NCBI GenBank assembly: GCA_938743325.2
Contig: OW568866.1
Span: forward strand, 496,001 to 560,000
Length of the DNA: 64,000 bases
DNA from: Pycnococcus provasolii
Taxonomy: Eukaryota > Chlorophyta > Pseudoscourfieldiophyceae > Pseudoscourfieldiales > Pycnococcaceae
Reading direction: 5' to 3'
Numbering within the stretch: position 1 is the stretch's first letter; each line of letters begins with the position of its first letter. Positions 1-64,000 of this stretch are shown piece by piece. The position numbers and the translations under genes are program-made. Under the pieces are notes generated by a model. The model saw nothing but the letters and a program-made list of their open reading frames with translations. It was not told the DNA's origin and did no database searches.

Positions 1-402
1 CTCCACGCGGCGCCACATGTCCAGGATGATGCGTGCGGGCATCACCAGGATGCGCGGTGCCGGCCTGATGCGAATTACCTTGCGCCCGTAGGCCTGCTTC
101 ATGGATTTTACGAGAGCGCCAATCGCGGGACGCTGACGGTAACCCAAGTCTTTGTGCACGGTGTTAATCACCGAGAGATACGGTTTCAGTGATTTCTTCT
201 GCACCGTGCCACGCTCGCCCAGCCACTTGAGGTAGCATGCGACCGTGTACGACGTAGCCGGCAGCGAGCAAACGCCAGCTTCATCGCAGTATTTTTGGAA
301 CATACGCCATGTTCCTCCGTACGTACGGTACGATCCAGCTGACAAGGACTGGCCAATCCAATCGGTTAAGCCGTCAGGGTCGCCCGGCGCAATGCGCTCC
401 AT
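1..402 (-). mobile_element. Tyrosine recombinase N-terminal part of a mobile element, running off the left edge
   Basis: From an ATG at 402 the minus strand stays open for 134 codons to the window edge. The translation resembles the SAM-like core-binding domain of tyrosine recombinases: SYRTYGGTWRMFQKYC, then TVACYLKWLGERG, then KSLKPYLSVINTVHKDLG, in the helix order usual for that fold. The catalytic domain with the Arg-His-Arg-Tyr residues would lie outside the window. Proteins of this shape in algae mostly belong to Crypton-type transposons or DIRS/Ngaro-type retroelements, and nothing here separates the two. I saw no clear terminal repeat inside the window. Confidence 0.6.
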
Positions 403-679
403 CTAGGTGCTGAAGGACAGGGTTCGACGGCAAAGAAAGCAGGGTTGGCTTGCCGCGACGCAGAATCCCAGCCGTAGGTAGCGACTCCGCGTGGCGAGCG
501 TCCGGGTAGATGGCAGGCACCACGTAATCTAACGTGGGCTCGCCTCCTTCGTCGACAGCCTTCTTGCCTTTCTGCTCAGCTTCTGCAGCTGCGCGGCGCT
601 CCTGTGCGAGCGTAATCTCCAGCTGCAATATTTCGCGACGAGCTTCCAGAACCTCGAGTTCGTTCGGCGCGTCAGCCAT
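374..679 (-). CDS. Small charged ORF beside the recombinase, possibly part of the same element
   Basis: A 101-residue ORF starting MADAPNELEVLEARRE. Residues 5-45 are Glu/Ala/Leu/Arg-rich and should form a helix or coiled coil; the rest is unremarkable. Its 3' end overlaps the start of the recombinase frame by about 30 bases. A short leader ORF ahead of a recombinase is common in such elements, so it is most simply part of that element. No family is recognised and it could be a chance ORF. Confidence 0.3.
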   Translation of the reverse strand: MADAPNELEVLEARREILQLEITLAQERRAAAEAEQKGKKAVDEGGEPTLDYVVPAIYPDARHAESLPTAGILRRGKPTLLSLPSNPVLQHLDGAHCAGRP

Positions 680-1020
680 TAATCAATCGATTAAGGATCT
701 GCACAGTAAACTTCCAATCGAAGATTGCTGATGCCTAGATCTAAGCGTAGATACTTAGACCGTTTCGGTGTACAAACTACGTCCCTCGAAGACGCGTCCG
801 ACGTGTGTTCGACCTCCCACTACTCGTGTGTAGTGCGGCTGTTAGGTTGTTTGCGAAGCAAGCAACCAACAGCAAGAGTGGATACGCGCGCGCAGCCCTA
901 AGGGAGAGGCCACTCGAGGGTCTCGAGAGGGGCCGTGACCCTCCTGGCGGCCGCCCAGAACCAGCAGCGCGAGCGACTCCCCCCAATCAAAAACCCCAAT
1001 TAAACAAGTAGAACTGAAGA
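680..1020. other. Intergenic region between the mobile element and the KNL1-like gene
   Basis: About 340 bases without a convincing gene. Short ORFs on both strands are low in content and overlap one another. No terminal repeats or RNA genes are visible. The right end of the mobile element presumably lies here but cannot be placed. Confidence 0.4.
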
Positions 1021-1052
1021 TTAGGGTTAGGGTTAGGGTTAGGGCATTAGGG
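1021..1052 (+). promoter_or_regulatory. TTAGGG array upstream of the KNL1-like gene
   Basis: Four perfect tandem TTAGGG units (1021-1044) followed by CATTAGGG. It lies about 250 bases before the ATG at 1302, with TTAGGG on the coding strand. The same arrangement precedes many genes in this window, so a promoter or 5'UTR role is inferred. Confidence 0.6.
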
Positions 1053-1301
1053 TTGTTGTTGTTGACATTTTTTTGCGTTTCTTAATTTTTCTGGATGGAG
1101 GGAGTTTAGTTTTGGTTTCCCCTTTCTTTCCCTCCCCCCAGTCCCCTGACTTTTTTCCATGGATTTGACAGCTCCCCTGCCCCCTCCCCTGCCCTGCCCT
1201 GCCCTGCCCGGCCTGCTTCGCCCCCTCCCTCAGCCTGTTCACGGCTGGTCATTCTCACAGGCTCGACGCTCTGGCTCGCTCATCTTCTCGTCTCCTTTCC
1301 T

Positions 1302-2981
1302 ATGGCTTCTCCTGCTCCTGCTCCTTTGTCTCCTGCTCCTGCTCCTGCTTTGTCTCCTGCTGCAGCGGTTATGACGACTTCGATTTCGGCTTTGGAAGAT
1401 AAGGAGAATCTTGTGGGGGATGGTGACATGAATCTCGGGTTAGCGGTGACTTCGGTGGATGATGGGTCTTTGCCGTTGGGTCCCTCTGAAAACCATATGA
1501 TGATGAATATGGCCAATGACAACACGAATGTCACCGCCACCGTGACAATGCCCGCGAAACGACTCTCGTTCGGTGACGTCTCCCTGCACGCACCGCCGTC
1601 GAAAACGTCGCAGTGGGCTGCTAACCAAGAAAAAGGTGGCGCGGGAATAGGACCTGCGGCGTTCAGGGAGGCGCTCAAGGAGTGCAACGAAGCGCAGGGC
1701 AGATTCACGAAGATGCAGGAGGTCGCGACGGAACAGTGCGAGGGTGCCAGCGAAGCGGATGTCGAGTACCTCAAGGCGCAGGTCTCGAAGCAGAAGGGCG
1801 AATTCGTCAACGTCGACGTCAAGTACCGCTTCCTGCAGAGCCTCGCGGCGGGCGACATCACAACCGCACCTCCCACCGCCGCGGAGTCGCGTGAAGTGAA
1901 CGCAGAACTCGCGCGCGTCAGCGAGGAAGTGCGACGCCTCAAGAAGCTCAACGCTGCGGCGAAAGAGGAGGCGACGAACCTGATCGACTCTGTCGCGGAC
2001 GGCGTGTCGACGTACGAAACGCAGGCGGCGCAGCTGCAGGCGGACCTCGACGCGCTCGAGCAGGAGATTGCAGAGCAGGAGCTCTGCGGGGACAACGATG
2101 ACACCGAGGAGGACATGGGAGTGGACGAGGAGGACGAGGCGGTTGCCGCAGAGCTGCGCGCGGAGGAAGAGGAAGCTAGGAACCTTGAATCTCAGATGGC
2201 AACGGCGCGCTCGGAGGCACGCGAGCTGCAGGCGGCGGTGCTACCGCTCGAGGGCGAGGTGGCGATGCTCCGTGCACGAGCGCGAACGACGAATGCAGCA
2301 ACAGGGCGCAACCGAGCTGCCACCGCGGCAAGCGAGCGCGCCGTTGCGGACACTGCATGGCTGCGCAGTCATGCCGCGCTCCTAGAGGCGCTCGGCGGCG
2401 TGCAGCTGCAGCGCGTGGACGAGGACGTGCTTCACGTTCGCATGGCCACGGTCGTCCCAGATGCCGCGGGACCGCGCACGGTGGAGCACGAGCTTGCCAT
2501 CTTCCTCTCGCCAGGTCAGACGAGCCTGAATCGCATCGTGCTGGAGCCGAGCGACGTGCCCGTGTCCGACCTTGCCGCGGAGTACGAGGGCAGCGCCAGG
2601 CTCGCCAACATGCTCCGCGAGGTGAGACAGCGCATCGCAAGCTTCCACGTTCGCAATTCTCTGCTCACAAGCGCCGCGGAGGAGCGTGGCGGCGCGATGC
2701 TCATCTCTGAAGCAATCAGCGGACATGCGATTCCGTATCCTCTGCAAGCCGGCGTCGAAGGTGCTCAGGCTGTCATGCACGTTCCCGTCGACTGGCCGCA
2801 ACCAGGCACGACGCTCGGCCTCGTGCGCGTCGACGGTGTACCGATGGAGGTGTCGAGCGCGGTGTGCGACGCGATGAACGCAAATGCTGCGATATGTGAG
2901 AGCGGCGTGCCCGCATTCCTTGCGGCTGTTGAAGAGGCTGTGGCTGCTGTCACGGCAGCGGCAGTGAATGTCGAGGGATGA
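1302..2981 (+). CDS. Coiled-coil protein with RWD-like C-terminus; candidate KNL1/Spc105 kinetochore scaffold
   Basis: A 559-residue intronless protein. The N-terminus is Ala/Pro-rich, with a KEN box (residues 34-36, in DKENLVGD) and the motif KRLSFGDVS (86-94). That motif closely resembles the RVSF protein-phosphatase-1 docking site of KNL1. A long coiled coil (about 110-350) with an acidic insert (DDTEEDMGVDEEDE) follows. Residues 355-450 alternate strands and end in a helix, as in the RWD domains of kinetochore proteins (KNL1, Spc24/25, Csm1). Known KNL1 proteins combine an N-terminal PP1 site, a coiled coil and C-terminal RWD domains, so the order fits. No clear MELT repeats are seen and the protein is short for KNL1. 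Spc25 or another coiled-coil/RWD protein remains possible. Confidence 0.45.
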   Translation: MASPAPAPLSPAPAPALSPAAAVMTTSISALEDKENLVGDGDMNLGLAVTSVDDGSLPLGPSENHMMMNMANDNTNVTATVTMPAKRLSFGDVSLHAPPSKTSQWAANQEKGGAGIGPAAFREALKECNEAQGRFTKMQEVATEQCEGASEADVEYLKAQVSKQKGEFVNVDVKYRFLQSLAAGDITTAPPTAAESREVNAELARVSEEVRRLKKLNAAAKEEATNLIDSVADGVSTYETQAAQLQADLDALEQEIAEQELCGDNDDTEEDMGVDEEDEAVAAELRAEEEEARNLESQMATARSEARELQAAVLPLEGEVAMLRARARTTNAATGRNRAATAASERAVADTAWLRSHAALLEALGGVQLQRVDEDVLHVRMATVVPDAAGPRTVEHELAIFLSPGQTSLNRIVLEPSDVPVSDLAAEYEGSARLANMLREVRQRIASFHVRNSLLTSAAEERGGAMLISEAISGHAIPYPLQAGVEGAQAVMHVPVDWPQPGTTLGLVRVDGVPMEVSSAVCDAMNANAAICESGVPAFLAAVEEAVAAVTAAAVNVEG

Positions 2982-3050
2982 TTTTTTTGTGGGTCAGCAC
3001 AAGTTTTTGAATTGAAAAAAAGATCAAAAAATAAATCACATCATAAAATA

Positions 3051-3055
3051 TTACA
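3051..3055 (-). terminator. TGTAA poly(A) signal of the 3117-3893 gene
   Basis: TTACA on the plus strand, read TGTAA on the coding strand, about 65 bases after the stop codon. Confidence 0.5.
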
Positions 3056-3116
3056 AGCTATGGTCACACGTCGGTCCAATCCACCAATTCCAGGCGCCCG
3101 CATTCGAACCCACCGT

Positions 3117-3893
3117 TCAGTCGATTCCGCCAGCAGCGCGATACTGGTTACGCACTTGCTCGTCACGCTGACGCTGCTTCATCTCGCGCTCCTCTCTTCT
3201 CGAGGCTTTGAGCTCCGCCTTGAATACGTGGCTGGCAACGTCCTGCTCGTCCGACGACTTGGAAAGCTTTGCGGCGAGACGCTTCGCCTCCACCTCACGT
3301 TTCTCCGCCATCTCCAGTCTTTCAAGTTGGTCCTTAGGAAGGCTGGAGCGCGGCACCCACCCGCGACCCTTGACGAAGATGAGCGATCCCTTGCGGTTAT
3401 ACCACTTGGCGTAGCGCTGCTTTGCATCTTCCGCGTCCCGTCTCCTCTCCGTTCTTCTCCATAGTTCGCTCGGCGCACGGCGTTCCCCTAAGTCCGCCTC
3501 GGCGACGTTCCACGCGTCTGAGTCGTCTTCTGAGTCGCTCGGAGCAGCCGTGGTTGTTTTTTGCGTTTTCTTCTTCAAGTAGGAGGCTGACTGCACGATG
3601 GCACCGAGCAGATCACCCGTCGCGCGGCGCGTGTAGGACGAAAGCGAAGGTGACGACGTGCGAGGTGCGTCGGCCGCGACACTGCCAAACTGGTCAAGAA
3701 GCTCCTCCTCTGAGAATGTGCTGTATGCAGAGTTGTTGCGTCTGTGTGATGCGAATATGATGAGACAGGCCGTGGTTAAGAAGAAGAGCAAGGCTGGACG
3801 CGACGTGGAGAGCAGTATGCGCATCTTACTCGTGAGAGACAAGGGAGGCGACCCTAACGGCCGGCGTGCAGTGGAGCGTGGCAGCAGCGGCAT
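3117..3893 (-). CDS. Hypothetical single-pass membrane protein with charged C-terminus
   Basis: From the ATG at 3893 the product is 258 residues; a second ATG at 3824 (MRILLSTSRPALLFF) would put the hydrophobic stretch LLFFLTTACLIIFA almost at the N-terminus, as a signal anchor. A Ser-rich acidic middle part follows (DSEDDSDAW). Then comes a very basic and acidic helical half with QRYAKWYNRKGSLIFVKGRG near the centre. The last 70 residues are Lys/Arg/Glu-rich and probably coiled. I do not recognise the family. It converges tail to tail with the KNL1-like gene. Confidence 0.65.
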   Translation of the reverse strand: MPLLPRSTARRPLGSPPLSLTSKMRILLSTSRPALLFFLTTACLIIFASHRRNNSAYSTFSEEELLDQFGSVAADAPRTSSPSLSSYTRRATGDLLGAIVQSASYLKKKTQKTTTAAPSDSEDDSDAWNVAEADLGERRAPSELWRRTERRRDAEDAKQRYAKWYNRKGSLIFVKGRGWVPRSSLPKDQLERLEMAEKREVEAKRLAAKLSKSSDEQDVASHVFKAELKASRREEREMKQRQRDEQVRNQYRAAGGID

Positions 3894-4102
3894 GGCGCAA
3901 GAGGGAGAGAGAAGCAAAACCACACAGCAAGCAAGTCACGGCTACAGTATGCGGCCGCGCACGGAAGGGGACGGAAGGGGAAGGGGAAAGGGGAAGAGGA
4001 AGGGAAGGGAAGGGAAGGGACGCAGCCACGATATTGCAAGGTTACCACCCCCGACCACCTCCCCCGAGGCCCCGACCCGGTAAAGGAGGTGGGATGCGGG
4101 CG

Positions 4103-4140
4103 CTAACCCTAACCCTAAACTTTTTAACCCTAACCCTAAC
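4103..4140 (-). promoter_or_regulatory. TTAGGG-type array upstream of the 3117-3893 gene
   Basis: Two short CCCTAA clusters separated by a T-rich spacer on the plus strand, which read TTAGGG on the minus (coding) strand. They lie about 210 bases before the ATG at 3893. Confidence 0.55.
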
Positions 4141-4260
4141 GCTGTGGGGGGAAAGAACGAAACCGTATTAATCCATGGCATCAGGGCAGGGAATCATTCT
4201 TGTTTCCTTACGTAAGCGTGTGATTTGGCAACGTACTGTATGTATACTACGATAGTCTGT

Positions 4261-5095
4261 CTAGGCACTCGCCACCTGCTTGAGAATACCCACACGCTGC
4301 CTCACCCACGCCTTCAGCTCCGCCTTCATGCTGCTCGAGCTCATGTCAGACAGACGCTTCAGCTGCTTGTCCACCTCCTCCTTGCCCATCTTCTGGGCCT
4401 TCACAATGTACGCCTTCTCCTTGTCCGAGCAACCCTCCTGATCCGCGAGCGTGCACTTCACGAGCAGCTTGTCGTCAGCGAAACCCTTGAAGTCGTCGAA
4501 GCTGCGTCCGCCGTTGTAGTCCTGCGGCTCCTCTCCAGTCTCAGTCGTGAAGTACTTGATGGTTGGGTATCCACGCACTCCGTACTGAGAGCACACGTCG
4601 CTCTCAACCGTGCTGTGTTTGTTGTGTGTGTGTGTGCGCGCGCGCGTTGTGATCCGTACTTTGTTAGCACAGTTTTATACCGTGATTCATGTTTATGCAT
4701 TCAGTCCTTCATTCACGTACCAGTCCACCTCGGCGATCAGCACACTCGACGATCCATCGTACGTCTCCGCGAGTTTCTCCCACGCCGGCGCCATCGCCTT
4801 GCAGTGTCCACACCAAGGCGCGAAGAACTGTGTATGAAGTGCAGTACATATTGTTGTCAATGGGAGTTAGTTAGTCACAATGGGAGGACGTGAATCAACA
4901 ACACTGCCTAACCCACGAGAAAGAGACAAACAGCCCAAGCAAACACCCAAGCAAACACCAACCACGACATACCTTGACGAACGCGTTACGTCCGGTGTTG
5001 AAGACTTCGTCTTTGAAGTTCGCGGACGTCAAAGAAGGGACAGAGGCCGAGGCAAAAGCACAGCAACACAGCAGCAGCACAAGGAACGACGACAT
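4261..5095 (-). CDS. PDI-like ER protein with one thioredoxin domain (three exons)
   Basis: Exons on the minus strand are 5095-4973, 4827-4721 and 4612-4261, with introns of 145 and 108 bases (GTATGT...CAG and GTACGT...CAG). They give 193 residues. The N-terminus [17 protein letters not shown] is a signal peptide. A thioredoxin fold follows with the active site [16 protein letters not shown], then VLIAEVDCT, the cis-Pro segment [11 protein letters not shown] and a helical C-terminus. It should catalyse disulfide exchange in the ER lumen. No KDEL-type retention signal is present (the end is LKQVASA), unlike classical PDIs. The size matches small single-domain PDIs such as plant PDIL5-1. The alternating CG/TG tract at 4623-4650 lies in intron 2. 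Confidence 0.88.
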
Positions 5096-5200
5096 GGCAC
5101 GGCACAGCATATTGATGTGATGGACGGGATCTTCTGAGAAAATGAGAAGAATGATCCACAACAAGGGGAAAAAAGGGGCGACGCAAGCCACACACAAAGA

Positions 5201-5232
5201 ACCCGAACCCTAACCCGAACCCTAAACCCTAA
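5201..5232 (-). promoter_or_regulatory. TTAGGG-type array upstream of the PDI-like gene
   Basis: Degenerate CCCGAA/CCCTAA units on the plus strand, which read TTAGGG/TTCGGG on the coding strand, about 106 bases before the ATG at 5095. Confidence 0.55.
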
Positions 5233-5573
5233 TCGGAAGGGCATGGATTGTTCGTCGAGCCTCCCTCCACCTGACCTGTGTTGTTGTTTGTGGAAACTGG
5301 AAAGAAATCAGAAATGAGCCTCGGCCTCTCCAGCTCGTGATGATGGCTTGCATGATATGATGACCAGTACTGGGTGGTGAGATGTATCTGTGCGTGTATG
5401 TATGGCGTTGCTCAACAACAGTATCATAAGGTAGTTTGGTATTTCGTTACTCTTTTAAGAGCACAGTCCTCATAATACATTCCTTTCATTCAAATGGGTC
5501 AGGTAAGATATTTAAGGTATCGTAGTACTACTGTAGTCTAAGAAGTGTAAGCTTATTCACCAGGTTGCCTTTT
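5233..5573. other. Intergenic region
   Basis: No gene seen. The sequence is AT-richer near 5450-5550 and contains TACTGTAGT, a short motif that recurs in other gaps of this window. Confidence 0.4.
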
Positions 5574-5578
5574 TTACA
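5574..5578 (-). terminator. TGTAA poly(A) signal of the NTF2-like gene
   Basis: TGTAA on the coding strand about 20 bases after the stop codon. Confidence 0.55.
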
Positions 5579-5597
5579 GGCGCCTTAATCTTACTTC

Positions 5598-6056
5598 TTA
5601 CTTCGATGCGGTCATCTTCTCCATCACCTTCGCGAGTGCCGCGAGCATTGGAGGGTACTCGTTGTCCCAAAGGCCCACCCAGCTCGACACCTTCCCAGAC
5701 TCGTCCAAAGTCAGCAAGTGCCCGAGCTTGTTCTGCACGAGGTTCGCCTCCGGGAAACCACCGTCGACGTTAATCACGGCTTGTCCCGTGATAAGAATCT
5801 TGGAGTTGGTCGTGTCCACCAGGACGTCTGGCGCGTAGCACATTGTCGACACCATGGCACCCCAGGTTGAGGAAAAACGCTCGAAGATGGCAGCGGCAGG
5901 CCCATCGCTCTTGAAGCCATCACTCCAGTCGATCGTCACCGTGTCAGCAAAGAGGCCGGCCATGGTCGCGGCGTGGTTGTTCGCGGGAAAGCCACCCTTG
6001 AACGCTTCAACAAACTTGCTCGCATACTCCTCGCCCTCAGCGACAGTGATTCCCAT
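5598..6056 (-). CDS. NTF2/SnoaL-fold small protein
   Basis: From the ATG at 6056 (MGITVAEGEEYASKFVEAF) the product is 152 residues. The pattern is an N-terminal helix, then LFADTVTIDWSDGFKSDGP, a helix, and strands ending in VSSWVGLWDN. This fits the cone-shaped NTF2-like/SnoaL fold, in which 'F..D.V..dW.dg' opens the pocket. Such proteins can be ligand-binding or small enzymes, and the sequence does not say which. An in-frame 47-codon extension upstream is Thr/Pro-rich and probably untranslated. No targeting peptide is visible, so it is likely cytosolic. Confidence 0.7.
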   Translation of the reverse strand: MGITVAEGEEYASKFVEAFKGGFPANNHAATMAGLFADTVTIDWSDGFKSDGPAAAIFERFSSTWGAMVSTMCYAPDVLVDTTNSKILITGQAVINVDGGFPEANLVQNKLGHLLTLDESGKVSSWVGLWDNEYPPMLAALAKVMEKMTASK

Positions 6057-6309
6057 GGTGACTTCTTGTTGTAAGTTGTGTGTGCGGTGAAAAGTGAAAA
6101 GTGGTTCCGGAAAAGTGCGTGTATGGGGAGGACAGGAGTCTGACGGGGGTGTGGGAGGACGGGTTTGGGTCGTTGTTGTGGTCAGGTTGGTGATCAATCA
6201 CGTGAGAGGGAACACAAATATCCATCGATGCATCACGATGGGAAGCTGCACTTTTTTTACGTTCCGCGGCCAAAAACTTCCGGCAAAAAGATTCGTGACT
6301 TGACGTGGG

Positions 6310-6314
6310 TTACA
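6310..6314 (-). terminator. TGTAA poly(A) signal of the Gly/Tyr/Trp-rich gene
   Basis: TGTAA on the coding strand about 16 bases after the stop codon. Confidence 0.5.
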
Positions 6315-6329
6315 CCGATGATTTTAGTC

Positions 6330-7919
6330 CTAATACCCACCCTCCTCATCCTCCACTTCCTGTAGTATGCGCAGAAGTTCGGACTGAAGTTCGGGGTCCT
6401 GGTCGTCGTCTACGCTCAAACCGAGCATGGTGGCAATCTCCGTGATGTTGCCGCGCTCTACCGTGCTCGCCACACGCTCGCTCGACTCCTGATCAAGTTG
6501 GTCGAACTTCTTCATGACCTCGTCATCGTCGACGGTCGCGTTGTGACCCAGGGCGCGCACAAGCACATCGGTGTCACTTGCGCAGCCTTGCTTTTCGCAC
6601 TTGTACACGAGCCAGCCGTTTCCCTTCTTCTTTTCCGCAACGTCGCGCACCATGGCTTGGTACCCCCTCTGCACGGTGTTCCCGTATCTGTCGAGCACTT
6701 GTATCATCTCATAGTTTCCCCCTTGCGGACGAAATAAGCCACCGCCAGACACGCGTTTCCATCCTGGCTCACCATTTCGGCCTCGCTTGTATTCGAGCTT
6801 AAAGTTAAGAATCCGATCCACAAGACGGGAGAACACAGTTCGTCGTTTGCCGTACACAGGCTCCAAATGAGCCTTGGTGAATTGTGGATTTTCAAACTTG
6901 ATGTTGTAGCGGTAGTCGAACCTCTCAGCGGCTTTCATGCTATCCAGTCCTTCTTTCGTGGCAGCGTCAATCCAAGACGGTCCTGCGATCTTCATTTGCA
7001 TCGTTCGTTTTCGACCATCCCAAACACACCAAGCGTTCGAAACGAGCGTGCCTGGCAGCGGATTTCCACTCATCCACCACACGCCACGCATTGTCTCAGG
7101 AACGCCCCACGTTTTTGCCGCTTGCTGTCGAGCGAACCAATTGTTCGGTGATGCGCTGGTCCAATCGTTGATGACGGCGACCTTCCGATTTGGATTGCCG
7201 AGTTCACTTGCCCGGAACAACACGTACTTTCGGTTGTCGAAAAATTCGCGCGGCACGGTACTTGGCGGTCCTTGCTGCGCTGATGGTGGTGACGTGTACT
7301 GCTGCGAAGGACTGGAAGGAGGAGTAGTACCGCCCGGTCGCCACCACCGACGACCCGCTTGTGTACCGCCCGGTCGCCACCACCGACGACCCGCTTGTTG
7401 TTGCTGTAGTAGTTGCTGCTGCTGCGGCTGTTGTTGCCATCCACCAAATCCACCACCAAATCCATCACCAAAGCCTTGTCCAAAACCAGGCGGACCGCCG
7501 TAGTAGGTTGCAGCAGGAGGACGTCCACCACCGCCTCCCCCGTAGTAGACCCCCGACAGCTGAGGGTAGGAGTACTGCGACGATGATGGTCCAGCGTTAT
7601 AATTGGCAGGTCCACCACCAGGGCTGCCGCCGTAGTAGTATGGAGTCGTTGGGTAGAAGTCTCGTCCATTGTAGCGTCCACCAAAGGCGCCGGCGCCGCC
7701 GTAAGGGTAGGATAAAGCTGGCCCGTATTGGCGCAAAGTGATGCCATCATCCTCGTCATCAGCATCACTATTGCTCTTCTCATGATGACCACCACCACTA
7801 TCCACGGCAGGAGCAAGTTGCTGTGCATCGACGACACAGTGACAAAGGCAGAAGCCGACGAGCATGATGAAACCAGAAATCATCAGAACGAAAACCACAT
7901 CGACGAGCGACGACGCCAT
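6330..7919 (-). CDS. Gly/Tyr/Trp-rich membrane-anchored or secreted protein
   Basis: From the ATG at 7919 (MASSLVDVVFVLMISGFIML) the product is 529 residues. Residues 6-30 are a hydrophobic signal or anchor. Residues 60-190 are built of YYGG, GGG and Tyr/Pro/Ser stretches, followed by a Gln-rich run and the 12-residue repeat QAGRRWWRPGGT, present twice in tandem. From about residue 225 a soluble domain begins (REFFDNRKYVLFRASELG, then WWMSGNPLPG and several Trp/Cys) that I do not recognise. The C-terminus is acidic. The composition suggests an extracellular structural protein whose Tyr could cross-link; this is inference. A second Tyr-rich gene lies next to it at 9439-12253. Confidence 0.7.
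   Translation of the reverse strand: MASSLVDVVFVLMISGFIMLVGFCLCHCVVDAQQLAPAVDSGGGHHEKSNSDADDEDDGITLRQYGPALSYPYGGAGAFGGRYNGRDFYPTTPYYYGGSPGGGPANYNAGPSSSQYSYPQLSGVYYGGGGGGRPPAATYYGGPPGFGQGFGDGFGGGFGGWQQQPQQQQLLQQQQAGRRWWRPGGTQAGRRWWRPGGTTPPSSPSQQYTSPPSAQQGPPSTVPREFFDNRKYVLFRASELGNPNRKVAVINDWTSASPNNWFARQQAAKTWGVPETMRGVWWMSGNPLPGTLVSNAWCVWDGRKRTMQMKIAGPSWIDAATKEGLDSMKAAERFDYRYNIKFENPQFTKAHLEPVYGKRRTVFSRLVDRILNFKLEYKRGRNGEPGWKRVSGGGLFRPQGGNYEMIQVLDRYGNTVQRGYQAMVRDVAEKKKGNGWLVYKCEKQGCASDTDVLVRALGHNATVDDDEVMKKFDQLDQESSERVASTVERGNITEIATMLGLSVDDDQDPELQSELLRILQEVEDEEGGY
7327..7398 (-). repeat. 36-base tandem repeat, two copies, coding
   Basis: Two adjacent copies of a 36-base unit with an exact period encode the duplicated GRRWWRPGGT segment. 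The near-perfect identity points to a recent duplication. Confidence 0.8.
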
Positions 7920-8274
7920 TGATTGCTCGTGACTTGTGATGGCTCTCACTGTCACATGTGAGTGAAGTTGGGGCAGTTGCAGACTTGCAGTCGGGCAAAA
8001 TAACTTCACAACTTCATTACGGCCCTCAATCAAGCGAATCTTGACCGAATTTTAAACTTGACCATTCGGGGTTTCCCATTTCCCATTTTAGCCTTTCTAG
8101 GTCGGTGGTCGGGGTTTCCCAGTTCAGTAGTTGAAATTTGGTTATTATCATAGACTAACTACCCGTTCTCCCCTTTCCTCTACCCTTCCCCTCCGCTCAG
8201 TCTGGCAAGGACAGAGGCAAAGCAGGCGTCGTTCGTCCTCCCCTCCCCACAAAGCAGGCGTCGTTCGGGGAAAA

Positions 8275-8334
8275 GGGCAAACGCCCGTTCAAAAGGGGGC
8301 AAATACCCGACGAGCGCCCGACGGGCGTTTGCCC
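8275..8334. repeat. Inverted repeat with 14-base arms
   Basis: Arms GGGCAAACGCCCGT (8275-8288) and its exact reverse complement (8321-8334) enclose a 32-base loop. The loop itself carries another GGGGGCAAA. Related CGAACGGG units follow to about 8380. It could be the tip of a small non-autonomous element or a transcript hairpin. Confidence 0.65.
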
Positions 8335-9224
8335 CCTCCGAACGGGCGGAACGGGAGTTTGACCCCCCCGAACGGGTGGTATGACTCCCTTTTTTGGTCG
8401 TATGTGCCGGATACGAACGCGTTTGGACGTAGTTGAAGGAGGTTGCAACCGAATCCTGTTTGAGATTCTCTGGACCTCGCGAGACTCGCGAGGACTCGGC
8501 GTGTCGGATGGGCTCGGTTCTTCAGAATCAGCCACGGCGAGCGGGTTGTTGGTAGTGCGCGTCGATGAGGATGGCGTATCATCCTCTTTTTGACTCTCCT
8601 CCATGGCGATAGAGGCGCTTGATTCACGGCCTTCTTGAACGCGGCCGTCTTTGTCCTCAGGCGTTGATGACGACGCAGTCTTTCCCTTGACGTCCGTGTG
8701 CCGTGGCAGACGAAGGGACACCCACTTCATTCGTCGGTCGTTCCGTTTACGGAGTCAAATTAAACGTGAACGTATCCGCGGGTGCATTCCACCTCTCGAT
8801 GGCGTACTACGCCGTGGCCGGCGCTTGACAAATTCATAAAGTTTGTTTCTAATTCCTCGATCAAACAAACACGACGATCCTTTATGGTTGATTGTATACA
8901 TAAATGCGATGGAAATTTTCTAACACAACACTTTCTTTCTTTTGAAACACACGCCAATGTTATAAAATTAAAATCAGGTGTTTCGCGCTTCTTGCGCATC
9001 ATCATGTGCAAGATAGAGATGCGCCACCGTGTGTTCTACTACTAGAGAGAGAGACACCTGCTGTAACTAGTTTTGTAAGATTCGAATGTACAGGTAGTTG
9101 AAATTTTGATGTAGTTGATTGGTGATTACACACAAAAAAAACACAAACTGTGGCGATTCTTTTCTTGGCTGCAAGAAATTTCAAAAAAAAAAACGTGTTT
9201 GTCACCAAACTCTCTCACTCTGTG

Positions 9225-9261
9225 TGCGTGTGTGTGTGTGTGTGTTCTCTCTCTCTCTCTG
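9225..9261. repeat. (TG)n-(TC)n microsatellite
   Basis: A run of TG dinucleotides passes directly into a run of CT dinucleotides, with no coding context. Confidence 0.8.
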
Positions 9262-9438
9262 CTAGCATTCCTTCTGCTGTTGTGCTTATTCCTGCTCAGT
9301 AGTAGTGGATGAGGATGGCAACACCACTGGTCAAAAATTGCTGACTACTACTCGCTCGTCGTCAGCGGATTATTATCCATCATCACGTAGGTCGTGATTT
9401 AAGGCTTGTTTTTTTTTTCCTTTTTTGGGTTTCTTCTC

Positions 9439-11091
9439 TTAGGGGGTCTCGGGGCATCCAGCTGACGGGCATCCGATACCGGAGAAGAGGCCATTGCCTT
9501 CTTTTCCGCAGACTTTTTCGGCATTCAGTTGGTTGGTAGGAGGATCGGTTCCTCCATAGCAAATCCCGGTAGAAAACCCAGCGAACGTTCCAGTCACCAA
9601 CGAACTAAGGTCCGCGTCGAGCGATGGTTGGTCGTTTTCGTCGCCGATGCACACGCCGCCAAAGGCATCATCACGAGAACCTCCATCTGTAAGGTTGGGT
9701 GCGCACAGCGTCTGGAGATTTCTGTTGCCGTAAACCTGTAAGATTGTAGGAGGATAGATTGTCAGAGGGAAAAAAGGGATGGAGGGTAGGAGGTGAGTTT
9801 GGTGTTGTTGTGACGATGAATGTATCTGCTGTGTGGGAAAAGATGAAAGAGGTAGATAGTAGACATCGAAGAAGCAAAACAAATAATAGAAGGGTGGGGG
9901 GGTTGGCGGCGATGACTGGTTGTTGTCACTCGTTGCGTACCTGAAATTGAAAACTCGATGTCTCCAGCACAGGAATGCTGATGCCGACGAGGTTCTCGTT
10001 GCTAAAGATCTGTTGTTGTTTCGTTTGGATTGAATGGTGGATTGGTGGTACTGTAAGTTTTGGTGCTGTTGTTCTTGTGACGACGATGAATCCATTTGAT
10101 GATGGGTTGTCACGTACCCTGAGGGAAGCCACCACTGTCGTCAACTCAGGGAGCTTGACGTCGACGAGTTCAGGATTGGTGACGATCTGTTGTTTTGTTT
10201 GTAGTTGGAGTTTTGTAGGAAAGAAGAGTGAGTGAGTAAATTTTATACGCAGTGCGTGATACGATTTGTTATGGAAGAACACACAAAAAACAAGGAATAA
10301 AAAGACAAAAGTGAAGAGTGTGAGACGTACCGTGATATCTTCCGCCGCCTTCAGCGCAGACAAGTCCACGCTCGTGAGCATCGGGTTGCCTCCGATCTGT
10401 GTGTTCAGGGAGGGGTGTTGTTGTATATGTGTCGTTGAGTGGTGAGTACATGGTGAGTTTTGTGCAATCAGTTGAAAAGTCGATTATGGCTCTTCAAAGC
10501 GGATACGTACGAGGATGTCCAGGTTCGAGTTACCCTCAAGACGAGGCGCGTAGATACTCGTCAAAGAGGCAGAGTCTGTGAACTATTGTTGTTGTTATTA
10601 TTTGTTGTTTGATGATACGACGAATGGTTGTATTGTTGTTGTGAATTTGTGATTTGGTTTGTTAGTGAGGTGCTACCAAATATTTTGTGTGTGTTCTGTC
10701 GAAGACACGCCATATTGTTGTAGAAGAACATAAGGCAGAGCACGAAGAAGAAGATGGGAAAGGAAAGGAAGGAGGAGCGTACGTACCCTGAACAAACTGT
10801 CCGGTCCTGTCACCCGGTTGGCGAAGCGAACCTCCTCAAGATTTGGGAATTGTGAAAATCCAGAAAAAAAAAAATCCACCTCATTGAATGACGAGTCAGT
10901 CATGCACGGGAATGACACGACGGTGATGGCAGAAGGATCGCCGCCGGGAAGACTGCTGATGTCACCCGCGACATTGGAGAGGGTGATCCTTTCTCCTTCG
11001 AATGGCTTGGGGTCGCACGAGGTATACTTGGTATCACCAAGCGACAGCAAGGACATTCCATCACAAGCAGTGCACTCCTCAAAAGCGTGCG

Positions 11092-11126
<35 letters not shown>

Positions 11127-12253
11127 GCTGCTGCTGTTGTTGTTGTTGTTGTTGTTGTTGTTGCTGCTGCTGTTGTTGTTGTTGTTGTTGTTGTTGCTGC
11201 TGCTGCTGTTGTTGTTGTTGTTGTTGTTGTGATGTCCTTGTGGGGAATGTCACGGTAGTCAATCTTGCTGAATTTGCTCGTTTCAACGTACGGTGGCTTC
11301 CCACAGTCGAGTGCCATGTGGTGTGGAATGCACTTTCCACCCTTTTGATGCGTTTTAAATGTAAGGATGCACTTTTCAGGTGTAGAATAGCCTCCTCCAA
11401 AGTGTCCAGCCATCGTACAAATTGCATTCTTGCGGCTGATATCGTCAATCGCACATACCCACTTTTCATTGTAGTAGTAGTGATTCGTGAGAGTGAACGT
11501 CAAGCCATGCGCTTCTGACTTCGCATAGAAGTACTGAGTTTCGTATAGGGGCCGCGGGTAAGAAAGTTCGAGAAGCTGACGACGACGGCCATCACCACCC
11601 GCATCACCACCATCACCACCAATGATGGGACCAATGGGATCACCAATGATGCTGCACCCATCACCATGGCACCCACCACCACCAGAAGCGTGAGTGACAG
11701 TGTACCAAGTAGCTTCACTCGCATCATCAGGATGTCCCCAGAAGGGAAGACAGTGTTCTTCCTTCTTTACTTCGCAAGGACCAGAGTAGTAGTCAAACTT
11801 GGCATACTTGCGATACTTCCATGTAAACGGCGAGTACCACTTCGGCTTGGGGTAGAACGTGTCGCACGGGTAGTGCTCGTCCTGCTCGTACTGCTTCCCA
11901 TAGTACGGCCCAACTCCATATTTAGAGTCGTACTTGCTGTAGCCGTATCCAGAGTCGTACTTGCTGTATCCAGAGTCGTATCCAGAGTCGTATCCAGAGT
12001 CGTACTTGTTGTCATTGTACTTGTTGCTGCTGTACTTCCACGTCCACGGCGCCCACCACTTGTACTTGGGATAGTAGCCTGATTTGTATTCATCACCGTA
12101 GTAGCCTGAGTTGTATTCATCAACGTACTTCGTCGTCTCATAAGTCGTCGTCGTCGATTTGTCTGCGCTCACACCACTCACGGCACTGAGCATTACGACG
12201 ACAGCAAGCAGAGCGACCAGAACGGCTGATGACGCCGTGACGATCGATCGCAT
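9439..12253 (-). CDS. Secreted Tyr-rich surface protein with poly-Thr stalk and exon-encoded L-domain-like repeats (six exons)
   Basis: Exons on the minus strand are 12253-10787, 10582-10511, 10396-10331, 10186-10118, 10009-9941 and 9735-9439, giving about 679 residues. All five introns are phase 0 (GTACGT/GTACGC...AG, 108-205 bases). The signal peptide is RSIVTASSAVLVALLAVVV. A Lys/Tyr/Asp/Gly repeat region follows (YDSGYDSGYSKYDSGYGY) with two WWAPWTWKY/WYSPFTWKY motifs. Then come a Cys-containing domain, a poly-Thr/Ala tract of about 50 residues like an O-glycosylated stalk, and a repeat region. Exons 2-5 each encode one repeat of 22-24 residues with pattern [IV]xxNxxLxxxxxPxL, like the receptor-L/Ecm33 type of leucine-rich repeat. 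A start 24 bases upstream (12277) is equally possible. Probably a cell-surface or wall protein; function unknown. Confidence 0.8.
11087..11231 (-). repeat. ACA/GCA trinucleotide tract encoding poly-Thr/Ala
   Basis: GTT repeats broken by GCT runs on the plus strand code for about 50 Thr and Ala residues in the stalk of the surface protein. In the other two frames the same tract gives long open poly-Val, poly-Leu, poly-Cys or poly-Gln runs, which are artefacts. Confidence 0.85.
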
Positions 12254-12614
12254 GTTCCTGACATTCGTCGTCATCATCTTCGTTACTACCACTATTATGG
12301 TATACTGTTTTGTATGAGCCAATCAACAAACGCCTGCGCGCTGCCAATCTATCAGGTATGATGAGGACCAACCGACCAACGCGTGCAGTGATTGATGAGG
12401 ACGAATCAATGAGCGAGCCAATCAATGAACGAAAGGAGCCAAGGTACCATACAAGCCTGCAAAAGAAGTAAGCTGCACTGACTACTACGAACCACCACTG
12501 GGCACCACATTCACAGCGTGACATGTTTCGCATGAGCCGGGAATGGCGAACAAATAACGGGCGGAGGGGCCGAGGGTGAAAAGGTCCTCGGCCAAACAAA
12601 CTCCCCCTTGTTTT

Positions 12615-12974
12615 TCACCCACCCTTGGGGGATACACCGTTGCTTGGTGCATTTGGTCCTGGCCTGTCCTTCGGGTCCCGGCTTGGTTGGGTTTTGGTTT
12701 CCCAACGTCCGGACCATCCAACCTCTCGGCACGCACGCCCGCATGCTGGCTGAAACGGCGTTGATAGCCGACTCTCTTCAATTGGACACATTCGTGCACT
12801 CGGCTTGGCGTACGCCGGTGGTCCTGCCTTCCGCCGTGGACGATCGACGAGACTTTTTTGGACGCTGGGCTCTGCCGACTCCTGTGGGATGACGGTGTAT
12901 GTTTCAGTGTCCGCGTCGTAGGCTGTAGTGATGCCGAAGTCGTTCGGGTACTGCTTTATCTTAACTCTGTGCAT
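12615..12974 (-). CDS. Doubtful ORF of unknown kind
   Basis: A 119-residue ORF (MHRVKIKQYPNDFGITTAYD) that looks coding in its first 60 residues: mixed composition and few low-complexity runs. It then becomes Pro/Arg-rich. The frame is also open for about 15 codons before the ATG. A TTAGGG-type array on its coding strand lies about 90 bases upstream (13063-13090), as for well-supported genes. No family is recognised. It may be a gene fragment or a small lineage-specific gene. Confidence 0.3.
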   Translation of the reverse strand: MHRVKIKQYPNDFGITTAYDADTETYTVIPQESAEPSVQKSLVDRPRRKAGPPAYAKPSARMCPIEESRLSTPFQPACGRACREVGWSGRWETKTQPSRDPKDRPGPNAPSNGVSPKGG

Positions 12975-13062
12975 GATCCGGCTATTCTTCGGCGTTTTGT
13001 TGCTGAGATCAGTGAACTTAGTTCTGCCAAAGGTGCGGATAGCGTTCGAGAAAGGCGGAGTG

Positions 13063-13090
13063 CCCTAACCCTAACCCTAACCCAAACCCC
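13063..13090 (-). promoter_or_regulatory. TTAGGG-type array
   Basis: CCCTAA units on the plus strand. By the orientation rule seen elsewhere it should serve a minus-strand gene starting near 12974. Relative to the plus-strand LRR gene at 13469 it is in the opposite orientation. Confidence 0.45.
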
Positions 13091-13468
13091 AGCAAATCGA
13101 CGTGGACGTCGACGTCGCCACCAGGTGGCGGGAGCAGGTCGTCGTCGTCGTGCACGAACGGCACGGGCATATGAACGGCGTCGTTGTCGGGAGATGATGG
13201 GATGGAGCAGGTCGACAGGTCGTCCTCGTCACCACCACTGGGAATTGATTTGGGGGTTTGGATGTTTTTTTTTCCGTCGTTTCTGCCACCAAGAACCCCA
13301 AACCCGATCTCCAATTTTTGCAATAAAAATTGATTTTTCGTTTCTTCCAACAAGATCTCTCCCTCCGACCAATCCATCGGAAGCTTCAGACCTTTTTCAA
13401 TCAAAGGCTTAGAAGAGCTTCACATCACGAGTTCCGACACGTGCACCATTCTATCTTTTCATCCGTCC
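13091..13468. other. Intergenic region before the LRR gene
   Basis: About 380 bases. A minus-strand ORF at 13018-13404 is open but Asp/Pro-rich and runs through the TTAGGG-type array, so it is not accepted as a gene. Nothing else is seen. Confidence 0.35.
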
Positions 13469-14638
13469 ATGGCGGCTCCCTCAGGCTCTGGAACTTTGCT
13501 GCTGCTGATGCGCTCGCCGATGGTGATCTTGCTCGTGATTCTGCCAATACTGCTGCTGCTCAGTGATGGTGGTGGTAGTAGTGGCGTCGCATCGGCGCAG
13601 CGAGGTCGTGGTGGTGGCTCGCGCTCATCCGCGAAAGTCAACGAAGGTGATATACGTGCGCTGCTCGCGTGGAGGGACGCCGTGCTCGGCGAAGGAGGGT
13701 TAGACTCCAAAGATCCACGCATGGTTGACGGACACCCGATGGCGAGCTGGAAGGAAGGAACGTCGCCATGTCCCAACACAGGAGGAGGATCGTACGTCGC
13801 TGATCAGTGGCGCTCGTACTCGACGCGCGGGTGGGCGAATCAGTGTGGCGCACTGAGTGTCGGCGGAGGATGGCTCGGTATCCACCTGTGCGTTCTTGTG
13901 GATGGAGAGTGGCGCGTCAAGGACATCAACCTGCAGAACTGTGGAATCAAGGGTCCGCTGCCTGAGGTGCTTGGTGATCTCGACCACATGTTTCATCTCG
14001 ATCTTGATGGAAACATGTTCACAGGACCACTGCCCGTGCGCCTCGGTGACCTCAAACATCTCGAGGTTCTCTCGCTCGACGACAACCTATTCACAGGACG
14101 CATACCATCCACTTGGGGAAAGCTCACGCAGCTTCGCGTCATGGACTTGAGCGACAACATGCTCGAAGGCCCCGTACCTCCCATGCTTGCAAACACAAAG
14201 GCGGCGACAATCGCAACGGAGAATAATCCGCTGCCCATGCAGCAAGCAATCAACAGCAGTGGAAGGAACACGGGCATGTACGTGTACGGCAACGGTGGGC
14301 TGTGCGGTGTTATGCCAGATGGAATCAATCCAGGCATGAAGCCCTGGTCCGCACGTTTCGAAGGGCGTGACAGCCCGTACTTCAACACCGGACTTCTCGC
14401 GCCGGGAACCCAGTTTCAGACACAAGCCGCGGCTTCGGTATTCACCGAATCTGGAGAGTACCTTCCACCCGGATGCCCAAGCCCGATGAAGTGTGTGCTG
14501 CGATGCGGCATCCGAAGCCCTCTCTCGCGAGAGGGACTTTGCCTGAAATTCTGTGGAGATCCGACGAAGGGTGACGATCTGGGCGAAGGACAAGGGGAGC
14601 TTGTGGATCTCAGCGAATATGCGGAGTTTCAAGGATGA
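13469..14638 (+). CDS. Secreted plant-type leucine-rich-repeat protein
   Basis: A 389-residue protein. Residues 10-35 (MRSPMVILLVILPILLLL) are a signal peptide. Residues 55-150 match the plant LRR N-terminal cap: ALLAWRDAV, then W and paired Cys around ANQCGALSVGGGWLGIHLC. Four LRRs of plant type follow (about 150-245), for example HLEVLSLDDNLFTGRIPSTW and LRVMDLSDNMLEGPVPP. The last 140 residues hold several Cys (PSPMKCVLRCGIRSP) and end acidic, with no membrane segment or kinase. In plants such extracellular LRR proteins bind ligands or wall polymers. The role here is unknown. It runs head-on toward the GT29 gene. Confidence 0.85.
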   Translation: MAAPSGSGTLLLLMRSPMVILLVILPILLLLSDGGGSSGVASAQRGRGGGSRSSAKVNEGDIRALLAWRDAVLGEGGLDSKDPRMVDGHPMASWKEGTSPCPNTGGGSYVADQWRSYSTRGWANQCGALSVGGGWLGIHLCVLVDGEWRVKDINLQNCGIKGPLPEVLGDLDHMFHLDLDGNMFTGPLPVRLGDLKHLEVLSLDDNLFTGRIPSTWGKLTQLRVMDLSDNMLEGPVPPMLANTKAATIATENNPLPMQQAINSSGRNTGMYVYGNGGLCGVMPDGINPGMKPWSARFEGRDSPYFNTGLLAPGTQFQTQAAASVFTESGEYLPPGCPSPMKCVLRCGIRSPLSREGLCLKFCGDPTKGDDLGEGQGELVDLSEYAEFQG

Positions 14639-14764
14639 ATGACAAGAAGAATAACGTAAGCGCCTCAATCAATGAATCAGTTGTCAATCGTGTGGGGGAA
14701 ACGTGCGGCGGTCTTAACAACAATCGAACAAGTATCAGTAACAACGAAAAAACGTTATGAAAAA

Positions 14765-16930
14765 TCACCGCTTGCCGCTAACCGTCCGTGGTTGGAACTG
14801 CATGCGCACCGACTGAGGAATGTACAAGCGGCCATTCGCATCTCGTGTCACGCCGTTTTGCATTCGGCTGACCACATTGCCAGAGGCGTCGTGCATCTGC
14901 TCTCCGTGATAAGCACTCTTACCGCTACCATCCATCTCGCCGACACCAAAGCATGTGCCCACCGTGGGCATCCATCTAAGTTCTTCGTGGCGATAGAGCA
15001 TGTCGCACGGCTGCTGCGACGGCCCACCGGGACATCGGCGCATGTCGCGCGGGTACGAGGCAATTCGTGACCAATCATCAGAAGGCGTCGCATCGCCGCT
15101 CGCACCTCCCTCGCTTGGCTTTTCCATGGCCTCACCTCGGCTGTCTATCAGCGGACAAGGCCGAAAGCAGTTGGCGGGCGCCCGCTTCCCCCTGATGCCC
15201 CCCGTTTCCTCGCAGAACCCAGGACGTGCCACTGGAACCTCCACGCCCTCGATGCAAACGCCACCAACGGCGAGCGGAGCTGCTTGGGAGCAATTGTTGC
15301 ACGAGCCAATGCCAAACAACGAGGTCTCAAGGCCGTAGCAGGGATGCGCAATCTGAATGCGTCCATCCAAGTGCGTCGCCGCGTCGGAGATGAGCAGGCC
15401 GCTCACACCGTCCTCGTCGCGCAGCGAACCGTACGCCTGCTTGAACGACCCAGCCGTCTTCTGCTGGTCCTCGAAATAGCGCCGCTGCATCACGTATCTT
15501 GAATTGGCATATATGGTGTAGTCACGTGAGCGATCTTCAAATGTCTTAAGAACGCTGAGGTCTGAGGCACCGCCGTCATTGCCACCCGTGAATGCCTGCC
15601 AGGATGCCGTCTGCTCCACGTCCTTCTCGCGCATGTTCACGCCAAGGTGGAGCATGTGGCTTGCGCTGCGATCGCTCGTAGGCAGGCCGTAGACGGTAAT
15701 GTTCCTGCACTTCTGCAGAGCGATCGCAAGGCTGTAGAACATTGCCGGAGGGTCGCGGAGCATGTATCGAGAGATGAAGATGGCAAATTCTGGTGAGAGG
15801 AGGTGCACGTTGAACGCCTCCCGTCCTCGATCCTCCTTAGCCTTAATGTACTTGAGAAGTGTATCGAGCGAGTCGGCGCGCACCGCCACAGTCTCCTTCG
15901 ACGGGCGATTCATCGCCTCGTCGCTGAAGTGCTCGTCCAACACCACTCGCACTGTCGTTCGTCGACCAACGTGCTCCTCATACCCGTTCGTGGGAGCAAG
16001 GCCGACGCGGAAGATGGCATCGTGCGCATTGATCGCTTCGCCAAACTTGTACCGAAGCAAGCTTGCGCTGGTTCCCACAAGAGCGCACGTGCGCCACCTT
16101 CCACCGCGCGGGAATCGGTCACCCAGAGCGTCATCACGCGGGAGCACCTCGAACAAGCCCGCTGGGATTGTCTCCGTCAATGACACGCGCTGACCGTCGG
16201 AACCCACGGCGCTGAATCCAGACCTCGTGTGACTCAACGCCTGGCTCTTCGAGAGTGCCTCGCGGCTCAGCGCCAGTCCGTCGCGGTAATTCCCTGGCTG
16301 CAGTCGCTCGAAGAAGGCGTGAACGATTTTTTCGTCGGGGCTTCCGAGCACACGCTGGTACACGCGCGCCTTCTCCGACCCCACCGCGGTTGCAACGAGC
16401 TTGTCCCGCTCGGCGATAAGTGACGCGTAGCTGGTTAAGTTTTCCTTCGCACCCGCAAGGACGTCCGCGGCGCGCGACTCCGTGGCACGCACAAAGTCGT
16501 TGAGATCTCGAAAGCTGGCTGTTCGCACAGACCACTTCGCATCGTCGAGCTTTTTCTGCCGTCGGTCTTCCGCCTGCTTGGTTTCCGATCGGCACTGGCG
16601 TTCCTGCTGCACCGCCTCCGCCTCAACTTTCCTCTTCTCTCTCTCCGCCTGTACCCTGTCTTCCCTCGCGTTTTCCAGCAGACCTTTTGTTTCTTGCTCT
16701 TGGGTCTTAATCGATTCGAGCGTCGCAGCCGCCTCCCGTTTGGCTTTGTACGCGGTTGCGAGTTCGTCGGCGGCTTGTCTCGTTTCTGTGAACGCGAGGT
16801 TGATGGATCGCAGCAGGAGGAGGAGTGCGCCTAGAAGCAGTAAACGTGCTAGCAGCGTGTACCGCGTTTGCGACACTTGCACGTGGTACGCCGGCCGGCG
16901 CTCGTACTTCGACGACTCCGACACTGACAT
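14765..16930 (-). CDS. GT29 sialyltransferase-like Golgi enzyme
   Basis: From the ATG at 16930 (MSVSESSKYERRPAYHVQV) the product is 721 residues. It has type II topology: a short cytosolic tail, a membrane anchor LLARLLLLGALLLLL (about 25-40), then a coiled stem (to about 150). Sialylmotif L is clear near residue 280: CALVGTSASLLRYKFGEAIN, followed by HDAIFRVGLAPTNGYEEHVG and RRTTVRVV. A motif-S-like segment follows near 395 (MFYSLAIALQKCRNITVYGL) and DRSASHMLHLG in the motif III/VS position. The family transfers sialic acid (or Kdo-like sugars in plants and algae) from CMP-sugars in the Golgi. The C-terminal 230 residues are Cys-rich and not part of the usual enzyme. An in-frame ATG at 17101 would translate the TTAGGG array, so the inner start was chosen. 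Confidence 0.82.
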   Translation of the reverse strand: MSVSESSKYERRPAYHVQVSQTRYTLLARLLLLGALLLLLRSINLAFTETRQAADELATAYKAKREAAATLESIKTQEQETKGLLENAREDRVQAEREKRKVEAEAVQQERQCRSETKQAEDRRQKKLDDAKWSVRTASFRDLNDFVRATESRAADVLAGAKENLTSYASLIAERDKLVATAVGSEKARVYQRVLGSPDEKIVHAFFERLQPGNYRDGLALSREALSKSQALSHTRSGFSAVGSDGQRVSLTETIPAGLFEVLPRDDALGDRFPRGGRWRTCALVGTSASLLRYKFGEAINAHDAIFRVGLAPTNGYEEHVGRRTTVRVVLDEHFSDEAMNRPSKETVAVRADSLDTLLKYIKAKEDRGREAFNVHLLSPEFAIFISRYMLRDPPAMFYSLAIALQKCRNITVYGLPTSDRSASHMLHLGVNMREKDVEQTASWQAFTGGNDGGASDLSVLKTFEDRSRDYTIYANSRYVMQRRYFEDQQKTAGSFKQAYGSLRDEDGVSGLLISDAATHLDGRIQIAHPCYGLETSLFGIGSCNNCSQAAPLAVGGVCIEGVEVPVARPGFCEETGGIRGKRAPANCFRPCPLIDSRGEAMEKPSEGGASGDATPSDDWSRIASYPRDMRRCPGGPSQQPCDMLYRHEELRWMPTVGTCFGVGEMDGSGKSAYHGEQMHDASGNVVSRMQNGVTRDANGRLYIPQSVRMQFQPRTVSGKR

Positions 16931-17044
16931 ACGAACCAACCTTAAGGGCCTTAAGGGAGCGCGATCGATCACACGGGACGGGGAAAGATGGGAAGATTGG
17001 TGTGTGTGGGTGAAGAGGTGAGGTGGTAAGGCCCGGGGAGGAGG

Positions 17045-17071
17045 TAACCCTAGCCGTAACCCTAACCCTAA
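17045..17071 (-). promoter_or_regulatory. TTAGGG-type array upstream of the GT29 gene
   Basis: Four CCCTAA-like units on the plus strand, reading TTAGGG on the coding strand, about 115 bases before the ATG at 16930. Confidence 0.6.
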
Positions 17072-17931
17072 TCGATTCCCCTTCACCTTAAGCTTTTCCA
17101 TCGTAGTCCTAGTGGTAACTTAAATGACTTTATGTGCTCGCAACGAAGGGATATCCCCCGTCTGCCCGTGAGCTACACAACGAGAGGGCTGGTAAAATTA
17201 AGGCGTCCCACGGAAATAATGACGGAAGTACGCCCTCAACCAGACAACCAACCAGGTCGACCAAATTCCACGACCATCCATTCTTGACTCGACCTAAATA
17301 TTCTTGACTCGACCATGCAAGACCATGCATTCATAAAGGTAAACTTAACTTAAACTTAGTTCTTACAGTGGACTACAGTATTTCATTCATGCAAGACGTT
17401 CGCGAGACCTGTTCGCGAGCCTCTGAGGTTTTCGCGAGCAATGCAATAGTTTGGTAATGCCTCGATGAGCAAAGAGATCGATGATTGGAGATGATCTTCG
17501 GCCATCGGAACTCGGAACTCGGAAACGTTGCTGAAACGAACTGAACGTCGATCATGGCCCATCATCGTCCGTCGATCATCATCCAGGAATGAGTTATGAG
17601 TTCGTTCTCGAGCTTCTCGGCCGACTTTACCAAACTACCCTAGTCTATGTATTCTGATATTCTCGAGAGGTCCGGACAAAAGAAAACGTCGAGCTGTACT
17701 GTAACTTTAACGAGCTGTGCATGCAGAGTTAAGTTTTAATTCGTCCACGCCGGAGAGGTCTCAGGAGGGGGGGGTCCCAGCCGCCCAGACAGACGTTCGT
17801 GGACGTTTCCCCTTCATCATACTTACTGTACAACTTTCCACTTTCCACTGGCTTGTCGCTCTTAACAGACTGATTCTCGTCTTCTTGTCAAGTTAATTAC
17901 TGCGGCCAGTGCTCCACAACAAAATCAATCA
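17072..17931. other. Intergenic region with short direct repeats
   Basis: About 860 bases without a gene. ATTCTTGACTCGACC occurs at 17280-17294 and 17300-17314 (period 20). TTCGCGAG occurs three times (17399, 17412, 17431). ACTACAGTA lies near 17370. No RNA gene was recognised. Confidence 0.45.
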
Positions 17932-20235
17932 ATGAGTGGTGGTGGTGATGTGCGCACACTCATGTTCTTCGTCATTGACGTTGACGAAACGGACGCCGCT
18001 GACCCTGTCAAGCGACGCGGGCCGTACACGTTCGTCGAACTCAGCGACCTATACAACGCGGGAAAGGTGGACGAGAACACGTACGTGTGGGCAGACGGAC
18101 GCACGCCCGACTTTGTACAAGTGAAAACGCTGCCAGACTTGCACGACGCGCTCACCGAAAGCTCGGGCGGCGCGACGAGTCGCAGCGCACCTTCGTCGTC
18201 CACCTCCGGAAGGGGAACGCCGGACGTGCGCACCGCGCGGTGGTTCTACAAGGACAAGAGCGGCGTGAAGCTCGGGCCCGCGGTGATGGACACGCTCAAA
18301 ATCATGTGGGACTACGGCGAGGTCAAAGAGGACACGCCGGTCATGGCAGATACCATGACGGACTACAAGCCACTTCGCGAAGTTCCCGACCTGCTCAAGG
18401 CGCTCACTATGGGCGTCGCCTCCCTCGGGCCGAATCCCGAGGCGACGAAGAAGCGTGAAGAGCTCGCGGTATCTGCGGAGCAGGAGCGCGCTGCGACGAA
18501 GATTCAGTCGCGCTTTCGGGGCAACAAAATGCGCAAGCACCACCGAGGAAAAGTATTGCGAGGTGTGCAGTCGTCGCGGCCTGGTGCGGTGTCGGCGCTG
18601 CGACACGAGCAGGAGCGCGACGCACGACGACGTGAGGTGCAGCTCGCCGCGCGCGAGGCGGATGTCGCGGCACGCGAGCTGGAGGCTGACCGGCGAATTA
18701 TGGAGGCTTCGACGATGTCGACACGCAGCCCCTCCCGAAGCACGCCAGGACCGGACGTGTACGGCGGGCTTGGTTCTGCCGGAAGCCCTCTCGGCCCGCG
18801 CGATCTCAGCGAGGAGGAGGACTTTGACGGCGCGGAGAGTGACGAGATTCCCGTGTCGAGACGCGTGCGCACGGCGCGAGGCACGGGTGGACCGCTCAGC
18901 GGCACGGGAAATATCGGCGCCGGACGGCACCCTCGTGCAACCTCTGCCGCCGACTCGCTGCTCGGACCTATGCCTGACATCAGTTCCATGCTCGGGCGTG
19001 CCAAATTAGCGACTCCCGACGCCTTTCGCGGTCCGTCGAAGGGGAGCGAAGGAGGCGATGGGAATGGCAGTGGCGGCGGTACTCTTGCGAGTGCGATCGC
19101 AATGCGCACGGGCGGCGGGCCGACGGGGGGTCCCGGTGGCCCGTTCACGATGTTCCACGGAGAGATGGCAGCGCTCGAGTCGGAGTACAGCCGAGTTCGG
19201 AGCAAGCTCGAGGGCGAGTATGGCGCTGTGCATGCGACGCTCACGTCGAAGCTGAACGACCTTAGTCACCAGCTGCGTTCCAATCGTGAGCGCATCGAGG
19301 AGGCGGAGCGTGGCATGGAACTCGAGGCTCAGGAGATCGAGAAGGAGCGCGCACGGCTGAGCAAGGAGCGCAGTCGGCTCACCGAGAAACGGAATCGCGA
19401 GGCGGCGCAGGCGGAGGCGGGCCAGCTACAGATCGACGAGGCAAAGAAACGCATTGGAAAGGAGGTGGAACGCCGCGAGAAGAAGGCATCCGAGGCGGAG
19501 CGCAGCCTAAGAGAGCAGCGTGACGTGCTGCAGCGCGAGCAGAACACGCTCGACGAAGAACAGCGTCGTGCAACGCGCGAGCGGAAGGAGTTCCTCGAGG
19601 GCACCGCGCGAGGTCGAAACGAACTCGAGGATGCGCGTCGCCAGCTGGACGACGACGTGGTTGAGTTTGGAAAGTACCGAGACGAGGTGGAGAAGCTGCT
19701 CGAGGCGAAGCGTGCTCTGCTCAAGGAGGAGCAGGAGGACTTTATCAAGACCAAAGCTGAGACGCTCAACGCACTTGAGGCGCGCACCCGCGAGGTGACG
19801 ACGGAGGTGGCTGCCGCGGGGGAGTTGCGCGGCGTGGCGGAGGCTGAATACCAAGCAGCGGAGGCTGAGTGGACGCAGCGCGGCGCATACCTTGACCTTC
19901 ACCAGAGCAAGGTTGAGGAAGATCGAAAGGCATTCGAGGACTACCGCACGCGCGTGGAGACGGAAATTTCCGACGAGCGCAAGAAGCTTGCCGATCACTT
20001 GCGCGCGATCGACGCGCGCGAGGCTATGAGCGAGGACTTGTTCATGAGCGGCCACAAGCGCCTCGAGCGCGACCGTCTTCATCTGCAGGAGAAGATGGAG
20101 AGCGAGCGTCGCGCGCTCGAGGAGCAGCGCCTTCGGCAAGCGCGCGAGACGGTGGAGACCGCGGGTCTGCTAGGCGCGAAGAGCGCGCTTTATGCCGCAC
20201 ACACGACGCCCATGTCCGCCACACACGGGTATTAA
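17932..20235 (+). CDS. Two GYF_2-like domains, IQ motif and long coiled coil
   Basis: A 767-residue intronless protein. Residues 9-70 and 103-160 look like two GYF_2 (DUF4339) domains; the second reads WFYKDKSGVKLGPAVMDTLK and then VMADTMTDYKPLREVPDLL. An IQ calmodulin-binding motif follows near residue 185 (AATKIQSRFRGNKMRKHHRG). A Gly/Ser/Pro-rich linker leads to a continuous Glu/Arg/Lys coiled coil from about 405 to 750. The layout suggests a cytoskeletal or centrosomal/ciliary scaffold; the coiled coil resembles transition-fibre proteins such as FBF1 only in general composition. No enzyme motif is seen. Confidence 0.7.
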   Translation: MSGGGDVRTLMFFVIDVDETDAADPVKRRGPYTFVELSDLYNAGKVDENTYVWADGRTPDFVQVKTLPDLHDALTESSGGATSRSAPSSSTSGRGTPDVRTARWFYKDKSGVKLGPAVMDTLKIMWDYGEVKEDTPVMADTMTDYKPLREVPDLLKALTMGVASLGPNPEATKKREELAVSAEQERAATKIQSRFRGNKMRKHHRGKVLRGVQSSRPGAVSALRHEQERDARRREVQLAAREADVAARELEADRRIMEASTMSTRSPSRSTPGPDVYGGLGSAGSPLGPRDLSEEEDFDGAESDEIPVSRRVRTARGTGGPLSGTGNIGAGRHPRATSAADSLLGPMPDISSMLGRAKLATPDAFRGPSKGSEGGDGNGSGGGTLASAIAMRTGGGPTGGPGGPFTMFHGEMAALESEYSRVRSKLEGEYGAVHATLTSKLNDLSHQLRSNRERIEEAERGMELEAQEIEKERARLSKERSRLTEKRNREAAQAEAGQLQIDEAKKRIGKEVERREKKASEAERSLREQRDVLQREQNTLDEEQRRATRERKEFLEGTARGRNELEDARRQLDDDVVEFGKYRDEVEKLLEAKRALLKEEQEDFIKTKAETLNALEARTREVTTEVAAAGELRGVAEAEYQAAEAEWTQRGAYLDLHQSKVEEDRKAFEDYRTRVETEISDERKKLADHLRAIDAREAMSEDLFMSGHKRLERDRLHLQEKMESERRALEEQRLRQARETVETAGLLGAKSALYAAHTTPMSATHGY

Positions 20236-20528
20236 CAAAGTTATCAAAATAGAAAGTACTACGTATATAATATGTTGGTAGGATAGTCACACACACACAC
20301 CGCTACTTAGCGCTCGGGAGGGTGCATATTGCATATCCGGTTATGTTGGAGGGGTTGGTGTGGCACTCACTCACTGGTGGTGGCGTCAAAATCAACCCAC
20401 TGCTCCTTCTCCCCGAATCGCCGGAATCTCAAATGCAATCTTTTTCCATCCCCTAATCTCTACTCGTCCTTTCTTCTGCGTCGCGGTGCGATCACGGCAC
20501 GGCGCGCACCACCACTCGTGTGATAGAT

Positions 20529-21497
20529 ATGGTGGTGGCGTCCATGTCGACCACCACTTTTCGTCTGCGTGTCTCTCGTGGTGGTGGTGTCTCTGATAGA
20601 AGTACCTATAGGACAACAGGTCGTGTTGCTGCAAAACGTCGCCTTGTTGCACGTCGTGTTGCCGCCCCCCGTAGCGATCCTTGTTGTCGCCCTTGCCTCC
20701 TTGCATGTAAGGCCACGGGAGGTGATGGTGGCTCTGGCGATGATGATCACGGCGAATCCGGTGGTGAAGTGTCGCGAAATACTTCAGACGCCGAGACACC
20801 CTCCACCGCACCCAAGCAACCTCTGCTCGCGCGATTCACCAACCCTGTCGTCAACGACCCGGGACTCCCGCTCGCCGATGCGCTCATCTCTGGTGCCATT
20901 GCACCTACCGTCCTATCCACACTCGCTCTGTCGCTGCCAATCTCAAACCCCATGTGGCTCAAACCGACGACGCTGTTCGGGCTGATTCCCGCATGGCGAG
21001 GACTGCCATACCTCGTGCCGACGCTCGCTCACGGCGCGGCACTGGCACTCTGCTGGACGCTCGGTGCGCTCGGAGCGGAGCTTTACCGGGAAGAAAACTA
21101 CGGCAAAAATGGAGAGGAAGCTGCCGTCCTACAAGCTCAGAAAGCAGGCGCGTTCGCGTCCGGTCTCATCATACTTGCGACGCAGTTGCAGATTTTCTTC
21201 GTGACGCTGGCATACGACGATACGCTGGAGTCTGACTTGCCGTCGGAGTCGGCGCAAGTCGTTCGTGTTGTACTTGACGCTGACCAAAGAATCACGGCAC
21301 GTGGAGCACTTCGACAGTTTGTCGCGCCACCTCCAGACGTCGTCGTCGTCGACGTCGTCAATCCAGAAAATTTGGGCTGCGATCCATACGCCGCGGCTGT
21401 ACTAGGCGAAACTTCGTTGGACATTGGCGTCGAGGCACTCGCGCTGCTGAGCTGGCGACGTCTTCGCGCGCAGCTCTACACTCAAATCGGCGACTAA
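20529..21497 (+). CDS. Probable plastid membrane protein of unknown function
   Basis: From the ATG at 20529 (MVVASMSTTTFRLRV) the product is 322 residues; an ATG at 20544 is equally good. The first 65 residues are Arg/Ser/Thr/Ala-rich with few acids, like a chloroplast transit peptide. Three hydrophobic segments follow: about 115-135 (ISGAIAPTVLSTLALSLP), 160-185 (VPTLAHGAALALCWTLGALG) and 203-225 (FASGLIILATQLQIFFVTLA). The C-terminal 90 residues are soluble and contain GCDPYAAAVLGETSLDIGVE. I do not recognise the family. Confidence 0.7.
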   Translation: MVVASMSTTTFRLRVSRGGGVSDRSTYRTTGRVAAKRRLVARRVAAPRSDPCCRPCLLACKATGGDGGSGDDDHGESGGEVSRNTSDAETPSTAPKQPLLARFTNPVVNDPGLPLADALISGAIAPTVLSTLALSLPISNPMWLKPTTLFGLIPAWRGLPYLVPTLAHGAALALCWTLGALGAELYREENYGKNGEEAAVLQAQKAGAFASGLIILATQLQIFFVTLAYDDTLESDLPSESAQVVRVVLDADQRITARGALRQFVAPPPDVVVVDVVNPENLGCDPYAAAVLGETSLDIGVEALALLSWRRLRAQLYTQIGD

Positions 21498-21551
21498 ATA
21501 AGTTGGTTATGATGTTTTTGTGTTATTTCACCTTGTTTCACATAATCATAA

Positions 21552-22097
21552 TTATGCGTTTGTGGCTGCGCTCGCCTGCGTCGCAAGCTTACGCACCTGC
21601 GCGGGTGTCAAGTTTGCAATTTGCCTATCGTTCAGACCAAGCCTTCGCGCCTCCTGCTCCGCCAACGCGCGTTCGTCGCTCTGTTGTGTCGCGCCGTCCG
21701 TTGTTGCTTGGTTGTTCGCTTGCTGCTCAGCTTTGAGCTGTTCGCGGAGACTTGGCACCACCTCCACACCTGGCGCGTGCGCGTGAGAGTGCCCGTGCCC
21801 ATGTGCGTGTCCGTGCGAGTGGTCGTGCGTGCACGCCGCATCCGTGCAGTTGTCGTCGTGCTCGTGCCCCTTATCATGCGAGTGTCCGTGCGAGTGGTCG
21901 TGCGTGCACGCCGCATCCGTGCATCCAGGGCCGTCGTGGTCGTGCCCCTTCTTATCATCGTGCGAGTGCTTCTGCTTCTTATCATGCGAGTGTCCGTGCC
22001 CGTGCGAGTGGTCGTGCGTGCACGCCGCATCCGTGCATCCAGGGCCGTCGTGGTCGTGCCCCTTCTCACCATCGTGCGAGTGTCCGTGCGACGCCAT
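21552..22097 (-). CDS. His/Cys-rich repeat protein, probable metal-binding
   Basis: A 181-residue protein with no signal or membrane segment. Residues 1-115 consist of three copies of a unit with CTDAACTHDHSHGHSH (a CxxxxC pair followed by alternating His), joined by Lys/Asp/His linkers. The last 70 residues are Gln/Ala-rich and form a soluble helical tail. Runs of this kind bind Zn, Ni, Co or Cu, and the same CTD..C-HDHSH motif occurs inside CobW/ZNG-type metallochaperone GTPases. Here no GTPase domain is attached, so it may be a metal store or buffer. The gene is convergent with the plastid protein gene upstream. Confidence 0.75.
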   Translation of the reverse strand: MASHGHSHDGEKGHDHDGPGCTDAACTHDHSHGHGHSHDKKQKHSHDDKKGHDHDGPGCTDAACTHDHSHGHSHDKGHEHDDNCTDAACTHDHSHGHAHGHGHSHAHAPGVEVVPSLREQLKAEQQANNQATTDGATQQSDERALAEQEARRLGLNDRQIANLTPAQVRKLATQASAATNA

Positions 22098-22320
22098 AGT
22101 ACACGAGGGATGCGAAATGAAGCGTAACTTATTACCACTACAGGTATGATGGCGGCGTGAACTAAAGATAAAAAGTATGACGTAATACTTATCCCCGTGG
22201 CTAAGTGTGTATAAGTGTGATAAGTGGGATAAGTGCGTGGATACGTAAACTGGAAAGAAAACAGAAAAAAAGGGAACCCCGAACCACCAAACCCCGAATG
22301 AAACCCCTTGGTGTTGGGAA
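22098..22320. other. Intergenic region between two divergent genes
   Basis: Contains short repeats of GATAAGTG/GTATAAGTGTG around 22190-22235. No gene is seen. Confidence 0.4.
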
Positions 22321-22357
22321 TTGGGGGTTTGGGATTGGGGGTTTGGGATTGGGGGTT
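22321..22357 (+). promoter_or_regulatory. G-rich repeat upstream of RED
   Basis: Two and a half copies of TTGGGGGTTTGGGA on the coding strand, about 184 bases before the ATG. It resembles the TTAGGG arrays of other genes but with longer G runs, and could form a G-quadruplex. Confidence 0.5.
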
Positions 22358-22540
22358 TATTAGGATTTTTTCGTTTTTTCGATTTTTTCTGTTCTGTTCT
22401 TTCTGGGAGGGAGAATCACCTGGGGGAATCTGTCTCACTATTTCGCGTCGGCGTCGGCGGCGGCGGCGGCGTCAGCAGCGGCAGCGTCAGCAGCGTCAGC
22501 AGCAGCACTGCTCCTAGTCTCCTATCGTAGTTCTCGGACT

Positions 22541-24166
22541 ATGAACAACGACGACTTCAGACGCCTCGTTAGTGAGAAGAAGAACTTGAATAGTGCTGGT
22601 GCTGCTGGTGCTTCTGCTGGTTCCCATAGGTCGCGTCGTCAACATGCTCATGGAAGGAACCAAGGCAGTCACGGAAAAAGGCCCAACGATGAAGATGACG
22701 AGGACCCTCTCGCGTACGAAAAGGGACGCCTTCTTGAACTGAAAGATATATATCGAGACCGCGCGCAGGAAAGGAGAGATGGAGTGAACGCCGACTATGA
22801 AGGCGATGTCAAGCCGGAAAATATGGAGAAGCTGACACACGACGAGACGAAGTACTTGGGAGGAGACGAAAAGACGACGCACCTCGTGAAAGGACTCGAT
22901 TTCGCGCTGCTGAATCGCGTGCGTGAATCCATCAAGCATAAGGAGTGGGACGAGCAGGATGTGCAACCAACGGCAGTGCCGCAGAAGGCTGCCGAGCCGA
23001 CAAACATCGAGACGGCGTTTCAGCCGACAGCGAAGAAAAGCTCACCGCCGGCGGTCCCACACGCAGGCGCGGCGGCATCCTCAAGGAGTGCGCCGCTAGC
23101 TCGCGCCGTCGAGCAGCTCGTGGCACGAGAGCGGGCGTCGTCGTCGTCGCCACTGCCAACGACAAGTGCTGTCGTGCGTGCACGCAACGCAGCACGCTTA
23201 GAGTCAACTTCGTATGTCTACAACATCTTGCCCGACGTGGACGACGTGCGACTGAGGCACCTGTTTGCGAACGGCTCGGCACGCGTCGAGACGCACGACG
23301 GGGCACCAACGGCTGTGCAGCGTGCAGTGGCGTCAACGGATGCTAACGAGCGGGTGCGACTTGCGGACGACGCGGCGGTTGTGGAACAAATTGTGGGGGT
23401 GATCAGATACCTGAGAGGTGGAGGGAAGAGGCGGAATCGCAAGGAGGATGCTGTGGAGGTGGCGACGACGACGACGTCCTTGCCGCCGGCTGTCAAGGTG
23501 CAGGAACACCCCAATGCTGCTCACGACAACAACAACGACGACGATGACGACGGCGACGACGAGAAGGCTGCTGTCGTGGACATGTTCGCAGATGATGACG
23601 TCGATGAAGACGACGGCGGCGGCGGGGCTTCTGCGAAGGAGCCACAGGAAGAAGATATGGTCATGATTGCAGGACCATCTGCGCCGGATGACGCTGATGC
23701 ATATCCCGAAGCATACCCAGAGGCATATCCCGAAGCATACCCAGAGGCATACCCAGAAGTCGATGACGCGTATCCGGAGGTTGACGCGTACCCAGAGGTG
23801 GAAGAGTACGACCAACGTCAAAACGAGGTGGGCCATCTCGTGCGCGATCTCGACGACGACGATAGTGACGACGAGCAGGAGCGAAAACGCCTCGAGGCGG
23901 AGGACGCGGAGCTGCTTGCACGTGCACGTGCTGGCGACTTTGGTCGGGGCGCCGACGGCGCCGACGACGACGACAACGCCGACTACGCGAATGTGTACGA
24001 GGGTGAGGGGAGGTATGGCCTGGATGAGGACAAGGCTGCGGCGGATGACGAGAAAGCTCGTAAGGAGGATATGAAGCGAAGGAGGAGAGAAAAACGTCAC
24101 GTGGATGGCGTGCTAAAGTTGGTGGATGACCAAAGGCAAGGCAAAAAACCAAGAAAAGATGTATGA
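22541..24166 (+). CDS. RED: Spliceosomal protein RED (IK)
   Basis: A 541-residue intronless protein. The RED N-terminal domain is clear: NNDDFRRLVSEKK at the start, YRDRAQERRDGVNADYEGD near residue 85, then KYLGGDEKTTHLVKGLDFAL near 105. The C-terminal region is acidic and ends in a basic tail (RRRREKRHVDGVLKL, KKPRKDV). RED is a component of the precatalytic B spliceosome, with SMU1, and acts in the nucleus. A tandem EAYP repeat (AYPEAYPEAYPEAYPE, then AYPEV twice) stands where other RED proteins have one or two CYPG-like motifs. Asp-rich stretches are long. A TGTAA signal follows the stop. Confidence 0.9.
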   Translation: MNNDDFRRLVSEKKNLNSAGAAGASAGSHRSRRQHAHGRNQGSHGKRPNDEDDEDPLAYEKGRLLELKDIYRDRAQERRDGVNADYEGDVKPENMEKLTHDETKYLGGDEKTTHLVKGLDFALLNRVRESIKHKEWDEQDVQPTAVPQKAAEPTNIETAFQPTAKKSSPPAVPHAGAAASSRSAPLARAVEQLVARERASSSSPLPTTSAVVRARNAARLESTSYVYNILPDVDDVRLRHLFANGSARVETHDGAPTAVQRAVASTDANERVRLADDAAVVEQIVGVIRYLRGGGKRRNRKEDAVEVATTTTSLPPAVKVQEHPNAAHDNNNDDDDDGDDEKAAVVDMFADDDVDEDDGGGGASAKEPQEEDMVMIAGPSAPDDADAYPEAYPEAYPEAYPEAYPEVDDAYPEVDAYPEVEEYDQRQNEVGHLVRDLDDDDSDDEQERKRLEAEDAELLARARAGDFGRGADGADDDDNADYANVYEGEGRYGLDEDKAAADDEKARKEDMKRRRREKRHVDGVLKLVDDQRQGKKPRKDV

Positions 24167-24174
24167 AAAAGCTG

Positions 24175-24179
24175 TGTAA
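24175..24179 (+). terminator. TGTAA poly(A) signal of RED
   Basis: TGTAA about 9 bases after the stop codon. Confidence 0.6.
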
Positions 24180-24350
24180 AACAGAATGAATGAAATGAAT
24201 GGTAAAGAATCCTCACCCAACCAAAGTCCCTCCCTCCGCCTCCACCCTTGTCCTCTCCACGTTCGTTTGCAACGAATGTTCCATCACCAAAAAATGTATG
24301 TTTGCCTAACCCAGTGCACCCACGGTACCGGGGGTACGGTCTCCGCCCTT

Positions 24351-27293
24351 CTAATCGTCGGCATCGTTAACATCGTCGCCGTGAGCGACGATGTTCTCGT
24401 AGATGCCCTTCTCCTTCAGATCGTGCTCGTCGTACGGGCTCGTGTACATGTAGTGGTAAGGCTGGTACACGTGCTCTCCCTTCTTCGCACGAATGATGTC
24501 GCTCGGTTCCCAGCCAAGCTTCTTCGGCTCCTTCGGGAAGCGAACGAGATGCTTGTTCTTGAGCGCGTACGGCGCATTGGGGTAGTAGTGCTGCTTGGTG
24601 TACTCGTTCCAGATGCGCGCATCGAGGTTCTTGCCGCCGTTGCCGTAGTGCTTCTCGTAGTCGTGGACGAAGTCCTCGAAGTTGGGGAAGGTGGCTGACG
24701 CAATCTGCTTGCCTGGCGGGTTGTAGTAGTACTTGTATCCTGGCCAGTAGACGCCGTTTTCGAAGTCGTAGTTGAGGTTCTTGAGCCCATAGTAGCCCGG
24801 GTAGACGCCAGCCTTGTCGTACGGAGATCCGCCGAACTTCACGTAGTTGAGAATGGGTGCCTTCCAGCCGTATCCAGGCCAGAACTTGAAGTACTTCTTG
24901 TACACCGGGAGATACTTGAACGCGTCGTTGTAGTTGAAGTCGTCGTCGTCCATCTCCGGCATGGGGGCTTCCGCGTACGCGTACTTGTTCGCGAAGTTGT
25001 AGTACTTCTGGTAATTTTCCGTGTAATTCTTCCACGACCATGGCGAGAACTTGCCGCCACCCTCCTCGTCGAAGTAGCCTCCGTACGGCTTGCTGCCAGG
25101 GTAGAACTTCTTGAGGTATCCGGGGAAGTACTTCTTTCGGCGCATGCCCGGAAACTTCTCCTTGAGATAGTCCACCTCGCCTTCCATCGCGCTCGACCAG
25201 TCCTTCGCGAAGGAGTCGTACGGCTCCATGTAGCGATTCTCCCACGCGAAGTACTTGTATCCAGGGGTCCATTTCGTAGGGTCGACCGAGTATGCTGGCT
25301 TGAATCCAATCGGCGCGTACGCGGGGTAGTACTTGTACGCCGGCTCGAAGCCGGGGTAAGCCTGGCTTGGCCATTGGCGGTAGCTCGGCGCCTTCGCGTA
25401 CGGCTTGTACGCGGGGAAGTAAGCTGAGTACCACTTGTATCCAAACTTCGTTCCGACGGGGAAGTTCTTGCCGACGACGTACTCGGGGCGGTAGCTCGGG
25501 TAGCCGCCGCTTCCCTTGCTCCCTGTGTAGCGGTACTTGCCCCACGGCTTCTTTCCGTCTCCTTTCCATTCTCCTTCCTCCTCAACGCCAACACGCTGGT
25601 ACTTGCCGCCGTAGTAATCCGAGCGACCGTACTTGCCGTCGTACGGGTACGGATTGTAGTCGTGCGCGTGCGCCTTCTTGTGGAACTTGTTCCAGGGCTT
25701 TCCGGCGTACACCGTGTTCTTCCATCCCGCCTTCGAGCCGGGCATGTCTGGCGGAGCGATTGCCCAGTTCCTCCAGTACTTGTAGTAAGCAGGCGAGAAC
25801 TCTCCCGAGTAGCGCAGCGCGTACGGGATGGGTGCCACCTTGTATCCAGGAACGCTGATGTCGATCGTGTTCGTGGGGACATCGACTTTCGTGATCTTGT
25901 TGTGATCGTCAAATTCAATGGTCGCATCGGGCACGATGCCGTGGAACTTCTGCGGTAAGTAGTATCCCGCGGCAATCCAAGGATTATTCTTAGGCTGATT
26001 TGGCAGACCGAGGTAGTAGCCCCAATAGTACTCAGATTCGTACGTGAGGCCCTTGCTACTAGCTTTCGGATACCTCCAGAATGGATCGAGGCCCCAGTCG
26101 TTGAAGTACTTGTACGCAGGCCAGCCGCCTCCGTACATCGCGCCTTTGTCCTTGAGAGTGCCGTAAACCTTGTAGCCTGGCTTGTAGTACGCGGCGAACC
26201 ACCTGTTGGCGTAGTACGCCTTCGCCTTGGGTGAGTAGCCGGCGTAGAAGTACGCGGGGAACACCGGCTTGTTAGCAGCATTGTACGGCTTGAAGTAGGC
26301 AGGAGCGTATACGAAGCGATTCTTGTAGCCGGGGAACTCGTAGGCTGTTTGAATAGCTCGCTTCGTGTAGCCAGGAAGCTGCACTCCAGGAATGGGCTTC
26401 TTCACGCGAATGACAGGATACTTCTCATACTTCTTCGGCACGACCTCAATCTTCTTCAAAGCAGGGATGCCGTATTTGTGGTCCTTCAGGTACACCTTAG
26501 GGCCGTACTTTCCAGGGCGCGCATCGACCCAGTCGAACTTGAACTTGCAGATTTTGAATATGTAGTCGGGCGGGGTGATGTACGCGTGCTTGTAGCGAGG
26601 CGGCGTGTATCGCAGGCGCGGCGTCACGCACTCCAGGATGGGGTCCCACACGGCGGCGAAGTAAACCGGGTCACCTGTTTTCGGGTCCATCTGGTACTCG
26701 GCGGGAAGCGGGAAGAGAGTGTACTGGCAACGCACGAGGCGAAGTTCCCACTCAGGCCCAATAAAGATGCTCGGGTAGTACGTCGCGGGAACCCACGCGC
26801 TACCGTCGCACGCATTGTTCACCCACGTCTGCAGGCGGTCGTCCGCCCACTTCTCCATGAGGCGAATGTCGTACCCGTAGATCTTCATCAGCTTCAGCAA
26901 GCGCTTCTCGTCCGTCTCCATGGCTCGTTTCGCCTCCGTGAGCCCACCTTCGAATCCGTGCTGGTCGACAAATCCCTTGATGTGCTGCACAAAGCTCTCG
27001 ATGCCCTCACCCTGTGTATCCTTTCCGTACTCGCCAAAGTCGTAGAGCGAGGTGAACTGGCTTTCAATGTCGTTGAGAAGTTTGTCGTCCTCCTCTGACA
27101 AGCCGGTGTACTTCGACGTGGGGTGGTCGTGGCCCAATTGTTTGCTTGGGCGTGCGCCAGGACCACGCACGAGGCTTTTCAAGGCTGTCGTTGCCGTGTC
27201 GTCGTTTTCGTGAGCTGGACTGGTGAATGCGTAGTCTGTCGCGTGCATGGTTGCGCACGCCAGCAGACTAGCGGCAGCCGCGATTCGCAGCAT
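24351..27293 (-). CDS. Secreted Tyr/Lys/Pro/Gly-rich structural protein
   Basis: From the ATG at 27293 (MLRIAAAASLLACATMHA) the product is 980 residues with a signal peptide. Residues 20-180 are a conventional helical domain (EEDDKLLNDIESQFTSLYD). The remaining 800 residues are dominated by Tyr, Lys, Pro, Phe, Trp and Gly, with many variants of [FWY]P[GA]YKxx[YF], such as FPGYKNRFVYAPAYFKPY, PGFEPAYKYYPAYAP and WPGYKYYYNPPG. There are very few Cys. The composition resembles insoluble wall, adhesive or silk-like proteins that can be cross-linked through Tyr. No known domain is recognised. It is convergent with RED. Confidence 0.75.
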   Translation of the reverse strand: MLRIAAAASLLACATMHATDYAFTSPAHENDDTATTALKSLVRGPGARPSKQLGHDHPTSKYTGLSEEDDKLLNDIESQFTSLYDFGEYGKDTQGEGIESFVQHIKGFVDQHGFEGGLTEAKRAMETDEKRLLKLMKIYGYDIRLMEKWADDRLQTWVNNACDGSAWVPATYYPSIFIGPEWELRLVRCQYTLFPLPAEYQMDPKTGDPVYFAAVWDPILECVTPRLRYTPPRYKHAYITPPDYIFKICKFKFDWVDARPGKYGPKVYLKDHKYGIPALKKIEVVPKKYEKYPVIRVKKPIPGVQLPGYTKRAIQTAYEFPGYKNRFVYAPAYFKPYNAANKPVFPAYFYAGYSPKAKAYYANRWFAAYYKPGYKVYGTLKDKGAMYGGGWPAYKYFNDWGLDPFWRYPKASSKGLTYESEYYWGYYLGLPNQPKNNPWIAAGYYLPQKFHGIVPDATIEFDDHNKITKVDVPTNTIDISVPGYKVAPIPYALRYSGEFSPAYYKYWRNWAIAPPDMPGSKAGWKNTVYAGKPWNKFHKKAHAHDYNPYPYDGKYGRSDYYGGKYQRVGVEEEGEWKGDGKKPWGKYRYTGSKGSGGYPSYRPEYVVGKNFPVGTKFGYKWYSAYFPAYKPYAKAPSYRQWPSQAYPGFEPAYKYYPAYAPIGFKPAYSVDPTKWTPGYKYFAWENRYMEPYDSFAKDWSSAMEGEVDYLKEKFPGMRRKKYFPGYLKKFYPGSKPYGGYFDEEGGGKFSPWSWKNYTENYQKYYNFANKYAYAEAPMPEMDDDDFNYNDAFKYLPVYKKYFKFWPGYGWKAPILNYVKFGGSPYDKAGVYPGYYGLKNLNYDFENGVYWPGYKYYYNPPGKQIASATFPNFEDFVHDYEKHYGNGGKNLDARIWNEYTKQHYYPNAPYALKNKHLVRFPKEPKKLGWEPSDIIRAKKGEHVYQPYHYMYTSPYDEHDLKEKGIYENIVAHGDDVNDADD

Positions 27294-27336
27294 GTTTGTT
27301 GTTTTTCTTTTCTTTCGAATCAATCAATCACTGAAG

Positions 27337-27338
<2 letters not shown>

Positions 27339-27371
<33 letters not shown>
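27339..27371 (-). repeat. (CAG)11 tract in the 5' flank of the Tyr-rich gene
   Basis: Eleven perfect CTG units on the plus strand (CAG on the coding strand), about 45 bases before the ATG at 27293. It is probably in the 5'UTR. Confidence 0.85.
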
Positions 27372-27372
<1 letters not shown>

Positions 27373-29067
27373 GAGTGCGAAATATGAAGTGAGGTCGGTC
27401 GTGCGCCAACAACGTCTGTATGCGACGCCAGCAGTCACTCACCACCCGTCCGTCGTGGAGTATGAGATGCCTGAGGTGACTGAACTGACGGTGCGTACTA
27501 ACGTCTGTGCTGTTTCTTATGAAGACAGAGACAGAGAGTGACAGTGACTCACGGTGGCAGGCACACACGCACGCACACACACAGAGTGTAAGAAGGAAGG
27601 AGTGGTGTCCCTTTTTATCCCTACATAGTTTCGACTCGACGAGGTTATTCTCCATGAGACGAGGCAATTGAAAACACGAACCAGTGGTGTGTTAGTCCCA
27701 TGTATGCACCTGTACTGTATGATGATGGTTCGTCGTCGACGAGGACGAGGCGCGCATGAACATCGTATTATCTAAGAAAGAGAAAGAAAGAAAGAGCCAA
27801 GTGCGAAAGAAGCATGGGACGTCGTCGAAGCCTAGGCTGCTGTAGATGATTCGGCATGGCTACTTTGTGATATGATTTGTCCTGTTCTGTCGTGACATGC
27901 GGAAATGACGCAAAAAGGGAGGGCGAAGCAGACGCAAAGCAGACGGGGGTCTCGAGACTCGGGGGAGGGTAGGGAAACCCCGAACGTGGTTCAAGAGGGG
28001 ATCCCAAAGTTTCGTCTCCTGTACGGAATGCCATTCCAGGAACCACATGGAAGAAGGAAGAAAACCCCCAGGGGCTCAAAGACAACAAGAAGGGATCCCC
28101 AGAGAGCTCAGCAATCCCACAAAAAGCTCGTCCCCCAAAAGCTCGTCCCCCCCGGGTCCCGGGAAAACCTCCACCCAAAAACTCACCCAAAAACCTGCCC
28201 GACAGACCTACTGTAGTCTGTATGAAATCTCAAATCTGGTTCAAGAAGGGATCCTCTTCCATGGAATAGATGTAACTTTTTAGTCAGGAAGGAAAGGCTT
28301 GTTTTGTTTTTCCCGCTTGGGCAAACAAACGGAAACCCCGCTTGAAACGTAACCCCGCTCTTCCCCCCCCCCCCCCCCCATCTGGATCTCCCTCCCTCCA
28401 ACCCCTGCTTTTTCCCAGTGCCCTCTCACCTGCACATCTCCCTTCCCTTCCGTGTCAGTGGGGCCCGTGGTCAGAGGTTGGGGGGGGTTAATCCTCGGAG
28501 GGAGGGCCGCAATACTTTTTCCCTTCCCCGCGGGCAGCCGGGGGACCGCGTGCCCGCGTCCAGTCACAATTTAGTTATTGTTTTCTGGGGAAGGGGGGAG
28601 GGATTTGATCATTTGACCGAAAGTGCGATAGTGCGAAGGATTTGCCTGCCTGGGCAACCTCCGCGGCACCTCAGGGGCTCCTCCGGGGGTTCAGTTGGCG
28701 CGCGCCACTTCAGCATCCCCCTCTCCTCCGACGCGTAGTCTCCATCCATCGGTTCACCATCACAATAAAAGTCATTGCATAAATAAATACAGTAAGTGTA
28801 TCTATCACATCATAAATAATCTTGTCACATCATTGTCTTCTGAACCTTATTGGGTTGGTTGGAGGATACTGTACCTTCTTTCCGGTATTTTCTTCTTTCT
28901 AGTAGGCTATTCTAACTACTGTTGTATTAGACACTGTAGATAGTTTTCTTTTTGTGATTCCTGTGACGTCTTCCGTCCATCAATTATTGCAAAAAAAAAT
29001 AGTAGGAGAAGGAGAAGGAGACAAAACGCGTCAGCATTTCGTATTCGCGTTTGCAAGAAAACATAAT
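27372..29067. other. Gene-poor region of low complexity
   Basis: About 1.7 kb without a convincing gene. A 17-base near-repeat GGTTCAAGARGGGATCC lies at 27988-28004 and 28238-28254. A poly-C run lies at about 28362-28379, G- and C-rich stretches at 28280-28560, and an AT-rich part at 28740-28960. ORFs such as 27768-28190 (minus) are Gly/Pro/Phe/Ser-rich readings of this skewed sequence. No RNA gene was recognised. Confidence 0.45.
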
Positions 29068-30092
29068 ATGGAGTCGCACTTCAACGCAGCGAGGGGAACA
29101 ACGCAAGACCCTATTATCCAGCGTCGTCTTACCCAAGACAGCTTGGAGGATAACTCATCCATGGAGTTGTCCGCGGACGACGACACGTCGTGGGAAATGG
29201 TTGACGAACTTAGCGTGGTAGACTATGGACTGGTATCAGACGAATATCCTGACGCTCTTGTGGCTGCTGACCAGGTAAGTTTATGAAACGTCTTTATTTT
29301 AAAAAGCAAACAACAACAACAAAACCCAACACTGACAAAAATATAACCACAAAATCCCTCCCCCCTCTCAAAACAACAACAACAACAACAACAACGATAT
29401 CATCACAGCAACCACCACCACCACCACCACCACCATCGGACTCGTCGTCATCACACGCGACGACGGCAACCGACGACAATTTCGAAGTGCAACCAAGCAA
29501 CAATAACTCGACGCACTCGTACACCTCCAGCGCGTCCCCAAGTCTCTCAGATGCCGCGCTCACGTACGCGCTTCCGCCTATCGACGACGACGTGAAGCCG
29601 TATGACACAACCGTTTCAGCTCTCGTCGATCACGACGGAACCTGCATGCCACCCGTGTCGTTCCTCGACGTTGACTGGGACGCCGTCGCGAGCGGTGTAC
29701 GCTCGTGGACCTCCAAAGCAGCCGATGAGCTGCAGGTGGTGCTTACCGACGTTGGCGACACCCTGACCACGAATGCAGCCATCGTGTCCACGAAGATTGG
29801 TGACCTGACGCGGTCTGCTACCACATCCTTCCGAACGCACTTTCATAAGTTTGTCAAGGCACTGCCTCCGCCAGAGTCGGATCTCATCGTGATGAAACGC
29901 GACGCCGCGTTCTTTGCCGTGGGCCTTTTGGGTGCTGCCGCACTCGGTGCCGTGTGCCACGCTCGGCACATGAGCGCGCAGGTGCGTTCACGAGACGCGC
30001 TCATCGAGCGCTTGGTGGCGGACATCAACTGGGAGCGAACGACAGTTCGTATGGGCGCCAGCCATGCCTGTGACGTCGAGGCTGTGCTCTGA
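29068..30092 (+). CDS. Two-exon membrane protein of unknown function
   Basis: Exons 29068-29274 and 29409-30092 join in phase 0 across a 134-base intron (CAG|GTAAGT ... TCACAG), giving 296 residues. Exon 1 encodes an acidic part with DDDTSWEMVDELSVVDYG. Exon 2 opens with a poly-Pro run (QPPPPPPPPS), then a Ser/Thr-rich linker, a helical domain (SWTSKAADELQVVLTDVGD) and one membrane segment near the C-terminus (FFAVGLLGAAALGAVCHA), followed by about 40 residues. No signal peptide is present, so tail insertion into an organelle or the ER is possible. The family is unknown. Confidence 0.65.
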
Positions 30093-30131
30093 ACGTCGTC
30101 GTCGTCGTCGTCGTCGTCATCATCATCATCA
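30093..30131. repeat. CGT/CAT trinucleotide tract in the 3' flank
   Basis: Seven CGT units followed by five CAT units directly after the stop codon at 30092. Confidence 0.8.
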
Positions 30132-30226
30132 AAGCTTTTACACGTCAAGCTCTCTTGGGAGAAGAAGTCGGTGGCGAGGTTAATTAGGTGAACAACACGA
30201 TAAAGCTAAGCCAAAAATCGTTTTTT

Positions 30227-30231
30227 GTAAT
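30227..30231 (+). terminator. TGTAA poly(A) signal candidate of the two-exon membrane protein
   Basis: TGTAA about 135 bases after the stop, further than usual here because the trinucleotide tract intervenes. Confidence 0.35.
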
Positions 30232-30264
30232 CAACCAACAATACTTCAAAGAGATTGAAACCAG

Positions 30265-30269
30265 TTACA
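30265..30269 (-). terminator. TGTAA poly(A) signal of the NDUFA3-like gene
   Basis: TGTAA on the coding strand about 23 bases after the stop codon. Confidence 0.5.
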
Positions 30270-30291
30270 TAATCAAGTTATGTGTGTTCCT

Positions 30292-31028
30292 TTAGTTATT
30301 TTTTAGCGCCTCAATGACCTTGTTCACAGGCACAATCTTTGGCGGCTCCGTCTGCTCGAAGTGGTCAACGATAGGCTTTAGTGTGACTGGCAGGATAACA
30401 CCTGTGTTTGTGTTTTGTGTTCGTGCGTGCATTTATTTATGGTCTTTTGTGAGTTTCCCCGTTCTTCTTGCTTATGGACAATCTTCTCTCGTCTCGCTCC
30501 ACCAACCTATCCCTCAAACCCATCCAAACGAGCTGTGCAAGAAAATCGTCGTCGCACGTCCGTGTGAGTGTTTTGTTCGCGCCTTTTCCTTTTCTCACGC
30601 GCGCCGCAACGCCGCCGCTTATCTTAACTTCTTCTCTCACGACGAGTTTGCGTCGGTTTCAACCGCGTCGACGTGTCGCGGTACGTGTGCCTCCCCGAGG
30701 AACGAAGTGCACTCAGACTGCTGTCAACGCCGCAACGTTTGCATAATAATGTCCCTTCCCTCACCACTTTTGCTCCCACCTTCGCCGAGCTAACTTTAAG
30801 TAAAGAAGGCGTAAGGCAAAGTCTAAGAGTAGGGAGCACAAGTAACCCACAAGTAATCCCCACTTAAAAGCCAACAAAAAACCAACACATAAAATCAAAC
30901 CAAACCAAACCAAAGAAAACCAAATCACAAAAGTACACAAGCACTGGCATACCTATACCCCCAATGACGCAGCTCCACACCACCACAGGTTCGTTCGCCA
31001 TCCAACGACGCACGATGGCGGGCAGCAT
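30292..31028 (-). CDS. Complex I subunit NDUFA3/B9-like, 61 residues, two exons
   Basis: Exon 1 is 31028-30953 and exon 2 is 30401-30292 on the minus strand, joined across a 551-base intron (ATAG|GTATGC ... ACACAG) in phase 1. The product is 61 residues: a short N-terminus (MLPAIVRRWMANE), one membrane segment EPVVVWSCVIGGIGVILP, then a polar tail ending VNKVIEALKNN. Mammalian NDUFA3 has [20 protein letters not shown] at the same place, and plant B9 subunits share the size and layout. It is an accessory subunit of mitochondrial NADH dehydrogenase, in the inner membrane. The gene is easily missed because neither exon is long. Confidence 0.72.
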
Positions 31029-31137
31029 CGTTCCAGGTTGAGAAAATGACAATAATGTGGGTCGGGTGAACAACAACAACCAACAAAAACCCTCGAGGAG
31101 ACGAGGAGGAGGAGAACCTCAGAACCCTAGTCGCCGC

Positions 31138-31203
31138 TAACCCTAACCGCTAAAACCCTAACTGCTAACCACTAACCCTAACCGGCTAACCCTAACCCTA
31201 AGT
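31138..31203 (-). promoter_or_regulatory. TTAGGG-type array between NDUFA3-like and the 31291 gene
   Basis: Five to six CCCTAA-like units in 66 bases on the plus strand. Read on the minus strand it gives TTAGGG about 110 bases before the NDUFA3-like ATG. It also sits 88 bases before the plus-strand gene at 31291 in the opposite orientation, so it may be a shared divergent promoter. Confidence 0.55.
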
Positions 31204-31290
31204 CTTATTAGCTTGGCGACTCCTCTGACCTCGTGGAATCTTCTCTCCACCGCACACCCTCCTACAAGTAGCTAGGGGATATCTCACAAT

Positions 31291-31797
31291 ATGGCCATGT
31301 CCGTCTCGCATCAGCGTATGTCTGCTGAACGTCGCACCCTGTGTAGCCGTCATGTCACTCGTGTTACTCGTGCATCAGCATCAGCATCACACAACATCCT
31401 TGTAGGTCCTTCCTACTCATCAAGATCACGTTCTTCACGTCCTTCTGTGGTTGCATTCTTGGGGGCGGGTCATCTTCACTGTGGACATTCACATTCACGT
31501 GCGCTTTTGTCCACGTCGCGTTTGTCACGCACAGCTCGACGGCAAGCTAACGCGTTCACAAGCAAGATGACCCCGAAGAAAAGAAACTACGTCAAGCCTA
31601 AGGCGGGACCGCTCGCTGTCATCTTTAACCCTGTCACGATCATCATCTACGTCTTCACGTTCATAAAAATATGGACGAATATTGACAAGACAACGTACGA
31701 CAAGGAAAAGCGCATGCAGCTTGCGCTGCTCTGGCCTGTTCTCGCCATCACAAACGCAAACTTTAGGTCAGCGCTGGCGAAGATGGTGACGTCATAA
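31291..31797 (+). CDS. Small organelle-targeted membrane protein
   Basis: A 168-residue protein. The first 90 residues are Arg/Ser/His-rich with almost no acids (SRHVTRVTRASASASHN) and look like a plastid or mitochondrial transit peptide. The mature part KPKAGPLAVIFNPVTIIIYV begins a membrane segment (about 110-130), followed by DKEKRMQLALLWPVLAITNA and a short tail. I do not recognise the family. Confidence 0.65.
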   Translation: MAMSVSHQRMSAERRTLCSRHVTRVTRASASASHNILVGPSYSSRSRSSRPSVVAFLGAGHLHCGHSHSRALLSTSRLSRTARRQANAFTSKMTPKKRNYVKPKAGPLAVIFNPVTIIIYVFTFIKIWTNIDKTTYDKEKRMQLALLWPVLAITNANFRSALAKMVTS

Positions 31798-31974
31798 CGG
31801 CACCGCAAGTGGAGAAAAAGAGCCTTTCTGTTCTCCATCTCTCTCTCGATGTTTTGGGATCAGAATATACGCAACGCAACGCAACGCACACAAAGAGAAG
31901 GGAAGAAGAAGAAGAAGAAGCTTTTTAAATACACACAAGTTTGTAGCAGAACACTTTATTTTCCCTCCCGTTGT

Positions 31975-33057
31975 TCATCTCCTCGCCCCTGGCATGGATG
32001 CCGCACCCGTCCAACTCGTCTCGTTTGCAAGGTCGCGTGTCAGCGCCTCGAACTCTGCACGCAGCGCCTCCAAGCTTTGATGGCCCTGCGCTCTGAGCGC
32101 GTCGCTCCTTCGCAGCTGCTCGCGTAATGTCGCGTTCTCGCGCTCGAGTTCCTCCGCACGCGTTCGCCATCTCTGGCTCGCACTCTCGTGCGACTTGGCA
32201 CCCGCTCGCGCGTCAGCTGCCGCCTCAAACTGCTCCTTCACGGAAGTCTGCAGGCTTGCGAGCGCGCCAGAAACCTTGGCGAGGTTGTCAGCCAGCGAGC
32301 GTTTTTCCGCGAGCAGGTACTCGAGCGCGGTGAGGGAGAAGTCGGAGCGTCTCACGCGAAGCGCGACGTGCCTTGCTCCACCAGGCGTTGTGGCTTGATT
32401 TCCGCTGACTGGGCTGACGTCGAAGAGCTCGACGTCGTCGCCGCGTACTCCTAGGTTGGCCTCGCAGTACGTGCGTACGTGCTCTAGTATGGCGTCATTG
32501 CCGGCTGAGCCACCAGGTACTGTGAGTGCGGGCAAGCCGTTCGAGAGGAGGTCGACGTAGACCGTTTGCTGCTGTGCTGTCTTGGCGTTTGGTTCTTCCG
32601 CCTGTGTTCTCGGCACGGCGAGTGCAGGTGTAGGAGCTGCTGTCGACACTGGCCGTGTCTCTGGTTCTGTTGTTGAAGTTCGCATTCGCAGGGAAAGTCC
32701 TGGTCCTGCACCTTGCAATGCGGGTAGTGCGGGTTTCCTTTGATTCGAAGTGCGTGTTGACGGTTCGCAGAGCGCAACGTCGTCTAAGTCGGACGAGTCG
32801 TCGTCTGAAGAGTCAGATCCCAACGACAGAGAAGGTTTCGGCGCCGTTTCCGCAGGTTCGTCGTGGTCGTCGTCGTCGTCGTCGTGCTGTGTTGTTGTCT
32901 CTCTGCGTGACGACGGTGCAGCTCGTTGCGATTCTTCGACAGTCCCAGGGCCAGAGGCGTTCTTCTCGTCATCATCGCGTGCTTCGTCATTCTTCGGTAC
33001 TTTCAGCGATCCTCCGAGCCCAAGACCAAGAGAGGGCACGCCAGGGGGGGGCGCCAT
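31975..33057 (-). CDS. Hypothetical protein with acidic linker and C-terminal coiled coil
   Basis: From the ATG at 33057 (MAPPPGVPSLGLGLGGSL) the product is 360 residues. Residues 20-170 are acidic and disordered, with Asp and Ser runs. Residues 170-260 look folded (TVYVDLLSNGLPALTVPGG, ILEHVRTYCEANLGVRGDDV). Residues 260-345 form a coiled coil (ALEYLLAEKRSLADNLAKV, RTRAEELERENATLREQL). No signal, membrane segment or enzyme motif is present. The family is unknown. It is tail to tail with the 31291 gene. Confidence 0.6.
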   Translation of the reverse strand: MAPPPGVPSLGLGLGGSLKVPKNDEARDDDEKNASGPGTVEESQRAAPSSRRETTTQHDDDDDDHDEPAETAPKPSLSLGSDSSDDDSSDLDDVALCEPSTRTSNQRKPALPALQGAGPGLSLRMRTSTTEPETRPVSTAAPTPALAVPRTQAEEPNAKTAQQQTVYVDLLSNGLPALTVPGGSAGNDAILEHVRTYCEANLGVRGDDVELFDVSPVSGNQATTPGGARHVALRVRRSDFSLTALEYLLAEKRSLADNLAKVSGALASLQTSVKEQFEAAADARAGAKSHESASQRWRTRAEELERENATLREQLRRSDALRAQGHQSLEALRAEFEALTRDLANETSWTGAASMPGARR

Positions 33058-33764
33058 TGCCTCTCGAGGGAGAGAGAGAGCAGCGCAGCGGAGTGAAAAC
33101 GACACGAGGACGAATGAGAGGAGAACTCCGGACTCCTTTCAGTGAGGCAGTGAGGCCGAAGAACGAACCAGCTGGTTCTCGTGTTGTGTTCCGACTCTTC
33201 TTGCCAAGAGAGAAGAGAGAAGAGAGAAGAGAGAAGAGAAGGAAGAAGAGGCTGGGCGAGCAACAAGAAACAGCTTTGACTCGAAGGAAAACAGGAAACT
33301 TGCGCAAGTCTTGTCCGTCTTCTTCTTCCGAAGCTCTTGAGTCTTGACTGACACTCTAGAGTTGGGAACACCACGATGCTTTTCCCCCAGTAGTCTATGC
33401 AGTGATGGCCTGATCGATCAAAAAGACGACGTGATGGACCACGTGATGGACCACGTGATAACTTTTGAGACTTCGAACTCACTCAAGTGGCATCAACTGC
33501 TGGCATCAACGGGTATGTGCCCCGGTCTGAAGACTGAAGGTACCGCCCAACAGACCGTGCAACAGACCGCGCAAAGCAACAGACTTTACTGTCGTCGAGA
33601 ACAACGTCTAGCTAGACTGTCGTCGAGACTGTCGTCGTCGAGAACAACGTCGTCGAGAACGTCACTTGGAAGGATTCACCCAACCCCTAATTCGAACGAA
33701 CGCGTTCCCCCCCTTATCTTATCCACATTTTCATTCTCAATCTCATTTCTCTCGCTCGCTTTCG
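33058..33764. other. Intergenic region with GA-rich tract
   Basis: About 700 bases. A GAGAA repeat tract lies at 33208-33246 and several GTCGTCGAGA copies lie at 33590-33660. The direct repeat GTGATGGACCAC occurs twice near 33433-33457. No gene is accepted here. The true 5' end of the 33765 gene could lie in this stretch. Confidence 0.4.
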
Positions 33765-34775
33765 ATGTCGATGTCGATGTGCTCGATGGCGTGCCGAGTC
33801 CAGTCATTTTCAAGTCCTCTGAAGTTGTCTTGGCACCACCAGTACCAGTCACATCGGCCTTGTCTTGGTCGTCGTCATCGTCTTGGTCGTCATCATCGTC
33901 GTCCTCATCCTGAGTCCTTCTTAGCCTCGTCTTCGTCGTCAGGCTCCTTCTTTCTTTCAGGGGCGCATGTTTCTTTGAGGAGTGCGCCTTGCCTTTCTCG
34001 TGACGACGACGCATCAACAACAAGTGACTCCAAGAGGGAGTCTTCATCCAACGCTCACGCTCAGCTCCTCGACTCCCTGCTGATCCTCTCGACAAAGTCA
34101 GAGTCGGAGTCGGATGTGGCTGCAGCAGTACGACAGGATTCCGAACGTGCGACATCAATGGCATTTTTAACGTACTGCGACAAACAGCACGACATGACGA
34201 ACGATTCCACCAGGAGACGTCACATCTCGTCCGTTATACAAACGTGCATTCTGGAGCGCGAAAATGCCGCGGTGGGGGATGACCTCGACGCGTCTGCGGC
34301 ATTTGACGCCATCATACCAGACACGGCACTCACGAGCGCGCAGCAAACGTCTCTCGCACTACGCACAGACCACCTGCTCGAGCAGATGGGACAGACGAAA
34401 AAGAGCGCGATTGCCACCATTCTAGGACGCGTCGACGGTGAGCGCGCCGCGCAACCGGGCATGTCCGAGCGTATTGCCGCGTATGTTGTTGACAGTGTTC
34501 CACAGGAACTCTGGAAAGACACGCTCGCTTCCGCCTTTGAACCACCGAACGAGGAGACGGTTGACGACTCCAACTCCGAAGAGCAGCAGGTGTGGACTAC
34601 GCCACTTGCGCTCGTACGTTGCCTGGATGACGAACTGCGCCGAAGACAAAATGAAGACATCTCACAAGAAGCATGGGACGAAAATCAACTTGCGACCATG
34701 AGTGAACCCAACCTGCGTGCACTTCGCGACGTCGCTATCGACTTTGTGGATGAACGCCTGCGTTCCTCGCTGTAA
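33765..34775 (+). CDS. Hypothetical protein with possible N-terminal transit peptide
   Basis: From the first ATG (33765) the product is 336 residues. The N-terminal 80 residues are Ser/His/Arg-rich and poor in acids, either a transit peptide or sequence before an unrecognised splice site (TTTCAG near 33960 would be a usable acceptor). From about residue 95 the protein is helical and well behaved: LLDSLLILSTKSESESD, AFDAIIPDTALTSAQQ, LEQMGQTKKSAIATILGRVD, and a C-terminal NLRALRDVAIDFVDERLRSS. The family is unknown. Confidence 0.55.
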   Translation: MSMSMCSMACRVQSFSSPLKLSWHHQYQSHRPCLGRRHRLGRHHRRPHPESFLASSSSSGSFFLSGAHVSLRSAPCLSRDDDASTTSDSKRESSSNAHAQLLDSLLILSTKSESESDVAAAVRQDSERATSMAFLTYCDKQHDMTNDSTRRRHISSVIQTCILERENAAVGDDLDASAAFDAIIPDTALTSAQQTSLALRTDHLLEQMGQTKKSAIATILGRVDGERAAQPGMSERIAAYVVDSVPQELWKDTLASAFEPPNEETVDDSNSEEQQVWTTPLALVRCLDDELRRRQNEDISQEAWDENQLATMSEPNLRALRDVAIDFVDERLRSSL

Positions 34776-34809
34776 TACTTGGGGAAACGTTTAAGTAGTA
34801 TCTATTTTA

Positions 34810-34814
34810 TGTAA
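34810..34814 (+). terminator. TGTAA poly(A) signal of the 33765 gene
   Basis: TGTAA about 35 bases after the stop codon. It lies only 18 bases from the stop codon of the convergent giant gene. Confidence 0.55.
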
Positions 34815-34832
34815 CAACAAACATTTCTGAAC

Positions 34833-37800
34833 TCAAAACTTGTCCACCGCGTTGAGAGCCCTGCCTAAATTGTAGGTGTACGAATCGGGATAGCTGCCCT
34901 TGACGATCCTTGTCGTCTCAATCTGCTGCCTCTGCGTGTCGTTGTTGGGTGTCACGCGATTTGGCTGTCGGTTCAGAATCTCTCTCTGTGCGTCGTTTAT
35001 ACGCATCGGTGGCTGGTACGGGAACTCGATATCCTTGAATGTCTTTGCCATGGCGGCATCCAGATTCCTCGAGTACGGCGAGTAGATGTCGTACGGCTGC
35101 AGGATCGCGTGCGCATTTCGCACTGCCCACTCTTCACGAGACTTGGGAACGAGGTTGCGGAACACGCTCACGCGCGTCGTTGTGGGCCTCTTGTCCTTTT
35201 TCGAGTACTCGTGCGTCAGCGTGACGTAGTAAGAGGTCTTGTCCAAGTTCTCGCTGTGAAGCTCGAACATGGGCGCCTTGCCTCGACGTTTCTCGTTCGT
35301 CACGTCGCGTGCACCAGCTGCAAGCAGAGCCGTCTCCATGGCATGGTCGTGCAACATCCGCTGTTTGTTTGCAACCATCTCGGCAATCGAATACAGCTCT
35401 GCGTCAGAATGCTTCCCGTACGGGTAGCGGAACTCGCACATCGGCTTAGGCACGGCATTCCGAATCACATCATGGGCAATTGCCATATCCGTGTCAGGGT
35501 TGAAATTCTTTGCAAATGTCTGCAAGAATGCATCCCGAACCGTCATCTCCGGGGACCTCCACCCAGCCACGGGCGAGTGCGAGTTGATGTACGACACGAG
35601 GCTATGGTCGAAAATGCACGAAAACGAGTCGTCAGCCATCTTCTCAGCTTGGTACGATCCAACTGGGGCACCGGGATGCAAATTGATGCTCGTATACGCA
35701 GGTCCGCCGTAGCACGCCGTGCGATTCCTGAAATGAGCAACCATCTTCCCGCGGAATGCCACAGAGTCGTTGTTGCGAAGCGATTCAAAAGCCTGGTTAA
35801 ATCGACTGTGCTGCTTGAGGATGTCTGACTGGTGCGGTGACCTCATCTCGGCTCCAACTCGCTTAATAGGAAGAGCAAAACGACTCATCGCCGTTAACTC
35901 ATCCTCGAGGTGCATCTTGTCACCAAGCAGGCTCGCGAGCTGGTTCACTATGTTGTCGGATTCTTCCGCACCCTGCCTCGTCGCGGCAGCCGCGGCGGCA
36001 AAAGGCCAACCAGCTTGCACGTGCGATGCCATAGCCTCGCCGCGAGATTCATGCATCGCGGAAGAAAGCAAGGGCGTGTTCCATGGATCACTCGACTTTG
36101 CCGCTTCCAGAATAAGGCGCTGCACGACGGGCGATCTCTGGAAAGCGGACGGATCCTCCGAATCCGCGGCACAGTAGTACCCGTCCTCCCACAGAGATTC
36201 GCTCATAATATCACGCTTCTTCCTGAGCGACGCGACAAGGTGTTTTTTCGCAAGCTTCTCCTCCTCCTTTAGCCGTTGCAGCTCAGGATCCAGCGCTTTG
36301 TACCGGAACGCAAGCTTCCGAGGCTGAGATTTGTCGTCGCTAGCGCTATTCTCCGGCATTTCAAACATTTCGAATGCCCAAGATGTATTTGGCGACGACG
36401 AGTCTCCGCGGAGGAACGATGCAATGTCGTTCGGTCTCGGGTTGCTCTCGCGTTGCTCGGCATACTCGTCAGCGAACGCCTGCTCCTCCGGCGTCAGCAT
36501 GCCACGCACGCCGTCGCAGCCTCGGGATGCATGTGCACGCGAAAGCTCGCGAACGCGCGCAAGCGCTTTCGAGTCCACGTCGATAGCTCTCTCGAGCTCC
36601 TGTCGTGCATCCGCAGGTATAGAGGCGGCGTCTGCCACCGCAAGGCTCTCGCGTGCCTGGGCCACTCTTCCCTCGAGCGCACATTCCACCGCCTTCACGG
36701 CGTGCTTCGCGAAAGATGCACGGAGCGTGCTCCAGCTCTCGTCAGCGCCCGGAAACGTGAGATCCAAACTCTTAACCTCCATGGGCGTGTCCGAGATGTT
36801 GGGAACATGTCGAGCAAGTGCTTGCCTGGTCGCGTCGACGTTCGCTCGGTCCACCACGGTCAGCACGTCCCTGTCTTTCATCTCACCCAGCGTTCGCAGC
36901 GTCGTCTCCCCGTTCTCAGCCAGAAACGACTCTCGGATAGCGGCAAGTTTTGACGCATACTCCTCGGCGGATTTCGGTCCGAGTCTCACGGGGATTTGCA
37001 GCTGTGCAGACTTCTCGCGGAATACAGCATCGAGACTCTCCAGACGCTCAACCAGGACGTCTTTCTCCTTCTTGGAATAGACGCGGCAGATAGGAAAGTC
37101 GAAATATTCGGATTCCGAAGCCAACGCCGCATCTGCAGCGCGCATAAGGTTCGCGTACTCCTTTTCGACATCACCTCCTTTCTCCTCGAAGGTGAAACCC
37201 AAGCCAGGCTCCAACGCCGTCTTACCAGTTTCCTTGAGATGTTCGACGGCACGGTTGAGCAGATATTCATCTTCTTCGCCTTTGAATAGAGAATTGCGCT
37301 CGAGAAAGTGAAGCAGCTGGTCGTAAAAAAGCTTTTGAGCCTTCTCCCTGGTGTCTGAAGGCGACCACATCTCCATGCGTGGGTCATAACCAAGGACATT
37401 GTACCGCGCGAACAGCGAGGAGAAAAGCGGCTCCTCCGACTGTACAAGCCGACGATTGGCGATCTCGTCTTCGTAGATCGCGTTGGCGTCTATAGGCTTG
37501 ATCTTGGTCTCACCCTCAGTCTTGTCTTCGCCCATCGCCTTCTGTGCACTCGCTTCCTCGATAGAACGCAGCGGCGCCAGAATCTCGTTGGGAAGATCCG
37601 TCTGCTCGCCCATAGGCCTTTCTTCGACACTCTTGTCGACACGCGAGGCGTTGCCAAGTAGGCGCATGGCCATCATGAACTCGCTCACCTTCAGTGCTGG
37701 ATTCTCCACGACGGGGTCGAATGCGACATCTGGAAAGATACCGTACAGGGCGCGCGCGGCTTTGAATGCCGGCAAACTAACACCCGCGGAGTCCATGAAG

Positions 37801-40800
37801 CGTGGCGGCATTCCTCCAGGCGACTCGAGGCCCTGCACAATCTCTGGTATGCCATAGCTCCATAGCGCATAGCCCCACGGCGTGCGATCGATGATATTTG
37901 AAGAGTCGTACAGCGTGTCAAGTCGAGTCGGGAAGACGTCAGCCTTGTACACGGGTAGCGGATACACATTGTCACGCCTGATCGCACGTCCCTTTTCGTC
38001 CTTGGGCCAGAGCACATCCATCGCTGGATCCAACGGCGGAATCGCGGAATATGCCGTGAGACGTGCAGCGTCACCCTTCTCCTCGGCTCGGTCAATTTCA
38101 TCCGAATCGAGCTCCAGCGCCTCGCGCGTAAAGCGGTGCTTGCGACCCTCCGCTTCGAGCACTACTCGCCACGGGCGAATCGCTCTGCTCGCCGCACTCA
38201 TCCATCGGCGCAGGAAAAACGGCTTCTTCTTTTTCTTGCGATCACTGTTCAGCTTCACCTTCAGTCGTTCCATCGGTGTGCGAGGCATGGTTGTCAGGCT
38301 CGTGTGAGCTCGCAGCTTCATCTCCCACAGACGCTTGCGACGGATGCCGTTCAAGACGAGCGACGATGCGCTCGGTGCCTCGCTCATTGAAAATGTCGAA
38401 GCGTTGAAGCCGTAGTAGTTCGAGTTCGCAAATCCCCTCAGCTGATCACGCGAGGCGGAGCTTGCTATCTGATCGGTACGTGAGGTGATGCGAAGCAAGA
38501 AAGGTGCATCGCTCTGCTGGCCCGCCCGATTCGCTTCGTCGTCAATCGAAAGAGGTGCACGCATCGGAAAGAATTCCACTTCGTCCGGTGGCACAGACCA
38601 GTGTGAAGCAAGAGCCGGCGATGACGAGTACGGACCTTTCTGCGATCCCTTCCCGCGAGCCTTTCGCATGTTGATCGCATCGCGCTCGTCCCATCGAATG
38701 CTTTCGTCCTTATTGCCCATTGACACGAAGATACGAGCACCGGGTGCTGTCGAATTGAATCGCGGATCTGCCGCGAGTGGCTTGCGATCGAGAAGGTGGG
38801 ACCAATAGCGAGATAGCATATTGCTCTGCTCCGAACTCCCTTCGGCGAACGGCACACCCTCGTCAGACTTGCTCACAGCCGCATACTGCGATTCGATGCG
38901 CGCCTTCCTATTCGGAGCGGCGGCGGCGGCGGAGAAAATCGACGCGGCAAAGCGGCGACGCAAACAGAGCAGAGACTGCTCGAGAATGCCTTCAGTGCGG
39001 AACAGCTTTTTGAGGAAAGGAATGTTTGTGCTCGGCTCCCTCTTAGCCGCATCGACCTTCATCTTCAATTCTGTGGCAGAGGTTAGCAGCAGAGCCCGCG
39101 CCAGCGATGGGCTCATCTCCGGCACCTCAGCAAGATGCACCGTTTTTGCCTCACCTTCTGCATTCGTGCTCGTCCTAACGTCTATCGCAAGCGTGTTGCG
39201 CGCTGTGCATGTCGCCATGAATACTGTCCCTGGGACGACGGTCAGCTTGTCGAGGTCGGGAAAGATCTTTGGCTTTTCTTCCTTGTAGATGATTTCCTCT
39301 TCATCGTCCCATGGGAAGTCATCAATCGACGTAATTTCCGTGTCGACCTTGTATCTCTCCGTCTCCTCCTTATGCGCAGCCTCAGGGTCAAGTGACTGAC
39401 GCCGCTCGCGGGCGTACGCTTCCCGATCCAGTTGCTCGCGCCTTCCAGTCAGGTCTGGTTCGGGAACTATCGCCAGGCGTCTCTTGTCCTCCGCTGTCAA
39501 TTTTTTGGTGGGCTTGTCAAACAAAGTTCGAGCATTATTGTTGACGGCGACTGATTTCGAACGAGCCGCCTTTTCTCGCTCGACGACAGATGCCTTGGAC
39601 ATCTTGTACATTGCCTCCATCTCCTTCTCGCCAAGCTCGTCGAATTTATCGTAGTCCAGTGTTGTGCGATCTCGAACCCTCTTGCCGTGAGTATCGACAA
39701 TCATTCTGGCTTTCCTGTCGTCGATTGATTCATGAAGTTGTTCCTGTGCCGCAATCTCTGGCATCGGATCATTCACGATGTCCGTGCTTGGTTTCTTTCC
39801 GAGCAACATCTTTGCCTCAAAGCGTGCCTTATGCTCAGCTTCATCCTTCAGCTTACGCAGCTTGAAAGTGCGCACAGATTCTAGCATGCGCTCTACCATT
39901 TTGTCGAGCTTCGCCTGCCCCGTCGCGGTGGGAATGTGTGGAAGGCTCATGTACTCGATATCATCGAGGCGCGTGCGAGGGTCGTTCAATTTCTCCAGGT
40001 CAATGTAGTCTCTCTTGGGGTGCCTGAACTGCTTGTTGCCCGGGATAGCCTTCGGGAGATTATCCTCCGCCATCTCCGGCGGGTCGTTCGGCCAGATGGA
40101 TTCCCAAATTTTGGACTTCCATCTTTCGAGGAAGGGCTCGTCATGAACCACGGGAAACGAAGTTCCGCGACCTGTTTTGAGGAATCCGTTCACGGGGCTC
40201 ACGGCCTCCGGATCTGTCGCGGCAAAGGATAACTGGTGGCGCATCTCGCGGAGCGCGGTGTGCGACGCACCGCCCGTCTCGAGAACGTCCAGGAACGAGT
40301 TCACGACGTCCTTGTAGAGGAGTGCTCTCCGCGGCGCGAACAAGAATTGCGGCTGGAGGTGATTGACATGTTCCGCCGCCTCCTCGAGAATCTTGTGCCC
40401 GAATCGATGAGAGGTTATGGGATGCGACGTGCGCTCGTAGTCAAGCAAGTAGCCGCGAATCACGTTCCGGGGATAGCCACGCTCCTCCAGCTTCTTCTCG
40501 ATCGCCCTCGTTGACTCCTCATCGCGCTTCCTGCGCGACGTCTCCAACGCGTTCAGCAGCGAGCGCGAGCTGGCTGACGCCCCACCGTCGCCGAGAAATC
40601 CCAGATCCATCACCGATTGTGACGTGCCATCGCCACGACTCTTATCGTGCCTTGGCGGTGGTGGGAGGTAGATCATATCCTCCGCCGCGGCGCTGTAGTA
40701 CGGCGACCACTTCGGCCCCATGAGAGCTCGCACGGCATTGGGTCGAATGTTCACGCCAACCTCGAAGTCGACCCACGAGCCACCTCCGTGCGCAAACAGG

Positions 40801-42467
40801 AACCTATCCACGTTGTAGTGCTTCGGATGCTCGGCGAGATTGTACTCCACGTCGCGCCGGGACTTGAGCGGCAGAAGCTCGTATGGGTTGGTAACGACTT
40901 GCACAGCGCGCCGTTTCATCGATTTGGGAAGCAGTTTGACGTGTGCTGCCGTCTGCCCAACCTTGCACGATGCAGCTGCTTCGTACTTGCACTCGTCAGC
41001 CTCGCTCTCGGTGAGCGGGATTGTAACATTCTTGTCCGGGTACATGTCGTACGTATTCCTGTCCTTACGCTTCTCACCTGCCGTGCGAGGATCGTACTTC
41101 TCTGTTGGATGGCCAACGACAGGCCTCCTCTCGATGTTGTGCTTGGTAGATTTGCGCACGATCTGCTCCCACGTCTTGACTCCAAGTTTGCGCTGTTGCT
41201 CGCCGAACGGGAATCGCATGGCAATACGATAGTCGCGAGTTTCCGGATCCAGCTCCTCCGTGGGTAGGGTGGTAGAGGATGATGCGGCTTGCTGATTTTG
41301 CTCGTGTTCCTCGCATCGTTTTTGGTAGGCTGCGTCTGGCTCGTTGGCGAATCGCTGCGGATACGGGTCAATCTGCGTTGGCGCCGGCGTCTTCGGGTCG
41401 TCGTACATCTTATACACCGACGACGGCGGGTTTGCGGGATGTCCTTGTGGCTTGGCCAATTCGGTCCAGTGCCTCATATTCGCGCGCACGCCCTTACTTC
41501 CAGTGTTCCTTTCGCCAACCACGGTTTCTGTGTTGTACGTTGTGAAGCTGGGATGGTCGGAGTCGGCTCCTCTCATGGTGCGTCGTCCAAGCTCGCGGTG
41601 CTTGAAGTGTGGCCCTTCGTCGACCGGCGACACTTTCAGCTTAGACTCTTCCTCAGCTTCCTTTGCTTCTTCCGCCATGCGCAGTTCCTCCAAGACTCTC
41701 GCCTGCTTTCTCATTTCGCGGAACTCCTCGCGCGACATCGTGGTGCCTGGAGGGAGCGGTTCGTCGTCGTCTTCGTCGGACGACGACGAGTCGTCGTCAA
41801 AGTCCGGGTCATTTTCGAACTCCGCCTTTTCTTCCTCTCGCAGACGTTTCGTCTGTTCTCTGGATTCTCGAATCTCGCGTGCGAAAGCAAGTCTTCGCGC
41901 CTCCTTGTCAGCGTCTAGGTTGAAGAGGTTTGTCGCGATACCGCTCCCTCCCCCTGTCTGTGAGGAGGTTGCATAGTTGGTCTGAACGACGGGGGCTGCT
42001 GCTGCTGCGGCGGCGGCAGTCTGCCTCGACGACTGCGTGCTCGGTACGTTGTCGTCGTCTGAGTCGTCGTCGTCCGAGTCAGATGCGTTGGCGGCGGCGT
42101 TTGCAGCAGCAGCTGCTGCAGCAGGCGGCGGAGAAGGTTGAGCAGAAGAAGGTCGCGAAACCTGCTGAGTTGCCGAGTCAGGGGTGTCGTCATCCGATTC
42201 TCCGTCGTCTTCCGAGTCGTCTTCCGAGTCGGAGTCACCCCCCGCTGCTGCGATATCCCCTAAAGGTATCACAGACACATGCCTGTGTGCCTGCTGCATG
42301 TTTCCATGATTCCGAACTTGGGCGACTAAAGACCCGGAAGATTCCGACTCCTCCTCCAACGAGGAGAAGACTCCTGGAAGGTTGGAGTCATCTTCCTCCA
42401 ACGACGCCGAGGGCGACGACGACGAGGCGGAGGAAAGCAAAGGCAAAGACGGACGCCACCAAGGCAT
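34833..42467 (-). CDS. Giant intronless orphan protein, 2,544 residues
   Basis: From the ATG at 42467 (MPWWRPSLPLLSSASSS) one frame stays open for 7.6 kb. The first 250 residues are disordered: Ser/Asp/Glu runs, poly-Ala and a poly-acid patch (DDDSSSSDEDDDEPLPPG). The remaining 2,300 are hydrophilic, evenly mixed, Lys/Arg/Glu-rich, and read as genuine globular or helical protein, for example FRHPKRDYIDLEKLNDPRTR, PDLDKLTVVPGTVFMATCTA and VDFEVGVNIRPNAVRALMGP. No membrane segments, repeats, ATPase, kinase or helicase motifs were found. Codon choice and base composition resemble its neighbours. I cannot assign a family. The gene is 12% of the window. Confidence 0.8.
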   Translation of the reverse strand: MPWWRPSLPLLSSASSSSPSASLEEDDSNLPGVFSSLEEESESSGSLVAQVRNHGNMQQAHRHVSVIPLGDIAAAGGDSDSEDDSEDDGESDDDTPDSATQQVSRPSSAQPSPPPAAAAAAANAAANASDSDDDDSDDDNVPSTQSSRQTAAAAAAAAPVVQTNYATSSQTGGGSGIATNLFNLDADKEARRLAFAREIRESREQTKRLREEEKAEFENDPDFDDDSSSSDEDDDEPLPPGTTMSREEFREMRKQARVLEELRMAEEAKEAEEESKLKVSPVDEGPHFKHRELGRRTMRGADSDHPSFTTYNTETVVGERNTGSKGVRANMRHWTELAKPQGHPANPPSSVYKMYDDPKTPAPTQIDPYPQRFANEPDAAYQKRCEEHEQNQQAASSSTTLPTEELDPETRDYRIAMRFPFGEQQRKLGVKTWEQIVRKSTKHNIERRPVVGHPTEKYDPRTAGEKRKDRNTYDMYPDKNVTIPLTESEADECKYEAAASCKVGQTAAHVKLLPKSMKRRAVQVVTNPYELLPLKSRRDVEYNLAEHPKHYNVDRFLFAHGGGSWVDFEVGVNIRPNAVRALMGPKWSPYYSAAAEDMIYLPPPPRHDKSRGDGTSQSVMDLGFLGDGGASASSRSLLNALETSRRKRDEESTRAIEKKLEERGYPRNVIRGYLLDYERTSHPITSHRFGHKILEEAAEHVNHLQPQFLFAPRRALLYKDVVNSFLDVLETGGASHTALREMRHQLSFAATDPEAVSPVNGFLKTGRGTSFPVVHDEPFLERWKSKIWESIWPNDPPEMAEDNLPKAIPGNKQFRHPKRDYIDLEKLNDPRTRLDDIEYMSLPHIPTATGQAKLDKMVERMLESVRTFKLRKLKDEAEHKARFEAKMLLGKKPSTDIVNDPMPEIAAQEQLHESIDDRKARMIVDTHGKRVRDRTTLDYDKFDELGEKEMEAMYKMSKASVVEREKAARSKSVAVNNNARTLFDKPTKKLTAEDKRRLAIVPEPDLTGRREQLDREAYARERRQSLDPEAAHKEETERYKVDTEITSIDDFPWDDEEEIIYKEEKPKIFPDLDKLTVVPGTVFMATCTARNTLAIDVRTSTNAEGEAKTVHLAEVPEMSPSLARALLLTSATELKMKVDAAKREPSTNIPFLKKLFRTEGILEQSLLCLRRRFAASIFSAAAAAPNRKARIESQYAAVSKSDEGVPFAEGSSEQSNMLSRYWSHLLDRKPLAADPRFNSTAPGARIFVSMGNKDESIRWDERDAINMRKARGKGSQKGPYSSSPALASHWSVPPDEVEFFPMRAPLSIDDEANRAGQQSDAPFLLRITSRTDQIASSASRDQLRGFANSNYYGFNASTFSMSEAPSASSLVLNGIRRKRLWEMKLRAHTSLTTMPRTPMERLKVKLNSDRKKKKKPFFLRRWMSAASRAIRPWRVVLEAEGRKHRFTREALELDSDEIDRAEEKGDAARLTAYSAIPPLDPAMDVLWPKDEKGRAIRRDNVYPLPVYKADVFPTRLDTLYDSSNIIDRTPWGYALWSYGIPEIVQGLESPGGMPPRFMDSAGVSLPAFKAARALYGIFPDVAFDPVVENPALKVSEFMMAMRLLGNASRVDKSVEERPMGEQTDLPNEILAPLRSIEEASAQKAMGEDKTEGETKIKPIDANAIYEDEIANRRLVQSEEPLFSSLFARYNVLGYDPRMEMWSPSDTREKAQKLFYDQLLHFLERNSLFKGEEDEYLLNRAVEHLKETGKTALEPGLGFTFEEKGGDVEKEYANLMRAADAALASESEYFDFPICRVYSKKEKDVLVERLESLDAVFREKSAQLQIPVRLGPKSAEEYASKLAAIRESFLAENGETTLRTLGEMKDRDVLTVVDRANVDATRQALARHVPNISDTPMEVKSLDLTFPGADESWSTLRASFAKHAVKAVECALEGRVAQARESLAVADAASIPADARQELERAIDVDSKALARVRELSRAHASRGCDGVRGMLTPEEQAFADEYAEQRESNPRPNDIASFLRGDSSSPNTSWAFEMFEMPENSASDDKSQPRKLAFRYKALDPELQRLKEEEKLAKKHLVASLRKKRDIMSESLWEDGYYCAADSEDPSAFQRSPVVQRLILEAAKSSDPWNTPLLSSAMHESRGEAMASHVQAGWPFAAAAAATRQGAEESDNIVNQLASLLGDKMHLEDELTAMSRFALPIKRVGAEMRSPHQSDILKQHSRFNQAFESLRNNDSVAFRGKMVAHFRNRTACYGGPAYTSINLHPGAPVGSYQAEKMADDSFSCIFDHSLVSYINSHSPVAGWRSPEMTVRDAFLQTFAKNFNPDTDMAIAHDVIRNAVPKPMCEFRYPYGKHSDAELYSIAEMVANKQRMLHDHAMETALLAAGARDVTNEKRRGKAPMFELHSENLDKTSYYVTLTHEYSKKDKRPTTTRVSVFRNLVPKSREEWAVRNAHAILQPYDIYSPYSRNLDAAMAKTFKDIEFPYQPPMRINDAQREILNRQPNRVTPNNDTQRQQIETTRIVKGSYPDSYTYNLGRALNAVDKF

Positions 42468-43081
42468 GTTAAAATGAGTAAACACTGTTTTCTTCTCCAA
42501 AGTGGCGTGTGTAGGGAAAGCGGATAAGAGGGGCAAAGCAGGCCTTTTTTAGTTCCACAGGGGCGTGGGCGTGGGCAGGGAGAGGAGAGGGGAAAAAGGG
42601 TGAAAAAAGACTCTCGAACTCGAAAAAAAAACGAGAACCGGCGCCGCCAAAGGAGAAAAAGATCACCCGGGTGCCGAGCCCCCGACCCCCTGGGGCTCAT
42701 TCGCATTGGGGATCCGTTCTAGAGTGAGAACCATTTGGCAAAGTTTTACCAAACCCTAGAGCTAGCTGACCTTCAAGCTGACCTGGTGGTTCTACCTGGT
42801 GGGGGAAACCCTAGCTATGATAGCTGACCTGGTTGGGGAAACCCTAGCTAGGGTTACCCTAGGTTAGCAATGGTCCTTTTGACGACTCCTTGGAAGTCAT
42901 GCTCGTCCTACAATTAGTTTGGTCCTGGACTTGCCCTCCATGGAAAAGAAAATCCTGGGGTCATCTTCCGGTCTGCAGCACACCCAGTCTCCCCGGCCCC
43001 CCCCCCCCCCTCCTCTCCCCGGCCCCCCTCTTCCAGGTTTTTCGCGACGCCCCTCTTGCTGTCTCGCTCTGATTTGTTGCC
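42468..43081. other. Divergent intergenic region with CCCTAG/CTAGGG repeats
   Basis: Lies between the giant gene and TGD2. GGGGAAACCCTAGCT occurs at 42802-42816 and 42835-42849, and AGCTGACCTGGT at 42777-42788 and 42822-42833, forming an imperfect duplicated block. CTAGGGTT-type units on either strand resemble the TTAGGG arrays near other starts. C-rich runs lie at 43000-43030. Confidence 0.5.
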
Positions 43082-44455
43082 ATGGCTCCTTTGGCTCCCG
43101 GTTTGTCGTCGTTGAAGTTGAAGTTGAAGGCGCGCACATCTTCTTCCACATCAGTCATGTCCTTGAAGACTATGCGACCACAGTGCGTTCAAAGAAGAAA
43201 ACCTCTCGGCCTTGGTCAGGGAGCCCTTCAGGGTGCCCCCCGAAGTCGAACTTGTAGGGGGCTTGTAACACCTTGTAGGCCTTTTGTCCCACGCTCGTTT
43301 GGGCGATCAAAAGGACCGTCGTCGTCGTCGTCACCTGGGAGTTCAGAAAAGTCGAAAGATGACGCAGCAGCAGCAGCAGAAGAAGAAGAAGAGTCGTCAG
43401 ACACACCAGCCACATCACAAGCCGCCGTGCAGTCAAAAAATGGCGCGCCAGCGCCACCGCCACTCACAACACCAGGAGACTCGGCGAATGAAACACAAAC
43501 AAATACGAACAAAAAACATACGTGGCTGCCACAGTCGCTCATGCGACCGCTCGCGGACTTTGGGTTCGGACGCAGGAGTATCGAAGAGGGACTGCTCGGC
43601 GTTTTCGCCGTCGCTGGAGTGGGCATGACCGCGCTCGTCATGACATGGGTGTCCGCAGCCACGACGGCCGCACGCAGGCATACGTACCAGATGAAGATGT
43701 CGTTCCCACGAGCCATGGGAATCACCGTCGGAACACCCGTGCGCATCCGTGGCGTGCAGGTGGGATCCGTGCTGTCCGTGCGGCCAAGCCTCGCCTCCGT
43801 CGACGTGCTGTGCGAAATCGACGACGAGGCAATCAAGGTGCCGCGCAACGCACTCGTTGAGGCGAATCAGAGTGGCCTGATTGCCGAGACGCTTATCGAC
43901 ATCACGCCGCGCATGCCGCTGCCTCCTGACGACACACTTGGTCCCAAGGATACCAGGTGTCACGATCAGGGACACCTCGTTTGCCACATGGGTGAAATCG
44001 AGGGAGAGGTGGGAACCAGCTTGGATGATCTCGTCGGCGTGTGCACGCGCCTAGCTCGACGAATGGAGGCTGGCACCATGGATACGATGGAGGATACAGC
44101 GAAGGCGGCTCAGGACGCCGCGACGCACGCCATCCCTCTGCTGGAGAAGATGAAACTCATCGCCACTAACGTTGCGCCGATGGTTGAAGACCTGAAGGAT
44201 GGCGAAGCAGGTCCAACAGCCTCGCGCTTGCTTACAGAGCTGCACGACCTCGCGGAAAGCATGATCCGCATCACGGAGGTGATGGCGGACGAGCCGCAGC
44301 TTGAGACGATGAAGACGATGGTGACACGCTCCGAGCGGTGTCTCGCGGAGGTGGAGCGCATCTCCAAGGACCTGTCGAAGGTGACTGGCGACGACGCGCT
44401 CATGACCAACTTGAAGAGCATCGTTCAGAGTGTGTCGCGCATACTCGAGTCGTGA
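43082..44455 (+). CDS. TGD2: TGD2-like chloroplast lipid-transfer protein (MCE/MlaD domain)
   Basis: A 457-residue intronless protein. The first 80 residues are a plastid transit peptide (SSTSVMSLKTMRPQ and Arg/Ser-rich). A Ser/acidic linker follows, then one membrane segment (about 165-190, LLGVFAVAGVGMTALVMTWV). The MCE/MlaD domain spans about 200-275: FPRAMGITVGTPVRIRGVQV, GSVLSV, VPRNALVEANQSGLIAETLI. The C-terminal half is helical, as expected for the part that forms the hexameric tube. In plants TGD2 binds phosphatidic acid and, with the TGD1 permease and TGD3 ATPase, imports ER lipid across the inner envelope. Only the TGD2 gene is seen here. Confidence 0.88.
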   Translation: MAPLAPGLSSLKLKLKARTSSSTSVMSLKTMRPQCVQRRKPLGLGQGALQGAPRSRTCRGLVTPCRPFVPRSFGRSKGPSSSSSPGSSEKSKDDAAAAAEEEEESSDTPATSQAAVQSKNGAPAPPPLTTPGDSANETQTNTNKKHTWLPQSLMRPLADFGFGRRSIEEGLLGVFAVAGVGMTALVMTWVSAATTAARRHTYQMKMSFPRAMGITVGTPVRIRGVQVGSVLSVRPSLASVDVLCEIDDEAIKVPRNALVEANQSGLIAETLIDITPRMPLPPDDTLGPKDTRCHDQGHLVCHMGEIEGEVGTSLDDLVGVCTRLARRMEAGTMDTMEDTAKAAQDAATHAIPLLEKMKLIATNVAPMVEDLKDGEAGPTASRLLTELHDLAESMIRITEVMADEPQLETMKTMVTRSERCLAEVERISKDLSKVTGDDALMTNLKSIVQSVSRILES

Positions 44456-45382
44456 GACATTTTAAAAAAAATAATAGAATGAAAAAAAAAACGTTGCAAG
44501 CGAAATGTAACGAACGGCGCTTTGCCTATCTTTTACTTCGATCGTAATATCATGTTGCCGTGACGCTCACGCTAGGTGCAACGAGTGGTCGTTTCTCTGC
44601 AGACTCCGCAGCTTCCTCGTCGTCGTCGTCGTCTTCGACGTCGTCGTCGTCCTCCTCCTCCTCTTCCGGAGCTCCGATGATCGTACCAACCGTGGTAGTT
44701 CTTACCAATCATAACGGTGCACTGCCCTCTAAAGTCCACAGTCCACACGGGTCACCGTGACCACCTCCCCCACCCTACCGGGAAGTCTACCGGGCACGTA
44801 CCGTACTACAGCCCACAGGAGTGTACAGGAGTGTACAGTGTTGGTATAAAAAAAACCTTTACAGTAGAATATGGAAAGGGAGAAATGCGTCCGGCAAAAG
44901 TATGTCCCCTGTGATGTCTAAAATTGTGTGGATTGATTGCTTGATCCTTGGAAGTTGGAACGTCCCGACGCCGAGGCCCGAGGGAAACTTGCAAGGCCGT
45001 CGATAGACTATCGTAGTACTTAGTGATTGAGCGATGGGCGATTCCTTCCGCACGAACAGCGCACGAACGGCATTATCATTTCTTCCTACGATAGTTAAGT
45101 TTTCCAGTTTATGCCGGACGGACCATAGTTCTTACAGTAGGTAAACTTTACCGTAAGGCCGGACGACGTCTATACTCGCGGGAAACTGGTAGGAAGTACC
45201 ACCCGGAGCTCCATGTCCATGTGGGGACCTTCCCGTCCGTCCGAAGCTTGTTCTCGCCTCCCCTGGTCACTCACTGGTGGCCGGCCCCTTCGGCCGTTCG
45301 CTTTTGCGCTTGTAAAATAGCTTTTGTCGGCACGTAGTTCCTATCGTAGTACCTACTACATACTTTGATAAGGTGTGGAACG
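44456..45382. other. Intergenic region of about 900 bases
   Basis: Holds a CGT/CCT trinucleotide tract (44606-44660), a near-palindrome GGTCAC-C-GTGACC (44750-44762), and several ACAGTA/TACTGT motifs. Short open frames across the CGT tract (for example an acidic reading on the minus strand) are accepted only as shadows. No tRNA or other RNA gene was recognised. Confidence 0.45.
44506..44510 (+). terminator. TGTAA poly(A) signal of TGD2
   Basis: TGTAA about 51 bases after the stop codon. Confidence 0.55.
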
Positions 45383-46558
45383 ATGGCCGACGCCTTGGAG
45401 TCTACTGGTGGGTTAGGGCCGCCGACCTTGGGAGCCGGCCAAAATGCCGACCTTGAGGAGGTGGAACGCCTCAGGAAACAAAACGAACACCTACGCGTGC
45501 AACTGAGACAGTTCTCCACCGCGCTCGACGACGTGCTCAAGAAAAAGGCAAAAGACCAAGAGCAGCATCACAAAAGCGCTGTGCCGCCCAGAGACTTGCA
45601 GGTGGAGCTGAGGAGCGCGGAGCAGAGAGCTCGGCAGTACAAGAGGGAAGCGCAAAGCTTGCGCGAGCGTGTCGACGCCATGGACTTCGAAAGACTCGGC
45701 GCACTGGAGGTGAGAGCGAGGCAAGCGGAGGCGAGCTTGGAGGAACTGAGGAAAGAAAACAAAATGCTGCAGCGGAACCTTCGCGACCGAGAGAAGCACT
45801 TAAGCCTCGACCAGGGGTCGAACGAGGTGGCCGAGCGGCGGCTCAGGATGCAGCGCGAGGAACTACGCGTCGCTCGTGCCGAGGCGAGGAGGTTTGCAAG
45901 CGAGAGATATGACCTCGAGCGGCAAAATAAGGCTCTCAACGACGAGGTTGTGCGCGCTGGCGACCGCGTGCGCGACCTTGAGGAGGTGCTGAAAGAGCGC
46001 GGCATGTCGCCCGACGACAGCGCTGCAGAGAGCGAGCGCAAGCTTGAAGAAGCGCTCGGACGCATCGCGCAGCTCGAGAAGGAGCTGTCCGTCGTGACCA
46101 AGTCGCGCGATGCCGCCGTCAGGAGAGCGCGCACGGAGTTGGGAACTCTCCGCCGCACCCTCGACGAGACGATGAAGGAGAATGCTGTGAACCGGGAACG
46201 CCTGTCGTCAAAGGAGCGCGAGCTGCGTTCACTAGCCGCGGACCTCAGTCTTGCGCAGAGGACGGCATCTATGGCACAAGCGCGTGTCATCGCAATGCAG
46301 AAAAATGAGCAGGCTGCAGACTCGTTGGCGCACTTGCGCAATCGCCAGGAGCCTCAGCAAAGGTCGTCGGCGAACTCAAGGCTGCCCAGGCTTTCGAACA
46401 ACCAGACACGAGGTGGTGCGTCTAAAATCCGCAAGCCTAGGTCAAAGGTACCAAAGGCGGTGCCGGTAGCTCTGCCTCAAGTGATTAAGGATCCTTCGCC
46501 GCCAGCAACACCACCACCGAAAGAGCCTGAACCTGCGCCTGAGCCCGAACCTGCGCCT

Positions 46559-46607
<49 letters not shown>

Positions 46608-47719
46608 AACCAGAACCTGCACCGGAGCCGCCGGAACCTGCCGCCAACTCCGCAGCCGCCGAGATTGCGCGCAACGCCCTGCTTGCGTCCCCAAGACCTC
46701 CCATTCCGGATTCCAATACTGCGGAAATAAAGGAAACAACCAGCTCGCCAGTGTTTGATGAGCAGCCAGCGGAGACAACGGAGCAACCAATAGAGACACC
46801 GGACCTTGCAGACGATGCTGGTGCGAAGAAGGCGGAGACAGAAGCGGAGGCAGCGCCATCGCAGGAGCTAACCAGGTCCGAAACCTTTGAGGCTGCCGAG
46901 GCTGCGCACAACTTGACAGAGGCTGCCATCGCATCGGTGGAGACAGCTGAGGCTGCGCACAACTTGACGGAGGCTGCCATCGCATCGGTGGAGACAGCCG
47001 AGGCTGCGCACAACTTGACGGAGGCTGCCATAGCATCGGTGGAGACAGCTGAGGTAGCGCCATCGCAGGAGTTAACTAGGTCCGAAACCTTTGAGGCTGC
47101 CGAGGCTGCGCACAACTTGACGGAGGCTGCCATCGCATCGGTGGAGACAGCTGAGGTAGCGCCATCGCAGGAGTTAACTAGGTCCGAAACCTTTGAGGCT
47201 GCCGAGGCTGCGCACAACTTGACGGAGGCTGCCATCGCGTCGGTGGAGACAGCCGAGGCTGCGCACAACTTGACGGAGGCTGCCATCGCATCAGTGGAGA
47301 CAGCTGAGCTAGCGCCATCGCAGGAGTTAACTAGGTCCGAAACCTTTGAGGCTGCCGAGGCTGCGCACAACTTGACGGAGGCTGCCATCGCGTCGGTGGA
47401 GACAGCCGAGGCTGCGCACACTTTGACGGAGGCTGCCATCGCATCAGTGAAGGAGGCGAATGCGGAAGATGTCCAAGACGCACCCGCGCCAGTCGAATCG
47501 GCGGAGGTAGAGGATGCGAATGATGCGGAAGAGATCCCCTTGGCGCCATCGCCGGGCCCGGAAAGCCTACCAGACGAGCTACTGGATGAGGATGACGGCG
47601 GCGTGAAGGAAGAAGCGTCGCCGGAAGATGCGTGGCAAGAGGAGGAGACTGTTGTTGCGGAAGAACCACGTCCCGTCTCTAGAACGCCGGAGAGCGTTCC
47701 ACCGGACCTACCCGAGTAG
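45383..47719 (+). CDS. Coiled-coil protein (lebercilin-like) with Glu-Pro and nested 17-residue repeats
   Basis: From the ATG at 45383 (MADALESTGGLGPPTL) the product is 778 residues. Residues 20-310 are a continuous coiled coil with RKENKMLQRNLRDREKHLSL and RYDLERQNKALNDEVVRAGD, reminiscent of the ciliary protein lebercilin (LCA5); this match is by eye. A basic linker leads to a Glu-Pro repeat (about 380-420), then a repeat array at about 490-690 built of TEAAIASVETAEAAHNL units and APSQELTRSETFEA separators. The C-terminus is acidic and Pro-rich. A cytoskeletal or basal-body role is possible but not shown. Confidence 0.65.
46519..46650 (+). repeat. Glu-Pro coding repeat
   Basis: GAGCCG/GAACCT hexamers encode a run of alternating Glu and Pro of about 40 residues. 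Confidence 0.8.
46853..47450 (+). repeat. Nested tandem repeat array in coding sequence
   Basis: Eight copies of a 51-base unit (AAHNLTEAAIASVETAE at protein level) occur in blocks of 3, 1, 2 and 2, each block introduced by a separator encoding APSQELTRSETFEAAE. Copies differ by only a few bases, so the array expanded recently by unequal exchange. Confidence 0.9.
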
Positions 47720-47739
47720 CTCACGATCATGTGCTCTCA

Positions 47740-47744
47740 TGTAA
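47740..47744 (+). terminator. TGTAA poly(A) signal of the lebercilin-like gene
   Basis: TGTAA about 20 bases after the stop. The convergent RWDD3-like gene ends only 35 bases further on. Confidence 0.55.
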
Positions 47745-47778
47745 TCACCCGTCTGTTTTCAATCACTTGTTTAGTATG

Positions 47779-48642
47779 TTACACTTCGAAACGCATGTCG
47801 CCACTGCCACAATGGAGAACATTCCTCTCGTCCAGCGCCTTCTCCAACTCGTCGTTGTTGTCAAACATCTCGACGCACTCGCCGTGCACTTCGCAGGAAA
47901 CGCTTCCAAAGATAGGCTGGCCGTCGTCGCCATGTTTGGCGCGTCGGCGCTTGCACAGCACGGTGGCCATGCGTTCGCGGCACGGCTCGCCGTTCTTGTT
48001 CACATCTATGAGCTGCGTACGAAGCTCTTTCGTAAAAGACGCCACTGCCGGCTCCTCGCCTACGACGACGATGAACGCCTTCGATGCGCCCTCGGGCCGA
48101 GACGTTCCTCCACTCAACATGAGCACGTGCAAGGCGTGCAGACTACCTGCAAAGCCCTGAAGTTGCTTCACATATCTCCGTCGATCGTTCATATGGTCGA
48201 GCATAATTACGCTGAACCACATGTCCGCCACCGTCGCAACCACCTCATCCTCCGCATCGTGACATTCAGCCGCGTCCTCGATAAGCGCCTGCAGGCGCAG
48301 ACACATGTCCACCAAGCACTCTGCGCCCTTGGCATCTTGTGCTATCTGGCGCAGTTCTTTGATTGCATCGTCACGTGCTTTCCTATTCCCTTTCCACGTC
48401 CCACTCAGCGCGACGCTCTCACTGAGCGAGGACGTGGATGGATAGTCTTCTTGCATCGTCACCTGCAGCACGCAACCACTCACGAGCACGCGCACGTCGA
48501 GAGCACCTTGGTTTGAGCTTGACGGCACGGCCGTGACTGCGGAATCGCTAAGAGCATCCTCGGCGTACTCGGGCGCGAACATGCTGCGCACCGCCTCGAG
48601 CTCCATGTCGCGACGATCCGCGTCTGTGAAGTCGTCCGCCAT
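47779..48642 (-). CDS. RWD-domain protein, RWDD3-like
   Basis: From the ATG at 48642 (MADDFTDADRRDMELEAVRS) the product is 287 residues. The N-terminal RWD domain begins with MELEAVRSMFAPEYAEDA and continues through VLVSGCVLQVTMQEDYP. The C-terminal half has WFSVIMLDHMNDRRRYVKQL and LIDVNKNGEPCRERMATVL, which parallel the conserved LDHMR...Y and VDVD..G..C.ERM segments of RWDD3 (RSUME). In animals RWDD3 enhances SUMO conjugation through Ubc9; whether that holds in an alga is unknown. No targeting signal is seen. Confidence 0.75.
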   Translation of the reverse strand: MADDFTDADRRDMELEAVRSMFAPEYAEDALSDSAVTAVPSSSNQGALDVRVLVSGCVLQVTMQEDYPSTSSLSESVALSGTWKGNRKARDDAIKELRQIAQDAKGAECLVDMCLRLQALIEDAAECHDAEDEVVATVADMWFSVIMLDHMNDRRRYVKQLQGFAGSLHALHVLMLSGGTSRPEGASKAFIVVVGEEPAVASFTKELRTQLIDVNKNGEPCRERMATVLCKRRRAKHGDDGQPIFGSVSCEVHGECVEMFDNNDELEKALDERNVLHCGSGDMRFEV

Positions 48643-48720
48643 TTTTCTCAACAAAAACTGTGAAAATCACGCATAATCCCCCACAAGGTGGATATAAAGG
48701 GGGAACTTGGGGGATCCGTT

Positions 48721-48725
48721 TTACA
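48721..48725 (-). terminator. TGTAA poly(A) signal of PPH1
   Basis: TGTAA on the coding strand about 11 bases after the stop codon. Confidence 0.55.
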
Positions 48726-48735
48726 GGTTCACTAC

Positions 48736-49965
48736 TTAGTCTTGTCGTTGACGAAGGTCCACGACGAGACACGCGACGTTGTCCTGCGTTCGCTTCTTGA
48801 GAGCGAGATTCACCAAGGCCTGCGCCGCCTCGCCGGCGGCGGACTCCGTCGTGCCAGCCTTGGTGAGGATGTTGAGCGCCTCCCGGCAAGCATCCTGGCT
48901 GCTGACGACGTCCCACAGGCCGTCTGACGCGACGATGAGGAGATCCTCCGTACCCATGCGTTCCACCTCAACCACGTCTGGGGTTGGCACCACAACTGGG
49001 AGGTCCATCGACGCCTCACGCGCCTGTCGATCTCCGTCCGCCATGAGGTCAATCTTCAGCTGGAACCTGCCCTCCTTAAATTCCCAGTCGCCGAACGCGC
49101 GGCTCACGGCGAGGATGCCGCAGACGCGGCCTTGGGCGACCCATCCTCCAGCCTGAGCAATGCGCGTCGTCTCCTCCTTCGCCAGCTGGCCGTTGCCGTA
49201 GACGCGGTGCTCTTTGGACAGGTCAAACGCCTTGCCGCCGCGGCATACCACCGCGCGCGAGTCGCCGACGTTCGCGCAGACGATGCGATCGTTTCGGACG
49301 AGAACGGAGGTGGCTGTGCTTCCAGAGTAGCACTCCGGGTCAGGCAGCTGGGCGAGCTGCGAGATGAGCTCGGTATCAGCCTGCTGATAAGCGAGCGTGA
49401 GCGGCGGCGTGAGGTGTACAGGGCAGGACACGGCGGCGCTTTCGCTCTCCGCCAACTCGCGGCTGACGGGGCTGACGACTCGCCTCGGGTCGGCGTCGAT
49501 CGCCTGGCTGAATGCGGCGTACAGGCTTCGCGATAGGATGGCACCTGCGGCGGCTCCTCCGTGTCCGTCGAAGACGCTCGCGAAGAAGTACCCGCACCTC
49601 GCCTTTGGTACGACGCTGCACGCATCCTCCATGTCCTCGCGCACACCCTGTCTGAGGCAAACTCCGTACGGCGGAGGGAAGCTTCCCACCTTGGCGCCGT
49701 TCGTGGTGAACGACGTCGACGCCTCCTCGAGTGCGTACCCAAGGTCTGGGACGCCCTTACCACCCTGTGCCGAGCTGGGTCCTTGTCCGTACAGGATCCC
49801 CGACGACGACGACGACGACGCGTCGCACGTAATACACCGACGTTGCTGATTATGCCGCTGTAAGTGGTGGTTACTTCTGACCTTAGAAGGCATACCATAC
49901 CCATATGAAGGCAAGGAACCTTTTGACGTTATTAAGGACGACGACATCGACATAAACGACGACAT
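48736..49965 (-). CDS. PPH1: Plastid PP2C phosphatase, PPH1/TAP38-like (LHCII dephosphorylation)
   Basis: A 409-residue intronless protein. The first 60 residues are a Ser/Arg/His-rich transit peptide without acids. The PP2C domain has all the usual motifs: GVREDMEDACSVV (about 112), VFDGHGGAAAG (about 132), SGSTATSVLVRNDRIVCANV (about 215), GDSRAVV, ASDGLWDVVSS (about 348) and TQDNVACLVVDL at the end. The Asp residues that hold two Mg/Mn ions are present. The segment HRVYG...AGGWVAQGRVCGILAVSRAFGDWEF closely parallels plant PPH1/TAP38. In plants this enzyme dephosphorylates LHCII and returns antenna to photosystem II. No C-terminal membrane anchor is seen here, unlike plant PPH1. Confidence 0.82.
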   Translation of the reverse strand: MSSFMSMSSSLITSKGSLPSYGYGMPSKVRSNHHLQRHNQQRRCITCDASSSSSSGILYGQGPSSAQGGKGVPDLGYALEEASTSFTTNGAKVGSFPPPYGVCLRQGVREDMEDACSVVPKARCGYFFASVFDGHGGAAAGAILSRSLYAAFSQAIDADPRRVVSPVSRELAESESAAVSCPVHLTPPLTLAYQQADTELISQLAQLPDPECYSGSTATSVLVRNDRIVCANVGDSRAVVCRGGKAFDLSKEHRVYGNGQLAKEETTRIAQAGGWVAQGRVCGILAVSRAFGDWEFKEGRFQLKIDLMADGDRQAREASMDLPVVVPTPDVVEVERMGTEDLLIVASDGLWDVVSSQDACREALNILTKAGTTESAAGEAAQALVNLALKKRTQDNVACLVVDLRQRQD

Positions 49966-50118
49966 AACTAACCCGCCGGAAAAAAAAAGATAAAATGACT
50001 CGGACGGTGGACAAGGGAAGGGGGAGGTAGGAAAGGGAGGGAGAGGGTCCCAGGGGCAGGGGGGATACCGGTTCCGACCCGTAAAGTACAGTGCTGGAAT
50101 CAGGTAATCAGACTTCAG
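49966..50118. other. Short divergent promoter region
   Basis: G- and A-rich sequence between PPH1 and the 50271 gene; no gene. Confidence 0.4.
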
Positions 50119-50141
50119 AAACCCTAACCCCGTAACCCTAG
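50119..50141 (-). promoter_or_regulatory. TTAGGG-type array upstream of PPH1
   Basis: Two CCCTAA/CCCTAG units separated by CCCGTAA on the plus strand, reading TTAGGG on the PPH1 coding strand about 154 bases before its ATG. It is also 130 bases before the plus-strand gene at 50271, in the opposite orientation. Confidence 0.5.
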
Positions 50142-50270
50142 TTGAGATTCTTTACCACGTAGATTCGCGGTTTTGTCAGTTGGTTTTGTCCCTCCTAAGG
50201 TTAGGATTTTTCCCCCTTGTTTTTGTTTGTTCTTTTTTGTTTGAGCTTTTGAGCTGGCAAGCAGCGCAGC

Positions 50271-50798
50271 ATGAGCCTCCCACCTTCACTGAAGCCTCGA
50301 GAGCCGTGTGCCCGTGTCGTGTCATTTCCACGTCTGCATATCATGTCTTCCATCGCCTCTCTCTCGCGCTCGCGTACTCATGGTACCTATAGCTTCGTTT
50401 GGGGGAGGACTTCTCACAAACACGCGTCATTGATGTCGTCGTCGTCGTCTTTAAGGAGGGTGCCTCCTCCTGCTGGTGCTGGTGCCGATCATAGTTCAAG
50501 AAACTGCTTCGCGGCTTCTTCTTCTGCGCCTGGAAGTCTGCGCCAGAGCTTGGCGTTCGTTTCTCTAAACCTCGCAAACGCAAGCCAAGCACTAGCCGCG
50601 GCTGACGCAACAACTGACGACGTAGGCACGCCCATATGGGCAGCACTCGCACTTCTTCCCATTGCGTACCTCGTCGTGCGAGGAGCGGGAGACCAGCAAA
50701 TGTACGAAAAGCAGGTCACCATCAAGGGACGCAAGAGAGGGCGATACGGCGCAAGCCTCGATGCGAGCGCCTTACAGAACGATGAGGACACCAAGTAG
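50271..50798 (+). CDS. Small organellar (probably thylakoid) membrane protein
   Basis: A 175-residue protein from the ATG at 50271; an ATG at 50343 (MSSIASLSRSRTHG) is also possible. The first 100 residues are Ser/Arg-rich without acids, followed by SLNLANASQALAAADATTDD, which could be a lumen-type cleavage site. One membrane segment follows (PIWAALALLPIAYLVVRGAG), then a basic tail KQVTIKGRKRGRYGASLDAS. The layout resembles small single-span thylakoid subunits, but I recognise no specific one. A TGTAA signal follows. Confidence 0.65.
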   Translation: MSLPPSLKPREPCARVVSFPRLHIMSSIASLSRSRTHGTYSFVWGRTSHKHASLMSSSSSLRRVPPPAGAGADHSSRNCFAASSSAPGSLRQSLAFVSLNLANASQALAAADATTDDVGTPIWAALALLPIAYLVVRGAGDQQMYEKQVTIKGRKRGRYGASLDASALQNDEDTK

Positions 50799-50840
50799 AA
50801 AAGAACGAAAAGAAGGAAAAGAAAAAGAAAAACATTTTTG

Positions 50841-50845
50841 TGTAA
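50841..50845 (+). terminator. TGTAA poly(A) signal of the small organellar gene
   Basis: TGTAA about 42 bases after the stop codon. Confidence 0.6.
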
Positions 50846-50894
50846 CAAGGTTTCTCTGACGTTTTTCACGTCCAAAATGAAGCAGAATGTTTTG

Positions 50895-50899
50895 TTACA
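50895..50899 (-). terminator. TGTAA poly(A) signal of the capping enzyme
   Basis: TGTAA on the coding strand about 20 bases after the stop codon. The two convergent TGTAA signals are some 50 bases apart. Confidence 0.6.
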
Positions 50900-50918
50900 A
50901 GTGTGCTGTATGTAGTGT

Positions 50919-53549
50919 CTATCTACCGAGCGCGCCTTTCAACTTCGCCAAGGCTGCTGCTTGAGCTGACGCGGCGGAGGAGGCTGCGCCTGGTGCGTTC
51001 GCTGAAGGCTGCGGCGGAGGCGATTCAGAGGGAGGTGGTTGCTGGGCAGAGACGGAAGGAGCTTCCAGCGCAGCAGACTCTTGTGGGAAAGGAGCTGTCC
51101 CCACCGCTGCTGTCGGAGCCGTCGTCCCCACCGCCGCCGCCGTCGCCGCCGCCGCCGCCGCCGCTCCTCGTTCCCATTTCGGGTTGCCAAGGAGCGCGGC
51201 AATCAACTCGTCCTCAGTCAGATTGTCCTCAATGCTTCTCACGACAGCTCGAAACACGCTCTCGTGATTCGCACGCATCTTGTCCGTGCGACTTCTCATG
51301 TACGCCCACGCGCGCACTCCCGTGTCGTAGTAGCACTCGATGACCGCTCTGCGACAAATCGACTCGAAGCACTCCGCCACCAGCTGACGGGATGTCGTCA
51401 GACGCGCATCAGGCACGGGCACGCTCTCACCGCCCCCTCCCATCACGAAGAGGCGGCATGTGTTCACCGCGCTACCGAGCGCTACCACCTGCTCATTGCT
51501 GAGCGGCTGTGTGAAATCTATTGCCTCGATGATCTGCTGCAGCGAGGGATCTAGCGGAGGCATTTCCACCTCGAAGTCGACGCTGTTCTCGTGAGCAGGC
51601 TTCCACTTCAGAATCGTCTGCGTCGACCCGCGCACGTACGCCGCAGCCCAGTCCTGCAGCACCACGCCGTCGTGCTTGTGGCTCAGATTGCGCATGATGT
51701 TGTCGAACAGCTTGCGAACCCGGCTCGCGGGGAAGAAATCCTTCAAGCGCACCTTGAACGGCTCGCGCTCGTGGTGATACCACAGTGGAATTTTCTTTTC
51801 GTGCAGGGCCCTTTCCATGGTGTCCCTCTCCTCCTTTTTCGGGTTGAGCACGAGCTTTCCCGCAAGCTTGTAGCGCTTAGCGAACGGCTCGCCGCAGAGC
51901 GAATTGTGTCCCTCCGACATCATATCGTACACGAGATAGCGGCGCATCATCACGCCCTGACTCCTGTCCACGTCGTTGATCATCTCGCCGTCCAGCAGGA
52001 CTCCGTCATGACACTGCCCCTTGCGAAGTGGTGGGACGGGGAAGCGCATCTGCAGTCGTCGCATCTCAAACTTGCGATTCATCACGTACACGCCCCACTT
52101 CGAGATGTACAGCATGTAACGCGTGCCATCCGCCTTCCACGTGACGTAGTATGAGTGCAATTCGCACCGTGCATCGCTTGCATTCTGCACGACGCCATCC
52201 TCGTTCACCGGCGGACTCGCGAGCACAACCTCGCGCAAGTTTGCCCTGTCGAGGCTAATCGGCTGGGCTCCAGGAAATGCGCTCGGCCCTAGTCTCTCCG
52301 TGAGACTGCGTGGCTTGCCCTCGATAAGCCGCCATATCTCTCGACGCACGTACTCTTCCTCGTTCGCGTCCACAACCTCGCCTAAGCTGTCGAGGTTGTC
52401 GTGGGCAAGCTCTCTCTTACGCACCTCAAAATTTGGGTCGTCGAGACGCACCGTCGAGCCGCTCGACGTTGGCACGGGCGGCATCACGTCGTCGCTGGTT
52501 GGTGCATTCGCTGCGTCGTCTTCCGCAGGCTCGGGCCAGCGTGGCGACGCGCACGCCGGCGCACCGCCGCCAAAGGGAACGTGGCGAGGACTTGCCGGCG
52601 CGGACGGACCAGACTCTTCGTCGTCCCTTCTCTTCCACGCAGGTCGCTCGCACGGCGGCAGCGATGTCGAGCGCCGTTCGTAGCAGTTGTCGAAGATTGC
52701 CGCAACGTACGCTGGCTTGTATATTCCTGGCGACCGGATTCCACGAAAGTGCACGATGGCTTCCTTTGGACGAAGCTGCCCCATGCTCATTCGCATGAAG
52801 TAGTTGACAATCATGGTACCCGTTCGATTGAACCCGTGCGTGCAGTGCACAAGAACGTAACGCGGCGCAGGTGCAGGCGGAGGTGGTGCGTCCGGAGGAA
52901 GTAGCATCCTGGCATGTCTGTGTTCCTCGGCGACACGAATCTGGTCACGCATCTGGAACTCTTGGACGTAGAAGCAAAACGCCGAGATGGCCTCCGGGCT
53001 TGGGCACTCGTCTCGTCCGACGCAAGGCACACGAACGCGTTCCACGCCAAGGTTGCTGAATTCCTGCGGGTTGTAGTAGCGGCTTGAGTTCGTCAGGTCG
53101 ATGACAAGTCCGAGCTGTCTTCCAGCCATTCTCTGTCGTTCGACAGCCATCTGAGGCGTGTATCTGTTGGTGTCCGGGTCCTGCAGGCTGGCGTCGTACT
53201 GCAAACCGAGCGGCACTTTGGATGGAATGAGGCTCCCCCACGGCTCACCAGCGGGTGGACATGCCTCCCACCCGTCAGGCACGGCTAATCTGAGCGCATT
53301 AATCTGTGGCAAAGTGTTTAAAGCTGCGGCACGCACGCCAGCCGCTTGACTTTTCTGCCTTTTCGCAGGTCGACCATCTGCGCCCCCCATCGCGCCGTCA
53401 ACAGACGAGATATGAGAAGGCCCCAAAGACTCAGGAGGCGTGAACTGAGACGCGGCTGCAGCAGCAACTCTTTGCTGCTCCTGCTCGACAAGCCGCGCCT
53501 GCATCTGCGCCTTGCGACGCGCGCGCTCCTCCTGAAGGCGCGCAGCCAT
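50919..53549 (-). CDS. Bifunctional mRNA capping enzyme (RNA triphosphatase + guanylyltransferase)
   Basis: From the ATG at 53549 (MAARLQEERARRKAQMQ) the product is 876 residues. After a coiled N-terminus the Cys-phosphatase-type RNA triphosphatase domain ends with the P-loop HCTHGFNRTGTM (about 235). An acidic linker follows. The guanylyltransferase domain starts near 425, with the catalytic Lys in YVTWKADGTRYML (about 470). Later come DGVLLDGEMIND, KHDGVVLQDW and ILKWKPAHENSVDFEV (nucleotidyltransferase motifs III, IV and V). An OB-fold part and an Ala/Pro-rich tail complete it. It caps nascent mRNA in the nucleus, removing the gamma phosphate and adding GMP. The fused Cys-type layout is that of plants and animals, unlike the metal-dependent triphosphatase of fungi and many protists. 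Confidence 0.92.
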   Translation of the reverse strand: MAARLQEERARRKAQMQARLVEQEQQRVAAAAASQFTPPESLGPSHISSVDGAMGGADGRPAKRQKSQAAGVRAAALNTLPQINALRLAVPDGWEACPPAGEPWGSLIPSKVPLGLQYDASLQDPDTNRYTPQMAVERQRMAGRQLGLVIDLTNSSRYYNPQEFSNLGVERVRVPCVGRDECPSPEAISAFCFYVQEFQMRDQIRVAEEHRHARMLLPPDAPPPPAPAPRYVLVHCTHGFNRTGTMIVNYFMRMSMGQLRPKEAIVHFRGIRSPGIYKPAYVAAIFDNCYERRSTSLPPCERPAWKRRDDEESGPSAPASPRHVPFGGGAPACASPRWPEPAEDDAANAPTSDDVMPPVPTSSGSTVRLDDPNFEVRKRELAHDNLDSLGEVVDANEEEYVRREIWRLIEGKPRSLTERLGPSAFPGAQPISLDRANLREVVLASPPVNEDGVVQNASDARCELHSYYVTWKADGTRYMLYISKWGVYVMNRKFEMRRLQMRFPVPPLRKGQCHDGVLLDGEMINDVDRSQGVMMRRYLVYDMMSEGHNSLCGEPFAKRYKLAGKLVLNPKKEERDTMERALHEKKIPLWYHHEREPFKVRLKDFFPASRVRKLFDNIMRNLSHKHDGVVLQDWAAAYVRGSTQTILKWKPAHENSVDFEVEMPPLDPSLQQIIEAIDFTQPLSNEQVVALGSAVNTCRLFVMGGGGESVPVPDARLTTSRQLVAECFESICRRAVIECYYDTGVRAWAYMRSRTDKMRANHESVFRAVVRSIEDNLTEDELIAALLGNPKWERGAAAAAAATAAAVGTTAPTAAVGTAPFPQESAALEAPSVSAQQPPPSESPPPQPSANAPGAASSAASAQAAALAKLKGALGR

Positions 53550-53650
53550 GATATGATTCGAGATGAGGCACCCGCCGAAAGAAAAAATGAAGAAAACTCT
53601 CGAGAAGGAGCAGAAAACGAAAAAAAATGGAAAAAAATGGAAAAAACGCA

Positions 53651-53680
53651 AAACCCGAACCCGAACCCAAAAACCCTAAA
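53651..53680 (-). promoter_or_regulatory. TTAGGG-type array upstream of the capping enzyme
   Basis: CCCGAA, CCCGAA and CCCTAAA units on the plus strand, reading TTTAGGG...TTCGGG on the coding strand, about 102 bases before the ATG at 53549. It also lies about 113 bases before the plus-strand EDRF1-like gene in the opposite orientation. Confidence 0.5.
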
Positions 53681-53792
53681 CAAATAAAGTTTATTTAGTT
53701 TGCCCCCTCATATTCTCATTTTCACATTTTATCATTTTGGGAATATTCCACATCCGTGTCAGCAGTAGTCACTGTACTCGTCGTCGTTGGCG

Positions 53793-56700
53793 ATGGCGTC
53801 GTCGTCGTCGTCGTCATCGTCGGCGGAAGCTGGTGGTGGTGATATGATGATGCCGCGATTCAATACGCTCACGCCGGGAACGGACCTGACGCGCGCGCCC
53901 GTGCAATTCACTACCACACGCAGCTCGGAGGGGTCGGAACTCGGTGTGTTCACACACGCAAACGCCTCGTCGTCACCTTCGGCATTCCACTCAGGCCACT
54001 CACACCACGCTCATGCTGGGCAATTTGGCGCACACGGGTTTTGGGGGGGTGCTCACAGTCCTGGTGCAGGCAAATTCCACCGCGGGTCGCTAGACCCGTG
54101 GTGGACGTCAGCGGCACACGCGCCTTGGCAGCACGACGGTCATACGAATAGCGCAGGGGGCGGAACCAACGGAAGCGAACTCCAAATATCGTCCGGGTGG
54201 TCGCCGTGGGCATCAAATACAGACGAACGAAGTACACCAGACTTTCTAGCAGACGTGCGCGCCATTCGAGGCATCTTCAGGCCTGCTGACGTGCACGAGG
54301 AAGCGAGAACGACGCCAACGCACCAGCCACTCAGTCTCGCGGTGCACAAACTAACCGACGAGACGTACATTCTAGACGATGCAGAAAAGCTGGCTGCGGC
54401 TGTACAGCGCGCTTGGCTCGGTGATGCGGCGCAGACTGAGGAACAGCACCTCCCACTGTCCCTGCTCGACGACATCAGGGCTGTGGACCCACTGCTTGTG
54501 CAGGATGCGTACGAGTCATCATCCGTGGCAACGGAGGAAGCGGGGGATGCTGACCGCATCCAGTTTGCCGTCGACGACGAAGAAGAAGATGATGATGACG
54601 ATGATGAAGTAGGCTTCGACGAGGATCAAATTCGCGACTACAATAATCACCACGAACAACGACAGCAACCAAATCGCATTGAAAATGAAAACGATGGTTG
54701 GACTGCCGTTGCCACGGGCCGTCGGCGTGGCAAGCGATGGTCGGCACAGCCATCTCCTCAAGCGATCGACAACAATGGCCAGAAGACGACATCTGACGTC
54801 GACGCAGCTATTCCACGACATCCATTCATGCTCCTATCGTCTCAGGCAACGGGTGAAGATGACGAAGATGACTTGGATCACAGCGATGGCGATAGCGAGG
54901 CTCCAGCGGACATGTCTCTCATGCTCGCCAGTGACAGCGCCAGCATCAACAACGAGGCGAGCAAGCTGCAGCAACTCCAGCGATCTCTCGTCAGTCACAC
55001 GCTCTCTCTCGAGCACACGCTGCGTTCGCTCGAGCTCTCAGACTCCGAGAAGAAGCTTGGCACATCGCCGCAGCCCGATCTTCCAACATCAGCGCACGAT
55101 GCTAGCTCCCCGCGACACCACGGCACGCAGCATGCTGGTCACAGGCGGCGATTCCTGCACGACTGGCGTCCAGAGGGCTCGACACTCCGCCTCGCGGTGG
55201 AGAGTGACGTGGGGGTCTTTCAGCTGCCGAACGGAGCACCTGTCGCACTTCACATTGCCACCGTGCCAAGTGGCAACACGGCGGGCGGTTCGGCGGAGGT
55301 ACTTGATCGCGAGGTTGTCTATCCCGTGTGGATCGACTCTGTCAGCGCCAACGCAACCGAAGCGGCGGTATGCTACGTCAACAGCGACGGATGTATCCAA
55401 GGATACGACATGTGCCATGTTGACGATCTGCCCCGTCGGAGTCTTCCAGCATTCGATCGTGGTGCGAGCCTGGAGCGCGGCGTGCGTGTCCTTGAGTTTC
55501 TCAAGGATTCACTCAAGCACAAGCACAACGGAACAACTCACTGGCTGCTTTCGGACTCTAATACGGGAGAGCTGCATCTCTACGACGCCACACGCCTGCT
55601 CCAGGGTGCCAGTAAGGACTCTGCGGCATCTTCACGGCGTCGTCGGTCGTCGGCGCATCCGCCGGAAGATGCTAACGTGTCGGAGGTACGTGCGTCGACG
55701 TCTCGACTTTCAAACCAACGTGCACGTGCGCTAGCGAGCGTCATGCTCACGCCTTTGGATGGGAGCAGAGCGAGTGCGATCATCGCACCACCTGTCACTT
55801 CTTTCGAGGGAACGGATGCAGCAGATAATGCGCTGCGCGCCATCTCACGCGCCGTAGAGAAGCTGGAGGAGCCACTCGCACGACTCGGGGATCGTGGGCA
55901 TTGCTCGTCCAAGGGTGTTGCCGCCGTCGCTGTCTGGGACGCGGCGGCCCTCGAGCTTGGCCTTGGCCACCTCGACGCTGCTCGTCTGCTGCTTCACGCT
56001 GGCGCGTCACCTGGCTCAGTCGCGGGCGTTGATTCGGCACCATCGCAGAGCGCGGTGGGCGCCGCAGTGCTGCTTGTGGAAAAGGGCCTTCGTCACCTGC
56101 TTCGTGCCGGTGCATCTGGTGCATCTGCCCCGCTGCTGACGCGTGCACAGCGCTTCCTTGGGATGTGTCTGCTGCGCCGCGCGGCAAATTCTCTGGAAAA
56201 TGCCACGAACGCACAGGAGGCGCGCGCGGCTGCCGTGGACGTCATGAGAGCGTCAAAGGCTGCGAAGACAGCGCTTCGTGTGGCGCAGAGCATGGCTCAA
56301 GACGCGGCGGAGGACGTCGTCGCGTGCCGCCTGCTCTGTGCGGAGGTCAGCTTCCTCGCGGCGGCGGATCCGTGTCTTGGTGCGGTGGAAACGACGCGAC
56401 ATCTCCACGGGAGCGTGGGACACGTGTTCGGTTGCCACGACGTCTTCGCACGCTGGGGTGAAAATCGCAGTATAGGGTCCTATATTGATGTGCCAGACAA
56501 CAGCGTGGACGATAATGCATCGAACGCCGTGCGTGGGATCCTCAGCCGTGACGCCGCACGCTCTCTTGATGCCGCATTGCAGACTCTTGTAACCGTCGAG
56601 AGATCTGGCGGTGGTGACGGCGGTGGGTGGCACGCCGTGTATGAGGCTGCACTTCGCGCGCGTATGCGAGGTGGAACGGCGTCCACACTGTCGCCTCTGC

Positions 56701-56831
56701 CTCAACAGGCCGCATCAGGTGCCGGCCCTTGTCAAAGCGGAGATGGCGGGGAAATAGCAGGTGCGATGGCACGCCTGATTGCGGTGTGCGAGGATGCGCT
56801 ACGCAGGCGTGGTGGTGGTAGCACCTCTTAA
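53793..56831 (+). CDS. EDRF1-like protein
   Basis: From the ATG at 53793 (MASSSSSSSSAEAGG) the product is 1,012 residues, intronless. The N-terminal third is disordered, Ser/His/Gly- and Asp-rich, with LSLAVHKLTDETYILDDAEK near 185. The recognisable domain is near 505-610: VVYPVWIDSVSANATEAAVC, IQGYDMCHVDDLP, then VLEFLKDSLKHKHNGTTHWL and ELHLYDATRLL. These follow the order of the vertebrate EDRF1 segment with DYWLDNL, VQKYEMIKTEEIP, NILSFLKSNC and TYWLF...KLYDLT. The C-terminal 350 residues are Ala-rich and helical, as in EDRF1. Its molecular function is poorly defined (linked to transcription in erythroid cells); in algae it is unknown. Confidence 0.72.
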   Translation: MASSSSSSSSAEAGGGDMMMPRFNTLTPGTDLTRAPVQFTTTRSSEGSELGVFTHANASSSPSAFHSGHSHHAHAGQFGAHGFWGGAHSPGAGKFHRGSLDPWWTSAAHAPWQHDGHTNSAGGGTNGSELQISSGWSPWASNTDERSTPDFLADVRAIRGIFRPADVHEEARTTPTHQPLSLAVHKLTDETYILDDAEKLAAAVQRAWLGDAAQTEEQHLPLSLLDDIRAVDPLLVQDAYESSSVATEEAGDADRIQFAVDDEEEDDDDDDEVGFDEDQIRDYNNHHEQRQQPNRIENENDGWTAVATGRRRGKRWSAQPSPQAIDNNGQKTTSDVDAAIPRHPFMLLSSQATGEDDEDDLDHSDGDSEAPADMSLMLASDSASINNEASKLQQLQRSLVSHTLSLEHTLRSLELSDSEKKLGTSPQPDLPTSAHDASSPRHHGTQHAGHRRRFLHDWRPEGSTLRLAVESDVGVFQLPNGAPVALHIATVPSGNTAGGSAEVLDREVVYPVWIDSVSANATEAAVCYVNSDGCIQGYDMCHVDDLPRRSLPAFDRGASLERGVRVLEFLKDSLKHKHNGTTHWLLSDSNTGELHLYDATRLLQGASKDSAASSRRRRSSAHPPEDANVSEVRASTSRLSNQRARALASVMLTPLDGSRASAIIAPPVTSFEGTDAADNALRAISRAVEKLEEPLARLGDRGHCSSKGVAAVAVWDAAALELGLGHLDAARLLLHAGASPGSVAGVDSAPSQSAVGAAVLLVEKGLRHLLRAGASGASAPLLTRAQRFLGMCLLRRAANSLENATNAQEARAAAVDVMRASKAAKTALRVAQSMAQDAAEDVVACRLLCAEVSFLAAADPCLGAVETTRHLHGSVGHVFGCHDVFARWGENRSIGSYIDVPDNSVDDNASNAVRGILSRDAARSLDAALQTLVTVERSGGGDGGGWHAVYEAALRARMRGGTASTLSPLPQQAASGAGPCQSGDGGEIAGAMARLIAVCEDALRRRGGGSTS

Positions 56832-57185
56832 CTTTACCTCGATAGAAATTTTGTCTTGTTTTCTTCTTTAAATGTAAATCATTTTGTTTTGTTGTACTCT
56901 AAGTAATCATCCTTGTCTGCACATGCATACTCTAGGTAAAGTAGTAAGTGTGACTTTTCAGTCATCGTGTTGATATGCACGGTTGGTGGCGATGGTGACG
57001 ACAACAACGACAACAAGCGCAGGTGGAGCTCTCACGCCGGACGCATACGAAAAGCGGCCTGTATCGTAGCTTCGAAATCACCACCAGCGCCATGTACAAT
57101 CATGCTGCTGAATGGTGAACGTGAATGGTGTGAATGGACGACCGTTGGACAAGGTAAAGTACGTTCAATTACTGAATGAGCGATC
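56832..57185. other. Intergenic region between convergent genes
   Basis: About 350 bases: the 3' flank of the EDRF1-like gene with its TGTAA signal, then a CAACAACGACAACAA tract near 57000. No gene is seen. Confidence 0.4.
56873..56877 (+). terminator. TGTAA poly(A) signal of the EDRF1-like gene
   Basis: TGTAA about 42 bases after the stop codon, in an AT-rich stretch. Confidence 0.55.
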
Positions 57186-58759
57186 TTAGTCTGCATTCTC
57201 CTGTTGCAGAAGCATCTCGCATGCAAATCCAGCGAGCGGCGCGGCTAGCACAAGCCCCCACGGTCCGTGGAAGACGTGCTCCGCCGCGACGAGTGCCGAC
57301 AGCACGACAATGGGATGCACGTCGAGACTACTCGCGTATATTACAGGATTCAGCAAGTACGCCTCGACGATGTGCACTAGGATCACCATGAGAATGACGA
57401 GCGCAACATTCGTCCTGTATTTAGTGTGTTAGGTTGTTAGTGATTGTTTTTTTATTTTTCTTTTGTGTGTGTGTGTTTTGGTGGTTAGAGGTAGACTTAC
57501 CAACCAGCTGTCAGCAACGCCACGATGCCGATGGGAACGGTCGAAAGCACGACGCCAGCCACTGGAATGAAAGAACATGCGAAGACGATCGCGTTCAATG
57601 GAATCAAGTACGGCACCTTCAGCAGAGCACAGCCGGCGGCGGTGAGTGCGGTGTTAACGATTGCAATTTGCAGTTGTGCGCCTAGGCTTCGCTCGATGAG
57701 ATTGCCCAGTCGTGCGATTTTAGGCGCCGTTTCTCGGTACACCCATCCAACAAGCCTGCTTCGCGAGAGTCGCTGTACCGCAATACTCGGTCGAGGTGCC
57801 TGAAAGCTCCACAGAAATCCAATCACGAATCCGGCAATAAGCTGCAATGTGGCCTTTGCCATGCCCACAGTAAGCGCGGGCAGCTTCTGCGCGACAGCCG
57901 GACCCTTTTCTGCGATTTTGTCGGCGATGGAACGTCGCATTGCCTCGCTTTGCACGTTCGCGTTCGCGAGAATGGCGTCGACGTCAGTCGTTTGCAGTTG
58001 CGTTACCGAGTCCACAGCCGCCACGACGTGCGGTGCGCTGAGCGTCGTGGCCACGGCTGTGACAATGGCTGTGATGGCGAAGAAGACGCACACGCCAATC
58101 TGCCGCCGTCGCACGGCGGGCGGCGTCGCGCCCTTGGAGTCGTTCCCGACGAGCATCTTGGCGGGAGTTGTTTGTTCGAAGGACCGCGCGAATCCCATGG
58201 CAAGTCTACTTGTGACGAACGCGGAGGCGAGGCACACACCGAGCGGCGAGAGCTTAAGCACGAGCGCGGCAACAATCGTCCACGCGACGAATCCACTCCA
58301 CGGCCAGCTCATAACTTTCTGTGCGAGTTGGTCGACGTGTCGTTCACCGGCGGCGACGCTTGTAGGTGTCTCGTCAATATTGTCGTGTGTTTGCGCCGAA
58401 ACTTCTGCCGCAGATGCCTCTGCCGAAACTTGCGACGACGACGTTGCTGCGACAGCGACACCACCACCCCCATATTTGTGACTCCCATTCGTATTCCTAT
58501 TCATGATTATGCTGGCATAACGACGTGCATATCGTCGTCCACCACCACCACCACCTCCACCTCCAACTAAGGAGGGTATCACCACACCTTTATTAACCAC
58601 GGGGATCCCAATCCCCAGATACATGCCAGCTGAGGAAGCCCGGCCTAGGAGCTGTAACCTAACAGTGGGAGGATTTCTACTATTCCTTGGAGCACTACTG
58701 CAACACCAAGAAGACACCTTGGAACGACCCATAGATGCAGAATGAGAAGGAGACGCCAT
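57186..58759 (-). CDS. AI-2E/UPF0118-family membrane transporter, probably plastid-targeted (two exons)
   Basis: Exon 1 is 58759-57501 and exon 2 is 57414-57186, joined across an 86-base intron (GGTTG|GTAAGT ... TACAG) inside a Trp codon. The product is 495 residues from the ATG at 58759; an ATG at 58771 is also possible. The first 60 residues (MASPSHSASMGRSKVSSW) are transit-peptide-like. Hydrophobic segments include GFVAWTIVAALVLKLSPLGV, GVCVFFAITAIVTAVATTL and ATLQLIAGFVIGFLWSF. The family signature lies across the splice: VFACSFIPVAGVVLSTVPIG, then HIVEAYLLNPVIYASSLDVH and PIVVLSALVAAEHVFHGPWG, like the HQ.E.y.lnP and hP..v..all.gg..fG..G motifs. Bacterial members export AI-2 or exchange Na+/H+; the algal substrate is unknown. 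Confidence 0.82.
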
Positions 58760-58804
58760 ACCACCACCCATGGGACTAATGCGGAAATGAACCGAGGGGC
58801 CCAC

Positions 58805-58968
58805 GAACTAAGAAATAAACGCCGAGAAAGAGGGAGGGAGGGGCCGGGGAGGAGAGGGAGGGAGAGGATAAGGAGGTTTTTTGACAACGGACATCCTACC
58901 ACGGTACTACGAGTCCGACTTGGGGGCAGTAGGAGGTAAAGGGGGGAAGGAGGCTGGCAGGAGGGCAT
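58805..58968. other. Intergenic flank
   Basis: GA-rich and G-rich sequence with no gene, leading into the TTAGGG array. Confidence 0.4.
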
Positions 58969-59126
58969 TATTAGGGCATTAGGGTTAGGGTTAGGCCATT
59001 ATTCTTAGGGCATTCTTAGGGCATTCTTAGGGCATTATTATTAGGGCATTATTCTTAGGGCATTATATTAGGGCATTAGGGTTAGGGCATTAGGGTTAGG
59101 GCATTAGGGTTAGGGCATTAGGGTTA
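58969..59126 (+). promoter_or_regulatory. Large TTAGGG/CATTAGGG array upstream of the gamma-CA-like gene
   Basis: The longest array in the window. It has some fifteen TTAGGG units in 158 bases, mostly as GCATTAGGGTTAGG and GCATTCTTAGG variants, all on the coding strand. It ends about 150 bases before the ATG at 59278. The mixed higher-order units show local duplication rather than addition by telomerase. Confidence 0.7.
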
Positions 59127-59277
59127 CGGATCAGCTGCGTTTGGCGCGCTCGTTCTCGCCCCCTCCCTCCCCATTGGCCCTTTTTGGTTCTTCTTTGGGG
59201 GGGGGGAGTGTCCCAGCGTCATTTTCCGCCTTTGTCTTTTCGCATGCGCTACCTCTAGCGTTCTGTAGTAGCCTACG

Positions 59278-60486
59278 ATGTCCGTCCCATCATCACCAAT
59301 CATCTCGGAACCTGAGGAACCTATGCCCCTAATGGCGCTCACTGCTGACCCTGTAGTTCGCTCGACCTCTTTTGGTAGAAATCCTATGCTGATTCAGAAC
59401 CGGGAGGATTACGATAATTATGACGACGACCACCCGGTAGTAGTAGAAGATGACGACGATGATGACTCCTCAAACAGCTTGTCTTTTCAGCCGTTTGTTA
59501 ATGCTCGCTCTCGCTCTCCTTTTCACCATGGAGAAAACAGAAATTATTCCTCTCTGGAAGGGAATTGTCGTGCCTTCCATATCTATGGCCTTCTTGACGG
59601 ACCGATGGGTGCCCATGAACCTTCCATACACCCAACGGCATACATAGCACCCACAGCTTCCCTGATTGGGGATGTCGCCATTGGACGCGAAGCCTCCGTG
59701 TGGTTCGGTGCCGTCATACGAGGCGACGCTGACTCGATTTCTATAGGGGAAGGATCTAACATACAAGACCTCTCCGTCCTCCATGCCGACCCCGGATTTC
59801 CTCTAAGAGTCGGAAACAGATGCACGGTCGGACACAGAGTCACACTTCACGGGTGCACAATACACGACGACGCCATCATCGGCATGGGCGCAACAATATT
59901 AAACGGCGTCATCGTCGGTGAAGGAAGTGTCGTCGGCGCGTGTAGCGTCGTTCTGGAAGGCACAGTCATACCGCCGCACAGCCTTGCGGTGGGCACGCCC
60001 GCTGTCGTGCGAAAGACGTACGATCGGGATGAGGCTGTCGCGAGAGCAAACGACAACGCAAGACAGTACGTTGCACGGGGGAGGCTGTACCAGCGCGCAT
60101 GTCTGCGCACGGAGCACGAGAAGCGCGAAACTCCGAAAATGATCGAAGGCAAAAACACTGTGGACCTACTGCTACAAGAGGAGGAGCAGCAGCAGCAGCA
60201 AATCGCCGCAGCACATGATACTCAACGGACGGAGCAGAGGCTCAAGAACATAGAAGGAGAATTGCAGGATCTCGCGCGTCTCGCCGCCGCCGCTGAGGCT
60301 CCTGTGGACGTGTTTGTGAAGAAGCAAAGTGCGCGCGATTTCACACAAGACGACGATAGCCATGCCTGTGCAAAGGCGCGACGGGCTCTCACGAACGAGA
60401 AGGTTGTGGCAGTTACCACAGCCTCGAATTTCGCGTTGCTGATACTCCTCGCGTACAAAGCGGGAATGAATTGGTTTTTCCAATAG
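59278..60486 (+). CDS. Gamma-carbonic-anhydrase-like protein with acidic N-terminus and C-terminal membrane anchor
   Basis: A 402-residue intronless protein. Residues 1-100 are acidic and disordered, with an Asp run (VEDDDDDDSSNS), not a typical mitochondrial presequence. The left-handed beta-helix spans about 115-240: HPTAYIAPTASLIGDVAIGR, SVWFGAVIRGDADSISIGEG, SNIQDLSVLHAD, VGHRVTLHGCTI, IIGMGATILNGVIVG, and IPPHSLAVGTPAVVRK. The three metal-ligand His are present (LHAD, and both His of GHRVTLHG). A helical, Gln-rich extension follows, and residues 375-397 (VTTASNFALLILLAYKAGMN) form a membrane anchor. Ordinary gamma-CAs of mitochondrial complex I are about 230-270 residues without these additions, so location and role are open. 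Confidence 0.85.
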   Translation: MSVPSSPIISEPEEPMPLMALTADPVVRSTSFGRNPMLIQNREDYDNYDDDHPVVVEDDDDDDSSNSLSFQPFVNARSRSPFHHGENRNYSSLEGNCRAFHIYGLLDGPMGAHEPSIHPTAYIAPTASLIGDVAIGREASVWFGAVIRGDADSISIGEGSNIQDLSVLHADPGFPLRVGNRCTVGHRVTLHGCTIHDDAIIGMGATILNGVIVGEGSVVGACSVVLEGTVIPPHSLAVGTPAVVRKTYDRDEAVARANDNARQYVARGRLYQRACLRTEHEKRETPKMIEGKNTVDLLLQEEEQQQQQIAAAHDTQRTEQRLKNIEGELQDLARLAAAAEAPVDVFVKKQSARDFTQDDDSHACAKARRALTNEKVVAVTTASNFALLILLAYKAGMNWFFQ

Positions 60487-60488
60487 CT

Positions 60489-60493
60489 TGTAA
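60489..60493 (+). terminator. TGTAA poly(A) signal of the gamma-CA-like gene
   Basis: TGTAA 2 bases after the stop codon. Confidence 0.55.
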
Positions 60494-60529
60494 ATCTACT
60501 CTTTGTGTTACTCTTTGTTTCTTCTTTTA

Positions 60530-60534
60530 TTACA
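60530..60534 (-). terminator. TGTAA poly(A) signal of the RecQ-type gene
   Basis: TGTAA on the coding strand about 41 bases after the stop codon. Confidence 0.5.
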
Positions 60535-60575
60535 ACTAATACTGTATGTATCCAGCACAACAACTGCAGGTAGTG

Positions 60576-63500
60576 TCAAACTTGGGCTGCTGAATCTGCT
60601 GCCACCCTGGTCCTGCGTGCCGCCTCAGCGGACACGACCATTGAAGCTGCATCGAGCACGTATTCAAAAGCAATCCTCTGGTACCTCTGCCAGTGAGCAC
60701 CCTGCCGCCCCCCCGCCGCGTCGAATAGGCTATCGCTCCCGCCACTGAGCCCGTGCAGGTACTTTGCAATCGCCATCGCATCAGGTCCGAGAGACTTATG
60801 AGAGCGGATCAAACCGTAGACGTCGCCTTTCATCGATGCAGCGATCGCCTTACTCGGATGCGGGGGTGGATCCGCCACGGGCGCGGCGGCGTCTTGCGCG
60901 AAGTACGAAGCAATTTCAGAGCGCAGAATCGCCTCGCCATCGGCATCTGCGGCATCCGCGGCACGCGTGAATGCATCCATCGCGCGGTCAAAGCGTGCAG
61001 CGTCTGCCAAGCAGGACGAATGCGACGCACTCTCGAGTCGTGACGCAAGGGAACGCGTCTCCGAATCTGGCACGTCCTTCTCGATGCGCACTATCATGCA
61101 CAGAGAATCCGGGGTCACGTCAAGCACGTAGCGCGGACGTGTGGCACCACGTGCGCGACTCCGCGCACCAGCGGAGGCGTGAATGGCGCGGTACACAGCC
61201 TCGACGGGAATGCCAAGGAAGTTTGCAAGGTCCGTGCAGGCAACCTCGCGGCAGCCACGTGACACCCGCTCTCTTGGAATTCGTGGCTGCAGCTTGAAGA
61301 TGGCAAGGGCGATTGTATCTGAGGTAATCTGATCGCCACCCTCCAATCCAGACTGGCCGCTCGCGGCGATCAGGTCCGCCGCCGCCTTTGCAGAAGATGC
61401 CGCATCGCTGAGCCGCTGTTCTTCTTTGGGGTCCAGCACTGACAGGGACGCGAGAAGCGGGCGATGCGATCCAATGAAAGTGAGCCAGCCTCCAAGCTGG
61501 ACGCCATCATCTGGCAACTTCAGGCAAGGTGCGCCACTCTCTAGGTACGACAAGAGCGTCTCGAGGCTGTCGTTCGATGTGTTCGGCAATGGCGATGCCA
61601 CCGAACGCGCGTCACGTGGCACTGCTACCGCCAACGCATCTCCCGCTCGACCACGCCTGCGACGCGCGCTCCTGTCGTCCGCATCGCTCGTGATCGCAAA
61701 GCTGACGAATTCGCCCTTGCGGCGACCTCGCAGGGACTGGGCCAGCGCAGCACACGCCGTGCTACCCGCCGCCCCGCCGAAGCACTGCGAGCGGAGTACC
61801 TGAGTGAGCGACGCGGTGACGTCCTGCGTTTCGTCGGCTTTCTCGTCACGAAGAAAGAGAACGCATTCTGCAGAGCTTGCACCGCCGCCGCGTGCGCCTC
61901 GCCCCACCATCTGCGCGTACTCCTCGAGTGAGCGAGGTGGCCCGTAGTGAACCACCAGGCTACAATCCTGCACATCCAGGCCCATGCCAAATGCGCTCGT
62001 AGCAACGAGAACTATGAACCCCGTACGGCACTCGTCGAACGCACGTGCGGAACGAGCGCGTTCCGCCTGATTCTTGCCTGCGTGATACGCGTGTGCCGGC
62101 ACGCCGCACCCCACGATCGATGCACACAGTACGTCAACATCGTTACGGAAGGGAGCGTACACAAGGCACCGGAACGGCGCCTTCTTGCCGTCCAGTTCCC
62201 AGCGTGCCTTTCGCCCCTTCAGGAAATCGGACACTGAGCGCGCATCGTCGCCGCGACGACCTTGTGCTCCGTATAGCGAGACGTTTGGCGCCGATGCAGC
62301 CGACGCAGACGCTCCATTCGTCTTGCGGCTACCACGATACACGCTCAGGCGTAGATTGTCACGAATCGGGTGCGCCTGCTCCGCGCCACCGTCGCAGGGA
62401 ATGGCAGTCACGGTGAGCGCGTCGTCCAGAGAGAGCATAGAGCACAGTGCGCGATGCTGCGCCGCGGGCACCGTAGCCGTGAATCCTGCGCATCCGGCAA
62501 GTGCGCCGCGGCTGCGCATCGTCGTGAGTGCGCTGGAGATTCGTAGGTAGCAAGGCCTGAATCCTGAGCCCCATGAGGTGACGACGTGCGCCTCGTCCAC
62601 AACAACGAGAACGCGTCGTCCTTCCGCTGCGCCGCGGCAAAGCGCACGCGTCGCGCGCACATCCGAGAAGCGTTCTGGACTAATGAACACGATGCGCGGC
62701 GAGGCAGAAACGCCCTCTGCTTCCGTGACAAGAGAGGCCAACACATCTAGTGCCTTGGACGTTGATGTGGCGCTGTCCACGGCTGCGGCACGCAGGTGGG
62801 AAGGAAGCCGGTCCACCTGATCGCGCATGAGCGCCACGAGTGGGCTGACAACCACCACCGCATGTGGGCCTGCCGCGGCAGCCATTGCATACACTAGAGT
62901 TTTGCCGCATCCTGTTGGGAGCACCGTCAGAAATCCACGCTGCTGATGCTGCTGCTCGGAATGCGCGTGCACCTCGGCTGATGGCACGTCAGAAGATGCA
63001 AGGAGACAAAGTCTGCGCACGGACGCCAGCTGGCCCGTGCGAAAGCATGTGTGTGCAAAGCCTGTTCGAAGAAGCTCCAGAAGAGCTGCGTCAAGATCCG
63101 CCGTCTCAGGTCCTTCTTCGGTAGCTTTCCACGACAAGCTACATTTCATCGCGGCGTCACGTACTGCCAAGGAGGCTGCATCAACCTCCGACGAATCAAT
63201 CACAACGGATGTTTTTGCGTTCGTGCGCGTTCGTCGGGTAGCTCCCTTTCCAGTCGCTTGCGCAGGGTGTACCGTCGCAGAAGTTGGCGGTGGCAGCGAC
63301 AGCGGCGGCGGAGGAGGTGGTGGTGGAGGTGGTGCAGCTGCTGCGTCCTCGGCGCCAGAGCGTTGTGTTGTCTTCCGCGCACGTTTCGGTGCAGGCTTAA
63401 TCGATGCTGCCGCAATCGCCGTACTCGCGCGCTTTTTAGAATGCCGCAGTGCAGGGTTGAGAAGCATTGCATCATCTTCTGAATCGATGTCAATGTCTGA

Positions 63501-64000
63501 GCAATTCATCGGGTCCTGCCGCCCCCCCTCCTCGTCGACAACGGCGTCTTTGTCCTCGTCCATTGCGACGTCCACAACTTCGACGCCATCTGCACAAGCC
63601 CCAGCCCCAGCCGCGGCTTCTTCCCTGAGCTTACGCCCTCGCTCCTCGTCCGCCTTACGCGTCATGCGTTCCTGGTTGCGCACAGGATAGCGCGCGAGGC
63701 GTCGATGACGCTTCGTGTTCTGCTTTGCTTGGTTCGAGTGCCTGTTACCGACGAATTTGCGTCCGCCAGCATATCCACCCTTTCTGCCACCACCGAAACC
63801 TCCTCGTTGCACACCAGTCGCGACGAAGTTGTCTCGTCCGTCAGTCGACCGTGCTTTATTGCCGCCGCTTGGCTTTGATGGCACGGGCACTGCAGATGGC
63901 ACGAGCGCATTGGCTGCTCCGCCCATAAAAGCCGGACGAGCTTGCGAGCTCTGCGTAAGTCGCTGTGGAGCATGCTGCGACGCCGCGAGCGAGCGTGGCG
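60576..64000 (-). CDS. RecQ-type ATP-dependent DNA helicase, possibly incomplete at the 5' end
   Basis: From the ATG at 63926 the product is 1,116 residues, but the same frame stays open to the window edge and reads like protein (LTQSSQARPAF), so the true start may lie outside. Residues 35-60 are Gly/Arg-rich (RGGFGGGRKGGYAGG). A basic and acidic linker with poly-Pro follows. Helicase motifs are: FRTGQLASVRRL (motif 0), VLPTGCGKTLVYAMA (I, near 338), VVSPLVALMRDQVDRL (Ia), VVVDEAHVVTSWGSGFRPCY (II plus the RecQ loop, near 442), GFTAT (III), AYHAGKNQAERARS, VATSAFGMGLDVQDC (V) and EYAQMVGRGARGG (VI, near 668). RecQ enzymes unwind 3'-5' during recombination and replication repair. I see no clear zinc-binding or HRDC domain in the C-terminal 330 residues. 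Confidence 0.88.
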   Translation of the reverse strand, partial: PRSLAASQHAPQRLTQSSQARPAFMGGAANALVPSAVPVPSKPSGGNKARSTDGRDNFVATGVQRGGFGGGRKGGYAGGRKFVGNRHSNQAKQNTKRHRRLARYPVRNQERMTRKADEERGRKLREEAAAGAGACADGVEVVDVAMDEDKDAVVDEEGGRQDPMNCSDIDIDSEDDAMLLNPALRHSKKRASTAIAAASIKPAPKRARKTTQRSGAEDAAAAPPPPPPPPPPLSLPPPTSATVHPAQATGKGATRRTRTNAKTSVVIDSSEVDAASLAVRDAAMKCSLSWKATEEGPETADLDAALLELLRTGFAHTCFRTGQLASVRRLCLLASSDVPSAEVHAHSEQQHQQRGFLTVLPTGCGKTLVYAMAAAAGPHAVVVVSPLVALMRDQVDRLPSHLRAAAVDSATSTSKALDVLASLVTEAEGVSASPRIVFISPERFSDVRATRALCRGAAEGRRVLVVVDEAHVVTSWGSGFRPCYLRISSALTTMRSRGALAGCAGFTATVPAAQHRALCSMLSLDDALTVTAIPCDGGAEQAHPIRDNLRLSVYRGSRKTNGASASAASAPNVSLYGAQGRRGDDARSVSDFLKGRKARWELDGKKAPFRCLVYAPFRNDVDVLCASIVGCGVPAHAYHAGKNQAERARSARAFDECRTGFIVLVATSAFGMGLDVQDCSLVVHYGPPRSLEEYAQMVGRGARGGGASSAECVLFLRDEKADETQDVTASLTQVLRSQCFGGAAGSTACAALAQSLRGRRKGEFVSFAITSDADDRSARRRRGRAGDALAVAVPRDARSVASPLPNTSNDSLETLLSYLESGAPCLKLPDDGVQLGGWLTFIGSHRPLLASLSVLDPKEEQRLSDAASSAKAAADLIAASGQSGLEGGDQITSDTIALAIFKLQPRIPRERVSRGCREVACTDLANFLGIPVEAVYRAIHASAGARSRARGATRPRYVLDVTPDSLCMIVRIEKDVPDSETRSLASRLESASHSSCLADAARFDRAMDAFTRAADAADADGEAILRSEIASYFAQDAAAPVADPPPHPSKAIAASMKGDVYGLIRSHKSLGPDAMAIAKYLHGLSGGSDSLFDAAGGRQGAHWQRYQRIAFEYVLDAASMVVSAEAARRTRVAADSAAQV

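Follow-up and report, generated by a model that had tools for sequence, protein, structure and literature searches.

The 64-kb window, by which we mean the whole stretch of DNA analysed, comes from Pycnococcus provasolii (Chlorophyta), whose telomere unit is TTAGGG. The window contains 50 copies of this hexamer, where shuffles lead to an expectation of 11.25, and TTAGGGTTAGGG, at one mismatch or fewer, gives 23 matches where 0.06 are expected. The arrays are collected in Table 1. An earlier sequence-only reading had listed eight of them: those at 1021-1052, 4107-4139, 5208-5232, 17060-17071, 31141-31201 and 58971-59123 were recovered as such, whereas the two at 50122-50141 and 53651-53679 are no TTAGGG arrays, each holding one exact TTAGGG plus variants. 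The distances to the start codon given there agree within about 15 bases with the present values (249, 213, 97, 129, 154, 102 and 155).

Table 1. Telomere-like arrays and related elements in the 64-kb window.
Feature	Position	Strand	Relation to genes
Array, 5 exact TTAGGG units	1021..1052	+	249 bp before ATG 1302 (+); coding score favours ATG 1371
Array, 4 exact units in two blocks	4103..4140	-	213 bp before ATG 3893 (-); coding score favours ATG 3824
Array, 3 exact TTAGGG plus TTCGGG units	5199..5232	-	about 97 bp before ATG 5110 (-)
Array, 3 exact units	13060..13093	-	overlooked in the sequence-only reading
Array, 2 exact units plus TTACGG/CTAGGG	17044..17075	-	115-129 bp before ATG 16930, GT29 gene (-)
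G-rich 14-bp repeat TTGGGATTGGGGGT, 3.1 copies	22314..22358	+	183 bp before ATG 22541, RED-like gene
Degenerate array, 5 exact units	31137..31207	-	gene on own strand not well supported
Degenerate element: CTAGGG, TTACGG, one TTAGGG	50122..50141	-	about 155 bp before ATG 49965, PP2C gene (-); coding score favours ATG 49893 over ATG 49965
Degenerate element: one TTAGGG, TTTGGG, two TTCGGG	53651..53679	-	102 bp before ATG 53549, mRNA-capping enzyme (-)
Longest array in the 64 kb, with 16 exact units and spacers of the GGGCATTA type	58969..59129	+	about 155 bp before ATG 59278

Gene starts are codon-statistics calls, and for three window genes the coding score favours the later ATG given in Table 1, adding about 70 bases. 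Two starts were cross-checked against other data: that of the capping enzyme matches an NCBI P. provasolii protein (P0001), and ATG 16930 is the start of a 721-aa database protein (P0121), the frame of this GT29 (sialyltransferase-like) gene being also open through the array up to ATG 17101. The gene starting at ATG 5110 has a signal-peptide-like start and is presumably PDI-like, a name given by eye from a sequence motif, while ATG 59278 opens a hexapeptide-repeat protein. ATG 58771, the start of a divergent minus-strand gene, is about 200 bp away from the longest array, and the element near the capping enzyme lies between this gene and a divergent one at 53793, which has an EDRF1_N match slightly under the cut-off. 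Near 13060..13093 the strong coding start, that of an LRR protein (ATG 13469, 388 bp off), is on the opposite strand (+), and the sense-strand ORF, with a start 88 bp off, is only weak. The array at 31137..31207 had been placed before a gene on its own strand; the minus strand holds no well-supported gene there, and the frame opened by the sense ATG 112 bp off has 54 codons without coding signal. The G-rich repeat at the RED-like gene is possibly a relative of the arrays, though it is not TTAGGG.

Genome-wide, exact (TTAGGG)3 is present at 5,217 places (2,626 and 2,591 on the two strands), telomeres counted in, against 2 places (0 and 2) for a reversed-letter control; (TTTAGGG)3 is present at 20. 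Among 20 contig ends fetched, 13 start in or within 100 bases of a (TTAGGG)n/(CCCTAA)n array, a further four have a telomere array within 567 bases and three are without any. Non-coding DNA in 264 kb contains 17 triple-repeat loci of the telomere hexamer and at most two of any other hexamer class; together with the genome-wide count and its control, this rules out a generic microsatellite. The same 264 kb include 31 exact arrays of 2-13 units each, 28 of them with 2-6 units and 18 with two or three, and array quality goes from pure through degenerate; the spacing of degenerate units is no evidence of constraint, the clusters having been selected by that same spacing. Single units are present as well, since 34 of 92 called genes have some TTAGGG in the 400 bp upstream.

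Telomere-unit arrays are numerous and promoter-proximal, and they are found before roughly a quarter of the sampled genes. None of the 30 telomere-like clusters in the 264 kb lies inside a coding segment, where circular shifts lead to an expectation of 21.5, and 26 lie upstream of a coding 5' edge at a distance of at most 400 bp, compared to 5.2 expected in the same way and 18.5 under random placement in non-coding DNA (P=0.005). Clusters between divergent segments are 18 of 30, where placement at non-coding positions would give 12.0 (P=0.02), and those between convergent segments are 2 of 30, with 3.7 expected on the non-coding null, a deficit that alone is not significant. The sequence-only reading had named what would count against it, namely the absence of a strand bias or of a positional peak, or else arrays found equally often inside genes and between convergent ones; the figures of 0 and 2 in 30 point the other way. 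A cluster is found in the 400 bp upstream of 24 of the 92 called genes and in the 400 bp after the stop codon of four (Fisher P=5e-5); the remaining 68 have none upstream, so that the array is not a universal core promoter. The 6-mers enriched upstream of 93 called genes are chiefly CT-rich words (e.g. CCCCTC, present in 31 promoters as against 16 for the opposite strand), which we read as a leader rich in pyrimidines; the 40 enriched words listed include no second type of array.

TTAGGG had been described as always located on the coding strand of the gene that follows. This fails, as partner choice at divergent promoters matters and, among 17 arrays for which the gene start is clear, 4 are antisense; orientation is a bias, about 70% sense, and is not strict. 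Indeed, the upstream clusters in 264 kb are divided into 19 sense and 7 antisense (P=0.029), and TTAGGG at -400..0 of the 93 called genes is found 73 times in sense and 39 in antisense. Arrays placed 61-121 bp before ATGGCG amount genome-wide to 374 sense and 212 antisense, with 194 sense arrays before the reversed codon used as control. Counted as distinct arrays on six chromosomes (C1-C6), they are 64 sense and 42 antisense against 25 for the sense-array control, over which the antisense excess is modest (P=0.05). When the weaker context ATGGC is used, C1-C4 carry 57 sense and 48 antisense distinct arrays, with controls of 36 and 42, respectively, antisense arrays being without clear excess; total places are 509 sense and 345 antisense, with controls of 388 and 316. 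A fixed-base test of array ends yielded 12 sense and 16 antisense ends, which are too few, the sparse ATGGC matches being more often antisense. A strict strand rule is ruled out by the 19:7 and 64:42 ratios and by clear antisense cases beyond the window.

The distance from array to ATG has a median of 112 bp for the 17 arrays with clear starts. In the 264 kb, out-of-frame ATGs occur at 14 per kb between -300 and -200, 3-5 between -150 and -30 and 7 between -30 and -3, while permuted triplets in the same bins remain at 7.6 to 12.4 throughout. This depletion points to leaders some 150 nt long and, since it begins at about -150, the arrays, and the sense ones in particular, are probably near the transcription start. 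The 13 sense leaders contain 3 ATGs in 1,742 nt and the 4 antisense ones 7 in 464 nt; because of the latter figure, antisense arrays may lie upstream of the start site. Over all 17 leaders ATG has a frequency of 4.6 per kb versus 10.9 upstream of the arrays, with 8.2 versus 12.5 for permuted triplets.

The genome encodes three exact VDLKDKW sites, none being found for the control, and all three fall within Myb-domain matches; we take this heptapeptide to be the telobox motif of the Myb domain. In one of these genes the Myb match (C37:387953-388108, 41.1 bits, with VDLKDKW at C37:388079) is followed by a linker-histone match, PF00538 (GH1/H5), at C37:388280-388468 (42.7 bits). The two matches have the same strand and frame, with an offset of 327 bases, and both report a 419-aa open frame, which by all signs they share. 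By these domain matches, the predicted protein has the domain order of plant TRBs.

On these data, the best-supported reading is that the arrays are elements of the promoter or 5'UTR to which a Myb/TRF-like factor binds. This possibility had already been put forward from the sequence, and it gains from array position, absence from coding DNA, the excess between divergent segments (18/30) and the telobox-Myb genes, including the TRB-like one; the strict orientation attached to it is lost. More precisely, we consider it reasonably probable that the arrays are promoter-proximal elements of the telo-box type, at the transcription start or in the early 5'UTR, made of tandem copies of the alga's own telomere repeat and bound by Myb proteins. 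One or more of the three telobox-Myb proteins, whether TRB-like or not, would bind the double-stranded arrays with several molecules per array, keep the promoter nucleosome-free and recruit chromatin or transcription factors; in yeast, telomeric repeats disfavour nucleosomes (PMC3919577). Binding would work in either orientation, as for yeast Tbf1, and the sense excess could derive from a further constraint acting close to the start site, e.g. the G-rich strand being kept as the non-template one. In moss TRB mutants, highly transcribed genes are reported to be richer in telo boxes (PMC12616469), so that an effect on expression may be of either sign.

The main rival is telomerase-mediated insertion into open promoters, where telomerase or break repair would add telomere units at breaks in accessible chromatin with little or no regulatory function; selection would clear coding sequence, and the orientation bias would come from the strand on which free 3' ends or R-loops arise. 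We hold this to be unlikely, even if arrays going from pure to degenerate, with 2 to 13 exact units that match the current telomere unit, are in keeping with it, and this type of model has already been put forward for the telo boxes of plants (PMC3022908). Both models predict that coding segments are free of arrays; what argues against neutral insertion is that the upstream concentration persists within non-coding DNA (26 versus 18.5), but this excess is moderate and breakage hot spots at promoters could also generate it.

A different possibility is that the array acts as nucleic acid, being transcribed in the 5'UTR as UUAGGG or as a G-quadruplex, or forming a quadruplex on the non-template strand that promotes R-loops. 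Antisense arrays at 4 of 17 clear promoters, and the 18 of 31 exact arrays with two or three units, short of the four tracts of an intramolecular quadruplex unless variant units count, make this improbable, despite the sense bias and the ATG counts of sense versus antisense leaders, which look as if sense arrays were at or inside the leader. Finally, a replication origin, recombination or insulator element that happens to fall between the closely packed genes would agree with the excess between divergent segments (18/30 versus 12.0, P=0.02), but it would predict neither a preference for the sense strand of the nearest gene nor a concentration at start codons, and we regard it as very improbable.

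The best reading is that the arrays represent the plant telo-box/TRB promoter system in a tandem form. It would link chromosome-end DNA to gene regulation at genome-wide scale in a free-living green alga, whose compact genome is suited to testing telomeric repeats at promoters, and would provide evidence, at the level of domains, that a TRB-like protein exists outside streptophytes. It also has a bearing on telomerase as a source of regulatory DNA, since the arrays at promoters repeat the present telomere unit rather than TTTAGGG, the likely ancestral unit of green algae (PMC12633428). A possible but doubtful extension is that the system is older than the chlorophyte-streptophyte split and that in Pycnococcus it expanded into tandem arrays at roughly one promoter in four, the unit having tracked the telomere from TTTAGGG to TTAGGG. 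In that case the telomere, its binding protein and thousands of promoters would be locked together, and a single change in the telomerase template or in the Myb factor would have needed genome-wide matching, which could come from telomerase itself writing promoter elements.

No literature was found on Pycnococcus and TTAGGG, nor on telo-box promoters in green algae or Chlorophyta, and among the matches listed no title or abstract opening concerned promoter arrays in algae. Chloropicon has TTTAGG-type telomeres, and the accessible text of that paper mentions neither TTAGGG nor the word "interstitial" (PMC12301720); Auxenochlorella has TTAGGG telomeres, "interstitial" there concerning loss of heterozygosity (PMC12633428). 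TRBs have been described as originating in Streptophyta (PMC10167121, PMC12616469), and a closer look at Chlorophyta has been called for (PMC12616469).

Among known systems, the Tbf1 protein of S. cerevisiae binds TTAGGG clusters without rules of orientation or spacing (PMC2834713). Its sites resemble those of Pycnococcus as clusters upstream of genes with a non-strict orientation (PMC2834713), the algal clusters being about 70% sense; Tbf1 is, however, a fungal protein and S. cerevisiae telomeres are TG1-3 (PMC3919577), whereas in Pycnococcus promoter and telomere share the same unit. Animal interstitial telomeric sequences are likewise short internal TTAGGG arrays (PMC6410037) but, differently from them, the Pycnococcus arrays are concentrated at gene 5' ends and are biased in orientation. 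The plant telo box (AAACCCTA, a short interstitial telomere motif) is similarly identical to the telomere unit of its host, and both elements are found in 5' flanks, in Pycnococcus probably near the start site (PMC3022908, PMC10167121); in plant translation genes most telo boxes are at -50..+50 of the transcription start (PMC3022908). A gene with the TRB domain order is present on both sides (PMC10167121). Conversely, the plant element comprises about 1.2 units (PMC10167121), and two boxes are present in 146 of the 1,472 Arabidopsis genes that have a telo box (PMC4778318), while Pycnococcus, a chlorophyte, has mostly tandem TTAGGG arrays.

Pycnococcus provasolii is a chlorophyte of the class Pseudoscourfieldiophyceae, and its genome was analysed here as 32.33 Mb in 46 contigs. 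Among 20 contig ends examined, 13 carry a CCCTAA/TTAGGG array at the start or no more than 100 bases in, with 34-71 units per 3 kb (in one case mixed with CCCTAAA); four others have such an array within 567 bases and three have none. The alga's own telomere repeat is therefore TTAGGG. The published CCAP190/2 assembly is reported as 32.2 Mb in 44 chromosomes plus the mitochondrial and plastid genomes, with 36 of the 44 chromosomes telomeric at both ends (PMC11130579). TTTAGGG units are mixed with TTAGGG at the start of contig C14, and a pure TTTAGGG run lies 0.5 kb from the end of C7; both may be what is left of an earlier telomere made of TTTAGGG.

TTAGGG arrays are also a real, genome-wide and promoter-proximal feature. 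Exact (TTAGGG)3 was found at 2,626 + 2,591 places, against 0 + 2 for the reversed-letter control, in counts that take in chromosome ends and where one array can give several places; plant-type (TTTAGGG)3 occurs at 20 places. The window contains 50 TTAGGG units (11.25 expected) and 23 tandem pairs with at most one mismatch (0.06 expected). Of the eight places listed in the sequence-only reading, six are true arrays, while two contain one exact unit among variants; the distances to the start codons given there were about right, and a further array, near an LRR protein gene, had been overlooked. Telomere-like clusters, defined as 18 bases with up to three mismatches, number 30 in the 264 kb formed by the window and 200 kb of chromosome C1, a density that would extrapolate to about 3,700 in 32 Mb.

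Coordinates of features in the window and in other P. provasolii contigs
Sequence	Position (strand)	Feature
Window	1045-1052	recurrence of the CATTAGGG unit of 58969-59129
Window	13060-13093	overlooked array (also delimited as 13063-13089); nearest strong gene on the opposite strand, ATG 13469, 388 bp off
Window	16930	start of the GT29 database protein, downstream of array
Window	17045-17101	array in the open GT29 frame; upstream ATG at 17101
Window	34833-42467 (minus)	2,544-codon open frame
Window	50122-50141	one exact unit among variants
Window	50919-53549 (minus)	capping enzyme
Window	53651-53679	one exact unit among variants
Window	58969-59129	TTAGGG units alternating with GGGCATTA-type spacers
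C1 block	20840, 118434, 168921	left-out arrays leaning antisense
C1 block	118391, 187521	left-out arrays leaning sense
C1	498246-498551	apparently duplicated promoter region
C3	67928-68235	apparently duplicated promoter region
C7	539-594	pure TTTAGGG run
C22	163745-182150	three PF00538 matches
C37	387953-388108	Myb match
C37	388280-388468	linker-histone match

Coding segments, called by a dicodon score for which long frames from this DNA served as the training set, cover 71% of the 264 kb. None of the 30 clusters falls inside them (21.5 by circular shifts), and 26 sit upstream of a coding 5' edge at a distance of at most 400 bp, against 5.2 by circular shift and 18.5 for random placement in non-coding DNA (P = 0.005). 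Divergent segments flank 18 clusters, tandem ones 10 and convergent ones two; of 92 called genes, 24 carry a cluster in the upstream 400 bp and four in the 400 bp that follow the stop. The apparently duplicated promoter regions on C1 and C3, recognised by the similarity of their matched sequences and each with long mixed TTAGGG/CCCTAA arrays, offer a natural case for dating array change.

The strict coding-strand orientation proposed from the sequence-only reading fails: when each cluster is assigned to the closest 5' edge no more than 400 bp away, the count is 19 sense and seven antisense (P = 0.029). Hand listing of 31 exact arrays left 17 with clear starts, 13 sense and four antisense, at a median distance of 112 bp from the ATG; the other 14 were set aside as divergent or ambiguous, five of them leaning one way or the other. 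Genome-wide, with the start-codon context ATGGCG as proxy, exact TTAGGGTTAGGG lies 61-121 bp before it at 374 places (sense) and its complement CCCTAACCCTAA at 212 (antisense); the control for this context, which covers sense arrays alone, gives 194 before the reversed codon CGCCAT. As distinct arrays on C1-C6 these become 64 sense, 42 antisense and 25 control (sense versus antisense, P = 0.04). A weaker five-base context yields 509 sense and 345 antisense places (controls 388 and 316), or 57 and 48 distinct arrays on C1-C4 (controls 36 and 42), the antisense ones being hardly above control. All counts combined, the sense share is about 70%.

For two genes, the start codon matches a gene call from another source. 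The capping enzyme is 99% identical (873 identical residues) to an NCBI protein from another P. provasolii assembly, and the start codons agree. The GT29 frame is open across its array (LGLGLRLGL...), and telomere repeat could formally encode an N-terminal extension; the 721-residue database protein begins downstream instead. The long minus-strand frame at 34833-42467 scores well as coding sequence and matches no Pfam family at E 0.001.

In the sequence preceding 62 well-scored genes, the density of out-of-frame ATGs is 14 per kb from -300 to -200, 3-5 per kb from -150 to -30, and 7 in the last 27 bases, against 7.6-12.4 throughout in a permuted-triplet control; this depletion suggests that 5' leaders are about 150 nt long. 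Those running from the 13 sense arrays to the ATG are pyrimidine-rich (0.52-0.73 C+T) and contain three ATGs in 1,742 nt, whereas the four antisense leaders contain seven in 464 nt, five of them in one gene. Judged by this difference in few genes, sense arrays probably coincide with the transcription start or with the first part of the leader, and antisense arrays may lie further upstream.

Candidate binding proteins were sought genome-wide with a degenerate codon pattern for VD(L/V/I/M/F)KDKW, the telobox of telomere-binding Myb domains. Three exact places, all VDLKDKW, and two with one mismatch were found (control 0); the exact ones fall within three of 80 Myb-domain matches. On C37, a Myb and a linker-histone match share strand and frame, each reporting a 419-residue open frame, and this predicted order, Myb then GH1/H5, is the architecture of the plant TRB family. 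On C22, three linker-histone (PF00538) matches lie in about 18 kb, two equal in score and one with an internal stop. Published work traces TRBs back to streptophytes (Klebsormidiophyceae, later Chlorokybophyceae); of the two papers, one urges closer study of Chlorophyta (PMC10167121, PMC12616469).

Most likely, a telobox-Myb protein would bind the repeated units close to the start site, exclude nucleosomes from the promoter and recruit transcription or chromatin factors; in yeast, human and yeast telomere repeats are reported to disfavour nucleosomes (PMC3919577). In the main rival explanation, telomere units are deposited by telomerase or break repair where promoter chromatin is open, as already proposed for plants (PMC3022908). 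Deposition is compatible with telobox-Myb binding: sites created in this way could afterwards be retained.

Among the matches listed from the open-licence PMC literature, no paper on such arrays was found. Tbf1 of S. cerevisiae is described as binding clustered TTAGGG with no rule on orientation (PMC2834713). In plants, the telo boxes of translation-related genes are reported to lie mostly within 50 bases of the transcription start (PMC3022908), and the Arabidopsis telo-box core motif to favour one orientation over the 50 bp upstream (PMC4778318). The Pycnococcus arrays are a variant of this telo-box kind: tandem, orientation-biased and found in a chlorophyte.
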